Positions 1 to 64,000 of a stretch of DNA of 64,000 bases are shown piece by piece. Positions within the stretch are counted from its first letter, which is position 1. Each line of letters starts with the position of its first letter. The stretch is from Agromyces sp. 3263 (GTDB lineage: Bacteria; Actinomycetota; Actinomycetes; Actinomycetales; Microbacteriaceae). The translations under genes were made by a program, and so were the position numbers. The notes below the pieces were generated by a model that saw only the letters and a list, made by a program, of their open reading frames with translations, ran no database searches and had not been told where the DNA came from. Location of the stretch: the NCBI RefSeq assembly GCF_031456545.1, contig NZ_JAVDUV010000001.1:372001-436000 (forward strand), in the 5' to 3' direction.

Positions 1-98
1 GCGGGGAGTTCACGACCGTGCGTGGATGCCTCGCGCTGCCCCATCAGGGCATCGACGACGCCGAACTGCGCCTCGCGGTCGCGCTCGACGTCGGACAT
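1..98 (-). CDS. N-terminus of an unidentified protein, cut by the window edge
   Basis: An open frame reads leftward off the window from an ATG at 98-96 and stays open for all 32 visible codons. The peptide begins MSDVERDREAQFGVVDALMG, an Asp/Glu/Arg-rich start that I do not recognise. Codons are G/C-ending, as in neighbouring genes, and the frame diverges from the glycosyltransferase gene that follows, leaving a normal-sized intergenic gap. No clear Shine-Dalgarno sequence is visible. It could be a cell-wall sugar gene, judging only by its neighbours. Confidence 0.35.
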   Translation of the reverse strand, partial: MSDVERDREAQFGVVDALMGQREASTHGRELP

Positions 99-163
99 CT
101 GATGCTCGGAGCTCGAACTCCAGCCGGCCGCAGCGACCCCTTGACTCACCTGATCGGTTCCTC

Positions 164-191
164 TCGACTGACGACCGTGAACTACTCTAAT
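164..191 (+). promoter_or_regulatory. Probable promoter of the GT2 gene
   Basis: A TCGACT -35-like hexamer (164-169), a 16-base spacer and a TCTAAT -10-like hexamer (186-191) lie 47 bases before the chosen start codon. Each differs from the SigA consensus by one or two bases. This is the most A+T-rich stretch of the gap. Confidence 0.4.
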
Positions 192-238
192 GTCCGCGGC
201 ATCCGTCAACGCCCGGAGCCGCATTGGAAGGAATTCCC

Positions 239-1147
239 TTGGCTCATGTGATCGCCGTTGTGCCCCTCTACCGACCGGGCGACGACGTGGTGCCACGGCT
301 GCGCGCGCTGCGCGATCAGGTGGACTCGCTGATCGCCGTGGACGACGGCTCCGGCGACGAGGCGCACGCAGTGCTGCGCGATCTGGAAGCCGAGGGCATG
401 ACCGTGCTTCGCCTGTCACAGAACTCGGGCATCGCGTCAGCGCTCAACACGGGGGTACGACGGGCACTCGGCGACGGCGCGGACTTCGTTGTCAACGTCG
501 ACCAGGACAGCGACCTTCCGCCCGACTACGTGGCCATCGCCCTCGACGTGTTCTCCGCTGCCAGCCCGATCACCCGCATCGGCATCGTGTGCGTCGATGC
601 GGTCAACGGCGCGCCGGCACTCCCCACGTGGACGTCACCAGAGGGCTTCGGCCTCGTGCCCGAGGCCATTCAGACCGGATTCGTCATCGGCCGCGAATGC
701 CTGGAGGTCACGGGGCTGTTCGACGAGCGTCTCGTCATCGACACCGTGGACACGGAGTACTGCCTCCGCGCCCGCGACCGGGGCTTCCGGATCGCGATCG
801 CGCGCGGGACCGACATCCGGCATTCCATCGGACGCCGGGCCGAGCTTCGCCCGTTCGGCGTGCCGATGCGGCACCGGTCCGGACGCGTCGCGACGTACCA
901 GTACCACTCCCCGCTCCGGCGGTACTACATCGCCAGGAACAACGTCGACCTGATCCTCCGGAACGCGGCTCGTCGTCCGAGATGGGCGCTGACCGTGCTG
1001 AAGCGCGAGACCGGCGTCATGGTCGTCTCGATGATCAGCGGCCCGCAGCGCCTGGCGCAGGTCCTGGCCATCGGCACCGGCACCGTGCACGGCCTAATCC
1101 GACGCCGGGGCATGATCCCCACGTGGCTGAAGGCCCTGATCACCTGA
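239..1147 (+). CDS. GT2 family glycosyltransferase, rhamnosyltransferase-like
   Basis: A 302-residue inverting GT-A glycosyltransferase, most likely adding rhamnose or a similar deoxysugar from a dTDP-sugar to a wall polysaccharide at the inner membrane face. It opens with the nucleotide-sugar fold (VVPLYRPGDD, then VDDGS at residues 34-38) and carries DQDS at 88-91, the metal-binding variant usual in RfbF/WbbL-type rhamnosyltransferases. A later DTVDTEYCLRA stretch supplies the acidic catalytic-base region. The TTG start at 239 is chosen because GGAAGGA (226-232) sits just before it; a TTG at 224 lacks a ribosome site. It converges with the LCP gene, with 22 bases between them. The acceptor is unknown. 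Confidence 0.85.
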   Translation: MAHVIAVVPLYRPGDDVVPRLRALRDQVDSLIAVDDGSGDEAHAVLRDLEAEGMTVLRLSQNSGIASALNTGVRRALGDGADFVVNVDQDSDLPPDYVAIALDVFSAASPITRIGIVCVDAVNGAPALPTWTSPEGFGLVPEAIQTGFVIGRECLEVTGLFDERLVIDTVDTEYCLRARDRGFRIAIARGTDIRHSIGRRAELRPFGVPMRHRSGRVATYQYHSPLRRYYIARNNVDLILRNAARRPRWALTVLKRETGVMVVSMISGPQRLAQVLAIGTGTVHGLIRRRGMIPTWLKALIT

Positions 1148-1169
1148 CCCTCGACGCACGAGCGCGGCT

Positions 1170-2537
1170 TCAGCCCTCGGCCGGCTCCTCCGACGCGGGC
1201 GGGAACACGGCCTGCTGCACCAGCTGGCGGATGTACTCGTAGTCGGGATCCTCCGGATCCACGCCGTTGTCCGGGACGAGCGGCACGTCGATCACGGGCA
1301 GTTCCTTCGTCTTCGACGCGAGGTTGACGAAGTACCCGAGCATTCCCTGCGGCACGTCGGTCTTCACGACCTGCGACCCGGCCGCCGCGATCTCCTGGAA
1401 CTTCGAGAGCACGTTCGCCGCATTGAACTGCGCGAGCACCGCCTCCTGGAGCTGCAGCTGACGGGCCATCCGGTCGTAGTCGCTCGTGCCGTGGCGGGAC
1501 CGCGCGTACCAGAGCGCGTGGTAGCCGTCGAGATGCTGCTCCCCGGCAGGGATCCACTCCGCAACGGTGGTGAAGGTCTCGTCGGCGTGGATCGGCACGT
1601 CCTCGGGAACGTTGATCGTCACGCCGCCCAGCGCGTCGATGAGTTGCTGGAATCCCGCCATGTCGATCAGCACGTAGTACTGGATCGGGAGCCCGGTGAT
1701 CCCCTCCGCGGCATCCCGCATCGCCTCGATGCCCGGTTCGGAGCCGTGCGAGACCGCGTCGGGGTACATGTCGGGGCTCTTCAGCTCGACCTCGGTGTAG
1801 ATCGAGTTGAGCATGCAGACGTCCACCTCGCAGCCGTCGATGGCTCCGTATCCCTCTGGATAGACCGAATTCAGGGGCGAGTCCTCGTTGAAGGGGACGT
1901 CGACCATGTTGCGCGGGAGGCCGATGGTGACGGCCTGGCCCGTCTCCGCGTCGATGCTCACCACCCGGATGCTGTCGGGCCGGAGCCCGTCGCGATCTGG
2001 CCCGGCGTCGCCGCCGAGGAGGAGCACGTTGTAGCGGCCGTCGATGGGCGGCTCGCTCGGTCCGGCCACGAACACCGAGGAGAGGAATCCGCTCGCCGTC
2101 GTCGCGAGGTACGCGCCGTACGCAGCCGTGCCGGAGACGGCCACCATGAGCGCGACCGACGCCGCGGCGACCCATGCTCGCGCCGAGGGCGCGGTCTTGA
2201 CGAGGCGGACGAGGCGCAGGGTGTCGAGCGTGAGGATGGCCCACAGGACCGCGTAGAACACCAGGACGGCGGCCACCACCCACAGGGTGATCGAGGTCGA
2301 GAACAGCGTGTAGAGCACCGTGGGCCAGAGGATCCAGACGACGACGGCGGCGACGGCGAGGAACCAGAGCGTCAGGGTCGCCCCGAGTCCGAAGCGGCCC
2401 AGCTTTCGGTCGCCGGCGAGCACTTGCGCGGAGCCGGGGATGAGCACGTTGAGCACGATGAGCCACCACGCGCGGCGCGTCATGACCGTGCGGGAGGCGA
2501 CATCCGGGAAGCGGATCGGGCTTGCGGCGAGACTCAT
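1170..2537 (-). CDS. LCP family (LytR-CpsA-Psr) glycopolymer-peptidoglycan ligase
   Basis: A 455-residue membrane protein of the LCP family, which transfers lipid-linked wall glycopolymers onto peptidoglycan outside the cell. The first 150 residues hold about four hydrophobic segments (around 23-42, 51-71, 80-104 and 121-146), more than the single anchor of classic LCP proteins. The LCP catalytic domain begins near residue 168 ([11 protein letters not shown]) and contains the family signature [13 protein letters not shown] followed by [10 protein letters not shown], whose Asp and Arg residues bind the lipid pyrophosphate. A later [17 protein letters not shown] block is also typical. Its ATG overlaps the purE stop (ATGA), so the two are translationally coupled. 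Glycosyltransferases on either side fit a wall-polymer role. Confidence 0.9.
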
Positions 2538-3037
2538 CGGGTGGACTTGAGCCGTTCGTTCTTCTCCTCGACCAGGGCGGCGAGGGCGGTGGCGTAGTCG
2601 CCGAGGGCGGCGCTCAACGCGGCATCCGAGGTCGCGAGGATCTTCACGGCGATGAGGCCGGCGTTCTTCGCCCCGCCGATCGACACGGTCGCCACCGGGA
2701 CACCCGCCGGCATCTGCACGATCGAGAGCAGGGAGTCGAGCCCGTCGAGGCGCGACAGTGGCACGGGCACGCCCACGACGGGCAGGGTCGTGACCGAGGC
2801 GAGCATGCCCGGCAGGTGCGCCGCGCCCCCAGCGCCGGCGATGATCACCTTGAGGCCTCGGCCGGCTGCTTCCTTGCCGTAGGCGATCATCTTCTCGGGC
2901 GTGCGGTGCGCGGAGACCACCTCGACCTCGTGCGCGACGCCGAATTCGTCGAGCAGTTCGGATGCCTCGCGCATCACGTTCCAATCGGAGTCGGAACCCA
3001 TCACGACGCCCACGAGCGGGGTGGTTGCTGCAGTCAC
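2534..3037 (-). CDS. purE: 5-(carboxyamino)imidazole ribonucleotide mutase
   Basis: PurE converts N5-carboxyaminoimidazole ribonucleotide to 4-carboxy-AIR in purine synthesis; the substrate comes from PurK, encoded nearby at 4331-5461. The 167-residue length is normal for class I PurE. The nucleotide-binding loop GSDSDW is near residue 14, SAHRTP with the catalytic His near residue 43, and [11 protein letters not shown] later. The start is GTG at 3037, preceded six bases upstream by a TACACT -10 element, so the message is probably leaderless. The gene runs into the LCP gene with an ATGA overlap. Unusually, purE and purK are separated by an intact gene on the other strand. Confidence 0.96.
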
Positions 3038-3043
3038 CCGATG

Positions 3044-3049
3044 AGTGTA
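3044..3049 (-). promoter_or_regulatory. -10 element of leaderless purE
   Basis: Read on the minus strand, TACACT is followed by six bases and the GTG start of purE. This spacing puts the transcription start at or next to the start codon. Confidence 0.5.
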
Positions 3050-3167
3050 GACGGCCGCACTGGCAGTTCACCGAAGGCTCGCAGGGGGCATCCCGGTGCT
3101 CTCCACAGGGCACGGCTGGTGATCAGCAGCTGCCGATAGATTGAACGGGAACAGGAGGCGAGCGGAC

Positions 3168-4307
3168 ATGACCACACGGCTGCGCGTCGTCGTCGACCAG
3201 TTGGCGGCTCCGGTGCCCGGCGCGATCGGGAGGTACACCCTCGACCTCACGCGAGCGCTCATCGCGACGACCCCGGTGGACTGCGAGGTCGCCGGCATCG
3301 TCTCGTCGTCGCCCCCCGCCGACTACGAGCGCATCGAAGCCGAGCTGCCCGGCCTCGCCGACCTGTACCGCACCTCCCTCGCCCGCCGCGAGCTCGCCGC
3401 CGCGTGGCAGATGGGCCTGACGACATCGCCGGGCGGCGGCATCATCCACTCCACGAGCCTGTTCGCGCCGCTGCGCAAGCATGACCGCGCGAGCGGGAAC
3501 CAGGTCGTCGTGACGGTGCACGACACGATGGCGACGACGCATCCCGAGTCCCTGTCCACCGCCGAGGGGGCGTGGCGGAGGGCGATGCTCAAGCGGGCGT
3601 GGAAGCATGCCGACGCCGTCGTGGTCTCCACGCACGCCCTCGCCGGGCGAGTCGGCGATCTCCACGACTTCGGAGACCGCATCCGCGTCATCAGCTCGGC
3701 CGCACGGTCCGGGCTCACTGTTCCGGCGGATGCCGAGCGGCGACTCGAAGCGCTCGGACTTCCGCGCGCGTATCTCATGACGGTCGGCTCGCTCGAGCCT
3801 CACCGGGGCGTCGGCGACGTGCTCGCCGCCCTCGGACGACTCGGCATGCCCGAGCTTCCGCTGGCCGTGATCGGCCCACGCGAATGGGGCGAGCAGCAGC
3901 TCGCGAACGTGGCCGAGGAGTCGGGACTCCGTCGCGGCATGGTGCAGTCGTTCGACACGCTGTCCGATGAGGATCTCGCAGTCGTGCTCGGGGGCGCCAC
4001 GGCCTTCATCGCGCCGAGGCACGAGGAGGGCGACCCTGCCACGCTCATCGAGGCGTTCTCGCTCGGCACGCCCGTCATCCACTCGGACATCCCCGAGTAC
4101 GTCGAGACGGCGGCGGGAGCGGGACTCGCGGTTGCGGTCGGCGTCGCCGGGGAGGGGTACGTGAATCGCCTCGCCGCGGCGATCTCGACGGTCGTGACCG
4201 ATAAGAAGATCGCCGAGCGGCTCTCGATCGCCGGGCATGACCGCGCTCGCGCCTTCAGCTGGCGCGACTCCGCCGAGCGGGTCTGGCAGCTGCACGCCGA
4301 CCTGTAA
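3168..4307 (+). CDS. GT4 family glycosyltransferase
   Basis: A 379-residue GT-B glycosyltransferase of the GT4 group. Residues 1-190 form the acceptor half (VVDQLAAPVPGAIGRYTLDL, with the glycine-rich turn; later VTVHDTM). The donor-binding half carries the usual YLMTVGSLEPHRG strand and ends with the E-x7-E type signature in AFIAPRHEEGDPATLIEAF followed by LGTPVIHSD. It probably adds a sugar to a lipid-linked or wall glycan in the cytoplasm; donor and acceptor cannot be told. The ATG at 3168 follows AGGAGGCG. It lies alone on the plus strand between purE and purK and converges with purK, which suggests insertion into an ancestral purK-purE operon. Confidence 0.85.
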   Translation: MTTRLRVVVDQLAAPVPGAIGRYTLDLTRALIATTPVDCEVAGIVSSSPPADYERIEAELPGLADLYRTSLARRELAAAWQMGLTTSPGGGIIHSTSLFAPLRKHDRASGNQVVVTVHDTMATTHPESLSTAEGAWRRAMLKRAWKHADAVVVSTHALAGRVGDLHDFGDRIRVISSAARSGLTVPADAERRLEALGLPRAYLMTVGSLEPHRGVGDVLAALGRLGMPELPLAVIGPREWGEQQLANVAEESGLRRGMVQSFDTLSDEDLAVVLGGATAFIAPRHEEGDPATLIEAFSLGTPVIHSDIPEYVETAAGAGLAVAVGVAGEGYVNRLAAAISTVVTDKKIAERLSIAGHDRARAFSWRDSAERVWQLHADL

Positions 4308-4330
4308 CGCCGCAGCCGCGTGCTGCCCGC

Positions 4331-5461
4331 TCAGTCCTGGAAGACCGCCGCCGCGGCGCGGGCCTCGTAGACGACGTCGTCGAGGTCGTCGCCGGTCGCC
4401 GTGACATGGCCGACCTTGCGGCCCGGTCGCGGCGCCTTGCCGTAGTTGTGCAGCTTCACGGTGGGGTGCCCGGCGAGCGCATCGGGGTAGCGGTCGGCGA
4501 GGGTGCCCTCGGCCGGTCCGCCGAGCACGTTGACCATGACCGACCACGCCTCGTGGCTGCCGGTGCCGCCGAGGGGCAGGTCGAGGACCGCGCGCAGGTG
4601 CTGCTCGAACTGGCCGGTCGTCGAGCCGTCCATCGACCAGTGTCCGCTGTTGTGCGGCCGCATGGCGAGCTCGTTCACGAGGACCCGATCGTCGGTCGTC
4701 TCGAAGAGCTCGACGGCGAGCACGCCGGTGACGCCGAGCCCCTCGGCGATCGAGATCGCGACATCCGCGGCCACGTCCGACAGTCGACCGGCTGAGTGCG
4801 GCGCCGGCGCGATGACCTCGCTGCACACGCCCCCGACCTGCACGGTCTCGACGACCGGCCAGGCGACGATCTCACCCGACGGTCGGCGCGCCACGAGCTG
4901 GGCCAGCTCACGGCGGAAATCGACGAGCTCCTCGACGAGGAGCGCCCCGCCGCGGCCGTCCTCGGCGACGGTCGTGAACCACTCCGCCACCTCGGCCGCA
5001 GCGCGGACGACGCGCACGCCCTTGCCGTCGTAGCCGCCGCGCGGCGTCTTCACCACCGCCGACCCGCCGTGGTCGCGGATGAAGTCGTCGAGCTCGTCGG
5101 TGGTCTGCACGCGCGCCCAGTCGGGCACCGGCAGGCCCAGCTCCGAGAGGCGCTCGCGCATGAGCAGCTTGTCCTGTGCGAAGCGGAGCGCGTCAGGCCC
5201 CGGGTGCACGTGGATGCCGGCGTCGACGAGACGCCGCAGCACGTCCTGCGGCACGTGCTCGTGGTCGAAGGTCACCACGTCGACGCCCCGCGCGAATTCG
5301 AGCACCGTCTCGGCGTCGGTGTAGTCGCCCACCCGGTCGGCCGCCAGCGCCGCCGACATGCCGTCGGCCTCGGCCAGGACCCGGAGCTCCACCCCGAGCT
5401 CGATCGCCGCGGGAATCATCATCCGGGCGAGCTGCCCGCCGCCGATCACTCCGACCCGCAC
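4331..5461 (-). CDS. purK: 5-(carboxyamino)imidazole ribonucleotide synthase
   Basis: PurK is the ATP-grasp enzyme that carboxylates aminoimidazole ribonucleotide with bicarbonate; PurE then rearranges the product. The 376-residue protein begins with the Rossmann-like GVIGGGQLARMM. It has DFRRELAQLVAR and VVKTPRGGYDGKG for ATP binding and NELAMRPHNSGHWSMD for metal and substrate contacts. The start is GTG at 5461. No good Shine-Dalgarno sequence is seen, and no TANNNT at leaderless spacing either. It diverges from the gtrA-like gene. Confidence 0.96.
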   Translation of the reverse strand: MRVGVIGGGQLARMMIPAAIELGVELRVLAEADGMSAALAADRVGDYTDAETVLEFARGVDVVTFDHEHVPQDVLRRLVDAGIHVHPGPDALRFAQDKLLMRERLSELGLPVPDWARVQTTDELDDFIRDHGGSAVVKTPRGGYDGKGVRVVRAAAEVAEWFTTVAEDGRGGALLVEELVDFRRELAQLVARRPSGEIVAWPVVETVQVGGVCSEVIAPAPHSAGRLSDVAADVAISIAEGLGVTGVLAVELFETTDDRVLVNELAMRPHNSGHWSMDGSTTGQFEQHLRAVLDLPLGGTGSHEAWSVMVNVLGGPAEGTLADRYPDALAGHPTVKLHNYGKAPRPGRKVGHVTATGDDLDDVVYEARAAAAVFQD

Positions 5462-5540
5462 CCGTGCACTCCATTCGCCGTCGTCCGTCGATGCGCCGCT
5501 GCGAGGGCGCCTCGTTCAGTCTAGGCCGAGGCCGACGACA

Positions 5541-5546
5541 TAGGAT
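5541..5546 (+). promoter_or_regulatory. -10 element of a leaderless gtrA-like message
   Basis: TAGGAT is followed by six bases and GTG at 5553. No Shine-Dalgarno sequence is present. Confidence 0.5.
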
Positions 5547-5552
5547 GTGGCG

Positions 5553-6212
5553 GTGTCCACACGAGTCGGCAGCGCCTTCGCCCGCCTCTGGCACGGGCTC
5601 CTCGCGTACGTCGTGAAGTTCGGCGTGGTCGGGCTCATCGGCCTGGTGATCGACGTCACGCTCTTCAACCTGCTGCGGCTCGGGGTCTTCGGCGACGATC
5701 ACTGGGCGCAGTCCGCGATCGGCGCGAAGACCATCTCGACGAGCGTCGCGATCGTCTTCAACTGGCTGGGCAACCGCTACTGGACCTTCCGGGCGCACCG
5801 CCGGCGGAACTACGTGCGCGAGTTCATCGAGTACACCATCGTGTCCGTCGGCGGCATGCTCATCTCGTTGGGCTGCCTGTGGATCACCCACCACTGGCTC
5901 GGATACACCAGCCTGCTCGCCGACAACATCTCCACGAACGTCGTCGGCCTCGCGCTCGGCACGGCCTTCCGATTCGTGCTCTACCGCTACTGGGTCTACG
6001 GGCAGCATCGCAGCGACGGCCTGTCGAACCTCGACCGGGTCGAGGAGGCGCAGCGCGCCATCTTCGAAGAGCCCGACGAAGCTTCGGATCGCACGAGAGC
6101 GACGGATGCCGCGACGACGACGGATGCCCCGGCGACGAGTGCCGCCGAGATCACTCCTCCACGAGCGCCGTCGGCTGGAACCACGGCGGGTACACCGCGA
6201 CGCGGGTCCTGA
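5553..6212 (+). CDS. GtrA-like flippase or membrane protein
   Basis: A 219-residue GtrA/DPMS family protein. The family includes proposed flippases for polyprenyl-phosphate sugars and accessory proteins in wall polysaccharide decoration. Four transmembrane helices span roughly residues 15-160, with the typical KFGVVGLIGLVIDVTLFNLL opening, FNWLGNRYWTF at the second/third helix junction and FVLYRYWVYG at the end of the fourth. The last 55 residues are an Ala/Thr/Asp-rich cytoplasmic tail. GTG at 5553 is preferred over GTG at 5547 because of the leaderless -10 spacing. Its 3' end overlaps the convergent DarT-like gene by 62 bases. Confidence 0.85.
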   Translation: MSTRVGSAFARLWHGLLAYVVKFGVVGLIGLVIDVTLFNLLRLGVFGDDHWAQSAIGAKTISTSVAIVFNWLGNRYWTFRAHRRRNYVREFIEYTIVSVGGMLISLGCLWITHHWLGYTSLLADNISTNVVGLALGTAFRFVLYRYWVYGQHRSDGLSNLDRVEEAQRAIFEEPDEASDRTRATDAATTTDAPATSAAEITPPRAPSAGTTAGTPRRGS

Positions 6213-7044
6213 GGCCGACCGCGTCGAGCGCCGTGCGCACCCGGTCGCGGACCCGGTCGTTCCCGACCGCGATGAGCAGCACGCGCTCGAGCGGCAGTGA
6301 CTCCCGCACGAGGAACTCGGCGGACAGCATGCGCGACCCCTCCTCCTCGCGATGCAGTCGCTGCAGCATCCGGAGCACGTCGGGCCACTCGGATGCCGCG
6401 GCCACGCCGCCCGCCGCGGCGTCGGCGTCGGTGACGACCACCGTTCCCGCCGTGTCGGTTCGCGCCCCGACGGCGCTGGCGACGGAGCTCACGAGGATCA
6501 CGTGGTCGGCCGGCTGGCGCTCGACGGCCCCGGGCGCGAGACGCGGATCGGGCGTCGCGGTGCGGATGGCGTTCCAGACGTGCGCGTCGGTGGAGAGCAG
6601 GAACGGCACGTAATCGGCGACGACGGCGTCGACGTGGTCGATGGGGGCGGCACGGCGGAACGCGCGCGCGTCGGGCGCCGAGAGGTCGACGGCGGGCGCC
6701 GCACCGGCCCCGTCGGCGAGCAGCGCGCCCTCGCCGAGGATGGACGCGAGGTTGTCGACGTGGGTCAGGTGGTAGATGCGGACCGTCTTGGGATCGACGG
6801 GCGTGCCGGCCGCGGGCGCTCCGGCCCGGGCACTCCCCGGGACCCGCGCGGCGGGGCGCGCCGGACGCGCGGCCCGCGTGCCGTCGGCGTTCCGGGTGCG
6901 CGGAGCGACGACCACCGGCTTGGGCTCGGGCTCCTTCGGCGGGAAGCAGATGGCGCAGAGGCCGTCATCGAAACCGTGGATGCATTCGTCGGCCAACTGG
7001 AACCCTTCATCATGCGGCTCGCGCTCGGGGGCGCACGAGACCAC
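6151..7044 (-). CDS. DarT-like (DUF4433) putative ADP-ribosyltransferase, no DarG partner
   Basis: A 297-residue protein whose second half matches the DarT/DUF4433 fold. Family members use NAD+ to ADP-ribosylate thymidine in single-stranded DNA. Residues 88-108 give RIYHLTHVDNLASILGEG, the conserved entry strand with His92 and His95; ADYVPFLL is at 143-150. Glu243 in SAEFLV is the best candidate catalytic glutamate. The N-terminus has a possible zinc knuckle (Cys21-x-His23, Cys30-x2-Cys33) and a Pro/Ala-rich linker (37-86). Canonical DarT sits beside DarG, a macrodomain antitoxin; neither neighbour here (GtrA-like, PH-domain) is one. It may be an inactive or housekeeping derivative. The GTG start follows TAACGT by six bases, so it is probably leaderless. 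Confidence 0.75.
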   Translation of the reverse strand: MVSCAPEREPHDEGFQLADECIHGFDDGLCAICFPPKEPEPKPVVVAPRTRNADGTRAARPARPAARVPGSARAGAPAAGTPVDPKTVRIYHLTHVDNLASILGEGALLADGAGAAPAVDLSAPDARAFRRAAPIDHVDAVVADYVPFLLSTDAHVWNAIRTATPDPRLAPGAVERQPADHVILVSSVASAVGARTDTAGTVVVTDADAAAGGVAAASEWPDVLRMLQRLHREEEGSRMLSAEFLVRESLPLERVLLIAVGNDRVRDRVRTALDAVGLRTRVAVYPPWFQPTALVEE

Positions 7045-7050
7045 CTGTCT

Positions 7051-7056
7051 ACGTTA
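7051..7056 (-). promoter_or_regulatory. -10 element of the leaderless DarT-like gene
   Basis: On the minus strand TAACGT is followed by six bases and the GTG start at 7044. Confidence 0.5.
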
Positions 7057-7130
7057 CGTCCTCCGGGCGCCCGCCGCCGCACCACGTGGAAAGAACGGCG
7101 CCATCGGGCGATCGGCGGACTGCGATCGGC

Positions 7131-7691
7131 TCAGCGCCCGCCCCACGCGACGGTGTCGCCGTCGGCGTTCGACTGATCCGCGCGGCGCCGGTCGGCCACG
7201 TGCGAGCGCGCCTCGTCCATGAGCTCCTGGAGCGCGGCCTGTACCTGGAACGGCTTCGGCACGTCGGCGATCACGAACGGATGCTCGTGCCCGGTGTTGA
7301 TGCGCACGTCGCCCGACCCGAACGCGCTCTGCCCCCACGTGCGACGCACGACCACGTCGTACCCGCGACTGTGCAGCAACTCCCGGCGCACGCGCGCGAA
7401 CAGGCCGCTGCGGGAGATGACCCGCCGGGTGGTGATCGTGGTCCGCCGGGCGAGCCAGGCGAGGAACGGAAGGATGCACCCGAGCACCAGGACGAGCAGG
7501 CCGACCCCGACGACGGCGAGCTGCTGCCAGAGCTCGGGCAGCACGAAGACCCCGTAGGTTCCGGCGCCCGCGACCACGACGAGCAGCGCTGCCGGCACGA
7601 TGAGCACTCGCGCATGCCGCCGCAGCCGTGCGACGACGCGCTCGGCCGGCATCGCCGGCGGAACGGCGGGCTGCGGCACGGCTGGGCTCAT
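7131..7691 (-). CDS. PH domain (bPH2/DUF304-like) membrane protein
   Basis: A 186-residue protein with two hydrophobic helices around residues 29-50 and 57-80, followed by a bacterial pleckstrin-homology-like domain that starts RRTTITTRRVISRSGLFARVR. That is the usual TM-TM-bPH2 architecture. A ValArgArgThrTrpGlyGln region and a DVRINTGHEHPFVIADVP strand pair complete the domain. Such proteins are common next to birA in actinobacteria; their function is not established. The ATG lies nine bases beyond the birA stop codon, so the two are probably co-transcribed. The last 25 residues are polar and probably disordered. Confidence 0.8.
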   Translation of the reverse strand: MSPAVPQPAVPPAMPAERVVARLRRHARVLIVPAALLVVVAGAGTYGVFVLPELWQQLAVVGVGLLVLVLGCILPFLAWLARRTTITTRRVISRSGLFARVRRELLHSRGYDVVVRRTWGQSAFGSGDVRINTGHEHPFVIADVPKPFQVQAALQELMDEARSHVADRRRADQSNADGDTVAWGGR

Positions 7692-7698
7692 ACGCCCA

Positions 7699-8544
7699 TT
7701 AATACCTCAGGTGCGTGACGTCCCCGGCGGCGACAGCCTGCAGCTCCCCATTCCCGTCGCGGACGACCAGCCGGCCGTCGCGGTCGAGGCGCTCGGCGAC
7801 CCCGAGGAGCTCCCGTCCGCCGGGCAGCTCGACGCGAACGTCCGTTCCCAGGGTGCCGCAGAGGGCGCTGACCCGGTCGGCGATGCCGCTCGCCGCGGCA
7901 TCCGCCCCGTGCTCGGAGAACGCCCGCACGAGCCCGAGGAAGGTGCCCAGGTAGTCGGCGAGCACCCGGTCGGCGTGCGGCGGCACGCCGGTCACGAGCT
8001 GCAGCGACGTGGACGTGAGCGTGGGCAGGTCGTGCTCGTCGAGGGTGAGGTTCAGGCCCGCGCCCACGATCACCGCGCCGGCCCCGGGCAGCAGCTCCGA
8101 GAGGATGCCGCAGACCTTGTAGTCCGAGACGAGCACGTCGTTCGGCCACTTGAGTGCCACGTCGACGCCGCCGCTGCGGTCGTCCTCGTCGGCGTCGAGC
8201 ACCGCGGATGCCGCGGCATCGACCTCGCGTCGCACCGCCTCCGTCATGGCGGCGCCGGCGATGAGCGGGATCCAGCCGTACGCGTCGGCGGGGAACTCCG
8301 CCCCGCCCGGGAGCGCCGGACGCAGGAGCACGGAGATCGCGAGCGCCTTGCCCGTCGGGGCGAGCCAGACGCGACCGAGACGCCCGCGCCCGCGGGTCTG
8401 GTCGTCGGTGACGATCACCGATCCGTGCGGCCAGGCCGCCGCCTCAGGGCCGGCGGCGGCGGCGCGGAGGTCGTCGTTGGTGGAGCCGGTCGACGCGAGG
8501 AACTCGAGGCGCGGCACCGCCGCGCGGCTGAGCGGAAGGTCCAT
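7699..8544 (-). CDS. birA: Biotin-[acetyl-CoA carboxylase] ligase
   Basis: BirA makes biotinyl-AMP and transfers biotin to the carrier lysine of acyl-CoA carboxylase; the target here is AccA (15977-17761). The 281-residue protein lacks the N-terminal DNA-binding domain of E. coli BirA, so it should be a pure ligase without repressor activity. Visible motifs are STNDDLRA, QTRGRGRLGRVW (the biotinyl-AMP loop), KWPNDVLV and CGILSEL; a small C-terminal SH3-like domain closes the protein. The ATG at 8544 is used because the frame upstream looks non-coding. It diverges from pccB and precedes the PH-domain gene. Confidence 0.93.
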   Translation of the reverse strand: MDLPLSRAAVPRLEFLASTGSTNDDLRAAAAGPEAAAWPHGSVIVTDDQTRGRGRLGRVWLAPTGKALAISVLLRPALPGGAEFPADAYGWIPLIAGAAMTEAVRREVDAAASAVLDADEDDRSGGVDVALKWPNDVLVSDYKVCGILSELLPGAGAVIVGAGLNLTLDEHDLPTLTSTSLQLVTGVPPHADRVLADYLGTFLGLVRAFSEHGADAAASGIADRVSALCGTLGTDVRVELPGGRELLGVAERLDRDGRLVVRDGNGELQAVAAGDVTHLRY

Positions 8545-8599
8545 GCCGACAGTCTCCCAGTTCCGTGCGTGACGGGAATGCACCACGTCACCGGGCGGA

Positions 8600-8612
8600 T
8601 TTGTAGGAAACC
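8600..8612 (+). promoter_or_regulatory. Candidate operator upstream of pccB
   Basis: TTTGTAGGAAACC is an A+T-richer island about 30 bases ahead of the pccB -10 element. A similar string (TTTTGTGGAAGCAACCC) occurs upstream of accA, so a shared fatty-acid regulator is possible. Evidence is two sites only. Confidence 0.25.
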
Positions 8613-8641
8613 ATCAACGAAGTCGGCCGGATGCTCGCCGG

Positions 8642-8647
8642 TAGAGT
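8642..8647 (+). promoter_or_regulatory. -10 element of leaderless pccB
   Basis: TAGAGT is followed by seven bases and GTG at 8655. There is no ribosome-binding site. Confidence 0.5.
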
Positions 8648-8654
8648 GAACGGC

Positions 8655-10253
8655 GTGACCGAATCGACTGACGGCCCAGACCTCTCCACGACCGCCGGCA
8701 AGCTCGCCGACCTCAAGCGGCGGTACCACGAAGCGGTGACCGCGTCAGGCGAGTCCGCGATCGAGAAGCAGCACGCCAAGGGCAAGATGACGGCTCGCGA
8801 ACGCATCGCCGAGCTGCTCGATCCCGGCTCGTTCGTCGAGCTCGACGAGTTCGTCCGGCACCGCACCCACGCGTTCGGCATGGAGGCGAAGCGTCCCTAC
8901 GGCGACGCCGTGGTCACCGGAACCGGCACGATCCACGGCCGGCAGGTCGCGGTGTACTCGCAGGACTTCACGATCTTCGGAGGCTCCCTCGGCGAGGTGG
9001 CCGGCGAGAAGATCATCAAGGTCATGGAGCTCGCGCTGAAGACCGGAGTGCCCATCATCGGCATCCTCGACTCGGGCGGCGCGCGCATCCAGGAGGGCGT
9101 CGTCGCCCTGGGCAAGTACGGCGAGATCTTCCGGCGGAACACCGCGGCATCCGGCGTCATCCCCCAGATCTCGATCGTCTGCGGCCCCGCCGCCGGCGGC
9201 GCGGTCTACTCGCCCGCGCTCACCGACTTCGTGATCATGGTCGACAAGACCAGCCAGATGTTCGTGACCGGCCCCGACGTCATCAAGACCGTCACCGGCG
9301 AGGACGTCGGCATGGAGGAGCTCGGCGGCGCGCTGACGCACAACACCGTCTCGGGTGTGGCGCATTACCTCGCGAGCGACGAGTCCGACGCGCTCGACTA
9401 CGCGCGCACGCTCATCTCGTTCCTTCCCGACAACAACATGTCGGACGCCCCCGTCTACGACGCCGAGCCCGAGCTCGAGATCACCGACGGCGACCGGCGG
9501 CTCAACACGGTCATCCCCGACTCCCCCAACCAGCCCTACGACATGCACGCCGTCATCGAGGGCATCGTCGACCACGGCGACTTCCTCGAGGTACAGCCGC
9601 TGTTCGCGCCGAACATCGTGATCGGCTTCGCCCGCATCGAGGGGCGCTCGGTCGGCATCATCGCGAACCAGCCCAGCCAGATGGCCGGCACGCTGAACAT
9701 CGCCGCCGGCGAGAAGGCGTCCCGCTTCGTGCGATTCTGCGACGCGTTCTCGATCCCGATCCTCACGCTCGTCGACGTGCCGGGCTACCTGCCCGGCACC
9801 GACCAGGAGTGGACGGGCGTCATCCGCCGCGGCGCGAAGCTGCTCTACGCCTACGCCGAGGCGACCGTGCCGCTCGTGACGATCATCACGCGCAAGGCCT
9901 ACGGCGGCGCGTACATCGTCATGGGGTCCAAGCAGCTCGGCGCCGACATCAACCTCGCCTGGCCCACCGCCGAGATCGCCGTCATGGGTGGCCAGGGCGC
10001 CGTGAACATCCTCTACCGCGGCGAGATCAAGCGCGCCGAGGAGGCGGGCGAGGATGTCGCGGCGGTTCGCACGAAGCTCGCGAACGAGTACACGTACAAC
10101 GTCGCCTCCCCGTTCCTCGCCGCCGAACGCGGCGAGCTCGACGGCGTCATCGAGCCCGCGGCGACCCGCGTGGCCGTCGTGAAGGCGCTCAGGGCGCTCC
10201 GCACCAAGCGGGCCAGCCTGCCGCCGAAGAAGCACGGGAACATCCCGCTGTAG
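8655..10253 (+). CDS. pccB: Acyl-CoA carboxylase carboxyltransferase (beta) subunit
   Basis: The carboxyltransferase subunit moves CO2 from biotin on AccA to acetyl- or propionyl-CoA, supplying malonyl- or methylmalonyl-CoA. The 532-residue length and the two crotonase-like halves are typical of the AccD/PccB family. [12 protein letters not shown] and [11 protein letters not shown] lie in the first half; [27 protein letters not shown] and [17 protein letters not shown] lie in the second. Residues that discriminate acetyl- from propionyl-CoA cannot be assigned by eye. The GTG at 8655 is preferred to an upstream ATG at 8631 because it sits seven bases after TAGAGT. accE follows after eight bases. 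Confidence 0.93.
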
Positions 10254-10261
10254 GGGGCGCC

Positions 10262-10549
10262 ATGACCGACGACACCACGACGGGCGCACCCGGCGCATCC
10301 GGCACCGCCCGACCATCGGGCGAGGCAGCGGGCGACGACCGCGTCGACGCCATCCGATTCGTCACCCGTCAGGTGAGCGACGAGGAGACCGCCGCCGTGA
10401 CCGCGGTGCTCCTCGCGGCACTCGACGAGGCCGGCGGGACCGCGGCGATCGAGGACGAGCCCCGCCGCAACCCCTGGGTCCGGAGCGGCAACGCCCTCCG
10501 CGCCCCCATCGAGGTCGGCCGCGGCGCCTGGTCGCGCTCCACGCGCTGA
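10262..10549 (+). CDS. accE: Acyl-CoA carboxylase epsilon subunit
   Basis: A 95-residue protein placed directly after pccB, as the small epsilon subunit is in other actinobacteria, where it stabilises the carboxyltransferase-biotin carboxylase complex. The first 30 residues are an Ala/Gly/Thr-rich variable arm. The family core follows: FVTRQVSDEETAAVTAVLLA, then a C-terminal WVRSGNALRAP stretch and the closing Trp of GAWSRS. The ATG follows a GGGGG run. Assignment rests on position, length and the short core motif. Confidence 0.85.
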   Translation: MTDDTTTGAPGASGTARPSGEAAGDDRVDAIRFVTRQVSDEETAAVTAVLLAALDEAGGTAAIEDEPRRNPWVRSGNALRAPIEVGRGAWSRSTR

Positions 10550-10556
10550 CCCGGCG

Positions 10557-10564
10557 TGTCCCCC
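10557..10564 (+). promoter_or_regulatory. TGTCCCCC site 1 in the accE to sensor-kinase gap
   Basis: TGTCCCCCGTTCG here is identical over 13 bases to a site upstream of giant protein 1 (48468-48480, complement). It lies just after the accE stop codon. Confidence 0.35.
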
Positions 10565-10642
10565 GTTCGGCGTCGGCCGATGCGGAGCCGGGAACCCGCC
10601 GCCGCCGTATCGCGGGGACCGCTCGGAACGATCGGTCGGGGC

Positions 10643-10673
10643 TGTCCCCCGAAACCCTCGTTGTCCCCCCAAA
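10643..10673 (+). promoter_or_regulatory. Tandem TGTCCCCC sites 2 and 3
   Basis: TGTCCCCCGAAA (10643-10654) and TGTCCCCCCAAA (10662-10673) are direct repeats with a 19-base period. They sit shortly upstream of a weak promoter-like TTGCGA/CAGTAT pair. Direct repeats of short half-sites are normal for NarL/FixJ-type regulators, and one is encoded in the adjacent operon. Confidence 0.45.
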
Positions 10674-10742
10674 TGATGACTTTGCGATCGATGGCATCTG
10701 GTCCAGTATTGGTGTTGCAGGCTCCGTGATGGAGTCGCCACC

Positions 10743-10766
10743 GTCACCGGTCGGGTAACCGGTGAC
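10743..10766. repeat. 9-bp inverted repeat
   Basis: GTCACCGGT and ACCGGTGAC flank a six-base loop. It lacks a T-run on either strand, so it may be an operator or an RNA hairpin rather than a terminator. Confidence 0.5.
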
Positions 10767-10820
10767 CGTTGGGGGCGAGTCAGGGCGATATTCGGGTTGT
10801 CGCCGTGGCTCGGGCTTGAT

Positions 10821-10847
10821 GGGGGGTCGATCTCAGATCGGCCCCCC
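10821..10847. terminator. Bidirectional terminator-like hairpin
   Basis: GGGGGGTCGATC pairs with GATCGGCCCCCC (one T-G wobble) around the loop TCA. It lies 21 bases after the stop codon of the minus-strand sensor gene and also ends anything transcribed rightward from accE. Confidence 0.7.
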
Positions 10848-10867
10848 ACCTTCTTGTCCGGGGAACC

Positions 10868-11893
10868 TCACGCCCGGGTCACCTCGCTGCGCGGGATCTC
10901 CATCCAGAACTCGACCTCGAGGTCGTCGGTGTTCTGTGCCGGCGCCGCGCCGTCGGCCGGTTCCCTGAGGCCCACCACGGTCACCGCGACCGGAGACCCC
11001 TCCGCAGCGGTCCGGGCGATGATGCGATCGGCGTTCGACCGCGCCACCGCCTCCGCCAGGCGCGACAGCACCCGGTCGCGTGATGGCTCGTCGAGGTCGT
11101 CGATGCCGCCCTCGTCGAGCAGCGTCACGGTGATGCCCCGTTCGCGCGCGCGCTGCACCTCGGTGCGCACCGCGTCGGTCAGCAGCATCCGCCCACGGAT
11201 CTCGTCGCGGATCGCCGCCTCGAGCATGCGGCATTCGCGCCGCTGGCCCTCGGTCAGGACGCCCCCGACATCGGCGATGCGGCGGAGCATCGGCGCCGCG
11301 ATGCGATTCGTCTGGGCCAGTCGCATGCGACCCTCGAAGAGGTGCGCGTCCTGGGCGGCCTGCCACGCCGCAGCCTCGCGCTCGGCCTGGGCATACCGCC
11401 GGGTCTCGCGCGCTGCGGTCGTGAGGGCGGTCGTCAACATATGGGCGATCGCCACCCACACCATGCTGCCGATCACGCCCAGGGTGCCGAGCGCGATCGG
11501 CCCGGCCCAGATCACCGTCTGCACCGCGAGCACGATCACGCCCGTCCAGGCCGCCACCAGCTGACGCCTGGCCGCCGCGATGGTCATGAGCGTGCCGACC
11601 GCCGCCACGTACCAGGTCGCGTATCCGTTCGGGGCATCGGGATCGAGTTGGCTCGTCACCAGGAGGGGCATCACGATGCTCACGGCGAGGTCGAACGCGG
11701 CCAGCCAATCGGGCATCCGCATGCGCTTCGCCGGCCAGAGGCTCGCGGCCGTCGCGACCGAGTAGAGCACCAGCGCGACGATCGTGGGCAGCGGTGAGCG
11801 CGGGATGTTCAGCGAGTAGATGCCGAGCACCACATGGTAGATCGAGAAGAGGGCGCCGAGCGCGAGGAGGAGCCAGCGGGGCACGGTGATCAT
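10868..11893 (-). CDS. Degenerate histidine-kinase-like membrane protein
   Basis: A 341-residue partner of the sensor kinase encoded just before it. The first 155 residues contain about five or six hydrophobic helices (from WLLLALGALFSIYHVVLGIY to IGSMVWVAIAHML). A helical stretch rich in Arg/Ala/Glu follows (about 155-190), then a C-terminal region resembling a kinase ATPase fold. I see no His-Asp phospho-acceptor box and no N, G1 or G2 box, so catalysis is unlikely; it may modulate or heterodimerise with the real kinase. Its ATG overlaps the preceding stop (ATGA), which suggests fixed stoichiometry. The function is not assigned from homology. Confidence 0.65.
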   Translation of the reverse strand: MITVPRWLLLALGALFSIYHVVLGIYSLNIPRSPLPTIVALVLYSVATAASLWPAKRMRMPDWLAAFDLAVSIVMPLLVTSQLDPDAPNGYATWYVAAVGTLMTIAAARRQLVAAWTGVIVLAVQTVIWAGPIALGTLGVIGSMVWVAIAHMLTTALTTAARETRRYAQAEREAAAWQAAQDAHLFEGRMRLAQTNRIAAPMLRRIADVGGVLTEGQRRECRMLEAAIRDEIRGRMLLTDAVRTEVQRARERGITVTLLDEGGIDDLDEPSRDRVLSRLAEAVARSNADRIIARTAAEGSPVAVTVVGLREPADGAAPAQNTDDLEVEFWMEIPRSEVTRA

Positions 11894-13128
11894 ACGTCGC
11901 CCCCTGACGCGCCGGCCGGCCAGGCGATGGTGATCGTCGCGCCGTGGTGCGGAGCGGAGACGATCTCGGCGCTGCCGCCCGCGTTGGCCATGCGCTCCTC
12001 GATCGACACCCGGAGCCCGAGCCGTTCGTCGGGCACGCTCGACCGGTCGAAGCCCGCACCGTTGTCGGCGATCTCGATCACGCAGCCGCCGGCCCGAACC
12101 CCGCGGATCCGGAGCTCGCGTCGGGTGGCGCGTCCGGGTTCGTCGGCGTGCTGCATGCTGTTGACCATCGCCTGCACGGACGCCGTGTACAGCGCCTCGA
12201 CCGCCTCGACCGGCAGTTCCACCCCGCCCGCGTTCACCACGCGCACGGTGAAGGGCGCCGAGAAGGTGGTGAGTGCCGCCCGCAACCGCCGGACGAGCAC
12301 CGGCAGTCCCACGTTCTCGAGCGCTCGTGGGCCGGATGCGCCGGCCTCGTCGAGCCGGTTGATCGCATCGCGGGCCATTCGCGCCGCGAGCGCCTGCTCC
12401 TCGGGTGACGCCGCGGCCGCGGCCGAGAGCAGGGTGGTCAGCACGCTGTCGTGCACCAGGGCGTCCACCTTGACCCGCTCGTTCTCGGTGGCGTGCTGGC
12501 GGGCGGCGAGGTCGTAGCGCTGCAGCGCGCCCTCCTGTGCGGTGTCGACGGCCTCGGCCGCCTGGCGGAGCATGGTGATGATGACGAGGACGGCGACGCC
12601 GAGGATGACCGCGTACATGGCGTCGAGCACCGCGAGCAGGCCGTTGACCTGCCCGCCCGCGGGGAACAGCCGGATGATGCCGTAGAGGATCGGGATGGCG
12701 ATCGTGTAGGCCGTGGCGCCCGGCACGGGAAGGGCGATCACGGCGGCGGCCGTGGCGACGGTGCAGATGTAGTAGAGCCAGGGGGCCTGGCCGTCGAGTG
12801 CGGCAGGATCCACGACGAGCAGGGGCCACACCAGCAGTGCGAGGGCGTAGAGGCCCGCGAGCGCGAGGGCCGCACCGCGCACGGCCACCTTCGCGACGCT
12901 CGCGACGGCGAGCGTCGCCATGGTGCCGTACAGCACCGCCATGAGGGCGGCGCCGGCACCGGGGATCAGCGCCGAGGACTGCGCGAGTGCGAGCGGCAGC
13001 GTCTGCGCCCCGAACACGAGCCCGAAGAGGCCGAGCGCGCGCCCCGAGACGGTCTCGACCTGCGCACGCGTGACCGCGGTCCGGCGGCGCGTGGCGAGTC
13101 GCGCGACCCGCCATTCAACGGCGGCCAT
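11890..13128 (-). CDS. Sensor histidine kinase (NarX/DesK-like class)
   Basis: A 412-residue membrane histidine kinase. About six hydrophobic helices fill residues 25-190, with no large extracellular domain, suggesting it senses the membrane or envelope. The phospho-acceptor region KVDALVHDSVLTTLL follows near residue 225, His-Asp being the acceptor. The ATPase domain has an N box (ASVQAMVNSMQHAD), a G1 box (IEIADNGAGFD) and a closing HHGATITI. The ATG at 13128 is chosen over 13143 because GAAGGCGGGG precedes it; either start overlaps the regulator gene. It should phosphorylate the response regulator encoded immediately upstream. Confidence 0.88.
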   Translation of the reverse strand: MAAVEWRVARLATRRRTAVTRAQVETVSGRALGLFGLVFGAQTLPLALAQSSALIPGAGAALMAVLYGTMATLAVASVAKVAVRGAALALAGLYALALLVWPLLVVDPAALDGQAPWLYYICTVATAAAVIALPVPGATAYTIAIPILYGIIRLFPAGGQVNGLLAVLDAMYAVILGVAVLVIITMLRQAAEAVDTAQEGALQRYDLAARQHATENERVKVDALVHDSVLTTLLSAAAAASPEEQALAARMARDAINRLDEAGASGPRALENVGLPVLVRRLRAALTTFSAPFTVRVVNAGGVELPVEAVEALYTASVQAMVNSMQHADEPGRATRRELRIRGVRAGGCVIEIADNGAGFDRSSVPDERLGLRVSIEERMANAGGSAEIVSAPHHGATITIAWPAGASGGDV

Positions 13129-13801
13129 CCCCGCCTTCGCCATCGAGTCCGGGGAGGATGCCGTCTTCCACCGCGCGCCGCAGCAGGTCGACCTTGGTGG
13201 GCGCGGGTCGCCCCACCTCGACGTACTTGGCCCGGATGCGGTCGAGGTACTCCCTGGCCGTGGAGTGGGCGATGCCGAGCTGCACCGCGACGAGCTTCAG
13301 CGGCAGTCCTGACGCGTAGAGGTGCAGCACGTCGCGCTCACGACGCCCGAGCTGCGCCTTCGCGAAGTCGCGGTCGGCCTCGATCGCGCTCGCCCACTCG
13401 ACATTGTTGAGCACCTCGCCGTTGGCGACGGTCGCGATCGCACCGATGACCATGGACATGGGCGACGCCTTCGGGATGACGCCTGCGGCACCGGCGGCGA
13501 GCGCCTCGCGCACGGCGGCGACGCGATCGGCGATGCTGTGCACGAGCACGGCGCTGCCGGTGTCGCGCACGGCGTGCACGTTGCGCGTCACGGAGGAGCC
13601 GTCGCCGAGTGACAGGTCGAGCACCACCACGTCGCAGGAGCGGCCGTCGAGGGCGACGAGGAGGTCGGGGACGTTCGCCGTCTCGGCGACCACCACGTAG
13701 CCCGCCTCGCGGCACGCTGCCCGGAGCCCGAGCCGGACCGCCTCGTGGTCGTCGACGATCGCGACGGTCGCCGCAACCGGCGTGGGTGGTTCACCAGACA
13801 T
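13115..13801 (-). CDS. LuxR/FixJ-type response regulator
   Basis: A 228-residue two-component regulator. The receiver domain (residues 12-130) has the acidic pair in IVDDHE, the phospho-acceptor Asp62 in VVVLDLSLGD and a Lys in VIPKAS. The C-terminal LuxR helix-turn-helix starts at LGRRERDVLHLYASGLPLK and includes QLGIAHSTAREYLDRIRAKY. It heads an overlapping cluster with a kinase and a kinase-like protein and follows the methyltransferase gene by 23 bases. The ATG at 13801 is preceded by GGGGGA, which forms part of a GGGGGACA octamer shared with several intergenic sites. Its targets may therefore include the giant surface protein genes; this is inference. Confidence 0.9.
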   Translation of the reverse strand: MSGEPPTPVAATVAIVDDHEAVRLGLRAACREAGYVVVAETANVPDLLVALDGRSCDVVVLDLSLGDGSSVTRNVHAVRDTGSAVLVHSIADRVAAVREALAAGAAGVIPKASPMSMVIGAIATVANGEVLNNVEWASAIEADRDFAKAQLGRRERDVLHLYASGLPLKLVAVQLGIAHSTAREYLDRIRAKYVEVGRPAPTKVDLLRRAVEDGILPGLDGEGGDGRR

Positions 13802-13804
13802 CCG

Positions 13805-13812
13805 TGTCCCCC
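13805..13812 (-). promoter_or_regulatory. GGGGGACA octamer at the response-regulator ribosome site
   Basis: The octamer sits three bases before the ATG and doubles as the Shine-Dalgarno sequence. It may be a regulator site or only a ribosome site. Confidence 0.3.
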
Positions 13813-13824
13813 TTTCCCCGACAG

Positions 13825-15162
13825 TCACACGATAGCGGTCAGCCTGGCCACGGCCTCGACATGATGCGTGTTCGGGAACAGATCGAACGCGACGAGGTCG
13901 TCGAACCGGTATCCGCGTTCCCGCAGGAGCCCCACGTCGCGCGCCAGGGCCACCGGATCGCACGCCACGTAGACGAGCTGGCGGGGCCGCAGCTCCGCGA
14001 GCCGGTCGACCACGGCACGGCCCGCGCCCGACCGCGGCGGATCGAGCACGACCGTGGCATCACGCAGGCGGGACCGCTCTCCGGCGGACGAGCCCTCGGC
14101 GAGGTCGTCGAGGAAACGGTCGACCCGTGCCGTGACCGCGCGAGCACCGACCCAGTCGGCGAGGTTCGCTCCCGCGTGCTCGGTGGCGCCGGCCTCGGCC
14201 TCGACGGTCGTGATGCGCACCGTTTCTCCGAACCGGTCGCCGACCGCGGCAGCGAGCAGCCCCACGCCCCCGTAGAGGTCGAGGTTCGCCGCCCGGGGAT
14301 CGAAGAGATCTGGATTGATCAGCGCCTGCACGGCGGCCGAGAGGGTCGCCGCCGCCCCGCGGTGCACCTGCCAGAACCCGTCGCGGTCGAGGCGGAACGT
14401 GCGGTCGCCGACGCGCTCCTGGATCGTGGGGCGCGACCCACGCGGCATCCGCTCATGGTCGACCACCACGAGGGCGGGGTCGCCGGACGATGGGGCGACC
14501 AGGTCCACGGCGCGTGCGCCGGGGAACCGCCCGTGGAGCGGCGCGAGCTCCTGCAGCGACGCCACGGCCAGGGGCACGGATGCCACGGGCACGACCGTGT
14601 GGGTCCGCGCGGCGTAGGGCCCCACCGAGCCGTCGTCGTCGACCTGCAGGCGGATGCGGGTGCGCCACCCCGTGCCCTCGGGGGTCACGCCGGGCGCGAG
14701 CGACGGATCGACGGCGCGTACCTCGACGTCGCGCTCGACGCCGCCCATGCGCTCAAGTGCGTCCTGCAGCACCTCCCCCTTGAGCGCCCGCTGCCGTTCC
14801 GTGCGGATGTGGCCGAACTCGGCGCCGCCGGCACGCGCTGCCGGCGGACGTTCAACGGATGCCTCGGCCCAGACGTGCTCGCGCCGGTCGGCCGATGCCG
14901 TGAGCACCTCGAGGGTCTCGGCACGCCAGAAGCGGTCGTGCCGCCGGTCGGTGACCCGGGCGACGACTCGCTCGCCGGGGATGGCGTCGGCGACGAACAC
15001 CACACGTCCTTCGTGGTGGGCGACGAAGACCCCGCCGTGCGCGACCCGTTCGACGTCGAGTTCGACGACGGGACCGTCCGTCTCGGGCGGAGCGGGGGCC
15101 GGACGCCGGGAGCCGCGGCCACGCGGATCGGGACGGCGGGGACGACGACGGGATTCGGCCAT
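13825..15162 (-). CDS. Class I SAM-dependent RNA uracil-C5 methyltransferase (TrmA/RlmD family)
   Basis: A 445-residue relative of TrmA/RlmC/RlmD, which methylate C5 of uridine in tRNA or 23S rRNA. A TRAM-like beta-barrel lies near residues 30-90 (VVELDVERVAHGGVFVAHHE). The SAM-binding motif LDLYGGVGLLAAAVGDRFGE follows in the second half. Motif VVLDPPRSGAGR and the catalytic Cys in VYVACDPVALARD come next, and HHVEAVARL closes. The four cysteines that bind the iron-sulfur cluster in RlmD are absent: the expected Cys-Gly-Gly-Cys block reads AGGAEFGHI. The actual RNA target cannot be told. It diverges from the maf-like gene and probably leads into the response-regulator operon. Confidence 0.85.
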   Translation of the reverse strand: MAESRRRPRRPDPRGRGSRRPAPAPPETDGPVVELDVERVAHGGVFVAHHEGRVVFVADAIPGERVVARVTDRRHDRFWRAETLEVLTASADRREHVWAEASVERPPAARAGGAEFGHIRTERQRALKGEVLQDALERMGGVERDVEVRAVDPSLAPGVTPEGTGWRTRIRLQVDDDGSVGPYAARTHTVVPVASVPLAVASLQELAPLHGRFPGARAVDLVAPSSGDPALVVVDHERMPRGSRPTIQERVGDRTFRLDRDGFWQVHRGAAATLSAAVQALINPDLFDPRAANLDLYGGVGLLAAAVGDRFGETVRITTVEAEAGATEHAGANLADWVGARAVTARVDRFLDDLAEGSSAGERSRLRDATVVLDPPRSGAGRAVVDRLAELRPRQLVYVACDPVALARDVGLLRERGYRFDDLVAFDLFPNTHHVEAVARLTAIV

Positions 15163-15196
15163 GCTCCGAGCATTCCACAGGCTGCGGCGGTCACGG

Positions 15197-15202
15197 CAGG
15201 AT
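15197..15202 (+). promoter_or_regulatory. Weak -10-like element before the maf-like gene
   Basis: CAGGAT is followed by six bases and the ATG at 15209. It has the leaderless spacing seen elsewhere but departs from TANNNT, and GGGGG before the ATG could instead be a ribosome site. Confidence 0.3.
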
Positions 15203-15208
15203 GGGGGC

Positions 15209-15847
15209 ATGCGCCTCTACCTCGCCTCCACGTCGCCGGCCCGGCTGCAGACCCTGCGGGCCGCCGGCATCGAGCCCATCGCGATCGCCCCGGGCGTCGA
15301 CGAGGAGGCCGCCGTCGCGGCCGCGGAGGCGGAATCCGGCCGGCTCGAGGCATCCGACATGGTGCAGTTGCTCGCGCGGGCCAAGGCCGAGGCGATCGTC
15401 GGCGTCGCCCACGACGGCGAGCCGATCGACGGCCTCATCCTCGGCGGCGACTCGGCCTTCCTCACCGGCGGCTCCATTCACGGCAAGCCGCACCGGCCCG
15501 ACGTGGCCCGCGAACGCTGGCTCGCGCAGAACGGCGGCCACGGCGACCTGTGGTCGGGGCACTGGCTGATCGACCACCGCGGCGGCCGCGCGAACGCGGC
15601 AGTGGGACGGGCGGATGTCGCGACCGTGCGGTTCGCCGCGCTCGACGACGCCGAGATCGACGCGTACATCGCGACCGGCGAGCCGCTGCTCGTGGCCGGC
15701 GCCTTCACGATCGACAGCCTGGGCGGTCCGTTCGTCCGACGGGTGGAGGGCGACCCGTCGACGGTCGTCGGCCTGTCGCTGTCGACGCTGCGCGACCTGG
15801 TTCGCGAGCTCGGCGTCGAGTGGACCGCGCTCTGGAACCGGGCCTGA
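15209..15847 (+). CDS. Maf-like nucleoside triphosphate pyrophosphatase
   Basis: A 212-residue member of the Maf/HAM1-like superfamily, which hydrolyses non-canonical or excess nucleoside triphosphates (dTTP/UTP or methylated forms) to monophosphates. The opening LYLASTSPARLQTLRAAGIE carries the S-x-R signature loop, and APGVDEEAA and GGDSAFLTGGSIHGKP follow with the conserved Asp and Lys. FTIDSLGGPFV near residue 170 is the family's second signature. It lies just ahead of accA, a common actinobacterial arrangement. The start has no competitor in frame nearby. Confidence 0.9.
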   Translation: MRLYLASTSPARLQTLRAAGIEPIAIAPGVDEEAAVAAAEAESGRLEASDMVQLLARAKAEAIVGVAHDGEPIDGLILGGDSAFLTGGSIHGKPHRPDVARERWLAQNGGHGDLWSGHWLIDHRGGRANAAVGRADVATVRFAALDDAEIDAYIATGEPLLVAGAFTIDSLGGPFVRRVEGDPSTVVGLSLSTLRDLVRELGVEWTALWNRA

Positions 15848-15908
15848 CCGGCCGGATCAGCGGCCCCGCGGCATGCGCCGCCCCCACGACCATTGTCGAC
15901 GCCCGCAA

Positions 15909-15939
15909 GGGTTGGATTCCTTTTTTGTGGAAGCAACCC
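15909..15939. repeat. Interrupted inverted repeat with T-rich loop upstream of accA
   Basis: GGGTTG...CAACCC with an inner TTCC...GGAA encloses TTTTTTGT. This A+T-rich island is 24 bases ahead of the accA -10 element. It could be an operator for the carboxylase genes or a terminator for maf. Confidence 0.4.
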
Positions 15940-15962
15940 AAAGGCCTTCGGGGGCCGGCCAA

Positions 15963-15968
15963 TAGGCT
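15963..15968 (+). promoter_or_regulatory. -10 element of leaderless accA
   Basis: TAGGCT is followed by eight bases and the ATG at 15977. No Shine-Dalgarno sequence is present. Confidence 0.45.
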
Positions 15969-15976
15969 TGAGCATT

Positions 15977-17761
15977 ATGCCGCGCATCACGAAGGTCCTC
16001 ATCGCCAACCGTGGCGAGATCGCCGTCCGCGTCATCCGGGCCGCCCGTGACGCCGGTATCGGCTCCGTCGCCGTCTACGCCGACCAGGACCGCGATGCCC
16101 GCCACGCCAAGCTCGCCGACGAGGCCTACGCGCTCGACGGCACCACGAGCGCCGAGACGTACCTCGTCATCGACAAGCTGCTCTCGGTGGCCCGCCGCTC
16201 GGGCGCCGACGCCGTGCACCCCGGCTACGGCTTCCTCGCCGAGAACTCCGACTTCGCCCGCGCCGTGATCGACGCCGGCCTCATCTGGATCGGTCCCTCG
16301 CCGGAGGCCATCGAGCGCCTCGGCGACAAGGTCTCGGCCCGTCACGTCGCCGAGAAGGTCGGCGCCCCGCTCGCACCGGGCACGTTGAACCCGGTGGCGG
16401 ATGCCTCGGAGGTGCTCGACTTCGTCGACGTGCACGGCCTGCCCGTGGCGATCAAGGCCGCCTTCGGCGGCGGCGGCCGCGGCCTCAAGGTCGCCCGCAC
16501 GCGCGAGGAGGTGCCCGAGCTCTTCGAGTCGGCCACCCGCGAGGCGGTCGCCGCCTTCGGTCGCGGGGAGTGCTTCGTCGAGAAGTACCTCGACAAGCCC
16601 CGACACGTCGAGACCCAGTGCCTCGCCGATGCGCACGGCAACGTCGTCGTGGTGTCCACCCGTGACTGCTCGCTGCAGCGGCGACACCAGAAGCTCGTCG
16701 AGGAGGCCCCGGCGCCCTTCCTCACCGAGGAGCAGAACCGCCTGCTGTACGAGGCGTCGAAGGCGATCCTCAAGGAGGTCGGCTACGTCGGCGCGGGCAC
16801 GTGCGAGTTCCTCATCGGCCAGGACGGCACGGTCTCGTTCCTCGAGGTCAACACGCGCCTCCAGGTCGAGCACCCCGTCTCCGAGGAGGTCACCGGCCTC
16901 GACCTCGTGCGCGAGCAGTTCCGCCTCGCCGAGGGAGGCGTGCTCGACTACCCCGACCCCGTCGCATCCGGCCACTCGATCGAGTTCCGCATCAACGGCG
17001 AGGACCCGGGCCGCAACTTCCTGCCCTCGCCCGGGCCGGTGCACGTGCTCCGCTTCCCCGGCGGGCCCGGCGTGCGAGTGGACTCCGGTGTCACCACCGG
17101 CGACGAGATCTCGGGCGCCTTCGACTCGCTGCTCGCGAAGCTCATCGTCACCGGCTCCTCCCGCACCGACGCCCTGGAGCGCGCCCGCCGTGCCCTCGAC
17201 GAGTTCGAGGTCGCAGGGCTCCCGACCGTGCTGCCCTTCCACCGCGACATCGTGCGCAACCCGGCATTCGCGCCCGACGGCGACGCGCCGTTCTCGGTGT
17301 ACACGCGGTGGATCGAGACCGAGTACGACAACCGCATCGAGCCGTGGTCGGGCGAACTCGCCGAGTCCGCTGCGCCGGCCGACCGCAGCAGCGTGGTCGT
17401 CGAGGTCGCCGGACGCCGCATCGAGGTCAGCCTCCCGAAGAAACTCGTGAGCGGCACGACCGCCGGAAGCGCGGCGACGGCCGGGCCCGCTCCGCGCCGC
17501 CGGACGGCCGCCCACGCCGTCGACACGGCGACGGGCGACGCCGTCAAGGCGCCGATGCAGGCCACGGTGGTCAAGGTCGCCGTCGCCGAGGGCGACAAGG
17601 TCGTCAAGGGCGACCTGGTGCTCGTGCTCGAGGCGATGAAGATGGAGCAGCCGATCATGGCGCACAAGGACGGCGTCATCGGCCTGGTGAACGCCGAGGC
17701 GGGCTCCACCGTCTCGAGCGGCCACCTGCTGCTCGCCATCACGGACGCACCGGCGGCCTGA
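15977..17761 (+). CDS. accA: Acyl-CoA carboxylase alpha subunit (biotin carboxylase plus biotin carrier)
   Basis: A 594-residue two-domain subunit. Residues 1-450 are an ATP-grasp biotin carboxylase: [36 protein letters not shown], the glycine-rich ATP loop [34 protein letters not shown] and [19 protein letters not shown] Pro/Ala-rich linker leads to the C-terminal carrier domain, with the biotinylation motif EAMKMEQ (Lys is the target of BirA). With PccB and AccE it forms the actinobacterial acyl-CoA carboxylase that makes malonyl- or methylmalonyl-CoA. The ATG at 15977 matches the normal family start. Confidence 0.95.
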
Positions 17762-17769
17762 GTCCGCGA

Positions 17770-17789
17770 GGCCCGACGCGCGTCGGGCC
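17770..17789. terminator. Hairpin between convergent accA and the APC permease gene
   Basis: GGCCCGAC and GTCGGGCC form an 8-bp stem with a four-base loop in the 45-base convergent gap. Confidence 0.55.
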
Positions 17790-17806
17790 CGCCGAACCTG
17801 GAGGGC

Positions 17807-19321
17807 TCAGTCGGCCGTGGGCGCACCCTGCGGCGTCGGCAGCTCGACCTCGCTGACGCCGGCGTTGCCCCACCGGGAGCGGCGGCGGCCGTAGAGCAGG
17901 TAGACGACGATGCCGATCACGAGCCAGACGAAGAACCGCACCCACGTCAAGGTCGTCAGGTTCAGCATCAGCCAGAGGCAGAGCACCGCCGAGATGATCG
18001 GCAGCACGGGCGACCACGGCACCCGGAAGCCCCGGGGCAGGTCGGGTCGGGTGCGACGCAGCACGACGATGCCGAGGCTCACGAGCACGAACGCCGACAG
18101 CGTGCCGATGTTGATCATCTCCTCGAGCAGCCCCACGTCGGTGAACGCGGCCACCACGGCGACGACGGAGCCGCCGATGATCTGGATGCGTGCCGGGGTC
18201 TTGGTGTGCTCGGTCGTCTTCGACAGCCAGCGCGGCAGGAGCCCGTCCCGGCTGAGGGCGAAGACGATGCGCGAGAGCCCGAGCAGCAGCACCATGATGA
18301 CGGTCGTGAGACCGACGAGCGCCCCGATCGAGATCACCGCTGAGGCCCAGTCCTGGCCGACGAGCCGGAACGCGGTGGCCAGCGACGGGGTCTCCTCCTC
18401 GGCCAGCTCCGTGTACGAGACCATGCCGGTCATCACGATCGACACGAGCACGTACAGCGCGGTCACGATGGCGAGCCCGAGGAAGATGCCGCGCGGCAGC
18501 CGCTTCTGCGGCTCGCGCACCTCCTCCGCGCTCGTGGCCACCACGTCGAAGCCGATGAACGCGAAGAACACGAGCGACGCAGCGGAGAGCAGGCCGAAGA
18601 TGCCGTATTGCGCGGGCTCGGCGCCCGTCGCCCACGAGAAGAGGGACTGCGCCCAGACGTCGCTCGAGCCGCCCTCGGTGGGCACGGACTCGGGGATGAA
18701 CGGCACGTAGTTCGCGGCGTTGATGAAGAAGAATCCGACGACGATCACGAACAGCACGATCGCGACCTTGATGATGGTGAAGACCGAGCCCACACGAGCG
18801 GTGAGCTTCGTGCCGGCGACGAGCAGGACCGTGAAGACGGCGACGATCAGGAACGACGGCCAGCTCACCTCCAGTCCGGCGATCTCGATCGTCGCGGGGA
18901 ACGGGATGCCGACGGCGAGCAGCGCCTCGCCGAGGTAGACGCCCCAGTACTTCGCGATCACGGCCGCACCCGTGAACATCTCGAGGATGAGGTCCCAGCC
19001 GATGATCCACGCCAGGAGCTCCCCCATGGTCGCGTACGTGAAGGTGTAGGCGCTGCCGGCCACCGGCACGGTGGACGCGAACTCGGCGTAGCACATGATC
19101 GCGAGCCCGCACGTGAGCGCGGCGAGGATGAACGAGATGGTCACGCTGGGCCCGGCGAAGTCCGCCGCCGCTTTCGCACCGACCGAGAAGATGCCGGCGC
19201 CGACGGCGACGGCGATGCCCATCAGGGCGAGGTCCCAGGTGCCGAGCGATCGCCGCAGGCTCCGCTCGTGGTCTGCGGCGTCGGCCATCGACGCCTCGAC
19301 GGACTTCACACGCAGATTCAT
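17807..19321 (-). CDS. APC superfamily amino acid permease
   Basis: A 504-residue integral membrane protein with about 12 hydrophobic helices, the usual size for cationic amino acid transporter-like APC permeases. The first helix has the substrate-binding break GIAVAVGAGIFSVGAKAA. A conserved GFDVVATSAEEVREPQKRLP loop after the sixth helix and LSRDGLLPRWLSK in the eighth/ninth loop are family hallmarks. The transported amino acid is not clear. The ATG at 19321 follows GGGGGGA. It lies 47 bases after the quinone dehydrogenase gene on the same strand and may share its transcript. Confidence 0.88.
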   Translation of the reverse strand: MNLRVKSVEASMADAADHERSLRRSLGTWDLALMGIAVAVGAGIFSVGAKAAADFAGPSVTISFILAALTCGLAIMCYAEFASTVPVAGSAYTFTYATMGELLAWIIGWDLILEMFTGAAVIAKYWGVYLGEALLAVGIPFPATIEIAGLEVSWPSFLIVAVFTVLLVAGTKLTARVGSVFTIIKVAIVLFVIVVGFFFINAANYVPFIPESVPTEGGSSDVWAQSLFSWATGAEPAQYGIFGLLSAASLVFFAFIGFDVVATSAEEVREPQKRLPRGIFLGLAIVTALYVLVSIVMTGMVSYTELAEEETPSLATAFRLVGQDWASAVISIGALVGLTTVIMVLLLGLSRIVFALSRDGLLPRWLSKTTEHTKTPARIQIIGGSVVAVVAAFTDVGLLEEMINIGTLSAFVLVSLGIVVLRRTRPDLPRGFRVPWSPVLPIISAVLCLWLMLNLTTLTWVRFFVWLVIGIVVYLLYGRRRSRWGNAGVSEVELPTPQGAPTAD

Positions 19322-19368
19322 GGATCCCCCCGAGCCTCCGCGCGGTGCCCCCGCAGCGCCGCGTCGTC

Positions 19369-20799
19369 TCAGCGTACGACGTGCATGGCCCTCGCGGCAT
19401 CCGTCAGCGAACCGGTCAGCGACGGATAGATCGGGAAGGCCTCGGCGAACTGGTCGACCGTGAGCCGGTGCTCCACGGCGAGCGTCAGCGGGAAGATCAG
19501 GTCGGAGGCGCGCGGGGCGACGATGACGCCGCCGATGATCGCGCCCGAGCCGTTCGACGCGAACAGCTTCACGAACCCGTCGCGGATGCCCATCATCTTC
19601 GCGCGCGGGTTCGAGGCGAGTGGGAGCTTGTAGATGACGCCCGGCACGACGCCCTCCTCGATGTCCTTCTGCGTCCACCCGACAGTCGCGATCTCGGGCT
19701 GCGTGAAGATGTTCGAGGTGATGTTGCGCTCCTCGGGCGGGTCGACGATGTCGCCCATCGCGTGGAACACCGCGGTTCGACCCTGCATCGACGCGACCGA
19801 CGCCAGCGGGATGTAGGTCGTGCAGTCGCCGGCGGCGTAGATGTTGGGGATGGAGGTGCGCGCGACGCGGTTGACCCGGATGTGCCCGCTGTCGGAGAGC
19901 TGCACCCCGGCCTCCTCGAGGCCGATGCCCGCCGTGTTCGGCACCGAGCCGACCGCCATGAGGCAGTGGCTGCCGCGCACCTCGCGCCCATCGGTCAGCG
20001 TGGCCACGACGCCGTCGCCGTCGCGCACGACCGATTCGGCCCGCGACTTGTTCAGCACCTTCATGCCGTTGCGCTTGAAGACCTTCTCGATGACGGATGC
20101 CGCGTCCGCGTCCTCGCCCGGGAGCACCTGGTCGCGGCTCGAGATGAGCGTCACCTTCGAGCCGAGCGCGCGGTACGCGGAGGCGAACTCGGCGCCCGTC
20201 ACACCCGAGCCGACCACGATGAGGTGCTCGGGGATCTCGGGCAGGTCGTAGAGCTGGGTCCAGGTGAGGATGCGCTCGCCGTCGGGCACGGCCGTGGGGA
20301 GGATGCGCGGCGTGGCTCCCACCGAGATGACGAGGGTGTCGGCCTCGATGCGGTCGAAGTCGGTGCCGCCCTTGGCCGTGGCGACGATGATCGCGTTCGA
20401 GCCGTCGAGCCGGCCCTCGCCCTGCACGAGGTTCACGCCCGCGTCCATGAGGTTCGAGCGCATGTCCTCGGACTGCTGGGCCGCGAGCCCCAGGAGGCGC
20501 TTGTTCACCGCCGCGAGGTTGATGGCCACGCTGGGCTTCACCGCCTTGTCGGACTGCCCCTTGGCGTAGAACTGCACGCCCAGGTCGGCCGCCTCCTTCA
20601 CGGCGTTGGACGCCTCGGCGGTGGCGATGAGCGACTTCGAGGGCACGACGTCGGTGAGCACCGCGGAGCCGCCGACCCCGGCCCGTTCGATGAGCGTCAC
20701 CTCCGCTCCCAGCCTGGCGCCCGCGAGGGCCGCCTCATATCCGCCGGGTCCTCCTCCGAGGACGGCGATCCGTTGCGTGCGCTCGAACTCGTAGGCCAT
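19369..20799 (-). CDS. NAD(P)H-quinone dehydrogenase (LpdA-like)
   Basis: A 476-residue flavoprotein of the pyridine nucleotide-disulfide oxidoreductase family. The FAD motif VLGGGPGGYEAALAGARLG opens the protein, VVGSGVTGAEFASAY is the NAD(P) motif, and YAAGDCTTYIPLASVAS contacts FAD. The redox cysteine pair of lipoamide dehydrogenase is missing (GVGGSAVLTDVVPSKS in place of GGTCLNVGCIPSK), and the C-terminal catalytic His is a Tyr in IYPSLTGS. That pattern matches the mycobacterial LpdA quinone reductase, so a role in reducing quinones is likelier than in 2-oxoacid dehydrogenases. The ATG at 20799 is used; a further upstream start would run into the PNP promoter region. Confidence 0.88.
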   Translation of the reverse strand: MAYEFERTQRIAVLGGGPGGYEAALAGARLGAEVTLIERAGVGGSAVLTDVVPSKSLIATAEASNAVKEAADLGVQFYAKGQSDKAVKPSVAINLAAVNKRLLGLAAQQSEDMRSNLMDAGVNLVQGEGRLDGSNAIIVATAKGGTDFDRIEADTLVISVGATPRILPTAVPDGERILTWTQLYDLPEIPEHLIVVGSGVTGAEFASAYRALGSKVTLISSRDQVLPGEDADAASVIEKVFKRNGMKVLNKSRAESVVRDGDGVVATLTDGREVRGSHCLMAVGSVPNTAGIGLEEAGVQLSDSGHIRVNRVARTSIPNIYAAGDCTTYIPLASVASMQGRTAVFHAMGDIVDPPEERNITSNIFTQPEIATVGWTQKDIEEGVVPGVIYKLPLASNPRAKMMGIRDGFVKLFASNGSGAIIGGVIVAPRASDLIFPLTLAVEHRLTVDQFAEAFPIYPSLTGSLTDAARAMHVVR

Positions 20800-20805
20800 G
20801 CTCAC

Positions 20806-20811
20806 ATTCTG
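20806..20811 (-). promoter_or_regulatory. Weak -10-like element before the quinone dehydrogenase
   Basis: On the minus strand CAGAAT is followed by six bases and the ATG at 20799. The spacing fits leaderless initiation, but the hexamer is not TANNNT. Confidence 0.25.
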
Positions 20812-20872
20812 TCGTATGTGCGCGGTGAGCCAGCAAACGAGCACGCGCCAGCGGCGGCATCCGCCCCGTCAT

Positions 20873-20878
20873 TAGAGT
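20873..20878 (+). promoter_or_regulatory. -10 element of the leaderless PNP gene
   Basis: TAGAGT is followed by six bases and the ATG at 20885. Confidence 0.5.
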
Positions 20879-20884
20879 GGTGGG

Positions 20885-21712
20885 ATGCACGGTGCCAACC
20901 CGCTCGACGACCCCACTGCCGACCCCTTCGCCATCGCCGCCGAGGCCGCGGCGAGGATCGCGGAGCTCACGGGGGTCGAACGCCATGACGTGGCCCTCAC
21001 CCTCGGCAGCGGCTGGGGCCGCGCGGCCGACCTCATCGGCGAGACGACCCACACCATCCCCGCCGCCGACGTGCCCGGCTTCTCGAAGCCCGCCCTCGAG
21101 GGCCACGTGGGCACACTGCGCTCGGTGGCGCTGCCGAACGGCAAGCGCGCCCTCGTCATCGGCGCGCGCACCCACTACTACGAGGGGCACGGCGTGCGCC
21201 GCGTCGTGCACTCCGTGCGCACCGCCGCCGCCACTGGTGCCACCACGATGATCCTCACGAACGGCGCCGGCGGCATCCGCGAGACGTGGATCCCCGGCAC
21301 GCCCGTGCTGATCAGCGACCACATCAACCTCACGGCCGACTCCCCCCTCGAGGGCGCGACGTTCATCGACCTCACCGACCTCTACTCGCGTCGCCTGCGC
21401 GACCTCGCGCGCTCCATCGACCCTTCCCTCGACGAGGGCGTCTACTGCCAGTTCCGCGGGCCGCACTACGAGACGCCCGCCGAGGTGCAGATGGCCAAGG
21501 CCATCGGCGGCCACATCGTGGGCATGTCCACCGCGCTCGAGGCGATCGCCGCCCGCCAGGCCGGCATGGAGATCCTCGGCATGTCGCTCATCACCAACCT
21601 CGCCGCCGGCATCCAGACGACGCCGCTCAGCCACGAGGAGGTCATCGAAGCCGGTCGCGCCGCCGAATCGGTGATCTCCGACCTGCTCGCGAAGATCGTC
21701 GCAGAGCTCTAG
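20885..21712 (+). CDS. Purine-nucleoside phosphorylase, trimeric class
   Basis: A 275-residue class II purine nucleoside phosphorylase, which splits inosine or guanosine with phosphate into base and ribose-1-phosphate. The phosphate loop LTLGSGWGRAADLI is near residue 38, ARTHYYEGHGVRRV carries the second phosphate site, TNGAGGI is the base-site strand and HIVGMSTALEAIAAR contacts the ribose. The message looks leaderless. The phosphosugar mutase starts nine bases downstream of its stop, forming a salvage pair, and the deaminases and importer lie on the opposite strand beyond it. Confidence 0.93.
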   Translation: MHGANPLDDPTADPFAIAAEAAARIAELTGVERHDVALTLGSGWGRAADLIGETTHTIPAADVPGFSKPALEGHVGTLRSVALPNGKRALVIGARTHYYEGHGVRRVVHSVRTAAATGATTMILTNGAGGIRETWIPGTPVLISDHINLTADSPLEGATFIDLTDLYSRRLRDLARSIDPSLDEGVYCQFRGPHYETPAEVQMAKAIGGHIVGMSTALEAIAARQAGMEILGMSLITNLAAGIQTTPLSHEEVIEAGRAAESVISDLLAKIVAEL

Positions 21713-21721
21713 GAGACACGG

Positions 21722-23428
21722 ATGCCGCAGACGAACGCCGCCGACGCCGAACGCCTCGCCCTCGCCGAGTCCTGGATCGCGCAGGACCCCGATCCCGAGA
21801 CCCGCGCCGAGCTGGCCGCCCTCGTCGAGGGAGCGCGCACCGGCGACGCGGCAGCCGTCGCCGACCTCGCCGACCGCTTCGACACCCGACTCGCGTTCGG
21901 CACCGCCGGGCTCCGCGGCGAGATCGCCGCCGGCCCCAACCGCATGAACCGCGTGCTCGTGTCGCAGGCCGCCGCGGGCCTCGCGGCCTACCTGGTCGAG
22001 CGCGCGGAGCCCGGCGAGACACCCTCGGTCGTCATCGGCTACGACGGACGCAAGAACTCCGCCGTCTTCGCCCGCGACTCCGCCGAGATCATGGGCGGCG
22101 CGGGGGTTCGGGCTCTGCTGCTGCCGACGCTGCTGCCGACGCCAGTCCTCGCATTCGCCGTGCGTCACCTCGACACCGCTGCCGGCGTCATGGTGACCGC
22201 GTCGCACAATCCCCCCAACGACAACGGCTACAAGGTGTACCTCGGCGGCAGCGACCACGGCTCTCAGATCGTCGCGCCCGCCGACGCCGAGATCGCCGCG
22301 CACATCGAGCGCGTCGCGGCGACCGTGACCGTGCCGCAGCTGCCGCGCGGCGCGTTCGAGACGGTCGGCGAAGACCTCCTCGAGGAGTACATCCGCCGCA
22401 CCGCCCTGGTCGCCGACCCGCCGGCCGCTCAGCCCCGGGTCGTCTACACCGCGATGCACGGCGTCGGGTGGGCGACGGCCGCGCGCGTCTTCGCGGCAGC
22501 CGGCTTCGACGCCCCGGCGCCCGTGGCGGCCCAGATCTCCCCCGATCCCGCGTTCCCCACCGTCGCGTTCCCGAATCCCGAGGAGCCCGGGGCGATGGAC
22601 CTCAGCTTCGAGGAGGCCCGCGCCGTCGATGCGGAGCTCGTGATCGCGAACGACCCCGACGCCGACCGGCTGGCCGTCGCCATCCCCGACCCTCGCGCCG
22701 AGGGCGGCTACCGACGCCTGAGCGGCAATGAGGTCGGGCTGCTCCTCGGATGGCGCGCGGCTCGCCTTGGCGCCGACGCCTCCGGCGACTCCGGCCCGAA
22801 CGGCGCGCTCGCGTGCTCGATCGTCTCGTCACCCGGCCTCGAGGCCGTCGCGCACGCATACGACCTCGACTTCGAGGCGACACTCACCGGATTCAAGTGG
22901 ATCTCCCGCGCCCCCGGGCTCGTCTTCGGCTTCGAGGAGGCGCTCGGCTACCTGGTGAACCCCGGGACGGTGCGCGACAAGGACGGCATCTCGGCCGCCG
23001 TCGCGTTCCTCTCGTTGGCCGCCGAGCTGAAGGCGGAGGGCCGCACCGTCGCCGACCACCTCGACGAGTTCGTCGAGCGGTTCGGATGCTTCGCCTCGAC
23101 GCAGGTCTCGCTGCGCGTCACCGACCTCTCGCGCATCGGCGCCATCATGGCGCGGCTCCGCGCCGAGCCGCCCGCCACGGTGGGCGGCATCCGCGTCGAG
23201 CGCATCGAGGACCTCGCCGACGGCTTCGGCGCGCTCCCGCCCTCCGACGTGCTGCGGATCGTGCTCGAGGGCGGTGCCCGCGTCATGGTGCGGCCGAGCG
23301 GCACCGAGCCCAAGCTCAAGGTCTACATCGATGCCGTGGGCGCCGAGGGCTCGGTCGACGAGCGCCGCGCCGCGGCATCCGCCGCCGTCGAGGCCCTCGA
23401 GGCCGGGATGCGTCAACTCACGGCCTGA
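21722..23428 (+). CDS. Phospho-sugar mutase (phosphoglucomutase/phosphomannomutase family)
   Basis: A 568-residue alpha-D-phosphohexomutase family enzyme. The active-site serine lies in MVTASHNPPNDNGYK near residue 160, the metal-binding loop is IANDPDADRLAV, the sugar-binding loop is FGFEEALGYLV and the phosphate-binding loop is VRPSGTEPKLKVY. The length matches the phosphoglucomutase/phosphopentomutase-like branch. Beside PNP, it may isomerise ribose-1-phosphate to ribose-5-phosphate, though glucose-1-phosphate is equally possible. AGGAGA precedes the ATG at 21722. Confidence 0.9.
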   Translation: MPQTNAADAERLALAESWIAQDPDPETRAELAALVEGARTGDAAAVADLADRFDTRLAFGTAGLRGEIAAGPNRMNRVLVSQAAAGLAAYLVERAEPGETPSVVIGYDGRKNSAVFARDSAEIMGGAGVRALLLPTLLPTPVLAFAVRHLDTAAGVMVTASHNPPNDNGYKVYLGGSDHGSQIVAPADAEIAAHIERVAATVTVPQLPRGAFETVGEDLLEEYIRRTALVADPPAAQPRVVYTAMHGVGWATAARVFAAAGFDAPAPVAAQISPDPAFPTVAFPNPEEPGAMDLSFEEARAVDAELVIANDPDADRLAVAIPDPRAEGGYRRLSGNEVGLLLGWRAARLGADASGDSGPNGALACSIVSSPGLEAVAHAYDLDFEATLTGFKWISRAPGLVFGFEEALGYLVNPGTVRDKDGISAAVAFLSLAAELKAEGRTVADHLDEFVERFGCFASTQVSLRVTDLSRIGAIMARLRAEPPATVGGIRVERIEDLADGFGALPPSDVLRIVLEGGARVMVRPSGTEPKLKVYIDAVGAEGSVDERRAAASAAVEALEAGMRQLTA

Positions 23429-23447
23429 CCGGCCGCGGTGCGCTGGT

Positions 23448-23466
23448 GAGCCGAGCCGGTCGGCTC
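23448..23466. terminator. Hairpin between the convergent mutase and EIIB genes
   Basis: GAGCCGA and TCGGCTC form a 7-bp stem around a five-base loop; it reaches the EIIB stop codon. Confidence 0.45.
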
Positions 23467-23749
23467 AGCCCAGCGAGGCCTCGAGCTTCGCGCCGATCTC
23501 CTCGACGTCGAAGTAGTTCACGACCTCGACGACCTCCGCGAAGCTGCGGCCGATGGCCTGCCGGACCGCGGCGGCGAGCTCGGTCGAGGTGATGATCACC
23601 TGGGCGTCGGCTGCGGCATCCGCGATGCCGGCGAGGTCGCTGGCGCTGACATCGGCGCTGAGGCCGAGGCGATCGAGGGCGCGCTCGGCGTTGACCTTCA
23701 GGATCGCCGATGTGCCCACGCCCGCGCCGCAGACCGCGACGATCCTCAT
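23465..23749 (-). CDS. PTS EIIB component, lactose/ascorbate-type fold
   Basis: A 94-residue phosphocarrier that would pass phosphate from EIIA to an incoming sugar in a membrane EIIC. The phospho-Cys lies in the N-terminal loop VCGAGVGTSAI (residue 6 or so), the CxxGxGTS form found in SgaB/UlaB-like proteins. Its ATG overlaps the EIIA stop (ATGA). No EIIC gene is in this window; the following gene on the other strand is the sugar mutase. It may serve an EIIC encoded elsewhere or act as a regulatory phosphorelay. Confidence 0.85.
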   Translation of the reverse strand: MRIVAVCGAGVGTSAILKVNAERALDRLGLSADVSASDLAGIADAAADAQVIITSTELAAAVRQAIGRSFAEVVEVVNYFDVEEIGAKLEASLG

Positions 23750-24219
23750 ATGCCGACGCCCTCGACCGGGCTCGCCTCGACGCCGAGCAGGCTGCGCACC
23801 TCGTCGGCGGTCGTCGCGCGGGCGATGCGGCCGACGATGCCGCTGTCGTTGAACGCGTTCGCGAGCCGGGCGACGGATGCCACGTGCTCCTCGGCGTTCG
23901 AGACGGCGAGCCCGACGACCACGCGCACGGGATCGTTGTGCGGATGCCCGAACGGCACCGCCTCGGCGAGCGTGACGACCGCGAGGCCCTCGCGCCGCAC
24001 GTCGGGGCCCGGACGGGCGTGCGCCAGGGCGAGGCCCGGGGCGATGACCACGTAGGCGCCGAACTCCTCGATGACCGCGATCATTCGGTCGGCGTACTCC
24101 GACCGCGTCGCTCCCGATCGGGTGAGCGCCTGGCCGGCCTCGCGCACGGCGGCGCGCCAGTCGTCGACTGTGGCGCCGAGCACCACGGCAGTGTCGGGCA
24201 GCGAGGGGATAGTGGTCAT
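23746..24219 (-). CDS. PTS EIIA component, fructose/mannitol-ascorbate type
   Basis: A 157-residue EIIA domain. The phosphorylatable His sits in the conserved block IAPGLALAHARPGPDVRREG near residue 90. VPFGHPHNDPVRVVVGLAV follows, as in mannitol/ascorbate-type EIIA proteins. It is coupled to EIIB by an ATGA overlap and lies 51 bases after adenosine deaminase on the same strand. No Shine-Dalgarno sequence is seen before its ATG, so translation may depend on upstream reading. The link to nucleoside metabolism is by position only. Confidence 0.85.
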   Translation of the reverse strand: MTTIPSLPDTAVVLGATVDDWRAAVREAGQALTRSGATRSEYADRMIAVIEEFGAYVVIAPGLALAHARPGPDVRREGLAVVTLAEAVPFGHPHNDPVRVVVGLAVSNAEEHVASVARLANAFNDSGIVGRIARATTADEVRSLLGVEASPVEGVGI

Positions 24220-24270
24220 TGGGGGTCCGTTCAGGGCGCGTGGGGTCGCGGCGAGGCCTCGTGGCGCCGG

Positions 24271-25392
24271 TCAGGCTTCGTCGAAGCCGTCCTGGATGAG
24301 CTCGGCGAGCTCCTCGCGGTCGTCGAGCGGGAGGAAGGCGGATGCCGCGGCGTTGAGCTGGAAGGTCTCGAAGTCGTCGAGGTCGTACCCGAAGGCGTCG
24401 CTGAGCAGCGAGAGCTCGCGCGTCAGTGAGGTGCCGCTCTGGAGGCGGTTGTCGGTGTTGACCGTGACGCGGAACCCGAGCTGGTAGAGGAGGTCGAACG
24501 GGTGATCCACGAGCTCGTCCCCCCACGCCGCGATCGCGCCGGTCTGCAGGTTCGACGAGGGGCTGGTCTCGAGGGCGATCTCGCGGTCGCGTACCCACTG
24601 CGCGATGGGCCCGAGCGAGACATAGGTGTTCTCGTCGTCCTGCCGCTCGATGGTGAGGTCTTCGGCGATCCGCACCCCGTGGCCGAGACGCAGGGCACGA
24701 CCGTCGAAGAGCGCGCTGCGGATGGACTCGAGCCCGTCGGCCTCGCCGGCGTGCACGGTGACCGGGAAGAACTGGGAGGCGAGGAAGTCGAAGGCGGTGC
24801 GGTGACGTGCGGGGAGGAACCCGGCCTCGGCGCCCGCGATGTCGAATCCGACCACGCCGCGGTCGCGGTGACGCACGGCGAGCTCCGCGATCTCGAGCCC
24901 GCGATCGGCGTGTCGCATCGCGGTGACCAGCTGCCCGGCCCGGATGGCCTGCCCCTGGTGCCGGGCATCGTCGATTCCCTGCTCGATGCCCTCCTGCACG
25001 GCCTCGACGGCCTCATCGAGGCTGAGCCCGCGCGCCAGGTGCTGTTCAGGCGCCCAGCGGATCTCGCCGTAGATCACGCCGTCGGCCGCCAGGTCTTGCA
25101 CGAACTCGCGCGCCACGCGCTGCAGGCCCGCGCGGGTCTGCATGACGGCGGTCGTCAGATCGAACGTCTTGAGGTACTCCACGAGCGAGCCGGAGTTCGA
25201 CTGCTCGGCGAACCATGCCGCGAGCGCCTCGCCGTCGGACGCCGGCACCTCGAGTCCGATCTCGTCGGCGAGCTCCAGGAGCGACTGCGGGCGCAGGCCT
25301 CCGTCGAGGTGGTCGTGCAGCGACACCTTCGGCAGTGCCTGTATGTTCGTGCCGTCGCCCTCGAGGCGGTACTCCGTCGGAATCGTGTTCAC
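24271..25392 (-). CDS. add: Adenosine deaminase
   Basis: A 373-residue amidohydrolase that converts adenosine or deoxyadenosine to inosine or deoxyinosine, the substrates of PNP. Zinc ligands are visible: SLHDHLDGG near residue 26, PVTVHAGEADG, LGHGVRIAEDL and VTVNTDNRLQSGTS with the metal Asp. The catalytic Glu lies in HAGEA. The second Asp of the usual Asp-Asp pair is Asn, as I recall from other actinobacterial enzymes. The GTG start follows TATCGT by six bases, so it is probably leaderless. The EIIA-EIIB pair follows. Confidence 0.95.
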   Translation of the reverse strand: MNTIPTEYRLEGDGTNIQALPKVSLHDHLDGGLRPQSLLELADEIGLEVPASDGEALAAWFAEQSNSGSLVEYLKTFDLTTAVMQTRAGLQRVAREFVQDLAADGVIYGEIRWAPEQHLARGLSLDEAVEAVQEGIEQGIDDARHQGQAIRAGQLVTAMRHADRGLEIAELAVRHRDRGVVGFDIAGAEAGFLPARHRTAFDFLASQFFPVTVHAGEADGLESIRSALFDGRALRLGHGVRIAEDLTIERQDDENTYVSLGPIAQWVRDREIALETSPSSNLQTGAIAAWGDELVDHPFDLLYQLGFRVTVNTDNRLQSGTSLTRELSLLSDAFGYDLDDFETFQLNAAASAFLPLDDREELAELIQDGFDEA

Positions 25393-25398
25393 GTGTCC

Positions 25399-25404
25399 AC
25401 GATA
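25399..25404 (-). promoter_or_regulatory. -10 element of leaderless add
   Basis: On the minus strand TATCGT is followed by six bases and GTG at 25392. Confidence 0.5.
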
Positions 25405-25449
25405 GCGGCGCCCCGCCCGCGAAGTCTCGGCAATCTCGAAGCTCGTGGA

Positions 25450-26757
25450 CTAGCGGTCTCGCCCGATCCGATCCGCGATGAGCGGGCCGCCGTCTTCGAC
25501 GGTCTCACCCGCATCGCCGATGCGATAGGCGCCCTGCACCGCTTCGAGCGCGCGACCGAACCGGGCCGGCTCGTCGGCGTGCAGCGTGAACAGGGGCTCG
25601 CCGGCACGCACCGCGTCGCCCGGCTTCGCATGCAGCTCGACGCCGGCCGCGTGGTGCACCGGATCCTCCTTGCGCGCCCGCCCGGCGCCGAGGCGCCACG
25701 CGGCGATGCCGAAGGGCAGGGCCTCCTGCTTCACGAGCACTCCGTCCCGGTCGGCGGTGACCACGTGCTGCTCCCGAGCCACCGGCAGCGGCGCGTCGGG
25801 ATCGCCGCCCTGCGCGGCGATCGCCCGTCGCCAGGTGTCCATGGCCCGGCCGTCGTCGAGGGCCGCCTCGACGTCGGCGTCGTGGACGCCGGCGAGCTCG
25901 AGCATCTCTCGGGCCAGGGCGACCGTGAGCTCCCGCACGTCGGCGGGTCCGCCGCCGGCGAGCACCTCCACGGATTCGCGAACCTCGTTCGCATTGCCGA
26001 TCGTGAGGCCGAGCGGCACGTTCATGTTCGTGATGAGCGCCGACGTCGCGACACCGGCATCCTCGCCGAGCTCGACCATCGTGCGGGCCAGCTCGCGCGA
26101 GCGTTCGATGTCCTGGAGGAAGGCGCCTGACCCGAACTTCACGTCGAGGACGAGCGCCCCCGTGCCCTCGGCGATCTTCTTCGACATGATCGACGACGCG
26201 ATGAGCGGGATCGCCTCGACGGTGCCCGTGATGTCGCGCAGCGCGTAGAGCTTCTTGTCGGCCGGCGCGAGCCCCGATCCGGCGGCGCAGATGACCCCGC
26301 CGACGTCGCGGAGCTGGGTGAACATCTCGTCGTTCGTGAGGTCGGCCCGCCACCCGGGGATCGACTCGAGCTTGTCGAGGGTGCCACCCGTGTGGCCCAG
26401 CCCACGGCCGGAGAGCTGCGGCACGGCGACCCCGAAGGTCGCGACGAGCGGCATGAGCGGCAGGGTGATCTTGTCGCCCACGCCACCGGTCGAGTGCTTG
26501 TCGGTCGTCGGCTTGCCGAGACCCGAGAAGTCCATGCGCTCGCCCGACGCGATCATGGCCATGGTCATGTCGCGGATCTCGCGACGGGACATCCCGTTGA
26601 GGAAGATCGCCATCGTCATCGCCGACATCTGCTCGTCGGCGACGTAGCCCCGCGTGTAGGCGTCGATCAGCCAGTCGATCTCGGCGGTGTCGAGCTCGTG
26701 GCCGTCGCGCTTCGCGCGGATGAGGTCGACCGCGTCGAACGCCTCGACGGCGCTCAT
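25450..26757 (-). CDS. deoA: Thymidine (pyrimidine-nucleoside) phosphorylase
   Basis: A 435-residue class II nucleoside phosphorylase that releases thymine or uracil and (deoxy)ribose-1-phosphate. The signature SGRGLGHTGGTLDKLESIPG is complete. KHSTGGVGDKITLPLMPLVA binds phosphate and KFGSGAFL follows. A C-terminal barrel-sandwich domain ends the protein (DPVHHAAGVELHAKPGDAV). Its ATG overlaps the cytidine deaminase stop (ATGA), so deaminated cytidine products are handed to a co-translated enzyme. Confidence 0.95.
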   Translation of the reverse strand: MSAVEAFDAVDLIRAKRDGHELDTAEIDWLIDAYTRGYVADEQMSAMTMAIFLNGMSRREIRDMTMAMIASGERMDFSGLGKPTTDKHSTGGVGDKITLPLMPLVATFGVAVPQLSGRGLGHTGGTLDKLESIPGWRADLTNDEMFTQLRDVGGVICAAGSGLAPADKKLYALRDITGTVEAIPLIASSIMSKKIAEGTGALVLDVKFGSGAFLQDIERSRELARTMVELGEDAGVATSALITNMNVPLGLTIGNANEVRESVEVLAGGGPADVRELTVALAREMLELAGVHDADVEAALDDGRAMDTWRRAIAAQGGDPDAPLPVAREQHVVTADRDGVLVKQEALPFGIAAWRLGAGRARKEDPVHHAAGVELHAKPGDAVRAGEPLFTLHADEPARFGRALEAVQGAYRIGDAGETVEDGGPLIADRIGRDR

Positions 26758-27173
26758 GCGGACGCCCCCTTGAACTCCGCGAGCTGGCGGGGACCGAACG
26801 CGTCGGGCAGCACCTCGTCGATCGTCTTCACGCCCGACACCGTCTCGAGAAGCATGCCCTCGGCGGAGTGCTCGTAGAGGAGCTGCCGGCAGCGACCGCA
26901 CGGCATCAGCGTGTTGCCGTGCCCGTCGACGCACGAGAACGCGACGAGCTTGCCGCCGCCCGACATGACGAGCGCCGAGACGAGCGAGCACTCGGCGCAG
27001 AGCGTCACGCCGTACGAGGCGTTCTCCACGTTGCATCCGCTCACGATCCGGCCGTCGTCGACGATCGCGGCGGCCCCGACCGGGAACTCCGAGTACGGCA
27101 CGTAGGCCTTGGCCATGGCCTCGCGCGCGCGGTCGCGCAGCGAGGCCCAGTCGATCGCATCCGTTGCGGTCAT
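26754..27173 (-). CDS. cdd: Cytidine deaminase
   Basis: A 139-residue tetrameric-type cytidine deaminase. The zinc site is complete: CAECSLVSAL with the catalytic Glu, and PCGRCRQLL with the two other Cys ligands. YVPYSEFPVGAA and GCNVENASYG are substrate-binding motifs. The ATG at 27173 follows GGGGGAG. It lies 65 bases after the importer permease gene, with a hairpin between them, and overlaps deoA by four bases. Confidence 0.96.
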   Translation of the reverse strand: MTATDAIDWASLRDRAREAMAKAYVPYSEFPVGAAAIVDDGRIVSGCNVENASYGVTLCAECSLVSALVMSGGGKLVAFSCVDGHGNTLMPCGRCRQLLYEHSAEGMLLETVSGVKTIDEVLPDAFGPRQLAEFKGASA

Positions 27174-27211
27174 GGTGCTCCCCCGTTCAGGATCGGCCTT
27201 CGGTGAGATGA

Positions 27212-27237
27212 CGGATGCCGCGGCCAGGCGGCATCCG
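27212..27237 (-). terminator. Hairpin between the permease and cdd
   Basis: CGGATGCCGC and GCGGCATCCG form a perfect 10-bp stem around GGCCAG. Both arms are copies of the genome's over-used heptamer. It may end or attenuate the importer transcript before cdd. Confidence 0.55.
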
Positions 27238-27238
27238 C

Positions 27239-28528
27239 TCAGGACTTGATGTACGGCTTGCCGGCCGCAGCGGGGCCCCGTACCTTGCCGACCAGCCCTG
27301 CCACGGCGAAGATCGTGACCACGTAGGGCAGCATGAGCATGAACTCGCTCGGGACCGGCGACCCGATGACCGAGAGCGTGTTCTGCAGGTTCGAGGCGAA
27401 CCCGAACAGCAGCGCCGCCAGGGTCGCCTTGATGGGGTCCCACTGGCCGAAGATCACGGCGGCGAGGGCGATGAAGCCCGCGCCCGCGGTCATCTCCTTG
27501 TTGAAGGCGATGCCCGAGCCGATGGTGAAGAACGTGCCGCCGAGGCCGGCGATGGCGCCGGCGAGGGCGACGTTCCAGAACCGGGTGCGGTTCACCTTGA
27601 TGCCCACGGTGTCGGCCGCCTGCGGGTGCTCGCCGACCGCGCGGAGGCGAAGGCCCCACTTGGTGTGGAACAGCCCGAAGTACACGAGCGCCACCGCGAT
27701 GTACATGAGGTAGACGACGAGGGTCTGGCGGAAGAGCACCGGCCCGATGATCGGGATCTCGCTCAGCACGGGGATCGGCAGGCGCTCGAAGCGGGGCGGC
27801 GTGTTGAGCTGGGCCGCGTTGGGCGCGAGGACCTGGGAGAAGAAGAAGCTTGTGAGGCCGACGACGAGCACGTTGAGCACCACACCGACGATGACCTGGT
27901 CGACGAAGTACTTGATCGCGAACGCCGCGAGCACCATGCCGACGAGCATGCCGGCCACCATGGCCGCGATGAGCCCGAGGATCGGCTGGCCCGTGATCGA
28001 CGCCACCACCGCCGCCGTGAACGCGCCGGCGAGCAGCTGTCCCTCGATCGCGATGTTGATGACGCCCACCCGCTCGCCGAGGACGCCGGCCAGGGAACCG
28101 TAGATGAGCGGCACCGCGAGGCTCAGCGAGCCGAACAGCAGCCCGATCACGGGGATCGCCGCACCGGACGCCGCCCACGTCAGGAAGCCGAACATGAACA
28201 GGATCGCGAAGACCACGACGACCCAGATCGGCACGCGGCGCTTCGACGCCACGAGCCTGGCCGAGTAGGCGGTGGCGAGCGCGAGCAGCACGATGGTGAT
28301 CCAGAGGGTCGGCATCGTGGGCACGGTGATCTCGGGGAGCTGGATCATGTCGGACTGGGTCGACAGGCGGAAGGTCGTCTCGCCGTCCTGTGGCGCGAAG
28401 ACCGCGAGGGCGATCGCGAGGAGCGTGAAGATCGCGAACGCGATCGGCGCCTTCCAGCTCGTGACGACGGTCGTGTCGAGCGCGACGACCTGCGGCGCGG
28501 GAGCGGGGTGCTGCACGGCGGTGCTCAC
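27239..28528 (-). CDS. Nucleoside-type ABC transporter permease (second)
   Basis: A 429-residue inner-membrane permease of the BPD_transp_2 (RbsC/NupQ-like) family with about ten helices. The family block LAGVLGERVGVINIAIEGQLLAGA is split here around the coupling region; later signatures are WGLRLRAVGEHPQAADTVGI and LAGAIAGLGGTFFTIGSG. An extended N-terminus of about 110 residues with extra helices precedes the core. The start is GTG at 28528, overlapping the first permease's stop (GTGA), with GGAGG upstream. It pairs with the first permease and the ATPase. Confidence 0.92.
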   Translation of the reverse strand: MSTAVQHPAPAPQVVALDTTVVTSWKAPIAFAIFTLLAIALAVFAPQDGETTFRLSTQSDMIQLPEITVPTMPTLWITIVLLALATAYSARLVASKRRVPIWVVVVFAILFMFGFLTWAASGAAIPVIGLLFGSLSLAVPLIYGSLAGVLGERVGVINIAIEGQLLAGAFTAAVVASITGQPILGLIAAMVAGMLVGMVLAAFAIKYFVDQVIVGVVLNVLVVGLTSFFFSQVLAPNAAQLNTPPRFERLPIPVLSEIPIIGPVLFRQTLVVYLMYIAVALVYFGLFHTKWGLRLRAVGEHPQAADTVGIKVNRTRFWNVALAGAIAGLGGTFFTIGSGIAFNKEMTAGAGFIALAAVIFGQWDPIKATLAALLFGFASNLQNTLSVIGSPVPSEFMLMLPYVVTIFAVAGLVGKVRGPAAAGKPYIKS

Positions 28529-29895
28529 TTCGCCTTCACCTCCTGCGTGACGTTCGGGACGGGCCTGCGCTTCGGCGAAGCCGGATCGGGCAGGCGGAAG
28601 ATCGTGCGCACGAGCGGCGGAGCCGCGATGAACAGCACGATGAGCGACTGCACGACGAGCACGATCTCGATGGGAACGCCCTCGGCCGCCTGCATCGAGA
28701 AGCCGCCCGCCTTGAAGGCGCCGAACAGGATGCCGGCGACGAAGATGCCCCACGGCGTGGACCGCCCGAGCAGGGCGACGGTGATCGCGTCGAATCCGAT
28801 GCCGGCGTCGATGCCGGCCGTGAAGCCGGTGGTGACGGTGCCGAGCACCTGGCTCACGCCGGCCAGGCCGAGCAGCGCGCCGGAGATGAGCATCGCGTAG
28901 ATGTACATGGACGGCACGTTGATGCCGGCGACGCGCGCCGCGTTGGGGTTCTCGCCCACCGCGCGGAACCGGAAGCCGAGGCTCGACCTGCTGAGGATCC
29001 ACCACACGATGATCGTCGCGACCACCACGAGGATGAAGCCGAAGTGCAGGTTGAACTGCGGTCCGAGGAGGGCCGGGAAGATCGCCGTCTCCTTCATCGC
29101 GGGGGTCTTCGGGTTGCTCGACCCCGGCGCCTGCAGGAGGCCCGGGGTGCGCAGCATCCACGACACGAGGTAGAAGGCGACGTAGTTGAGCATGATCGTG
29201 ACGATCACCTCGTGCGCCCCGGTGCGCGCCTTGAGCGCGCCCGCGATGCCCGCCCACAGCGCGCCGCCGATGAGGCCGCCGAGGAGGGCGACCAGCATGT
29301 GGATGCCCCAGGGGAGGTCGAACCCGAACGCCAGCCAGCCGGCGACGGATGCCGCGATGAGCATCTGCCCGCGACCGCCGATGTTGAACATGCCGACGCG
29401 GAACGCGAGGCCCACGCCGAGGCCACCGGCGATGAGCGGCGTGGCGAAGGTCAGCGTCTCGGTCAGCGGGCGGATGCCGGAGATGAAGTCGTCGCGCCGG
29501 AAGTTGTAGACCGAGCCCTGGAAGAGCGCGGAGTACGCTCCGGACACCGATTCCCAGATGGCGATGAGGGTGTCACCCGGACGGGCGAAGAAGTAGCCGC
29601 TCGCCTCCTGCACGCGCTCGTCGGTGAACGCGATCATGATCGCGCCGACGAGCAGGGCCAGCAGCACCGCGAGCACCGAGATGATCGCGTTTCCGGTCGT
29701 GATCTGGTGGAGCGTCGTGTGCCAGCGCGACGGTGGCGGGACGTCCGCGGGTGCGCGCGAAGCGGCTCGGGCCTCGTCGGCCGTCTCGAGTTCGGGCGCG
29801 ACGGCTCCGGGCTCCTCGATGGCGATGTCGGCGTCGAGGTCGGCGGGCGTCGCTCCGGCCGAGCCGGCGGCGTCGGGCTGACGGGGGTCGCTCAT
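28525..29895 (-). CDS. Nucleoside-type ABC transporter permease (first)
   Basis: A 456-residue permease of the BPD_transp_2 (NupP-like) family. The first 60 residues are an acidic, Ala-rich cytoplasmic tail; about nine or ten helices follow. RVGMFNIGGRGQMLIAASV is the conserved core turn, GIAGALKARTGAHEVIVTIM follows, and FRFRAVGENPNAARVAGINV is the coupling loop that contacts the ATPase. Its ATG overlaps the ATPase stop (ATGA) and its stop overlaps the second permease's start, so three importer genes are translationally coupled. Confidence 0.93.
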   Translation of the reverse strand: MSDPRQPDAAGSAGATPADLDADIAIEEPGAVAPELETADEARAASRAPADVPPPSRWHTTLHQITTGNAIISVLAVLLALLVGAIMIAFTDERVQEASGYFFARPGDTLIAIWESVSGAYSALFQGSVYNFRRDDFISGIRPLTETLTFATPLIAGGLGVGLAFRVGMFNIGGRGQMLIAASVAGWLAFGFDLPWGIHMLVALLGGLIGGALWAGIAGALKARTGAHEVIVTIMLNYVAFYLVSWMLRTPGLLQAPGSSNPKTPAMKETAIFPALLGPQFNLHFGFILVVVATIIVWWILSRSSLGFRFRAVGENPNAARVAGINVPSMYIYAMLISGALLGLAGVSQVLGTVTTGFTAGIDAGIGFDAITVALLGRSTPWGIFVAGILFGAFKAGGFSMQAAEGVPIEIVLVVQSLIVLFIAAPPLVRTIFRLPDPASPKRRPVPNVTQEVKAK

Positions 29896-31409
29896 GCGGC
29901 GGCTCCTTCTGCGGGCTGTTCGCCGGCCATCATCAGGCCGAGCACGTCGCGGGGGGTGTCGCCCGGGACGATGCCCACGATGCGGCCGCGGTACATGACC
30001 ATGATGCGGTCGGCGAGGGCGACGACCTCGTCGAGCTCGGTGGACACGACGACCACGGGGACGCCGGCGTCGCGGGTCTCGACGATGCGCTTGTGGATGA
30101 ACTCGATGGAGCCCACGTCGACGCCCCGCGTGGGCTGCGCGGCCACGAGCAGGCGCAGCTCGCGGCTGAGTTCGCGAGCCAGCACGACCTTCTGCTGGTT
30201 GCCGCCGGACAGCTGCCGCACCTTGGAGTCGATGCCCTGCGTGCGGACGTCGAACTCCTTCACCTTGTCGCGGGCGAAGTCGGCGAGGGCGCCGCGCTGG
30301 ATGCTGCCGCCCCGCACGAACGGCGCACCGTCGCTGCGGTCGAGCATGAGGTTCTCGGCGATGGTGAACTCACCGACCAGTCCGTCCTCCGTGCGGTCCT
30401 CGGGCACGAATCCCACGCCGGCGTCGAGGATGCGCTTCACGCTGGAGGAGCCGAGCTCGATGCCGTCGATCCTGATGGAGCCCTGCACCCGCGGCTGCAG
30501 GCCGAGCAGCGCTTCGGTGAGCTCGGTCTGCCCGTTGCCCTGGACGCCGGCGATCGCGAGGATCTCACCTCGGCGCACCTCGAAGCTCACGTCGTTGACC
30601 ACGAGCTGGCCGATGGGGTCGATCACCGTGAGGCCCTGCACCTGGAGAGCGGCGTCGCCGAGCGTGGGCTCCTCCTTGTGCACCGTCAGCTCGACGGCGC
30701 GGCCGACCATGAGCGAGGCGAGCTCGGCGTTCGTCGCCGTCGGGGACGCCTCGCCGACGACCTTGCCCAGGCGGATGACCGTGATGCGGTCGGCCACCTC
30801 GCGCACCTCGCGGAGCTTGTGCGTGATGAACACGATGGAGGTGCCGGTCTGCTTCAGCTGGCGCATGATGCCCATGAGCTCGTCGGTCTCCTGGGGCGTG
30901 AGCACGGCGGTGGGCTCGTCGAAGACGAGCACCTTCGCGTCTCGGGAGAGCGCCTTGATGATCTCGACGCGCTGCTGCACGCCGACGGGAAGGTCGTCGA
31001 CGAGCGCGTCGGGGTCGACGTCGAACCCGAACCGCTCGGAGATCTCACGCACCTTCGCGCGTGCCGCGGGGAGGTCGAGTCGGCCGCCGAGCTTCGTCTC
31101 CTCGTGTCCCAGCATGACGTTCTCGGCGACGGTGAAGACGGGGATGAGCATGAAGTGCTGGTGCACCATGCCGATGTGCGCCGCCATGGCGTCACCGGGG
31201 CCGGCGAAGTGCTGGACCTGGTCGTCGAGGAGCACCTCGCCCTCGTCGGCTTGGTACAGGCCGTACAGGACGTTCATGAGCGTCGACTTGCCTGCACCGT
31301 TCTCACCGAGGAGGCAGTGGATCTCTCCGGCCTCCACGGTGAGGTCGATGTGGTCGTTCGCGACCAAGCTGCCGAATCGCTTCGTGATGCCGCGAAGTTC
31401 GAGCTTCAT
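29892..31409 (-). CDS. ABC transporter ATPase with two nucleotide-binding domains
   Basis: A 505-residue double-NBD ATPase of the RbsA/NupO type used by BMP-dependent nucleoside importers. The N-terminal domain has Walker A LLGENGAGKSTLMN, signature LPVGVQQRVEI and Walker B VLVFDEPTAVLTP. The C-terminal domain has a degenerate Walker A (GVQGNGQTELT) and a strong signature LSGGNQQKVVLARELS, usual for the family. The ATG at 31409 lies seven bases after TAGGAT, so this gene appears to have its own leaderless promoter, separate from the BMP gene upstream. Confidence 0.95.
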   Translation of the reverse strand: MKLELRGITKRFGSLVANDHIDLTVEAGEIHCLLGENGAGKSTLMNVLYGLYQADEGEVLLDDQVQHFAGPGDAMAAHIGMVHQHFMLIPVFTVAENVMLGHEETKLGGRLDLPAARAKVREISERFGFDVDPDALVDDLPVGVQQRVEIIKALSRDAKVLVFDEPTAVLTPQETDELMGIMRQLKQTGTSIVFITHKLREVREVADRITVIRLGKVVGEASPTATNAELASLMVGRAVELTVHKEEPTLGDAALQVQGLTVIDPIGQLVVNDVSFEVRRGEILAIAGVQGNGQTELTEALLGLQPRVQGSIRIDGIELGSSSVKRILDAGVGFVPEDRTEDGLVGEFTIAENLMLDRSDGAPFVRGGSIQRGALADFARDKVKEFDVRTQGIDSKVRQLSGGNQQKVVLARELSRELRLLVAAQPTRGVDVGSIEFIHKRIVETRDAGVPVVVVSTELDEVVALADRIMVMYRGRIVGIVPGDTPRDVLGLMMAGEQPAEGAAA

Positions 31410-31416
31410 GTCCCCG

Positions 31417-31422
31417 ATCCTA
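31417..31422 (-). promoter_or_regulatory. -10 element of the leaderless ABC ATPase gene
   Basis: On the minus strand TAGGAT is followed by seven bases and the ATG at 31409. A GGGGA in the spacer could alternatively act as a weak ribosome site. Confidence 0.45.
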
Positions 31423-31528
31423 CTGAGGTGGCTGCATCCGTCGGAGATGCTGCGCGAAAGTTGAGGGTGCCGGAGAGGTCCTGCGCAGATGTTGCGCGTT
31501 CCGCTCCGAAGTGCGCCGGGACGCCGAT

Positions 31529-31558
31529 CGGGGAGGCCGGCTGGTGCCGACCTCCCCG
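31529..31558 (-). terminator. Terminator after the second BMP gene
   Basis: CGGGGAGGCCGGC and GCCGACCTCCCCG form a 13-bp stem with one mismatch and the loop TGGT, just beyond the BMP stop codon. Confidence 0.65.
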
Positions 31559-31572
31559 AGAGAGCGTCGTTC

Positions 31573-32667
31573 CTACTTGGCGAGGTAGGACTTGACCTCG
31601 ACGTCGCCCGCGATGATCGCGGCCTTGAGGTCGTCGAGCTCGCCCTGGAGCGTCGACGGGACCTTCGACTCGAAGTCGTGGAACGGGGCGATGCCCACGC
31701 CCTCGTTCTCGAGCGTGCCCACGAACGGGGTGTTGTCGAAGTCGCCGTTGCCCGCGGCGATGACGGCCTCGTAGGTGCCGACGTCGATGCCCTTGAGGAT
31801 CGAGGTGAGCATGAGGTCGGCGACCGACGGGTCGGTCTCGGTGAAGTCGGCGTCGACACCGATCATCGCGATCTCGCGGCCGGAGTCGCGGATGGCCGCG
31901 GCAGCCGACTGGTAGATCGGGCCGCCGACGGGCAGGAGCACGTCGACGTTCTGGTCGATGAGGCCCTGCGCGGTGTTGCGCGCCGTGTCGTTGGCCTCGA
32001 AGCCACCGGTGAAGAGGCCGTCGGTGCCATCCCAGCCGAGGACCTGCACATTCGTGCCCTTCTCGGTGTTGTGGTAGTCGACGCCCTGCTTGAAGCCGTC
32101 CATGAAGATCGAGACGGTCGGGAAGTTCATGCCGCCGAAGGTGCCGACGACGCCGGTCTTCGAGTAGTCGGCGGCCGCGTAGCCGGCGAGGAATGCCGCC
32201 TGGGCCGTGTCGAAGATGATCGGCTTGATGTTGTCGGAGTCGGTCTTGCCGTCGAAGTCGTTGTCGACCACGTCGTCGATCGAGACGTACTCGATGTCGG
32301 GGTTCGCCGCGGCGGACTCGCCGGCGGCGGCGGCGAGCGCGAAGCCGACCGTGGTGATGAGGTTGCAGCCCTGGTCGACGAGGTTCGTCAGGTTGGGCGC
32401 GAAGTCCGTCTCGGAGTCGGACTGCACGGTGACCGGCTCGACGCCGAGCTCGTCGGCGGCCTTGGTCAGGCCCTCGAACCCGAGCTGGTTGAACGACTTG
32501 TCGTCGAAACCGCCCGCGTCGGAGACCATGCAGGGGAGGAAGTCGGATGCCGCCGCCCCGTCGGTGGAGCCCGAGTCCTCGGGCGCGGATCCGCAACCGG
32601 CGAGCAGCACGGCTGCGCCGAACATCGCAAGACCGCCGAGGGCGGCCTTCCTGGTCGTGACCTTCAC
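31573..32667 (-). CDS. BMP family nucleoside-binding lipoprotein
   Basis: A 364-residue substrate-binding lipoprotein of the BmpA/Med family, probably delivering nucleosides to the ABC importer. The signal peptide ends in a lipobox (VLLAGC) near residue 24. SDAGGFDDKSFNQLGFEGL is the family N-lobe signature and GFALAAAAGESAAANPDIEY follows. VVGTFGGMNFPTVSIFMDGF lies in the middle, and VLLPVGGPIYQSAA contacts the ligand. The GTG start at 32667 follows TTTGGAGGA. It is paralogous to the next BMP gene upstream. A 16-base palindrome lies in its promoter region. Confidence 0.92.
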   Translation of the reverse strand: MKVTTRKAALGGLAMFGAAVLLAGCGSAPEDSGSTDGAAASDFLPCMVSDAGGFDDKSFNQLGFEGLTKAADELGVEPVTVQSDSETDFAPNLTNLVDQGCNLITTVGFALAAAAGESAAANPDIEYVSIDDVVDNDFDGKTDSDNIKPIIFDTAQAAFLAGYAAADYSKTGVVGTFGGMNFPTVSIFMDGFKQGVDYHNTEKGTNVQVLGWDGTDGLFTGGFEANDTARNTAQGLIDQNVDVLLPVGGPIYQSAAAAIRDSGREIAMIGVDADFTETDPSVADLMLTSILKGIDVGTYEAVIAAGNGDFDNTPFVGTLENEGVGIAPFHDFESKVPSTLQGELDDLKAAIIAGDVEVKSYLAK

Positions 32668-32716
32668 TGTGTCCTCCAAAGACTGCGCCCCGACCGTCGC
32701 GGGGACTCGATGAGTC

Positions 32717-32722
32717 ACGTTA
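32717..32722 (-). promoter_or_regulatory. Possible -10 element of the second BMP gene
   Basis: On the minus strand TAACGT lies about 50 bases before the GTG start, giving a short leader that contains the ribosome site. No convincing -35 was found. Confidence 0.3.
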
Positions 32723-32791
32723 CCGAATGTTGCGGCCGCCGCCCCGGCCCAGTCGCCCGGGGACATGCAATGGTTATGAAGACGCGACATT

Positions 32792-32807
32792 CTGCTCATA
32801 TGAGCAG
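32792..32807. promoter_or_regulatory. Perfect 16-base palindrome, candidate operator
   Basis: CTGCTCATATGAGCAG lies 125-140 bases before the second BMP gene in an otherwise G+C-rich 201-base gap. Two-fold symmetry with a CATATG centre is typical of dimeric repressor sites. The regulator is not identifiable. Nothing gene-like is seen in the rest of the gap. Confidence 0.5.
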
Positions 32808-32868
32808 GCCGTTACTCCCCCGCACGGGGGCCAGCGCTCCGGGCCGGGGCCCTCGTGCCCGCTCCGGG

Positions 32869-33939
32869 TCAGCGCGAAGCGGGTGAGCTGGGCGAATCGA
32901 CGACGAGCTCACCGGCGATGATCGCCTGTCGCAGGCCCTCGATCTCGCCGTCGAGCTCGGGCGTGACGAGCGCCGCGAGGTCGTGGTAGGGCGCGATCTC
33001 GACGCCGCCGTTCTCGAGGGTGCCGACGTAGGGCTCGTTCGAGAAGGAGCCGTCCTGTACGGCGCCGACGATCTCGACCATCGCGTCCTGCGTGTTCTTC
33101 AGCACGCTCGTGAGCAGCACCGGCCGGAACTCGGCGGCCAGCGACTCGTACCCGTCGCTGTCGACCCAGATGACCGACACGCCGCCGCGCTCGAGCGCGG
33201 CCGAGGCCGCGCCCTCCCCCACCTGGCCGGCGACCGGCAGGATCACGTCGGCGCCCTGGTCGATGAAGCCCTCGGTGAGCGCCTTGCCCTTGTTGATGTC
33301 CTCGAAGTCGCCGGTGAAGGCGCCGTCCTGCTTCGCCTTGTCCCACCCGAGCGCCCGTACGGCGGTGCCGTGCACCTCGTTGTACTTCGCGACGCCGTCG
33401 ACGAACCCGTCCATGAAGAGCGTGACCGGAGGCTGGTTGCCGCCGCCGAACGTGGCCACCACGCCCGTCTTCGACACGCCCGCGGCGAGGTACCCGGCGA
33501 GGAACGAGGCCTGCGCGGTGTCGAACACCACCGGCTTGACGTTGTCGCCCTCGACGGTCTCGTCGACGATGGCGAAGGCGAGGTCGGGGTTCGCCTCGCC
33601 CTGCTCGAGCGTCGCCTCGGCCAGCTCGTAGCCCACCGTCACGATGAGCTCGCAGCCCGAGTCCACCGCCTGCTGCACGTTGGGGGCCAGGTCGGTCTCG
33701 CCGGTCGAGACGATGGCCTCGGCGTCGACGCCGAGCTCGTCCTCCGCCTGCTGCAGGCCCTCCCAGCTCGACTGGTTGAAGGAGCGGTCCTCGAGCCCAC
33801 CCGAGTTGGTCACCATGCGGACGCACCCCGCGTCGGCGGCGTCGCTGCCGCCCGACTCGGGCGCGGGTGCACAGCCCGCGAGCATGACGGATGCCGCGAC
33901 GAGCGCAGCCCCACTGCCGAACCACCGTCGCACCGACAT
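32869..33939 (-). CDS. BMP family lipoprotein (second paralogue)
   Basis: A 356-residue BmpA-like binding lipoprotein. The lipobox VMLAGC is near residue 23. TNSGGLEDRSFNQSSWEGL, VATFGGGNQPPVTLFMDGF and VILPVAGQVGEGAA match the other BMP protein segment by segment, so the pair arose by tandem duplication. The C-terminus ends in a Pro/Ser-rich tail. GGGAG precedes the ATG. It lies 28 bases after the mannose-1-phosphate guanylyltransferase gene, which suggests shared transcription with an unrelated function. Confidence 0.9.
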   Translation of the reverse strand: MSVRRWFGSGAALVAASVMLAGCAPAPESGGSDAADAGCVRMVTNSGGLEDRSFNQSSWEGLQQAEDELGVDAEAIVSTGETDLAPNVQQAVDSGCELIVTVGYELAEATLEQGEANPDLAFAIVDETVEGDNVKPVVFDTAQASFLAGYLAAGVSKTGVVATFGGGNQPPVTLFMDGFVDGVAKYNEVHGTAVRALGWDKAKQDGAFTGDFEDINKGKALTEGFIDQGADVILPVAGQVGEGAASAALERGGVSVIWVDSDGYESLAAEFRPVLLTSVLKNTQDAMVEIVGAVQDGSFSNEPYVGTLENGGVEIAPYHDLAALVTPELDGEIEGLRQAIIAGELVVDSPSSPASR

Positions 33940-33967
33940 CCGCAGCTCCCGTTCCCTCGTGTGATCG

Positions 33968-35092
33968 CTAGAGCACGTCGCTCGAACCGCCGAGGCGCAG
34001 CGCGTCGACGACGGCCTTGACCCGCTGGGCGTGCTCGCTCGTGGTGACGAGGAGCGCGTCGGGCGTGTCGACCACGACGATATCGTGCACCCCGATCAGG
34101 CTGATGACCCGGTTCGCGCGACTCACCACGATGCCGCTGGAGGCGTCGGCGAGCACTCGCGCGTTCTCGCCCAGGATCGCCAGCTCGCCGGAGCGCCCCG
34201 CCGTGTTGAGCTTGGCGAGCGAGGCGAAGTCGCCCACGTCGTCCCACTGGAAGTGCCCGCGGATCACGGCGAGGCGCCCGGCCGCGGCCGCCGGCTCGGC
34301 GACGGAGTAGTCGATCGCGATCTTCTCGATGGTCGGCCAGATGCGGTCGACCGCCGGTCCGCGCGTCGCGGGGTCGTCCCATGCCGCGGCGAGCTCCACG
34401 AGCGCGTCGTGCAGCTCGGGCTTCGTGCGCGCGAGCTCCTCGAGCAGCGTCGACGCCTTCGCGATGAACATGCCGGCGTTCCACAGGTGGTCGCCGCCCG
34501 CGAGGTAGCGCCGGGCGGTGTCGAGGTCGGGCTTCTCGACGAAGTTGGAGACCGCCTCGACGCGCTGGGCACCGGGCACCTCGAGGGGTCCGCCGCACTC
34601 GATGTAGCCGAAGCCCACCGCCGGCTCGGTGGGCGTGATGCCGATGGTCACGATGTAGCCGGCGCGCGCAGCCGCCACGGCGTCGGCGACGGCGGAGCGG
34701 AAGAGGGCATCGCCCGAGATCACGTGGTCGGCTGCGAACGAGCCGATCACGACGCCGGGCTCGCGGCGCTCGAGGATGGCCGCGGCGAGGCCGATGGCGG
34801 CGGTGGAGTCGCGGGGCTCGCTCTCGAGCACGACGTTGGCGTCCGCGAGGGACGGGAGCTGCTCCTCGACGGCGGCGCGGTGTGCGCGCCCGGTGACGAC
34901 CATGATGCGCTGCTCCCCCGAGAGCGGCGCGAGCCGGTCCCACGTGTCCTTCAGGAGCGTCTGGCCCGACCCGGTGAGATCGTGAAGGAACTTCGGGGCG
35001 TCCGCCCGGGACAGCGGCCACAGTCGGGAGCCGACGCCTCCGGCGGGAATCACACTGTAGAAGCCGTCGAGGGGAAGGGAACGATCAGACAT
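33968..35092 (-). CDS. manC: Mannose-1-phosphate guanylyltransferase
   Basis: A 374-residue nucleotidyltransferase that makes GDP-mannose for wall glycans, lipoglycans or protein mannosylation. The GTP-binding signature VIPAGGVGSRLWPLSR is near residue 14, with the metal-site SFAADHVI, the substrate loop NFVEKPDLDTARR and WNAGMFIAK. It lacks the isomerase domain of bifunctional ManC enzymes. The ATG at 35092 follows TATCCT by seven bases, a leaderless arrangement. It diverges from sdhC. Confidence 0.92.
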   Translation of the reverse strand: MSDRSLPLDGFYSVIPAGGVGSRLWPLSRADAPKFLHDLTGSGQTLLKDTWDRLAPLSGEQRIMVVTGRAHRAAVEEQLPSLADANVVLESEPRDSTAAIGLAAAILERREPGVVIGSFAADHVISGDALFRSAVADAVAAARAGYIVTIGITPTEPAVGFGYIECGGPLEVPGAQRVEAVSNFVEKPDLDTARRYLAGGDHLWNAGMFIAKASTLLEELARTKPELHDALVELAAAWDDPATRGPAVDRIWPTIEKIAIDYSVAEPAAAAGRLAVIRGHFQWDDVGDFASLAKLNTAGRSGELAILGENARVLADASSGIVVSRANRVISLIGVHDIVVVDTPDALLVTTSEHAQRVKAVVDALRLGGSSDVL

Positions 35093-35099
35093 GGGTCCG

Positions 35100-35105
35100 A
35101 GGATA
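35100..35105 (-). promoter_or_regulatory. -10 element of leaderless manC
   Basis: On the minus strand TATCCT is followed by seven bases and the ATG at 35092. Confidence 0.5.
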
Positions 35106-35176
35106 CCGGGCCGTGTGTTTCGGCCGGGGGCTGCGCAGGCGAACGGCACACGGCAGGCGGCATCCGCTCGAGCAGG

Positions 35177-35194
35177 TGTCTCGACATCGAGACA
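35177..35194. promoter_or_regulatory. Palindromic operator candidate upstream of sdhC
   Basis: TGTCTCGA and TCGAGACA are perfect 8-base inverted arms separated by CA. It lies about 40 bases upstream of the sdh -10 hexamer and also upstream of manC. Confidence 0.45.
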
Positions 35195-35195
35195 G

Positions 35196-35209
35196 TTAGG
35201 CAGCCCTAA
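35196..35209. promoter_or_regulatory. Possible DtxR/IdeR-type iron box upstream of sdhC
   Basis: TTAGGCAGCCCTAA has TTAGG and CCTAA arms around four bases, agreeing with the inner part of the DtxR box in 11 of 14 positions. The left outer arm of the 19-base box is poor. It overlaps the expected -35 region. Confidence 0.35.
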
Positions 35210-35233
35210 GCGGCGTCGCGATCGGCTCGGGAC

Positions 35234-35239
35234 TACACT
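35234..35239 (+). promoter_or_regulatory. -10 element of the sdhCDAB promoter
   Basis: TACACT would start RNA near 35246, giving a leader of about 60 bases before sdhC. No clear -35 is seen, consistent with activator control. Confidence 0.4.
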
Positions 35240-35307
35240 CGAACCGGGCCGTGCGCCCGTCGTGCCCTCATGTCCAGGGCGTATCACACAGCCAGGGAGG
35301 GTTGTTC

Positions 35308-35730
35308 ATGCCAGAGACCTCGGCAGGAACCCTGACCGCATCCGGGAAGCCGGCGAAGCAGAGGCCTGGCGGCACGCTGTATCGCGGCCGAGAGGGCATG
35401 TGGTCGTGGGTGCTGCACCGCATCACGGGTGTCGCGATCTTCTTCTTCCTCCTCGTGCACGTGCTCGACACGTCGCTCGTACGGGTGAGCCCCGAGGCCT
35501 ACAACGCGGTCATCGGCACGTACCAGACGCCCCTCATGGGGCTCGGCGAGACCGCGCTCGTCGGCGCGATCGTCTTCCACGCCTTCAACGGGCTGCGGAT
35601 CATCCTCGTCGACTTCTGGGCGTGGGCCACCCGGCACCAGAAGGTGCTGTTCTACGTGGTCATCGCGCTCTGGGTCGTGACCATGCTCGCCTTCGTGCCC
35701 CGGCACCTGATGAACGTCTTCAGCCACTGA
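35308..35730 (+). CDS. sdhC: Succinate dehydrogenase cytochrome b subunit
   Basis: A 140-residue membrane subunit of complex II with three helices. WSWVLHRITGVAIFFFLLVH includes the SdhC signature and a likely haem His; VFHAFNGLRIILVDF holds another conserved His/Arg pair. It anchors the flavoprotein and passes electrons to menaquinone. The ATG at 35308 follows GGGAGGG. It heads sdhCDAB, with sdhD starting 14 bases after its stop. Confidence 0.93.
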   Translation: MPETSAGTLTASGKPAKQRPGGTLYRGREGMWSWVLHRITGVAIFFFLLVHVLDTSLVRVSPEAYNAVIGTYQTPLMGLGETALVGAIVFHAFNGLRIILVDFWAWATRHQKVLFYVVIALWVVTMLAFVPRHLMNVFSH

Positions 35731-35744
35731 GGGGGCCCAGCGAC

Positions 35745-36191
35745 ATGACTGCCATCGAAGCGCCTCGCACTCCCGCACGCCCCGCTCGCAAGCGCGGCGT
35801 GAACTGGGAGAAGTGGGGCTGGATCTACATGCGCGCCTCGGGCGTGGTGCTCCTCGTGCTCATCTTCGGGCACCTCTACGTGAACCTCATCGACGGTGAG
35901 GGCATCAAGGCCATCGACTTCGGGTTCGTCGGCGGCAAGTGGGCGCAGCCGTTCTGGCAGTGGTGGGACGTGCTGATGCTCTGGCTCGCGCTCATCCACG
36001 GCGCCAACGGCATGCGCACCATCGTGAACGACTACACGAACCCCGGCACGCTGCAGAAGGTGCTGAAGGGCGCGCTCTTCGCCGCGGCGGCCGTGCTGAT
36101 CGTGCTCGGCACCCTCGTGGTCTTCACGTTCGACCCGTGCCCCGCGGGCTCCCCCGCGGACCTGCTCCCCTCGTTCTGCCCCGCCGTCTAG
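35745..36191 (+). CDS. sdhD: Succinate dehydrogenase membrane anchor subunit
   Basis: A 148-residue second membrane subunit with three helices. [20 protein letters not shown] contains a candidate haem His, and [17 protein letters not shown] is the conserved helix-two segment. The C-terminal periplasmic tail has two cysteines in [18 protein letters not shown], possibly a disulfide. sdhA follows after seven bases. Confidence 0.9.
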
Positions 36192-36198
36192 GAGACCT

Positions 36199-38007
36199 GT
36201 GAATCCCGAGAGCGCCCACGTCGAGACGAAGATCGTCGACGGCGTCCACTACCACCAGTACGACATCGTCATCGTCGGCGCCGGCGGCGCGGGCATGCGG
36301 GCGGCGATCGAGGCCGGCCCCGGTGCGCGCACGGCCGTCATCTCGAAGCTCTACCCGACGCGGTCCCACACCGGCGCGGCGCAGGGCGGCATGGCCGCCG
36401 CACTCGCCAACGTGGAGGAGGACAGCTGGGAGTGGCACACCTTCGACACCGTCAAGGGCGGTGACTACCTCGTCGACCAGGACGCCGCCGAGATCCTCGC
36501 CAAGGAGGCCATCGACGCGGTCATCGACCTCGAGAACATGGGCCTGCCGTTCAACCGCACGCCCGAGGGCAAGATCGACCAGCGGCGATTCGGCGGCCAC
36601 ACCCGCGACCACGGCAAGGCGCCGGTGCGCCGCGCGTGCTACGCGGCCGACCGCACGGGCCACATGATCCTGCAGACGCTCTTCCAGAACTGCGTGAAGC
36701 TCGGCATCGAGTTCTACAACGAGTACTACGCACTCGACCTCGTCATGACGGAGGTCGACGGCGTCGAGCAGCCGTCGGGCATCGTGGCCTACGAGCTCGC
36801 GACCGGCGAGCTGCACGTCTTCCAGGCCAAGGCGATCATCTTCGCGACCGGCGGGTTCGGCAAGATCTACAAGACCACGTCGAACGCGCACACCCTGACG
36901 GGCGACGGGGTCGGCATCATCTGGCGCAAGGGCCTGCCGCTCGAGGACATGGAGTTCTTCCAGTTCCACCCGACCGGCCTGGCCGGCCTCGGCATCCTCC
37001 TCACCGAGGGCGCCCGCGGCGAGGGCGCCATCCTCCGCAACGCCTCGGGCGAGCGGTTCATGGAGCGATACGCCCCCACCATCAAGGACCTCGCCCCGCG
37101 CGACATCGTCGCCCGCTGCATGGTGCAGGAGGTGGCGGAGGGCCGGGGCGCCGGCCCGCACAAGGACTACGTGCTCCTCGACTGCACCCACCTCGGCGCC
37201 GAGGTGCTCGAGACGAAGCTCCCCGACATCACCGAGTTCGCGCGCACCTACCTCGGCGTCGACCCGGTGTACGAGCCCGTCCCGGTCATGCCGACCGCGC
37301 ACTACGCGATGGGCGGCATCCCCACGAACGTCGCCGCCGAGGTGCTGCGCGACAACACCACCGTCGTACCCGGCCTGTACGCCGCCGGCGAGTGCGCGTG
37401 CGTCTCGGTGCACGGATCCAACCGCCTCGGCACCAACTCGCTGCTCGACATCAACGTCTTCGGCAAGCGGGCCGGCCGCAACGCGGTCGAGTACGTGCAG
37501 ACGGCCGACTTCGTGCCGCTGCCCGACGACCCCGCCGGCGACATCCGGCGCATGCTGCAGCTGCTGCGCGACTCGAACGGCACCGAGCGGATCGCCGCGA
37601 TCCGCAAGGAGCTGCAGGACGAGATGGACAAGGGTGCGCAGGTGTTCCGCACCGACGAGTCCCTGGCCCACGTCACGAACGTGATCGCCGGGCTCCGCGA
37701 CCGCTATCGCAACATCGCCGTGCAGGACAAGGGCAAGCGGTTCAACACCGACCTCCTCGAGGCGGTCGAGCTCGGCTTCCTCCTCGACCTCGCCGAGGTC
37801 GTCGTCTTCTCGGCCCGCAACCGCAAGGAGAGCCGCGGCGGCCACATGCGCGACGACTACCCGAACCGCGACGACGTGAACTACATGCAGCACACGATGG
37901 CCTACCTGTCGGGCGACGCGCACTCCTCGCTCGCCGACGACCACATCCGGCTCGACTGGAAACCCGTGACCATCACCCGCTACCAGCCGATGGAGAGGAA
38001 GTACTGA
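36199..38007 (+). CDS. sdhA: Succinate dehydrogenase flavoprotein subunit
   Basis: A 602-residue catalytic subunit that oxidises succinate to fumarate in the TCA cycle. The FAD motif [15 protein letters not shown] is near residue 19, the covalent FAD His is in [13 protein letters not shown], and the active-site [20 protein letters not shown] follows. [10 protein letters not shown] and [12 protein letters not shown] are further signatures. The start is GTG at 36199 after GGAGA. The start of sdhB comes one base after the stop. Confidence 0.97.
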
Positions 38008-38008
38008 C

Positions 38009-38767
38009 GTGACCACCGCCACGCTCGAGGCCCAGTCGACGGATGCCGCCATCCAGTCGTTCACCGTCACGTTCCTGATCCGCCGCTTCGACCCCGATGT
38101 CGACACCGAGCCGCGTTGGCAGGACTTCGACGTCGAGATGTATCCCACCGACCGGGTGCTCGATGCCCTGCACAAGATCAAGTGGGAGCAGGACGGCTCG
38201 CTCACCTTCCGCCGTTCGTGCGCCCACGGCATCTGCGGCTCCGACGCGATGCGCATCAACGGCCGCAATCGGCTCGCGTGCAAGACCCTCATCAAGGACC
38301 TCGACATCTCGAAGCCCATCTACGTCGAGGCGATCAAGGGCCTGCCGCTCGAGAAGGACCTCGTCGTCGACATGGAGCCGTTCTTCGCGAGCTACCGCGA
38401 GGTGCAGCCGTTCCTCATCGCGAACTCCACGCCCGAGGCCGGCAAGGAGCGCATCCAGTCGATCGCGAAGCGCGAGATCTTCGACGACACCACGAAGTGC
38501 ATCCTCTGCGCGGCGTGCACCTCGTCGTGTCCGGTGTTCTGGACCGACGGCCAGTACTTCGGCCCCGCGGCGATCGTCAACGCGCACCGGTTCATCTTCG
38601 ACTCGCGTGACGACGCGGCATCCGTGCGCCTCGACATCCTGAACGACAAGGAGGGCGTGTGGCGCTGCCGCACGACCTTCAACTGCACCGACGCGTGCCC
38701 CCGCGGCATCGAGGTGACCAAGGCGATCGCCGAGGTCAAGCAGGCCATCATGCGCGGCAAGCCCTGA
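38009..38767 (+). CDS. sdhB: Succinate dehydrogenase iron-sulfur subunit
   Basis: A 252-residue electron-transfer subunit. The [2Fe-2S] ligands lie in CAHGICGSDAMRINGRN and the nearby LACKTL. CILCAACTSSCPVFW and CRTTFNCTDACPRGIEVTKA supply the [4Fe-4S] and [3Fe-4S] cysteines. The GTG at 38009 is used, with GGAGAGGAA inside the end of sdhA as ribosome site. A strong terminator follows the stop. Confidence 0.97.
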   Translation: MTTATLEAQSTDAAIQSFTVTFLIRRFDPDVDTEPRWQDFDVEMYPTDRVLDALHKIKWEQDGSLTFRRSCAHGICGSDAMRINGRNRLACKTLIKDLDISKPIYVEAIKGLPLEKDLVVDMEPFFASYREVQPFLIANSTPEAGKERIQSIAKREIFDDTTKCILCAACTSSCPVFWTDGQYFGPAAIVNAHRFIFDSRDDAASVRLDILNDKEGVWRCRTTFNCTDACPRGIEVTKAIAEVKQAIMRGKP

Positions 38768-38780
38768 GGCACTGACGAAG

Positions 38781-38819
38781 ACGACGAAGGGCCGGTGCGA
38801 TGCACCGGCCCTTCGTCGT
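38781..38819 (+). terminator. Strong terminator of the sdh operon
   Basis: An 18-bp perfect stem runs from ACGACGAAGG to CCTTCGTCGT around the three-base loop GAT, 14 bases after the sdhB stop. Confidence 0.8.
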
Positions 38820-38860
38820 GGCACCGGCAGGCGGTTCCCCTGCGCCGTGCCGGGAGTCCG

Positions 38861-38890
38861 GCCCGGCGGGGCGTCACCGCCCCGCCGGGC
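38861..38890 (-). terminator. Terminator of giant surface protein 1
   Basis: GCCCGGCGGGGCG pairs perfectly with CGCCCCGCCGGGC around the loop TCAC, nine bases after the stop codon. The giant protein 2 terminator has the same TCAC loop. Confidence 0.75.
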
Positions 38891-38898
38891 TACCGGGC

Positions 38899-41800
38899 TC
38901 AGTCGCCGGACACCGTTCCCCGTCGCCGCCGGATGAGGACCCAGGCGACGCCGAGGCCGCCGAGGAGCATCAGGCCGCCGCCGAACCAGAGCCACGGCTC
39001 CGACGCGAAGCCGGTCACCGCGGTCTTCTGGGGCAGGCTCACCGTCACCGTGTCGTCGGCGCACTCGATCAGGTCGGGCACGTCGTCGCCCGTGTCCGCG
39101 TCATCCCAGCAGACCTCGCCGGTGTTGACGATGGAGGACGCCGTGGTTCCCGGTCGCACATGCACGCCGAGCACGATGTCGGGCGCCGTCGTGATGTTCG
39201 GCCCGAGCACTCCGAGCAGGTCGCAGTGCAGGGTGCCGCCGTAGCCGGCCGAGTCCTCACCCGTCACCTCGCAGTCCTCCCAGCGCGGGAACGCGGGTGC
39301 GGCATCCGTGGTGATCGAGTCGACCCGGAGGTGACCCGGGATCGTGTCGAAGATCTCCACGGTGTCAGCGGCGCCCGTGCCCACCGAGGTGACCCCCAGC
39401 GTGTACGAGAAGTTCGCGTCGGACTTCGTGGACGTCACGCTCGCGGTCTTCTCGATGACGAGCTCCGAGGGCCGCTCGATCGCACAGGTCGGCAGCGCCT
39501 GCGGGTAGACCGCCAGCACCTCCTCGCTGGGGTTGATCGAGAACGTGATCGTGGCCGGGTTCACCTGGTCGCGCCAGGGATAGGTCGGCACGGTCTCGTC
39601 GAGGATCAGGTCGAGGAACCTGGTTCCGGGCGTCGGCGGCGTGATCAGGTCCTGCTCCGTGATCGGACGCCAACCGGGGAACGCGTACGGAATGCCGTTC
39701 GCGTCCACCGCGGCCCCCGGCCACAGCAGCCGGCCGGTGCGTGCATCCCACGGGATCGTCTCGACCTTGGTCAGCGTGCCGTCCGCCGACGTCCACGTCA
39801 CCGTGATGTCGGCCGGGGCGACGTTGTCGGTGACCGAGATGTCGTAGTAGAGCCACGGCACGTCGTTCACGCAGCGGACGTAGGCACCGGAGTCGATCCG
39901 CTTGACGGGGACATCCACCTCGTCGCAGTCGTTCGTGGTGAACAGGTCGTCCTCATCGACCTCGACGCACGCCTCGTTGGGGATCGGGTCGCTGTCGAGC
40001 GGCGGGATCACCGGGGGCGGGTCGTCGGGTCCGACGGCGGGCGGCGAGTCGACCGGCACGACCGTGAAGAGCACCGGGATGGTGATGGTCGTGATCGTTC
40101 CGGGGCCGAACGGCCCGGCCGCCGTCGCGCTGAACTGGTTGCCGACCGTGTTCTCGACGAAGTCGCCGCTGTCGGGATCGAAGGTCGCGGGCCCCGTGAT
40201 CTCGAGCGTGTCGGGCAGCAGGTCGCTGACCACCACGTTCGTCACCGGCTCGGTGCCGTTGTTGGTCACCGTGAGCGTGTACTCGAAGGCATCGCCCTCT
40301 TCGACGGCCGTCTGGCCCTCGGGGAGCACGTACTCCTTGACGATGCCCACGTCGACCGGCTCGGCCACGTTCGTGACCTGGCAGTCCACGCGTGCGCCCA
40401 GCACGACCGTCGCGTCCGTCGGCTGGCCGCCGCGGATGCAGCCCCACGCTCCGTTCTCGTAGAACTGCAGGAGCGGGTTCGCGAGGCCGGTCGCATTCGG
40501 CGTCTCGGACAGGCTGTAGGTGCCCGTCGGGACGGTGAACACGAGCTGGCCGCTGCCGATGCCGCCGACGTTCACGAGGCCCGCCGCCAAGACGTTCCAC
40601 GCGTTCGCCTGCAACGGGGTGAGCCCGCCGAGGTCGATGTTCGCGAAGGCCGAGTTGTCGACGAACTTCTGCAGCCCGATCTGGCCGACCGGGATATCGG
40701 TGCAGTCGTCGAGCTCCGTCACGATCGTGCCGTTGCCGAACGTCGCGCCGTTGAAGAACCCGTTGCCGGTCTCCGACGCCACGCAGTCCACGGTGTCGAT
40801 CGACACGATGTTCGCGACGAACGCCTGGATCGTGATGGTCCACACCTCGGTCGTGCCCGCGGCGATGGCATCGCCGGTGGTGAGCGTCGTGTCGGTGTCG
40901 CCGTTCCACGAGGCGACGACATCGCCGTTCGGGTCGGTGGCCACCGCGCTCGTGATGCTGACGCCCGCCGGGAAGGCCGGCGTGTCGCTCAGGTCGTAGA
41001 ACAGGTCGTCGTCGCTGTCGTTCGTGACGGTGATCTCGTACTCGACCTCCCAGTTGCCGAGCCCGAGGTTCGTCGCCGGGCCGGTGACGAGCTTCTCGGC
41101 CGTCGCCTGTCCGGGTTCGTCGCACGCGCTCACCTCGGTCGGCAGCCCGTCGACGGTCAGCGTGCCGACGTTGCGGAAGCCGCCCTCCTCGACGTTCTCC
41201 TGGCTGCACTCGGTGGTCTCGTCCTCCCAGGCCTCCTCCGTCACCGTCGCGCCGACGGTGATCGTGTAGACGTGGGTGGTCGCCGAGGGCAGCACCACGT
41301 CGTCCGCGAGCGTCGTGGTCGTCGTCGCCGGCAGGTCGTCCCAGCTGCCCGATGCGCCATCGGGGCCGGTCCAGGATGCCTCGTCGACCGTGATGCCCGA
41401 GCCGAACAGGTCGAGGTCGTCCTCGAGGTCGTAGGTGAGCGGCGACACCCCGCTGAGGTTCTCGACCTCGAGCGAGTAGACGATCACCCAGCTGCCGTCG
41501 GGCAGCTGCTCGGTGGATGACACGGTCTTGTCGACCAGGTACTCGGCCGGCTTGGCGGTGTTGACGATCTCGCAGGTGACCGTCTGGCCGGGATCGAGGG
41601 TGACGTCGGAGCCCTCCAGCTGCGCCGGGGTGTTCGGGTCGGTGCTCGTCACCGTGCAGACCCAGTCACCCCCCTCGAACTCGTCGGCCCCGGGGAAGTC
41701 CGCGGACTCGGCGAGCGTGTACGGCGTGTTCGAGTCGACCTCGCCTGTGGCACCGCCGGCGCCCGAGAGCACCTCGATGCCGCCGTCGGACGCGGTGAGC

Positions 41801-44800
41801 GTCCACAGCGTCGGCGGGAACTCGCCGGAGACCTCGACGGGCTCGACGGTCTTCACGAGCGTGAGCTTCGGCGCGACATCCGTGTTCACGATCTCGCAGT
41901 CGACGCTCGCGCCGAGCTGCGTGACGGTGAGCGTGGCGTTCGTCGCGCCGTCGCTCGTGACGAGGGTGAATGCGTCGTCGCCCTGCGGCGAGGTGCACGC
42001 CCAGGTCTGCGAGACCTCGTAGGCGACACCGTCCTCCCAGACGATGGAGACCTCGTTGAGCGTGTAGCCCGTGTCGACCTGCACCGAACCGGTGGCGGAG
42101 CCGTCACCGCTGAAGGTGTCGGCGTCGTCGCCGACGTTCGTGGCACTGAGCGTCCAGTCGGTGGCCACGCCGTCGCCTCCGTGCGCGTTGTCGACGATCT
42201 TCTCGAGCGTGACCTCCTGCTCGCAGTCGACCTCGTTCGTCACCGTGAACACGTTGTACGTGTCGACGAGGGTCTCGACGCCGGTTCCGTCGGTGCCGAC
42301 GAGCTCGCAGCCCTCGGGGATGACGACGTCGGTCTCGTCGATCGACACCTCGTCGTCCTCCACGTAGGGCCCGTACTCCTCACCCCAGGCGACCGGGTCG
42401 CCGTCGAGCGTCGGCGTGGCCTCGAAGCCCTCGGGCAGCGCGTCGCTGTCCCAGGCGATCGGGTCGCCGCCGTCGATGACCCAGAGCTTCTGGAGCTCCA
42501 CCACGACGGGGACGTCGAAGCAGGCCTCGGACTCGTAGTCGTCGCCCGAGACGACGAGCGCCCCGTTCAGCAGCCCCTGGCCGCCCTCACCGTCGCAGCG
42601 GTGCGAGGCGTCGCCCGGCACGTCGTCGACCGTGAACGACACCACGACCTGGAAGGTGTGGGTCACGCCGCCGGCGAGCGCCTGGTCCTCGACGACCGTG
42701 TCGTCGGTGGAGTCCGCGCCGTTCCAGGCGGGGTTCACCGTGACATCCGCGCTGGTGATCTCGCGATCGACGATCGTGACATCCTCCGTGAAGTTCGGAG
42801 TGTCGCTGAGGTCGTAGACGAGGCCCTGGTCGGCACTGAGGTTCCGCACCGTGATCTGGTAGCCGGCCTCCCAGTGGTCGCCGACCTGCACCACGCCGCC
42901 GACCGTCGACTTCACGACCTCGGGCTGCGCGGGCAGGCCGCACCCGGTGTCGGTCTGAGTGGTCGCGCCCGAGGTGAGGGACGCCTCGTTGAGGAATCCG
43001 ACGTTCGGAGCGCCGTCGGTCGGTGCGCAGGTGCCCGTGGTGGGGTCCGCGAACGCCTCGGCGTCGACCGTCGCCGTGACCGTCACCGTGTAGGTGTCGA
43101 CCTCGTCGATGCCGATGAGCTTGGGCGAGCCCACGATCGTCTCGGTCGGGTTCGCCTCGGGGTCGGTCCAGTCGCCGTCGTCGCCCTCGCCCGTCCACTC
43201 GGCCGAGAGGATCTCGACCTCGGGGCCGAAGCGCAGGGTGTCGCTCAGCGTGTACTTCGTGATGAAGTCGGCGTTGCCGGTGACGGTCACGTCGTAGACG
43301 GCGGTCCACACGCCGTCGGCGTCCTGGGTGACGATCGGGTCGCCCTTCGACACCGTCGGCACGCCGCCGTCGGTGATGTCGGTGCACTCCTCGTCGTCGC
43401 GGACGATCTCACCGCTCGTCAGCACGGCCTCGTTGAAGAAGCCCTTGCCCGGAGTGGGTGCCGCGACCGTGCACTCGAGGTCGGCCGGGGGCACGCTGCC
43501 CGACGGCACGTCGACGTTCAGCACGATCGTGAAGACGTCGGTCTCGCCGGCGGCGATCGGCTGGTCGGTCGCGATGACGATGTCCGTCGTGCCGTCGTAG
43601 GCGACGGTCGGGCCGCCGTCGATCACGTAGGAGTTGTAGATCACTCCCGCCGGGAACTGCGGGTCGTCGATGAGCGAGTAGAAGCTCGGCTTCGCCCCCG
43701 GCGCGGTGTTGGCGGCCGTGAGCGTGTAGCTGACGTTCCAGCTGCCGTCGGGCTGCTGGGCCGCGGTCGCCCCGGTCTTCGAGATGGTCGGAGCGCTCGG
43801 GCTGTCGCACGCGGTGTCGGTGGTGTCCTCGCCGCCGACCGTGAGCACGGCGGCGTTGTTGAAGGCGCCGTCGGTCGCGCCCGAGGGGCACGCGGTCTGG
43901 GCCGGGGTGAGGTCGGGGCCATCGAGGGCGATGCCCGTCACGGTGATCCGGTACGTCGTCGAGGTGTTGCCCGCGAGGTACGCGTCGACCGCGAGGTCGC
44001 CGGATCCGGCCCACGACGTCGGGTACGGCACGCCGTCCTTCGTGATGGCGTAGCCCGCTCCGCCCAGGTCGACGCCCGCACCGAAGTGGAGCTCGTCGGC
44101 CAGGGAGTAGGTGCCGCCGAACGCGTCCGTGTTCGTCACGACGAGGTTGTAGGCGATGGTCCAGAGGCCGTCGGCGCCCTGCGACACCGAGCCGAAGACC
44201 ACCGACTTCTCGTGCACGATGTCGGGGGTGTCGACGGTGACACAGCCTGTGGCATCCGTCTCCTGGTTGCCCGAGAGCAGCGTGGCCGTGTTGTTCAGTC
44301 CGTTGTCGGACGGGCACGTGGAGGCGGGGTCATCCGCCCCGATGCGCACCGTCACGGCGATCTGGTAGACGTGCTGGTCGACTCCCGGCGTTCCCGGGAG
44401 CGAGATGCCGTCGGCGAGCAGGGTGTTCGGCGCGAGGCCGGTCCAGCCCACCACGGTCGGCACGGGCGCGGACACGACGGTCGCGGTGCCGACCACCTCG
44501 GCCGAGGCCGGGAGGTCGAGGGCGTCCTCGAGGTCGTAGATCACGCCAGTGGTGGCCGACGGGTTGAGCACGGTGATCGTGTACGGGAGCGTCCACGTGC
44601 CGTCGCCGTTCGCGACCGCAGCACCGCCCACCTTGGTGATCGTCGGGTTCACCGGCTCGGCGCACGCGTCATCCTCGCCGACGGTCTGCCCGTTCACCGA
44701 GAGGGTCGCGGTGTTCAGGAAGCCGCCGTCGTCACCCGAGGTGGGTGCCGGGCAGGCGAGCTCGTTCTCGGGGTCGGCGAAGGCGCCGGCATCCACCTGC

Positions 44801-47800
44801 GCCTGCACGACCACCGTCCAGGTGTCGGTCGCACCGGCGGGCAGCGACCTGCCGGCGGTGAACGTCTGCACGCTGCCGAAGCCACCGGAGAACGGATGCG
44901 ACGGGCCGCCGTTCGGCTCGGCGTAGTCGGCGTCGAGGATCGTGATGTCGCCGCCGAAGCCGAGCTGGTCGGCCAGTCCGTAGGTGACCGGGCCGAAGGC
45001 ACTCGGGTTCTTCACGTCGATCGTGTAGGTGATGGTCCAGGTGCCGTCGGCGTTCATCGTCGGCACGGCCACGTTCTTCACGACCGTCGGCGTGAACGGC
45101 TTCAGCGTGTTGGTGACGACGCAGGCCACCGAGTCGCCGGCGCTGAGGGCGCCCACGGCCGGGCCGGGAACGTTGCCGCCGCCGTTCTTCGAGCACTGCC
45201 AGGTGCCGGCCTGGAACTGGTCGGCGTTGGGCAGGGCCGTCGTCTCGGCGAGTGTGAACGGTACGCCCGCGGGCACCGTGACGAAGCCGGGGGTGCCGCC
45301 GGCGCCGGATGCCACGACGGCGGCCGTGTCGTTCCGGGTGGCGCTCAGCGTCCAGGCGGTGTCGGGCGCGACGCTACCGGTCACGACCTTGTCGAGGGAG
45401 AGCTTCGGCGGGATCGGACGGTTCGTGATCACGCAGGTGGCGTTGTCGAGCGCCGGGAGCGTGACGGTCGTCGTCGTGACGTAGGTGCCGTTCGGTCCGG
45501 TGTCGCACTGGATGGAGACCTGCTCCCAGCCGGCGGGACCGCCGGACTCGGAGATCGTGTAGGCCTTGCCGGGCCGGACGGAGATCGTCTGGCCCGTGGC
45601 GACCGTCTGGGCGTTCAGCCCGGGGATCGCCGGGGCGTTCGGCGTGGCCGTCAGGTTCCACGCGGCGGGGTCCGCGGTGATGCCCGCGAGCGGCTGGAGC
45701 GTCTTCACGAGCGTGAGTCGCGCGGTCTGGTTGACCGCGGTGCACTGCACCCAGTTGCCGAAGCCCACGTTCACGCCGCCGTTCAGGCCGCCGGCGTTGC
45801 CACCGGTCGGCTGGCCGTTCGCGTCGAGGGGCACACAGGCCCAGCTGCCGGTCGACCCCGGCACGGAGAGCACCGGGTCCCGGTTGTCGAGCTGCGTGTA
45901 GCGCGGGTCGCCGCCGGACTCGGCGAGCGGGTAGACGACACCGGGCGTGATGGTTCCGGTGACGCCCGAACCGCTGTCCTGGCCTTCGGGGAAGGCGAGG
46001 GCCCCACCGCCGGGCGTCAGGGCGTCGAGCGTCCACAGGTTGGTGGGCACCGCGTCGTCGGCGACGTCCTTGCGCAGCGTGAGGCGCGTCGGACACGTCA
46101 CCGTATTGGTGATCTGCACCGTGTTGGCCCCCGCCACGAGCTGGAGCTGGTACGGGTTCGTCAAAGGGACGTTCGTGCCGCTGCCGTTGACCTGGGTGAC
46201 CGTCTTGCTGACGACCTGGCAGAGGGTCGGCAGGGAGCCGAGCGTCTCGTTGATCGGGATGGTCTGGCCGGCGGAGAATCCGCCGACGACGTTGCCGAAA
46301 CCGGTGCCCTGCCCGTTCACCACCGCGCTGCCGGTCAGCGCGGGGTTCTGCCCGTGCGGGATCGCGGGCTGGCCGTTGATCGCCCACAGCTTGTCGACGA
46401 CGACGGTGGCGGCCGGGTTGGGCGCCTGGTTGTAGAAGGTGCAGCTGACCGCGGTGCTCGGGCTGACGGGCACGTTGACGCCGGGTTGCCCGGGGACGGT
46501 GTTGTTGTTCGTCACGCCGGCGATGATCGGCTGGGCCGGATCGCTGAGGTTGCGACAGACGGCGTTGAGGCCCGACTGCGGCAAGCCGGAGAATCCGGCC
46601 TGCATCGTCTCTCGCACCACCACGGTGCCCGTCGTCGTGCCGCCCGCGAAGACCAACGGGTAGTTGATCGAGCCGGTGCCGGCACCGGTCTGGCCGTTGG
46701 CGGGGTTCGGCGCGCCGACCGTGACCCCCGCGGTCGGGTTCGTGGCCGAGATGGCCCAGCCACCGGTCGGCTGTGCCTGCTGGATCGTGCCGCCCGGAGG
46801 CACGACCTGCTTCACGACGCTCACCGAGCCCTGGCAGTTGCCGAGGGCGAGCTGGCGGAGTGCAGCGCCGGCCGCGGCGTAGTTCGCCGTCTGGTAGTAG
46901 TCGGCGGTGCCCGGGTTGCTGCCGTTGTAGGCGATCGGGCCCGAGATGGCGCGGAGGTTCAGCGCGGTGTCGGCATTGCTCACGCCGTTGCCGACGCCGA
47001 GTGCGATGACGCGGGTGTTCTCCGCCTTGATCGCGTTGGCCGAGAAGATCGCGTTCTCGACCTCGCGCACTCGGGTGAAGTCACCGGGGTTCGTCTCGCT
47101 GCCGTACACCGTGGGGTTGCCGTCGGTCAGGACGATCGCGACGTCGTACGCCGTGGGTGAGACGGCGACCTGGTGGAGGCCGCGGTCCCAGTTGGTGTTG
47201 CCGTTCGTCGGTGCGGTGAGTCCGTTGATCCAGCCGTTCACGGTGGCCGCGCCGGCCGCCGTGGACACGGCGGTGATCGGCCGGTTCTGGTTGTTGCTGT
47301 TGTTCGCAGGCGCCGACGAGGCGAACGTGAACAGGCCGACGTTCGAGGGCGTTCCCACGAGCGCGTCGACGAGGGTCGTTCCGGCCTCGCGGGCCTGCGC
47401 GATCGAGGAGTTCACCGAGCCGGACAGGTCCATGACCAGGGCCACGTCCAGTCCGCACTGCTGGGGGGCGGCCACGTTGTTGCGCGAGGTCTGCCAGACG
47501 CCGCCGGATGCGTCGCGGTTGGTGTTGCCCGAGCTCACCATGAACTCGGCAGGCGGGGTGGTGGTGTACGTCTGGCCCTGGCGGATCTGCCACGTGTTGC
47601 CCTGCTGGGGGCGCAGACCCACGCGGAAGCTGTAGCTCGTCGCCTCGTTGTCGCCGCCGAAGGCGTCGCCGGTGCGCAGGGTCGGGTTCGTGAAGTAGCC
47701 GGCGGGCGCGGCGATCTGGCGGACCCACATCTCGCGGTCGCGGTTCACGCCGCCCTGATCGGTGTCGGGGACGACGAAGCTGCAGTCGCCCGCGGCATCC

Positions 47801-48396
47801 GCGGTACAGCTGAAGAGCAGGGATCCGCCGGTGCGGGTGGTGTACAGCCCGAGCTGCACCCCCGGGAGCGCCGAGATCGAGTTCGGGTCGGCGGTGCTGC
47901 GCACGTCGCCGGTGCGCACGGTGATGACCGCGCTGTCACCCGTGGCCGGCGGAACGGCGAACACGCCGACGTCGCCCTGCGCCTCGTCGGGGGCGACCGT
48001 GCGCTGCTGCGGTGCGTCGGTCGGCTCGTCGGTCTCCGAGGGCTCCTCGGTCGACGTCTCGTCCGCCGGCTCGTCCGTCGGCTCCGTGCTCCCCTCGTCC
48101 GGAGTCGGCGTCGACTCGGCCGGGTCCGTCGCCGGATCCGTCGGGTCGGAGGACTCCTCCGTCGGTGCGACCGTCGTCGTCGCCTCCGAGGTCTCGCTCG
48201 TCGACGCATCCGTCGCCGGATCGTCGGCCGGATCGGCGAACGCCATCGTCGGCAGGCCGATCGCCAGCAGGCCCGCGACCGCGACGGCCGCGACGGCCCC
48301 GCGGAGCGTGCGCTTGCGCCGCTGGACCCGCTCTCGACGGCTTCGGCGCGTGGTGGAGGCGCCAGTGGATGAGGACCGGTCGAACAAGCTGTCCAT
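38899..48396 (-). CDS. Giant wall-anchored adhesin-like protein 1 (vWA head, multi-repeat stalk)
   Basis: A 3165-residue secreted protein. A signal peptide ends after AFA at 54; a Thr/Glu/Asp/Pro-rich arm runs to about 140. A prealbumin-like domain and a vWA domain (about 312-515, metal site MDLSGSVNSS, later LTDGNP) follow. The stalk has about nine SpaA-like repeats, each with Val-x-Lys at the start, a YTLxE glutamate, a Cys pair and a closing TN, and eight longer DUF11-like repeats. The C-terminus has a CVND module, a DUF11 domain and an anchor TAVTG (3125-3129), hydrophobic helix and RRRR. The anchor suggests a class E (LAxTG-like) sortase; none is encoded in the window. The ATG at 48396 fits the signal peptide; longer frames are non-coding. 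Confidence 0.85.
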   Translation of the reverse strand: MDSLFDRSSSTGASTTRRSRRERVQRRKRTLRGAVAAVAVAGLLAIGLPTMAFADPADDPATDASTSETSEATTTVAPTEESSDPTDPATDPAESTPTPDEGSTEPTDEPADETSTEEPSETDEPTDAPQQRTVAPDEAQGDVGVFAVPPATGDSAVITVRTGDVRSTADPNSISALPGVQLGLYTTRTGGSLLFSCTADAAGDCSFVVPDTDQGGVNRDREMWVRQIAAPAGYFTNPTLRTGDAFGGDNEATSYSFRVGLRPQQGNTWQIRQGQTYTTTPPAEFMVSSGNTNRDASGGVWQTSRNNVAAPQQCGLDVALVMDLSGSVNSSIAQAREAGTTLVDALVGTPSNVGLFTFASSAPANNSNNQNRPITAVSTAAGAATVNGWINGLTAPTNGNTNWDRGLHQVAVSPTAYDVAIVLTDGNPTVYGSETNPGDFTRVREVENAIFSANAIKAENTRVIALGVGNGVSNADTALNLRAISGPIAYNGSNPGTADYYQTANYAAAGAALRQLALGNCQGSVSVVKQVVPPGGTIQQAQPTGGWAISATNPTAGVTVGAPNPANGQTGAGTGSINYPLVFAGGTTTGTVVVRETMQAGFSGLPQSGLNAVCRNLSDPAQPIIAGVTNNNTVPGQPGVNVPVSPSTAVSCTFYNQAPNPAATVVVDKLWAINGQPAIPHGQNPALTGSAVVNGQGTGFGNVVGGFSAGQTIPINETLGSLPTLCQVVSKTVTQVNGSGTNVPLTNPYQLQLVAGANTVQITNTVTCPTRLTLRKDVADDAVPTNLWTLDALTPGGGALAFPEGQDSGSGVTGTITPGVVYPLAESGGDPRYTQLDNRDPVLSVPGSTGSWACVPLDANGQPTGGNAGGLNGGVNVGFGNWVQCTAVNQTARLTLVKTLQPLAGITADPAAWNLTATPNAPAIPGLNAQTVATGQTISVRPGKAYTISESGGPAGWEQVSIQCDTGPNGTYVTTTTVTLPALDNATCVITNRPIPPKLSLDKVVTGSVAPDTAWTLSATRNDTAAVVASGAGGTPGFVTVPAGVPFTLAETTALPNADQFQAGTWQCSKNGGGNVPGPAVGALSAGDSVACVVTNTLKPFTPTVVKNVAVPTMNADGTWTITYTIDVKNPSAFGPVTYGLADQLGFGGDITILDADYAEPNGGPSHPFSGGFGSVQTFTAGRSLPAGATDTWTVVVQAQVDAGAFADPENELACPAPTSGDDGGFLNTATLSVNGQTVGEDDACAEPVNPTITKVGGAAVANGDGTWTLPYTITVLNPSATTGVIYDLEDALDLPASAEVVGTATVVSAPVPTVVGWTGLAPNTLLADGISLPGTPGVDQHVYQIAVTVRIGADDPASTCPSDNGLNNTATLLSGNQETDATGCVTVDTPDIVHEKSVVFGSVSQGADGLWTIAYNLVVTNTDAFGGTYSLADELHFGAGVDLGGAGYAITKDGVPYPTSWAGSGDLAVDAYLAGNTSTTYRITVTGIALDGPDLTPAQTACPSGATDGAFNNAAVLTVGGEDTTDTACDSPSAPTISKTGATAAQQPDGSWNVSYTLTAANTAPGAKPSFYSLIDDPQFPAGVIYNSYVIDGGPTVAYDGTTDIVIATDQPIAAGETDVFTIVLNVDVPSGSVPPADLECTVAAPTPGKGFFNEAVLTSGEIVRDDEECTDITDGGVPTVSKGDPIVTQDADGVWTAVYDVTVTGNADFITKYTLSDTLRFGPEVEILSAEWTGEGDDGDWTDPEANPTETIVGSPKLIGIDEVDTYTVTVTATVDAEAFADPTTGTCAPTDGAPNVGFLNEASLTSGATTQTDTGCGLPAQPEVVKSTVGGVVQVGDHWEAGYQITVRNLSADQGLVYDLSDTPNFTEDVTIVDREITSADVTVNPAWNGADSTDDTVVEDQALAGGVTHTFQVVVSFTVDDVPGDASHRCDGEGGQGLLNGALVVSGDDYESEACFDVPVVVELQKLWVIDGGDPIAWDSDALPEGFEATPTLDGDPVAWGEEYGPYVEDDEVSIDETDVVIPEGCELVGTDGTGVETLVDTYNVFTVTNEVDCEQEVTLEKIVDNAHGGDGVATDWTLSATNVGDDADTFSGDGSATGSVQVDTGYTLNEVSIVWEDGVAYEVSQTWACTSPQGDDAFTLVTSDGATNATLTVTQLGASVDCEIVNTDVAPKLTLVKTVEPVEVSGEFPPTLWTLTASDGGIEVLSGAGGATGEVDSNTPYTLAESADFPGADEFEGGDWVCTVTSTDPNTPAQLEGSDVTLDPGQTVTCEIVNTAKPAEYLVDKTVSSTEQLPDGSWVIVYSLEVENLSGVSPLTYDLEDDLDLFGSGITVDEASWTGPDGASGSWDDLPATTTTTLADDVVLPSATTHVYTITVGATVTEEAWEDETTECSQENVEEGGFRNVGTLTVDGLPTEVSACDEPGQATAEKLVTGPATNLGLGNWEVEYEITVTNDSDDDLFYDLSDTPAFPAGVSITSAVATDPNGDVVASWNGDTDTTLTTGDAIAAGTTEVWTITIQAFVANIVSIDTVDCVASETGNGFFNGATFGNGTIVTELDDCTDIPVGQIGLQKFVDNSAFANIDLGGLTPLQANAWNVLAAGLVNVGGIGSGQLVFTVPTGTYSLSETPNATGLANPLLQFYENGAWGCIRGGQPTDATVVLGARVDCQVTNVAEPVDVGIVKEYVLPEGQTAVEEGDAFEYTLTVTNNGTEPVTNVVVSDLLPDTLEITGPATFDPDSGDFVENTVGNQFSATAAGPFGPGTITTITIPVLFTVVPVDSPPAVGPDDPPPVIPPLDSDPIPNEACVEVDEDDLFTTNDCDEVDVPVKRIDSGAYVRCVNDVPWLYYDISVTDNVAPADITVTWTSADGTLTKVETIPWDARTGRLLWPGAAVDANGIPYAFPGWRPITEQDLITPPTPGTRFLDLILDETVPTYPWRDQVNPATITFSINPSEEVLAVYPQALPTCAIERPSELVIEKTASVTSTKSDANFSYTLGVTSVGTGAADTVEIFDTIPGHLRVDSITTDAAPAFPRWEDCEVTGEDSAGYGGTLHCDLLGVLGPNITTAPDIVLGVHVRPGTTASSIVNTGEVCWDDADTGDDVPDLIECADDTVTVSLPQKTAVTGFASEPWLWFGGGLMLLGGLGVAWVLIRRRRGTVSGD
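39746..39783 (-). repeat. 38-base exact repeat shared with giant gene 2 (copy A)
   Basis: These 38 bases are identical to 49547-49584 and lie in the CVND-module coding region. The flanking few hundred bases are also very similar by eye, so the two genes share recent ancestry or gene conversion. Confidence 0.75.
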
Positions 48397-48430
48397 GGTT
48401 GTCGAACCTTCGCGTCGGGGGGCGGCGCAG

Positions 48431-48461
48431 ATCTGAGGATTGCGCAACTGCGCCGAGTCAA
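48431..48461 (-). promoter_or_regulatory. Probable promoter of giant gene 1
   Basis: On the minus strand TTGACT (48456-48461) and TCAGAT (48431-48436) are separated by 19 bases, about 35 bases before the ATG. The long spacer suggests activator dependence. A TGTCCCCC site begins 11 bases upstream of the -35. Confidence 0.5.
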
Positions 48462-48472
48462 GCAGAGCGAAC

Positions 48473-48480
48473 GGGGGACA
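48473..48480 (-). promoter_or_regulatory. TGTCCCCC site next to the giant gene 1 promoter
   Basis: On the minus strand TGTCCCCCGTTCG abuts the -35 region, a normal activator position. The 13 bases match the site at 10557-10569. Confidence 0.45.
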
Positions 48481-48506
48481 CGACAGGGTGCACTCGACAC
48501 CAATAC

Positions 48507-48514
48507 GGGGGACA
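48507..48514 (-). promoter_or_regulatory. Second TGTCCCCC site upstream of giant gene 1
   Basis: TGTCCCCCGTATTG on the minus strand, 34 bases further upstream than the first site. Confidence 0.4.
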
Positions 48515-48557
48515 TGGTCCGCTTCGAAAACGCACGTGATCAGGCACTGCGAAATCG

Positions 48558-48575
48558 TGTCACCCGAAAACGGGG
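48558..48575. promoter_or_regulatory. Imperfect palindrome upstream of giant gene 1
   Basis: TGTCACCCGAAAACGGGG resembles TGTCCCCCGAAGACGGGGGG before the LPGTG protein gene and GGTCCCAAAACGGGGG before giant gene 2. Confidence 0.4.
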
Positions 48576-48616
48576 TATGTGCCCCGCGGCCCTCGCGTGG
48601 GATGACACGACGCCAT

Positions 48617-48624
48617 GGGGGACA
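48617..48624 (-). promoter_or_regulatory. Third TGTCCCCC site upstream of giant gene 1
   Basis: TGTCCCCCATGG on the minus strand, between the giant 2 terminator and the giant 1 promoter. The 300-base gap around it holds no gene. Confidence 0.35.
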
Positions 48625-48646
48625 TCCGCGCCGCGCCACGCACGCC

Positions 48647-48678
48647 GATGGGGCCGGCGCTCACGCGCCGGCCCCATC
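48647..48678 (-). terminator. Terminator of giant surface protein 2
   Basis: GATGGGGCCGGCGC and GCGCCGGCCCCATC form a perfect 14-bp stem around TCAC, 18 bases after the stop codon. Confidence 0.75.
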
Positions 48679-48696
48679 GGGTTCGTTCCCCCTGTC

Positions 48697-51600
48697 TCAG
48701 GCCTCCGTGCGCACCTCGCGACGGCGGCGGATGATCGTCAGGCCGACGAGCACCGCGCCCAGGAGGGCGAGGATCCCGCCGCCCCAGACGAACGGCGTGA
48801 CGTCGAGTCCGGTCGAGGCGATCGCCGCCTGCTTCACGGGCACGTCGACGGTGTCGTCCGCGCAGGTGATGACCGGTTCTGCGTCGTCCGGGGCATCCGC
48901 GTCGTCCCAGCAGACCTCGCCGGTGTTCGAAATGGATGTCGCGTGGCTCGCGCCGTTCACGTGCACGCCGAGGGTGATCGGCGGCGCCGTCGTGAGGTTC
49001 GGCCCGAGCACGCCCAGGAGGTCGCAGTGGAGCACGCCTCCGTAGCCGGCGCTGTCCTTGCCCGTCACCTGGCAGTCCTCCCAGCGGGGGAAGGCGGGCG
49101 CCGGCGCCGTGTCGATCGAGTCGACGCGGAGGTCGGTCGGGATCGCGTCGAAGATCTCGACGGGCTCCGCTCCCCCGGTTCCCACCGAGGTGACCTTCAG
49201 CGTGTACTCGTAGTCGCCGCCCGGCGCCGTCGACGAGACGCTCGCCGTCTTCTCGATGTCGAGGTCGGGCGGACGCACGATCGCGCACGACGGCAGTGCC
49301 TGCGGGTAGGTGACGAGGACCGCTTGGCTCGGGTTGATCGAGAACGTCACCGTCGCCGGGTTCACCATGTCGCGCCAGGGGTACGTCGGCACGGTCTCAT
49401 CGAGGATGAGGTCGACGAACCTCGTGCCCGGCGTCGGCGGCGTGATCAGGTCCTGCTCGGTGATCGGGCGCCATCCCGGGAACTGGTAGGGGATGCCGTT
49501 CGCGTCGACCGCGGCGCCCGGCCAGAGCAGCCGCCCACTGCGAGCGTCCCACGGGATCGTCTCGACCTTGGTCAGCGTGCCGTCGCCCGACGTCCAGGTC
49601 ACGGTGATCGGGCCCGGCGCGACGCTGTCCGACACCTGGATGTCGTAGTACAGGTACGGCACGTCGTTCACGCAGCGCGGGTAGGCGCCGGAGTCGATGG
49701 CCTTCTGGGGCACGTCGACGTCATCGCAGTCGTTGGTCGAGATGAGGTCCGCCAACGCGCCTTCGGTCTCCGTGATCGCGACGCACGCGTCGTTCGGGAT
49801 GTCACCGAGGTCGACGGGCTCCACCACGGGCGGCGGATCGTTCGGCCCGACGACGGGAGGCGTGCCGACCGGTGCGGGCTGGAGCATCGTGACCGGGATG
49901 TGCACCGTCACGACGTCACCCGGCGCGAACGGTCCGACGCCGTGGGCGGAGAACTGGTTCGCCTCGTTGATGTCGGTGGTCGCCGGGTCGTCGACGGGTG
50001 TCGTCTCGGTCCATCCGGCCGCGGGGTCGAAGGTCGCCGCACCCGTGATCGCGAACCTGGCGTCGATGGTGTCGGCGATGTCGAGCTCGGCGACCGGGAG
50101 CGTTCCGTTGTTCCGCACCGTGAGCACGTAGTCAAACTCGTCGCCGGCGTCGACCGCGGTCGCGCCCTCGGCCAGCTCGTACGCCTTCTCGAGGCTGACG
50201 TCGACCGATTCGGCTTCGTTCTCGACCGCACAGCTCGTCAGGTGACCGAGGGTGACCGTACCGACGTCATTCGTGTCCACCCTCGCGCCGCCGTCGACGC
50301 CGCACAGCCAGTCGCCGTTGAAGTAGTACGCGAGGAGCGGGTAGTCGGCCTTCGCCTGGGAGATCGCCTCGAGCAGCGAGTAGTCGCCCGTGGGCACCGT
50401 GAACACGAGGCCCGCGTCGCCCTTGACGAGCAGCTGCGTCGCCTTCGCGGCGTTGTCGCCGGTGAGGTTCCAGTCGCCCGGAGTGAGCACCGAGAGCGAT
50501 CCCGGCGTCACCCCGCCGAGGTCGATCCGGCTGAGGATCGCCTCGAGTGCCGAGTTGTCGACCGTCTTCTGGAGCTGGATGCGTCCGACCGGGATCGTCG
50601 CGCAGTCGTCGACCGGGGTGACGATCGTGCCGTTGAGCAGCGTCGCCCCGTTGAAGAACCCGTGGCCGCTCGTCGAGGCGAGGCAGGTCACGTCGTCGAG
50701 GTCGGTGATGTCCACCACGTTCGCCACGACGACGATCGTGTAGGTGTGCACGTCGAGCGGAGCGATCACCTCGTCGTCGGCGAGCACCGTCTCGCTGTCG
50801 CCGTCCCACGCCGAGGTGTCGACGCCGGCGTCGTTGGTTGCCGCGGCGTCCTCGATCGTGACGCCGGCCGGGAAGCCGAGGTCGTCTTCGAGGTCGTAGT
50901 ACAGGTCGAGGTGGTCGCTCTGACTCGTCACCACGACCTCGTAGACGACCTTCCAGTCGCCCCCGCCGAGGTTCTCGGGCGAACCCACGACGTCCTTCGT
51001 GACGGTCGTGCGTCCGGGCTCGTCGCAGTCGGTTGCGGCGAGCGGTTCACCCTCCCCGACGGTCAGGAACGCCGTGTTGCGGAATCCGCCCGGCTCGGTG
51101 TCGCCCGGCTGGCAGAGGTCCTGGCTGGTCTCGTAGACCTGCTCAGGCACGGTCGCGTTGATCGTGATGATGTACGTGTCGGTGCCGGATGCCGCGACCG
51201 ACGCGTCCCGCGCCAGCACGAAGTTCGACGCCTCCGCGTCCCAGTTCGCGGCTTCATCCGACGGTCCGGTCGCCGACGAATCGTTGATCACGACGCCGAC
51301 GCCGAAGTAGGGCTCGTCGTCGAGGTCGTAGACGAGCGGCGCGACCGGGCTCTGGTTGGTGACGGTCACCTCATAGACGAGGTCCCAGGTGCCGTCGGCG
51401 TCCTGCTCGATGGACGTGAGGTCCTTCGAGATCACGCCGGTCGGCGGCACGACGTCGTTGGTCACCTCGCAGGTGAGCGAGGCGCCCGGCGTCGCGACGA
51501 ACTGGTTCCCCGTCGTCGCCGGGTCGTCGTCGGTGCAGACCACCGCGCCGCCAGACCAGCCCTCGGGCAGTTCGCCCTCGGCGACCGTGTAGACGGTGCC

Positions 51601-54600
51601 GATCGCGAGGTTCGTCCAGGTCACGCTGTCGGTCTCGTCGCCGGTTCCCGACACGGACTGCTCGGCCTGCGGCAGCACGCCGTCGGCCGGCGTGATCGTG
51701 AGCGGGAACTCCCAGTCGAATCCGACGGGGACGCCGGTGACGTGCTTGGTGACGGTGACGTCACCGGGCTGCGCCGTGTTGGTGACGGTGCAGCTGAGCG
51801 AGAGGCCCGGCGTCACGAGGAACTGGAATCCGGCGAGCGCCGCATCGGCGTCCTCGAGGTCGCCGCTGTTGCACATGACGTCGCCCTCGTTCCAGCCACC
51901 CACGTCGCCCTCGGAGAGCGTGTAGGTCTGGCCCACCACGAGGTCGTTCCAGCTCACGCTGGAGTCACCCTGCGTGACGTGCTGGGTCGCGTCCTGACCG
52001 GTGACCGCCGGCGAGATCGTGATCGCGAAGTCGAAGGGGTAGCCCTGCGGTACCCCTGCGACGATCTTGCGCACCGTCACGTCGCCCGTGTCCGGCACGT
52101 TCGTGTAGGTGCACGTGACGGTCTGGCCGGCCGCGAGGGTGATCGCCGCCGTGGCATCCGTGACCTCGACACCACCGCTCGGCGAGCACTCCAGGCCCTG
52201 GAGGTCCCAGTTCGCCGTCCCCGACTCGTGCACGGTGTAGGTCCCGGGCAGGAGCTGCCCGAAGACCTTCGCCGGGTCGCCGTCGGTCAGGGTGAAGTCG
52301 GTGGCGGGGTCGTCACCGTTGTCGAACGTGAACGGGAAGGCGACGGATGCACCGCCGGGAATCGAACCCACGCCCGGCACCACCTTGTCGATGATGATCG
52401 TCGACAGTTCGGTGTTCGAGTAGGTGCACGTGACCGTCTCGCCCGGATCGAGGTCGATGAGGCCCTTCAGCGCGTTCGCCTGGTCGATGGAGGAGCCGCC
52501 ATCGGCTCCGCCCGTGCGCGATTCCACGCAGCCGACGAGGTGACCGACGTAGCTGTTCGTCAGCAGTTCGGTGACGCTATAGCTGCCGGCCACGACGGAG
52601 TCGTAGATCTTCGTACCGACACCACCGGCCGTGGCGATGTCGAAGGCGCCGACCGAGGGGTTGCCGCCCGAGGGCCAGGTGCCCGTGAACTGGAAGGTCC
52701 CGTCAGCACCGTCGATGTTCTTGACGATGATGATCTTGCCCTTGGCCGTGTTCGTGATGTCGCAGGCGAAGACATCGCCCGCCTGCACGGTGAAGCCGCT
52801 CTCGGTGACCGGCTGTGCGGCATCGCTGCCCGCGTGCTTCACGGTGCAGGTGAGCTCCCCCGCGACCCAGCCGCTCCCGGGGTTCTTCTCGGCCAGGGAG
52901 TAGGTCGTTCCGGGCACGAGGTCGGCGAACGTCGTCTCGGCCGACCCGCCGCCGGTGGGGGTCGTGATCATCTGCTCGACCGGGGCGCCCGCGGGGGCGA
53001 GCGGGGTGAGCACGAAGGTGAAGGTGCCGCCGGCACCGACCGAGGTCTTCGTGATCTTCGCGGAACCCGCTGTGGCCGTGTTCAACACGGTGCACGAGAG
53101 CGTGAAGCCCGGCGTGACGATGAACTGGTCTCCGGCCAGGTTCGGGTTCGAGTCGGGGCCGCACTCGACGGCGCCACCGGTCCAGCCCGCCCGGGGCTTC
53201 TCCGTGATCGTGTACTCGGTGCCGACGTCGAGGTGCTTCCACGTGACGCTGTCGCTCGTGTTGCCCGAGCCGCTCACCGTCTGCGTGGCACCGGGGGTCA
53301 CCCCGACACTCGGCGAGATCGTGAGGTCGAACTCCCAGTCCGTGTCGGGCGCGACACCGGCCACCGTCTTCTCGACGGTCACCTCGCCGGGGGTGGCGAC
53401 GTTCGTGATGTCGCAGGTCACGACGAGACCCGGGGTCACGGTGAACTGCCACTTCGCTCCGGGAAGGCTCTCGCCGACGTTGCAGGTGAAGCCCTGCGTC
53501 GTGTACCCGGCGACGGTCGGCTCGCTCAGCGTGTAGGTCTGGCCGACGATGAGGTCGGTCCACTTGGCGGTCGGGGTCTCGTCGGAGACGGTCTTCGGGT
53601 TCTGCTGGCCGCCGGGAACCGGGTCGATCCCGATCTGGAAGGCCCAGTCGTCGGCGCCGTCCACGTGCTTGGTGACGGTGACCTCGCCGCGCGTCGCGGT
53701 GTTGAGCACGGTGCAGGTGACCGTCTCGCCCGGGTCGAGCGTGATGGTGATCGGCGAATCCGTGGTGGGGTTCTCGTTGGTGCACGTCATGCTCGTGACA
53801 TCCCACCCGGCGAGCGCCGCCTCGGTGAGGGTGTAGGTGCCGGGCTTGACCTGGTTGAATGCCTTCTCGCCGCCGTCCTTCAACGCGAAGCCGGGCTGGC
53901 CCGTGAGGGTGAAGTCGAAGGAGGTCGTCGCCCCGTCGGGGTTCGTCTCCTTCTTGACGATGATGTTGCCGCGCTGCGTGTTCGTGTAGGTGCAGGTGAC
54001 GAGCTCACCCGGTTCGAGGTGGATGCTCGCCACGCCCGTCGCCACATCGCCCGTCGAGGCGACGCCCGTGGCGTCGTCGGTGCAGGTGAGGGCGGTGAGG
54101 TCGTACGCGGGTGCCGGCGTCGTCTCGGTCACCGTGTAGTCGCCCGCTGCGACGCTCGTGTAGTCCTTCGACCCGGTCTTCGCGTCTCCGGTCGTCGTGA
54201 TCTGGAACGGACCCCCGGGGATCGTCGTCGTGAAGTCGAACGTGCCGTTCGCCCCCGCGACGTTCTTGATGATCCTGATCGCGCCGTCCTGCCGGTTGGT
54301 GAACGTGCACTCGGTGATCTGCCCGGCGACCGTGGTCACCACGGCGGTGCCGGTCGCGAGGGTGGTGGTGGCCGGGGTGGAGCAGGTGAGGTCGGTGAGA
54401 TGCCAGGCGGGCGTGCCGGGCTCGGGGAACTCGTTGATCGTCACGGTCGATCCGGGCACGAAGTACGTCACCGCGGAGCTCTGTCCGCCGTCGACCTTCA
54501 CCGGCGTGCCGTTGACGGCGAAGTCGAACGTGGTCGGGTCGCCCTGGGCGACCTTCGTGATCTTCACGCCCGAGGTGGAGTTGGTGATGACGCAGGTGGT

Positions 54601-55896
54601 GGTGGCCCCGACGAAGAGCTTGAAGGGCTGGTTCGTGTAGGTCTCGACCTGGTTGGTCGACGGGTTCGTCACCGTGCAGACGGTGGACTGGTGCACCCAC
54701 GGCTGTCCGGCATCGACCGTCTCGGCGAGCTGGTAGTCGGTGCCGGCGAACACGTTGCCCCAGGTGTGGGTGTCCCCGACGCCGATCGGCGCGGCGATCG
54801 CGTTGTTGTTCCCCTGCGGAAGCACCGGACCGGTCAACGTGCTGTCGTGCACGATGCCACCGCCGGTACGGGTCACGGTGTAGTCGAAGACGTCCTCGGA
54901 CGTGGCGTCCGCCGGGTTCGCGACCTTCTTCACGACGAGGCCGCCGCAGTTGGTGATGGTCAGCGGGTTGGACGACTTCAGGATGTCCTGCAGCGTCGCG
55001 GTGTCGCTGTTGCCCGTGCGGGTGATGAATCCGGCGTCGAGGAAGGTGCGACACGCGCCGTCGCTCGGCAGGAGGTTGGAGGCCGTCAGGTCGACCGCCA
55101 TCTCGCCGAAGGTCGCGTCGTTGCCCGACGTGTTGGTGTCGGTGTTCTTCCCGACCGCGGCCTGGTAGACGATGGGCGTGCCGATCGGCTCCCAGCTGTT
55201 GCCGTCCCAGCTCAGCACGCGGATGGAGGTGTTCGGTGTTCCCGACGGGTCGTAGTTGAACTCGATGAGGTAGTCGTCGGCACGTCCCGCGGCCGGTCCC
55301 TCGAAGAGCTCGTACGAAGTCATGTCGCCGTTGCCCGACAGCCGAGTCCAGTACGCGTAGAAGATCGTGTGCGGGACCCCGCCGATCGTGACGACCTCGT
55401 ACGCCGAGCCGCCGGTGCACGCGTCGCCCTTCGCGTTCGCGGAGTTGCTGATGAGGCCGGCCCACGGGTTGTCGTCGACCTTCGCACCGCCCGGGAAGAC
55501 GCTCAGCGTCTCGGCGGCACCACAGGTACCGGGTGAGCCGAGCGTCGCGCCGCTGTCGGCCGTGCGCTGCGCGGCGATGATGCCGGTCGACGGACCCATG
55601 TTCGTCTGGTACGGCGGCTTCGGCGTGGACCCCACCACGCCCTGCCAGTCGTTCGCGCCTGCGGTGTTGCCGTCGATCTCGAAGCTCGTGACGAGGCCGT
55701 TCGTGAGCGTCGCGGCCTCCGCGGAGGACGCGGGCGCGAGCGCCACGGCGACCATCCCGCTCGTCGCGACCAGCGCGCCGACGACGAGGGTGCTGAGCAG
55801 GCGCCGCCTCGAGCGGCGGTGCAGGAGTCGCGCCATCCGGGAGTCGGGCAGGTCGTCGGTCGAACGGGCGTGCACACGCGTCTTCGCGCTCATCAT
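48697..55896 (-). CDS. Giant wall-anchored protein 2 (SpaA-like repeat stalk)
   Basis: A 2399-residue secreted protein. The signal peptide ends near residue 61 (SSAEA). A 270-residue head follows (TNGLVTSFEIDGNTAGANDW onward) that I cannot assign. About twelve SpaA/prealbumin-like repeats of roughly 100 residues come next, each opening like EVTVTKHVDG, with a YTLSE-type glutamate, two cysteines and a closing xTN: the Lys/Glu/Asn set expected for intramolecular isopeptide bonds. Two DUF11-like repeats, a DUF11 domain, a CVND module and a last DUF11 domain lead to IASTG (2359-2363), a helix and RRRR. The last 900 residues are homologous to giant protein 1, module for module. GAAGG precedes the ATG at 55896. 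Confidence 0.85.
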   Translation of the reverse strand: MMSAKTRVHARSTDDLPDSRMARLLHRRSRRRLLSTLVVGALVATSGMVAVALAPASSAEAATLTNGLVTSFEIDGNTAGANDWQGVVGSTPKPPYQTNMGPSTGIIAAQRTADSGATLGSPGTCGAAETLSVFPGGAKVDDNPWAGLISNSANAKGDACTGGSAYEVVTIGGVPHTIFYAYWTRLSGNGDMTSYELFEGPAAGRADDYLIEFNYDPSGTPNTSIRVLSWDGNSWEPIGTPIVYQAAVGKNTDTNTSGNDATFGEMAVDLTASNLLPSDGACRTFLDAGFITRTGNSDTATLQDILKSSNPLTITNCGGLVVKKVANPADATSEDVFDYTVTRTGGGIVHDSTLTGPVLPQGNNNAIAAPIGVGDTHTWGNVFAGTDYQLAETVDAGQPWVHQSTVCTVTNPSTNQVETYTNQPFKLFVGATTTCVITNSTSGVKITKVAQGDPTTFDFAVNGTPVKVDGGQSSAVTYFVPGSTVTINEFPEPGTPAWHLTDLTCSTPATTTLATGTAVVTTVAGQITECTFTNRQDGAIRIIKNVAGANGTFDFTTTIPGGPFQITTTGDAKTGSKDYTSVAAGDYTVTETTPAPAYDLTALTCTDDATGVASTGDVATGVASIHLEPGELVTCTYTNTQRGNIIVKKETNPDGATTSFDFTLTGQPGFALKDGGEKAFNQVKPGTYTLTEAALAGWDVTSMTCTNENPTTDSPITITLDPGETVTCTVLNTATRGEVTVTKHVDGADDWAFQIGIDPVPGGQQNPKTVSDETPTAKWTDLIVGQTYTLSEPTVAGYTTQGFTCNVGESLPGAKWQFTVTPGLVVTCDITNVATPGEVTVEKTVAGVAPDTDWEFDLTISPSVGVTPGATQTVSGSGNTSDSVTWKHLDVGTEYTITEKPRAGWTGGAVECGPDSNPNLAGDQFIVTPGFTLSCTVLNTATAGSAKITKTSVGAGGTFTFVLTPLAPAGAPVEQMITTPTGGGSAETTFADLVPGTTYSLAEKNPGSGWVAGELTCTVKHAGSDAAQPVTESGFTVQAGDVFACDITNTAKGKIIIVKNIDGADGTFQFTGTWPSGGNPSVGAFDIATAGGVGTKIYDSVVAGSYSVTELLTNSYVGHLVGCVESRTGGADGGSSIDQANALKGLIDLDPGETVTCTYSNTELSTIIIDKVVPGVGSIPGGASVAFPFTFDNGDDPATDFTLTDGDPAKVFGQLLPGTYTVHESGTANWDLQGLECSPSGGVEVTDATAAITLAAGQTVTCTYTNVPDTGDVTVRKIVAGVPQGYPFDFAITISPAVTGQDATQHVTQGDSSVSWNDLVVGQTYTLSEGDVGGWNEGDVMCNSGDLEDADAALAGFQFLVTPGLSLSCTVTNTAQPGDVTVTKHVTGVPVGFDWEFPLTITPADGVLPQAEQSVSGTGDETDSVTWTNLAIGTVYTVAEGELPEGWSGGAVVCTDDDPATTGNQFVATPGASLTCEVTNDVVPPTGVISKDLTSIEQDADGTWDLVYEVTVTNQSPVAPLVYDLDDEPYFGVGVVINDSSATGPSDEAANWDAEASNFVLARDASVAASGTDTYIITINATVPEQVYETSQDLCQPGDTEPGGFRNTAFLTVGEGEPLAATDCDEPGRTTVTKDVVGSPENLGGGDWKVVYEVVVTSQSDHLDLYYDLEDDLGFPAGVTIEDAAATNDAGVDTSAWDGDSETVLADDEVIAPLDVHTYTIVVVANVVDITDLDDVTCLASTSGHGFFNGATLLNGTIVTPVDDCATIPVGRIQLQKTVDNSALEAILSRIDLGGVTPGSLSVLTPGDWNLTGDNAAKATQLLVKGDAGLVFTVPTGDYSLLEAISQAKADYPLLAYYFNGDWLCGVDGGARVDTNDVGTVTLGHLTSCAVENEAESVDVSLEKAYELAEGATAVDAGDEFDYVLTVRNNGTLPVAELDIADTIDARFAITGAATFDPAAGWTETTPVDDPATTDINEANQFSAHGVGPFAPGDVVTVHIPVTMLQPAPVGTPPVVGPNDPPPVVEPVDLGDIPNDACVAITETEGALADLISTNDCDDVDVPQKAIDSGAYPRCVNDVPYLYYDIQVSDSVAPGPITVTWTSGDGTLTKVETIPWDARSGRLLWPGAAVDANGIPYQFPGWRPITEQDLITPPTPGTRFVDLILDETVPTYPWRDMVNPATVTFSINPSQAVLVTYPQALPSCAIVRPPDLDIEKTASVSSTAPGGDYEYTLKVTSVGTGGAEPVEIFDAIPTDLRVDSIDTAPAPAFPRWEDCQVTGKDSAGYGGVLHCDLLGVLGPNLTTAPPITLGVHVNGASHATSISNTGEVCWDDADAPDDAEPVITCADDTVDVPVKQAAIASTGLDVTPFVWGGGILALLGAVLVGLTIIRRRREVRTEA
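49547..49584 (-). repeat. 38-base exact repeat shared with giant gene 1 (copy B)
   Basis: Identical to 39746-39783, in the same orientation. Recombination between the copies would delete about 9.8 kb and fuse the head of giant 2 to the tail of giant 1. Confidence 0.75.
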
Positions 55897-55982
55897 CAGC
55901 CTTCGGGTTGATGGAGCAGCAAGCGACAGCCACTGCCCCTGGGCTGTACCGACCCGTCGGGTAGAACGGGCCCGAGTCCCGG

Positions 55983-56011
55983 GTAATAGGACTCAGTCGT
56001 CATCCTGTCAG
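55983..56011 (-). promoter_or_regulatory. Probable promoter of giant gene 2
   Basis: On the minus strand CTGACA (56006-56011) and TATTAC (55983-55988) have a 17-base spacer. The leader would be about 80 bases. The 249-base gap 55897-56145 holds only this promoter, the motif below and a terminator. Confidence 0.5.
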
Positions 56012-56029
56012 TCGGGCACGGCCGGGGGC

Positions 56030-56046
56030 TGGTCCCAAAACGGGGG
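56030..56046. promoter_or_regulatory. GGTCCC-AAAA-CGGGGG motif upstream of giant gene 2
   Basis: TGGTCCCAAAACGGGGG is a diverged relative of the palindromes before the other two surface genes, about 20 bases upstream of the -35. It lacks the full TGTCCCCC octamer. Confidence 0.3.
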
Positions 56047-56081
56047 TGGTCGTCCGCTCCGCGGGCCGTCGGCTGAGCACA

Positions 56082-56118
56082 GCGGATGCCGCGACCGAGG
56101 CTCGGTCGCGGCATCCGC
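56082..56118 (-). terminator. Terminator of the LPGTG protein gene
   Basis: GCGGATGCCGCGACCG pairs perfectly with CGGTCGCGGCATCCGC around AGGCT, 27 bases after the stop codon. The arms contain the over-used heptamer. Confidence 0.75.
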
Positions 56119-56145
56119 GTGCCCGTCATCACGGGCGCTGTGCGG

Positions 56146-58605
56146 TCACTCCGTCATGCGGCGGCGCGACCGTGCGGCAGCCAGTCCCACCCCGCCGGCG
56201 ACGAGGAGTCCGAGCGCGGCGGCGAGGAATCCGCCCGTCTCGAAGCCCGTGCCCGGGAGTGCCGAGCTCGACGTCGAAGCCGGCACCACGGTGGGCGGCG
56301 TGTTCGACGGCGGCGCCGCGTTGCAGTTCGGCGTCGGCGGCGGGTAGACCGCGACCGCGTCGTTCGACGGGTTGATCCGGATCTCGACGACCGCCTCGGA
56401 CCGGAGGTCGTAGAACGGCGCACTCGGGTCGAGGACCCAGGTGCCGTCGGCGAGGAGCGTCCATCCCGGCCAGTCGATCGGGTTGCCGGCGGCATCGACC
56501 TCGGCGCCGGGCCAGAGCTTCTGGTCGGAGATGGGCTGGCCGCTCATCCATCCGTCCGGGTACGCGATCGGGTCGACCTGGGAGGCGCCGTCGGCGAGGA
56601 TCGCCGCGACGTCGCTCGCCGGGATCGACGGGTCACGGTCGGCGAATGCGTCGGGCGTCCACCAGATCAGCACGATCGGGTTGGCCGACGGGTCGTCAAT
56701 GTTGTACGGCGTGATCGAGTAATCGAACAACGGGGTGTCGTTCACGCACTGCGCCGCGGCGGTGAGGCCGATCGACTTGACCGGTGTCGTCGCGTCGTCG
56801 CAGTTGTCGGACTCGTCGGCCTCGAAGCCGATCAGGGGACCGTCCCCGCTCATGCCCGGATCCTCGTACGGCTCACTGGCCACGCAGGCACGGTTCACGA
56901 GGTCGGGGATCGGGCCGGTGCCGGGCTGCGCGAGCTCGCCCACGGTCACATCGAACGTGATCATGATGACGTCGCCCGGTTCGATGTATCCGTCGTGCTG
57001 GACGGTCATGACTCCGTCCACCACCTCGACCGGACCCCACTCGGCCGGGTTCGGTGAGATGACCGCGGAGCCCTCGACGTAGGTGACGCCGTCGGGCAGC
57101 TCGTCGGTGACGAGGCTGTGGAATGCCGCGACCTGGCCCTCGTTGGTGATCGTCAGCGTGTAGGTGATCACGTCGCCCTCACCCGAGTCGACCGGCTGGT
57201 CGCCATCGGTCGCGGCGTCCTTCACCAGCACGAGGTTCACGTCGCCCACCGGGTGGTCGACCACGCACGGGTCGTCCTCCTCGAGCACGGGGCACTCGCC
57301 GTCGCCGGTCGGCGCGACCACGTTGTGGAGGAGCTCGCCCGTTGCGTCGGCGTCGACGGTGACCGAGTAACTGACGGTGGCCACGTCGCCGGGCTGGAGG
57401 TCGGGGATGTCCCACGTCAGCACGCCATCGACGGGGCCGCTGAGTCCGCTGGCCAGCGGGAGCTGGAGCGTCGCGTTGTCGAGGACGTCGGAGACGTCAT
57501 CGAGCGCCACCGCGTCGGTGACCGGCACCTCGGACGTGTTCGTCGCGGTCAGCGTGTACGTCACCGTGGATCCGGCCGGCACGGTGGCGCCGTCAACGGG
57601 GTCCGAACTCTTCTCCAGCTCCCAGAACGGCAGCGGGCAGGCCTCGAGCGTGATGGTCCTCATGAGGTCGGTCTCGGGGTCGGCGCCGACACGGTGGAGC
57701 ACCACGTCGTAGTCGCCCGGCGGGAGCGGGTTGAAGGTGCCGCTCAGCGTTCCGCTCGCGGCTTCGAACGAGACCGTGCCGACGACCTCGGTGGTGCCGG
57801 CGACGTACACGGTCAGCTCGTAGTCGAACGAGATCGCGAGGTCGGACAGGTCGTACTCGATGGTGCGCCCCTCGGTGACCACGGCCGGGCACGGCGCGAC
57901 CGAGAGCACCACGCCGACCGGCGGCAGGTTGCAGTCGTTCTCGAAGATCGGCAGGAGATCGAGGTTCAGGCCCGGGAAGTGGTGCTGCCCGCCGTCCTTG
58001 TCGAAGTAGTCGAACTCGGGGATGATGTCGCCGAAGTCCTGGTGCATCGAGTGCGCGTGGTTCGCGTCGTACTCGTCGTTCGGGTCGCCGTTGGGGTCGA
58101 TGATGGAGCGCACGCTCGGGCTGATGAACACGTACGGGTTCGTCGCGCTCGCCGTCGCGTGGCAGATGTCCACGTGGTCGTTCCACTCGGGGATGGTCGT
58201 CACGGGCGGTCCCCCGGCGTCGGCGGGTGCGACCCGGGCGGCGGCCTGTTGGGCGGTCGCATCGGAGAGCGTCGCCTCCGGTTCGGACCCGACCGCGGGC
58301 GCCGCCGCCGGATCCGGTTCGGGTGGCGGCGGCGACTCCTCCACCGCGGCGAGCGGTGCCTCCGCCTCGACGACGGGGTCGGGCGCCGGCGCCGGCTCCG
58401 CGGCCGGCTCGGCCACGGGCTCCGTCGCGACGGTCGCCTCGGTCCCGACTGGATCCGCCGGGATCTCCTCGGCGGCCGCCACAGTCGGGGCGCCGAAGAT
58501 CACGAGTGCGCCGACGACGGCGCCGGCGAGGATGGTGCGAATGCCTCCACGCGCCCGCATTCCGGAGGAATGGCGCGCGTGACGGGTCTGCATGATCGGG
58601 TACAT
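56146..58605 (-). CDS. LPGTG-anchored surface protein with an ICHA module and DUF11 repeats
   Basis: An 819-residue secreted protein. The signal peptide ends near residue 45 (TVAAA). A Pro/Ala/Glu-rich arm reaches residue 140. A Cys/His-rich module at about 145-223 has HVDICHATASATNPYVFISP, ANHAHSMHQDFGDIIPEFDY and GQHHFPGLNLDLLP; I have seen this ICHA type in actinobacterial surface proteins but know no function. Two DUF11 repeats follow (around 330-560), then the CVND module (CVNDTPLFDY, LWPGAEVD, RINPSNDAVAVYP), then LPGTG at 783-787, a helix and RSRRR. GGAG precedes the ATG. It probably shares sorting and surface location with the two giant proteins. Confidence 0.85.
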   Translation of the reverse strand: MYPIMQTRHARHSSGMRARGGIRTILAGAVVGALVIFGAPTVAAAEEIPADPVGTEATVATEPVAEPAAEPAPAPDPVVEAEAPLAAVEESPPPPEPDPAAAPAVGSEPEATLSDATAQQAAARVAPADAGGPPVTTIPEWNDHVDICHATASATNPYVFISPSVRSIIDPNGDPNDEYDANHAHSMHQDFGDIIPEFDYFDKDGGQHHFPGLNLDLLPIFENDCNLPPVGVVLSVAPCPAVVTEGRTIEYDLSDLAISFDYELTVYVAGTTEVVGTVSFEAASGTLSGTFNPLPPGDYDVVLHRVGADPETDLMRTITLEACPLPFWELEKSSDPVDGATVPAGSTVTYTLTATNTSEVPVTDAVALDDVSDVLDNATLQLPLASGLSGPVDGVLTWDIPDLQPGDVATVSYSVTVDADATGELLHNVVAPTGDGECPVLEEDDPCVVDHPVGDVNLVLVKDAATDGDQPVDSGEGDVITYTLTITNEGQVAAFHSLVTDELPDGVTYVEGSAVISPNPAEWGPVEVVDGVMTVQHDGYIEPGDVIMITFDVTVGELAQPGTGPIPDLVNRACVASEPYEDPGMSGDGPLIGFEADESDNCDDATTPVKSIGLTAAAQCVNDTPLFDYSITPYNIDDPSANPIVLIWWTPDAFADRDPSIPASDVAAILADGASQVDPIAYPDGWMSGQPISDQKLWPGAEVDAAGNPIDWPGWTLLADGTWVLDPSAPFYDLRSEAVVEIRINPSNDAVAVYPPPTPNCNAAPPSNTPPTVVPASTSSSALPGTGFETGGFLAAALGLLVAGGVGLAAARSRRRMTE

Positions 58606-58661
58606 GACAGCTCCAGGGATACGGGTTCAGAGCCGGCTCGGGTAAGGGGCTCAGGACCGCC

Positions 58662-58691
58662 AGTCTGCGCTCGTCACCGGTGCCATTCCAA
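58662..58691 (-). promoter_or_regulatory. Probable promoter of the LPGTG protein gene
   Basis: On the minus strand TTGGAA (58686-58691) and CAGACT (58662-58667) have an 18-base spacer; the leader would be about 50 bases. Confidence 0.4.
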
Positions 58692-58705
58692 GGATTTCTC
58701 GTATT

Positions 58706-58725
58706 TGTCCCCCGAAGACGGGGGG
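58706..58725. promoter_or_regulatory. TGTCCCCC palindrome upstream of the LPGTG protein gene
   Basis: TGTCCCCCGAAGACGGGGGG has CCCCC and GGGGG arms and begins 15 bases upstream of the -35. It is the best palindromic form of the motif in the window. Confidence 0.45.
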
Positions 58726-58798
58726 CGGCCCGAGGCGTGCGCCATGAGCTTCGGCGGTCCCTGCCGAGCCGCTTTCCGCCGCCCGGTCGACCCGTCGC

Positions 58799-58804
58799 TA
58801 GTGT
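58799..58804 (+). promoter_or_regulatory. -10 element of leaderless yihY-like gene
   Basis: TAGTGT is followed by six bases and GTG at 58811. Confidence 0.5.
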
Positions 58805-58810
58805 GGAGCC

Positions 58811-61926
<3,116 letters not shown>

Positions 61927-61927
61927 C

Positions 61928-62506
61928 GTGCGACCGGTCACCCTGCGCACGGCGCGGCTCACCCTCGACGAGCCCCGCCTCGCCGATGCCGAGCTCGTGA
62001 CCGAGTACTGCCAGGATCCGTTGTTCGAGCGGTACCTCACGACGCCGTGGCCCTACACCAGGGCTGACGCCGACGCATTCCTCGGATCGTATGTGCCCGA
62101 GTCGTGGGCGAGCGGCCGGGAGCTGACCTGGGCGATCCGGGGCGCCGACGGCGGGCCCGTGATGGGCATGATCAGCGTGCGCGAGGCGCAGCACGAGCTC
62201 GGCTTCTGGCTCGGCGCCGCACACCGCGGGAGCGGCCTCATGAGCGAGGCCGCCACGGCCGTCACGGAGTGGGTCCTGGCCGGCGGCATCCGCGGCGCCA
62301 CCTCGTTGATGTGGCGCGCGGTCGAGGGGAACACCGCCTCCGCGAGGGTGGCGCGTGCCGCGGGATTCCGGCGCATAGAGCCGGCCGCGCCGACGGTGCC
62401 GACACGCGACGGCGGCACGTTGCCCGCGTGGCACGCGGTGCGCACGGAGCCCGTCGATCCGCGGGTCGACGAGAGCTGGCGCCCGATCCTCGGCGGCGAT
62501 CGATGA
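61928..62506 (+). CDS. GNAT family N-acetyltransferase (RimJ/RimL-like)
   Basis: A 192-residue acetyltransferase of the RimJ/RimL-like group. The N-terminus VTLRTARLTLDEPRLADAEL is the usual beta strand-helix opening. AQHELGFWLGAAHRGSGLMS is the acetyl-CoA loop, and EGNTASARVARAAGFRRIE is motif B. The substrate (protein N-terminus or small molecule) is unknown. The GTG at 61928 directly follows trpS; its stop overlaps the HAD start (ATGA). Confidence 0.88.
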   Translation: MRPVTLRTARLTLDEPRLADAELVTEYCQDPLFERYLTTPWPYTRADADAFLGSYVPESWASGRELTWAIRGADGGPVMGMISVREAQHELGFWLGAAHRGSGLMSEAATAVTEWVLAGGIRGATSLMWRAVEGNTASARVARAAGFRRIEPAAPTVPTRDGGTLPAWHAVRTEPVDPRVDESWRPILGGDR

Positions 62507-63276
62507 CCTCGCCGGCGGCCGGCCCGGCGGCGACCCCGGTCGTGCTCTTCGACCTCGACGACACGCTCATGGCCCATCGCGAGGCGGTCGCGACCGGCAT
62601 CGCCCGTCACATGCGCGCACGTGCATATCAGGGCGACACGCGAGCAGCCGCGCAGCGCTGGCACCAGCTGGAGGAGCAGCACTACACCTCCTATCTCGAG
62701 GGCTCCCTGACGTACGAGGGCCAGCGCCGCGCCCGAGCCGCCGCGTTCGCGGAGGCATTCGGCGAGCACCTCGACGAGGCCGCGGCCACCGCCTGGTTCG
62801 GGGAGTACGTCCGGCACTACCGCGACGCATGGACCCTGCACGACGACGCCCTGCCCGCGCTCGACGCGATCGCCGCGGCGCTGCCGAGCGTGCGCTACGG
62901 CATCATCACGAACGGCGAGCTCGCATTCCAGACCTCGAAGGTCGAGCGGCTGGCGCTGCAGGCGCGCATGGAGCACGTCGTCGCCTCGGGCGACGTGGGG
63001 GTCGCCAAGCCCGATGCCCGCATCTTCCACGAGGCGCTCCGGCGATTCAGCGGCGCGGCGCCGGTCTCGGCCGGCGCATACGTCGGGGACCGCCTGCGCA
63101 CCGACGCCATCGGCGCCGCCCGTGCCGGGCTCCTCGGCGTCTGGCTCGATCGCCACGGCGTCGAACCGGTCGCCGCCGATGCTGCCGAGGCCGACGAGGT
63201 GGGCGTGGTGCGCATCCGAGGGCTCGACGAACTCCCGGCACTGCTCGCGCAGCGCCTCGGCCGGCCGAACGCATAG
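62503..63276 (+). CDS. HAD family hydrolase
   Basis: A 257-residue haloacid dehalogenase-like phosphatase with an alpha-helical C1 cap. Motif I is VVLFDLDDTLMAHRE near residue 17 (two catalytic Asp), motif II GIITNGE, motif III the Lys in GVAKPDARIF, and motif IV VGDRLRTDAIGA. The layout resembles YjjG or phosphoglycolate phosphatase relatives; the substrate is not known. It is translationally coupled to the GNAT gene. Confidence 0.88.
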   Translation: MTSPAAGPAATPVVLFDLDDTLMAHREAVATGIARHMRARAYQGDTRAAAQRWHQLEEQHYTSYLEGSLTYEGQRRARAAAFAEAFGEHLDEAAATAWFGEYVRHYRDAWTLHDDALPALDAIAAALPSVRYGIITNGELAFQTSKVERLALQARMEHVVASGDVGVAKPDARIFHEALRRFSGAAPVSAGAYVGDRLRTDAIGAARAGLLGVWLDRHGVEPVAADAAEADEVGVVRIRGLDELPALLAQRLGRPNA

Positions 63277-63318
63277 GGCGCAGCACCTCCGCGCGAGCGC
63301 ACGGTCCTGGAACGTGGA

Positions 63319-63352
63319 ACGGGCCGGACGCACCCCCATGCGTCCGACCCGT
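63319..63352. terminator. Bidirectional terminator between the HAD gene and glpK
   Basis: ACGGGCCGGACGCA and TGCGTCCGACCCGT form a 14-bp stem with one mismatch and a six-base loop. Confidence 0.7.
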
Positions 63353-63377
63353 CGTCCCACCGTACCTGCGGTGGGGG

Positions 63378-64000
63378 CTATGCGACGTCCTCGTCGACCC
63401 AGTCGAGGGTCTTCGTGACGGCCTTCTTCCAGTTGCGATCGAGCCGCTGCCGCTCCGCCTCGTCCATTGCCGGCGTCCAGCGGCGGTCCTCCTGCCAGTT
63501 GGCACGCAGCTCGTCGAGGCCCGACCAGAACCCCACCGCGAGGCCCGCCGCGTACGCGGCACCGAGGGCGGTCGTCTCGGCGACGACAGGTCGCACCACG
63601 GGAACCCCGAGGATGTCCGCCTGGAACTGGAGCAGCGTGTCGTTGGCGGTCGCGCCGCCGTCGACCCGCAGTTCGCTGAGGTCGATGCCCGCGTCGGCGT
63701 TGACGGCCTCGACGACGTCGCGGGTCTGGAACGCGATCGCCTCGAGCGCGGCCCGCGCGAGGTGGCCCTTGTTCACGTAGCGGGTGAGCCCGACGAGCGC
63801 GCCGCGCGCATCCGGTCGCCAGTACGGCGCGAACAGCCCGGAGAACGCGGGCACGAAGTACGCGCCGCCGTTGTCCTCCACGGTCGCAGCCAGCGCCTCG
63901 ACCTCCGACGCCGACGAGATGAGGCCGAGGTTGTCGCGCAGCCACTGGATCAGCGAGCCGGTCACGGCGATCGAGCCCTCGAGCGCGTAGTGCACGGGTG
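63378..64000 (-). CDS. glpK: Glycerol kinase, C-terminal part, cut by the window edge
   Basis: The last 207 codons of an FGGY-family kinase that phosphorylates glycerol to glycerol-3-phosphate. The reading frame runs off the right edge, so the N-terminal half is missing from the window and the gene is not necessarily broken. [20 protein letters not shown] and [20 protein letters not shown] are diagnostic of Glp[21 protein letters not shown] is the FGGY C-terminal signature. It ends in a normal acidic tail. Confidence 0.95.

What the first reader, a model, noticed from the sequence alone, without database searches (positions are those of the whole stretch)
10557..58725. TGTCCCCC octamer confined to intergenic DNA links a two-component system to the giant surface proteins
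Seen directly: TGTCCCCC or GGGGGACA occurs at 10557, 10643, 10662, 13805, 48473, 48507, 48617 and 58706. I found no copy inside a gene in a by-eye scan of both strands. Three copies flank the response-regulator/sensor operon, three lie upstream of giant gene 1 (one against its -35), and one forms a palindrome upstream of the LPGTG gene. The 10557 and 48468-48480 sites share 13 bases. Inference: the FixJ-type regulator at 13115-13801 controls the wall-anchored proteins and perhaps a small RNA next to its own operon. Caveat: the 13805 copy is also a ribosome site.
Basis: partly seen in the sequence, partly recalled or inferred. Interest (0 to 1): 0.78.

Follow-up and report, generated by a model that had tools for sequence, protein, structure and literature searches.

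The report
Regulator-linked small RNA and surface-gene motif
The short DNA motif marks the promoter of an apparently undescribed small RNA gene that sits beside one conserved two-component regulator in much of a bacterial family, and in this genus related copies also mark the promoter of a giant surface protein.

Summary
In detail: 8 octamers, all intergenic by my gene calls; 0 of 100 shuffles reach 8. TGTCCCCC is the most intergenic-biased of 2020 8-mers in the window and second of 7432 in relatives' surface-gene loci. Genome-wide it is not confined to intergenic DNA (26 of 41).

Following it led further. The 10662 copy is the left half of a 20-bp box, TGTCCYCCNAARTGNYGACT, before an unannotated ~140-nt RNA (about 10718-10857, +) beside the kinase operon. 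The RNA reaches no Rfam threshold, and its helices covary. Strong hits lie in 164 of 249 Microbacteriaceae genomes, 162 of which have the regulator. The exact box is in 102 genomes, all regulator-positive; the reversed control is in 0 of 249. Of 101 box sites in genomes with a listed RNA place, 94 lie 22-33 nt before it.

The surface link is real in DNA: 12 of 30 giant-gene-1 loci carry 31 octamers, against 1.7 per permuted octamer. But these copies share only the box's left half, so common control is inferred. There are no binding or expression data. Likeliest: the NarL/FixJ-type regulator activates the RNA and, in Agromyces, surface genes.

The parts
10662..10681 (+). 20-bp box TGTCCCCCCAAATGATGACT, presumed activator site of the small RNA promoter
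   Evidence: box before 71 of 71 recognised RNAs (up to 5 mismatches allowed by what was found); matrix score 33.4 here, next best in the window 11.2
10707..10713 (+). predicted -10-like element TATTGGT (no conserved -35 seen)
   Evidence: near-fixed spacing after the box in aligned loci; inferred, start not mapped
10718..10857 (+). small RNA gene: three hairpins, two with GGGU loops, then a terminator stem (10821-10848)
   Evidence: model R1 hit at window 10710-10865; ends are predicted
10557..10564 (+). distal octamer upstream of the small RNA
   Evidence: extra octamers upstream of the box in 19 of 26 Agromyces loci
10643..10650 (+). second extra octamer upstream of the small RNA box
10868..11893 (-). 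kinase-like membrane protein, 341 aa, no Pfam or NCBIfam match; 'degenerate kinase' is my reading of the sequence
11890..13143 (-). sensor histidine kinase, 417 aa (HATPase_c); start codon uncertain
13115..13801 (-). NarL/FixJ-type response regulator, 228 aa
13805..13812 (+). octamer copy overlapping the ribosome site of the response regulator gene
48473..48480 (-). proximal octamer of giant gene 1 promoter, 19 nt before TTGACT
48456..48461 (-). predicted -35 TTGACT of giant gene 1
   Evidence: promoter anchor found in 21 of 30 related loci, TTGACT in 20
48507..48514 (-). distal octamer of giant gene 1 promoter (TGTCCCCCGTATTGGTGTC)
   Evidence: 34 bp from the proximal site here and in six related loci
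48617..48624 (-). third octamer upstream of giant gene 1
38899..48396 (-). giant surface protein 1, 3165 aa, SpaA_2 repeats
48697..55896 (-). giant surface protein 2, 2399 aa, SpaA_4 repeats
56146..58605 (-). LPGTG surface protein, 819 aa
58706..58713 (+). octamer in a short palindrome upstream of the LPGTG gene

Best explanation
The octamer is the core of a regulatory site. Its best defined form is a 20-bp box, TGTCCYCCNAARTGNYGACT, centred roughly 47 nt before the predicted start of a small RNA that is conserved in most of the sampled family and usually lies tail to tail with the two-component operon. Most likely the phosphorylated NarL/FixJ-type response regulator binds this box and activates the small RNA from a promoter that has a -10 but no -35 element. 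In Agromyces, looser and repeated copies of the left half (TGTCCCCCGWW) add to that promoter and also stand before giant surface gene 1 and, less regularly, other envelope genes, and are probably read by the same regulator. The RNA presumably acts in trans through its two conserved GGGU hairpin loops. Shown here: motif, RNA conservation and covariation, co-occurrence, spacing. Inferred: transcription, binding, activation, phosphorylation, and the RNA's mode of action.
For: Box before 71 of 71 recognised RNAs. Exact box in 102 of 249 family genomes, all among the 179 with the regulator; reversed control in 0 of 249. Of 107 exact box sites, 101 lie in genomes with a listed RNA place; 94 of those are 22-33 nt before the RNA model hit. 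Strong RNA hits in 164 of 249 genomes, 162 of them regulator-positive; RNA within 4 kb downstream of the regulator in 122 of 131 pairs placed on one contig. One genome (G058) keeps regulator and RNA side by side with no kinase homologue found in the 8-kb locus. Regulator median identity 78.5% against 48% and 59% for the two kinase-like genes. RNA helices covary: 48 two-sided changes against 13.7 in shuffles, 0 of 500 as high. Surface promoter: 31 octamers in 12 of 30 related loci against 1.73 per permuted octamer. TGTCCCCCGWWT: 78 sites against 4 for the reversed pattern in 60 Agromyces genomes.
Against: No binding, expression or start-site data. Co-occurrence across related genomes is not independent evidence; genomes without either are often small ones. 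Surface copies in the window score at background with the full 20-bp matrix, so they may answer to another protein. 18 of 30 giant-gene loci have no exact octamer. 17 regulator-positive genomes have no strong RNA hit and 2 strong-RNA genomes have no regulator at the cut-off. Six of the 101 box sites are away from any listed RNA, and one lies 96 nt before it. Total octamer count in the genome barely exceeds its reversed control (41 against 34).
Confidence: 0.72

Rival explanations
1. Two regulators: the two-component regulator reads only the full 20-bp box of the small RNA, while the surface-gene octamers belong to a different protein with a CCCCCG-centred site, some of them palindromic (CCCCGAAAACGGGG).
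For: Full-box matrix scores of the window's surface sites are at background (best 2.3), and in giant-gene relatives mostly below 7. The surface context is TGTCCCCCG followed by WWT or WTTGG, without the right half. Palindromic forms occur.
Against: The same short copies are enriched just upstream of the small RNA box (Agromyces 27 in 26 loci against 0.41 per permuted octamer; other genera 15 in 47 loci against 0.56), and a 15-base match joins the two places. One giant-gene relative (G267) has a site scoring 13.8.
Confidence: 0.25
2. The RNA is real but the neighbouring regulator is not its activator; linkage reflects a stable chromosomal neighbourhood only.
For: accD and the methyltransferase are also stable neighbours. 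No binding data.
Against: Of 164 strong-RNA genomes 162 have the regulator, including 9 where it is more than 4 kb away and 2 where it is on another contig. G058 keeps regulator and RNA without kinases. The regulator is more conserved than the other neighbours compared, except accD.
Confidence: 0.15
3. The octamers are compositional accidents of C-rich intergenic DNA.
For: Genome total is near the reversed control (41 against 34). In seven other 20-kb stretches of this genome the octamer is 0 intergenic, 1 coding.
Against: Permuted octamers of the same composition are not intergenic-biased in the window (7.4%). Position, spacing and flanks are conserved in relatives.
Confidence: 0.02

Closest known systems
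GacS/GacA - RsmX/Y/Z (Pseudomonas)
   Same: Response regulator with an upstream site shared by small RNA genes; small RNAs with repeated loop motifs. From passages of PMC2375449; that GacA is a LuxR-type regulator and that its site is largely confined to these RNAs is recalled.
   Different: Different box. Loops carry GGGU rather than repeated GGA. CsrA was not found in this genome. The RNA gene is usually adjacent to the regulator operon.
DosR - DrrS (MTS1338) in Mycobacterium
   Same: Actinobacterial regulator that activates a small RNA promoter (abstract of PMC5360333); DevR/DosR is among the nearest solved structures by sequence.
   Different: RNA of another lineage; no Rfam family reached its threshold here. 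DosR site and RNA structure were not compared directly.
Ms1 RNA of actinobacteria
   Same: Actinobacterial small RNA found through conserved gene neighbourhood (PMC9130861, passages).
   Different: Ms1 neighbours are HAD hydrolase and oxidoreductase genes, in intergenic regions over 300 nt; here accE and a kinase-like gene flank an RNA of about 140 nt.
6C RNA (recalled)
   Same: Actinobacterial small RNA with two conserved hairpin loops.
   Different: 6C loops are C-rich (recalled); these carry GGGU. The Rfam scans listed no 6C match.

Membership tests
NarL/FixJ (LuxR-type) response regulators | Receiver domain plus GerE/LuxR helix-turn-helix | tested here: met
   PF00072 (2.3e-14) and PF00196 (2.7e-06); nearest solved structure by sequence NarL 1a04
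Named NCBIfam regulators (UhpA, NarL, MadR, MctR, GacA and others) | Score above the curated cut-off | tested here: not met
   22 families listed, none over its cut-off; best 70.7 bits against 258
Any Rfam RNA family | Gathering score reached | tested here: not met
   none in the window; best sub-threshold C4, 24.6 bits against 45
Stand-alone structured RNA gene | Conserved, covarying structure with terminator and no gene downstream on the same strand in this genome | tested here: met
   transcription itself not tested
Csr/Rsm-type sponge RNA | Repeated GGA loops and a CsrA protein in the genome | tested here: not met
   CsrA in 37 of 120 family genomes, none in this genome; ANGGA anywhere in 29 of 71 RNAs, GGGT at least twice in 70 of 71
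Gac-like circuit | Regulator binds the small RNA promoter box and activates it | not testable with these tools
   only co-occurrence and spacing available
Ms1 RNA | HAD hydrolase / oxidoreductase gene neighbourhood | tested here: not met
   neighbours are accE and a kinase-like gene; neighbourhood criteria

The most novel reading that the evidence does not exclude
A Gac/Rsm-like switch invented separately in an actinobacterial family: a dedicated two-component system whose main direct product is a small RNA with two GGGU loops that titrates or guides an unidentified RNA-binding protein other than CsrA, and which in Agromyces also directly switches giant adhesin-like surface proteins.
Probability: 0.2. 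Interest if true: 0.85.

Novelty: new member of a known kind. Interest (0 to 1): 0.68.

Why it matters
It gives a large, little studied family (Microbacteriaceae, including soil bacteria and plant pathogens) a candidate core regulatory RNA together with its regulator and site; I found none of them described in the searches made (listings only). The exact box is single-copy in 97 of the 102 genomes that have it, so the regulator's prime target can be tested with one footprint and one deletion strain. It also makes testable how giant SpaA-repeat surface proteins are switched.

Tried and rejected
Pairing of the RNA loops with start regions of genes: of 160 genes giant gene 1 ranks 65, giant gene 2 ranks 15 and the LPGTG gene 6. 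I judged this no signal; five unrelated background genes rank above all three, and an 8-base match before giant gene 1 that I saw by eye is not kept in relatives. CsrA sponge: rejected. Link to exopolysaccharide genes: an octamer stands before a DUF4012 gene in this genome, but 0 of 29 relatives' loci keep one. Envelope bias of genes behind other intergenic octamers (CHAP/amidase protein, sugar transferase, S15 peptidase and others) looks suggestive, but the background of N-terminally hydrophobic genes is already 43 of 116 and I made no formal test. A second exact box in genus g60 (3 genomes) precedes a 105-114-aa membrane-like protein next to gat genes; not pursued.

Rows dropped and mended. 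Of 81 regulator loci (80 fetched plus the window), 4 had no recognisable accD end and 6 no recognisable RNA core, leaving 71. Searches used wrong start or strand handling and are superseded. Nine of 30 giant-gene loci had no promoter anchor. Box-RNA spacing (84 of 86) left out second sites and some listed places; one search recounts all 107 sites and is the one used. Regulator-RNA distances use the 133 genomes for which both list a place (the lists are cut), 131 of them on one contig. Genome RNA searches used Infernal's stricter filters, which lose weak matches.

Full report
The observation. The genome (4.07 Mb, Agromyces by relatives: regulator 94% identical to that of Agromyces sp. Marseille-P2726) holds 41 copies against 34 for the reversed octamer. 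Of the 41, 26 are intergenic and 15 in predicted genes. So the octamer is neither rare nor strictly intergenic, but it is biased: permuted octamers of equal composition fall 7.4% intergenic in the window, and 12.7% both in seven other 20-kb stretches of this genome and in relatives' surface loci. In those seven stretches the octamer itself is 0 intergenic, 1 coding. In 277 kb of surface-gene loci from relatives, chosen by protein and not by motif, 16 of 17 octamers are intergenic, and it is second of 7432 8-mers by that bias; 9 of those 16 loci have none.

The small RNA. Aligning the stretch between the second kinase-like gene and accE in the 80 fetched regulator loci plus the window showed a conserved element that matches no Rfam family at threshold. 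Of 77 stretches that could be cut out, 71 carry the core. All 71 have a 20-bp box, found allowing up to 6 mismatches (most seen: 5), at near-constant distance from a TATTG-like -10 element; across 70 boxes ten of 20 positions are invariant. The window's element folds well (z -4.78). An alignment of 40 sequences gives 26 predicted pairs, 21 of them with two-sided changes. A stated three-hairpin structure on 19 sequences has 92.8% of cells paired and 48 two-sided changes against 13.7 in shuffles. TCGGGT is in 71 of 71, and at least two GGGT in 70 of 71. It ends in a terminator stem and meets the kinase operon tail to tail, so here it heads no gene.

Family-wide tests. In 249 Microbacteriaceae genomes the regulator (E <= 1e-60) is in 179, and the RNA model in 181 at E <= 0.01, 164 of them strong (E < 1e-8). 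Of the 164, 162 have the regulator; 17 regulator-positive genomes lack a strong RNA hit, and 2 strong-RNA genomes lack a regulator at that cut-off. The exact box is in 102 genomes (107 sites), every genome regulator-positive, against 0 of 249 for the reversed pattern. Of the 107 sites, 6 lie in genomes without a listed RNA place; of the other 101, 94 lie 22-33 nt before the RNA, one 96 nt before it, and 6 elsewhere. The RNA lies within 4 kb downstream of the regulator in 122 of 131 pairs on one contig, on the opposite strand in 125. In 198 genomes of the order, the 7 hits stronger than 1e-20 are all in this family; the next is 2.6e-6. In G058 the regulator directly abuts the RNA, with no kinase homologue found in the 8-kb locus. 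In G191, which has no model hit, the box and an RNA-like sequence with GGGU loops stand at the same place (read by eye).

The surface genes. Upstream of giant gene 1 and its relatives, 12 of 30 loci hold 31 octamers, against 1.73 per permuted octamer; a comparison gene (DUF4012) has 1 in 30, this genome's own. Nine of the loci hold three or four copies, and in seven of these two copies are 34 bp apart. A promoter anchor is found in 21 of 30, with TTGACT in 20. In 60 Agromyces genomes TGTCCCCCGWWT occurs 78 times, in 34 genomes, against 4 reversed. Extra octamers also crowd the 170 bp before the small RNA box: 27 copies in 19 of 26 Agromyces loci against 0.41 per permuted octamer, and 15 in 12 of 47 loci of other genera against 0.56. 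Against a simple reading: with the 20-bp matrix the window's RNA promoter scores 33.4, while the window's best surface site scores 2.3, under a chance hit in coding DNA at 11.2; in giant-gene relatives the octamer sites reach 6.9, and one other site, in G267, 13.8. Hence the surface copies are half-sites of the same regulator or sites of another.

Mechanism. The regulator is a NarL/FixJ-type protein below the cut-off of every listed NCBIfam family, with a kinase and a second kinase-like gene without a Pfam match. A box about 57 nt before the predicted start, with no -35, fits activation (inference). The RNA's action is unknown. CsrA was not found in this genome and is present in 37 of 120 family genomes, so a CsrA sponge is unlikely here, and pairing to surface-gene starts gave no clear signal.

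What is known. Gac/Rsm (PMC2375449, passages) and DosR-DrrS (PMC5360333, abstract and outline) are regulator-small RNA pairs of the same kind. Ms1 (PMC9130861, passages) differs in neighbourhood. Searches for small RNAs with Microbacteriaceae, Clavibacter, Agromyces, Micrococcales and actinobacterial LuxR regulators gave nothing on this RNA in the listings seen; only open-licence papers are held.

Noticed in passing
window 38899-48396 and 48697-55896: The two giant proteins end in a hydrophobic stretch and basic tail but have no LPXTG; the tails read AVTGF and ASTGLD before the membrane segment, perhaps a variant sorting signal.
   Followed up: no
window 10868-11893: Second kinase-like membrane protein without any Pfam or NCBIfam match, found in 79 of 80 loci (median 59% identity), more conserved than the true kinase (48%).
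   Followed up: partly
L019:2007-2026: Best full box after the RNA's own in the stretches of this genome that I held (TGTCCCCCGAAACGCCGACA, score 22.9), intergenic, 305 bp before a DUF7882 gene.
   Followed up: no
L179, L180, L181 (G146, G200, G249): A second exact box in genus g60 upstream of a small membrane-like protein beside the gat genes, in three genomes.
   Followed up: partly
window 6151-7044: A DarT-like ADP-ribosyltransferase gene (PF14487).
   Followed up: no
L002 (G000:C1:143500-147500): A gene for a protein with a signal-peptide-like start has octamers in a palindrome-like setting 228 bp upstream, next to a gene whose product resembles the C-terminal end of the LPGTG protein.
   Followed up: no
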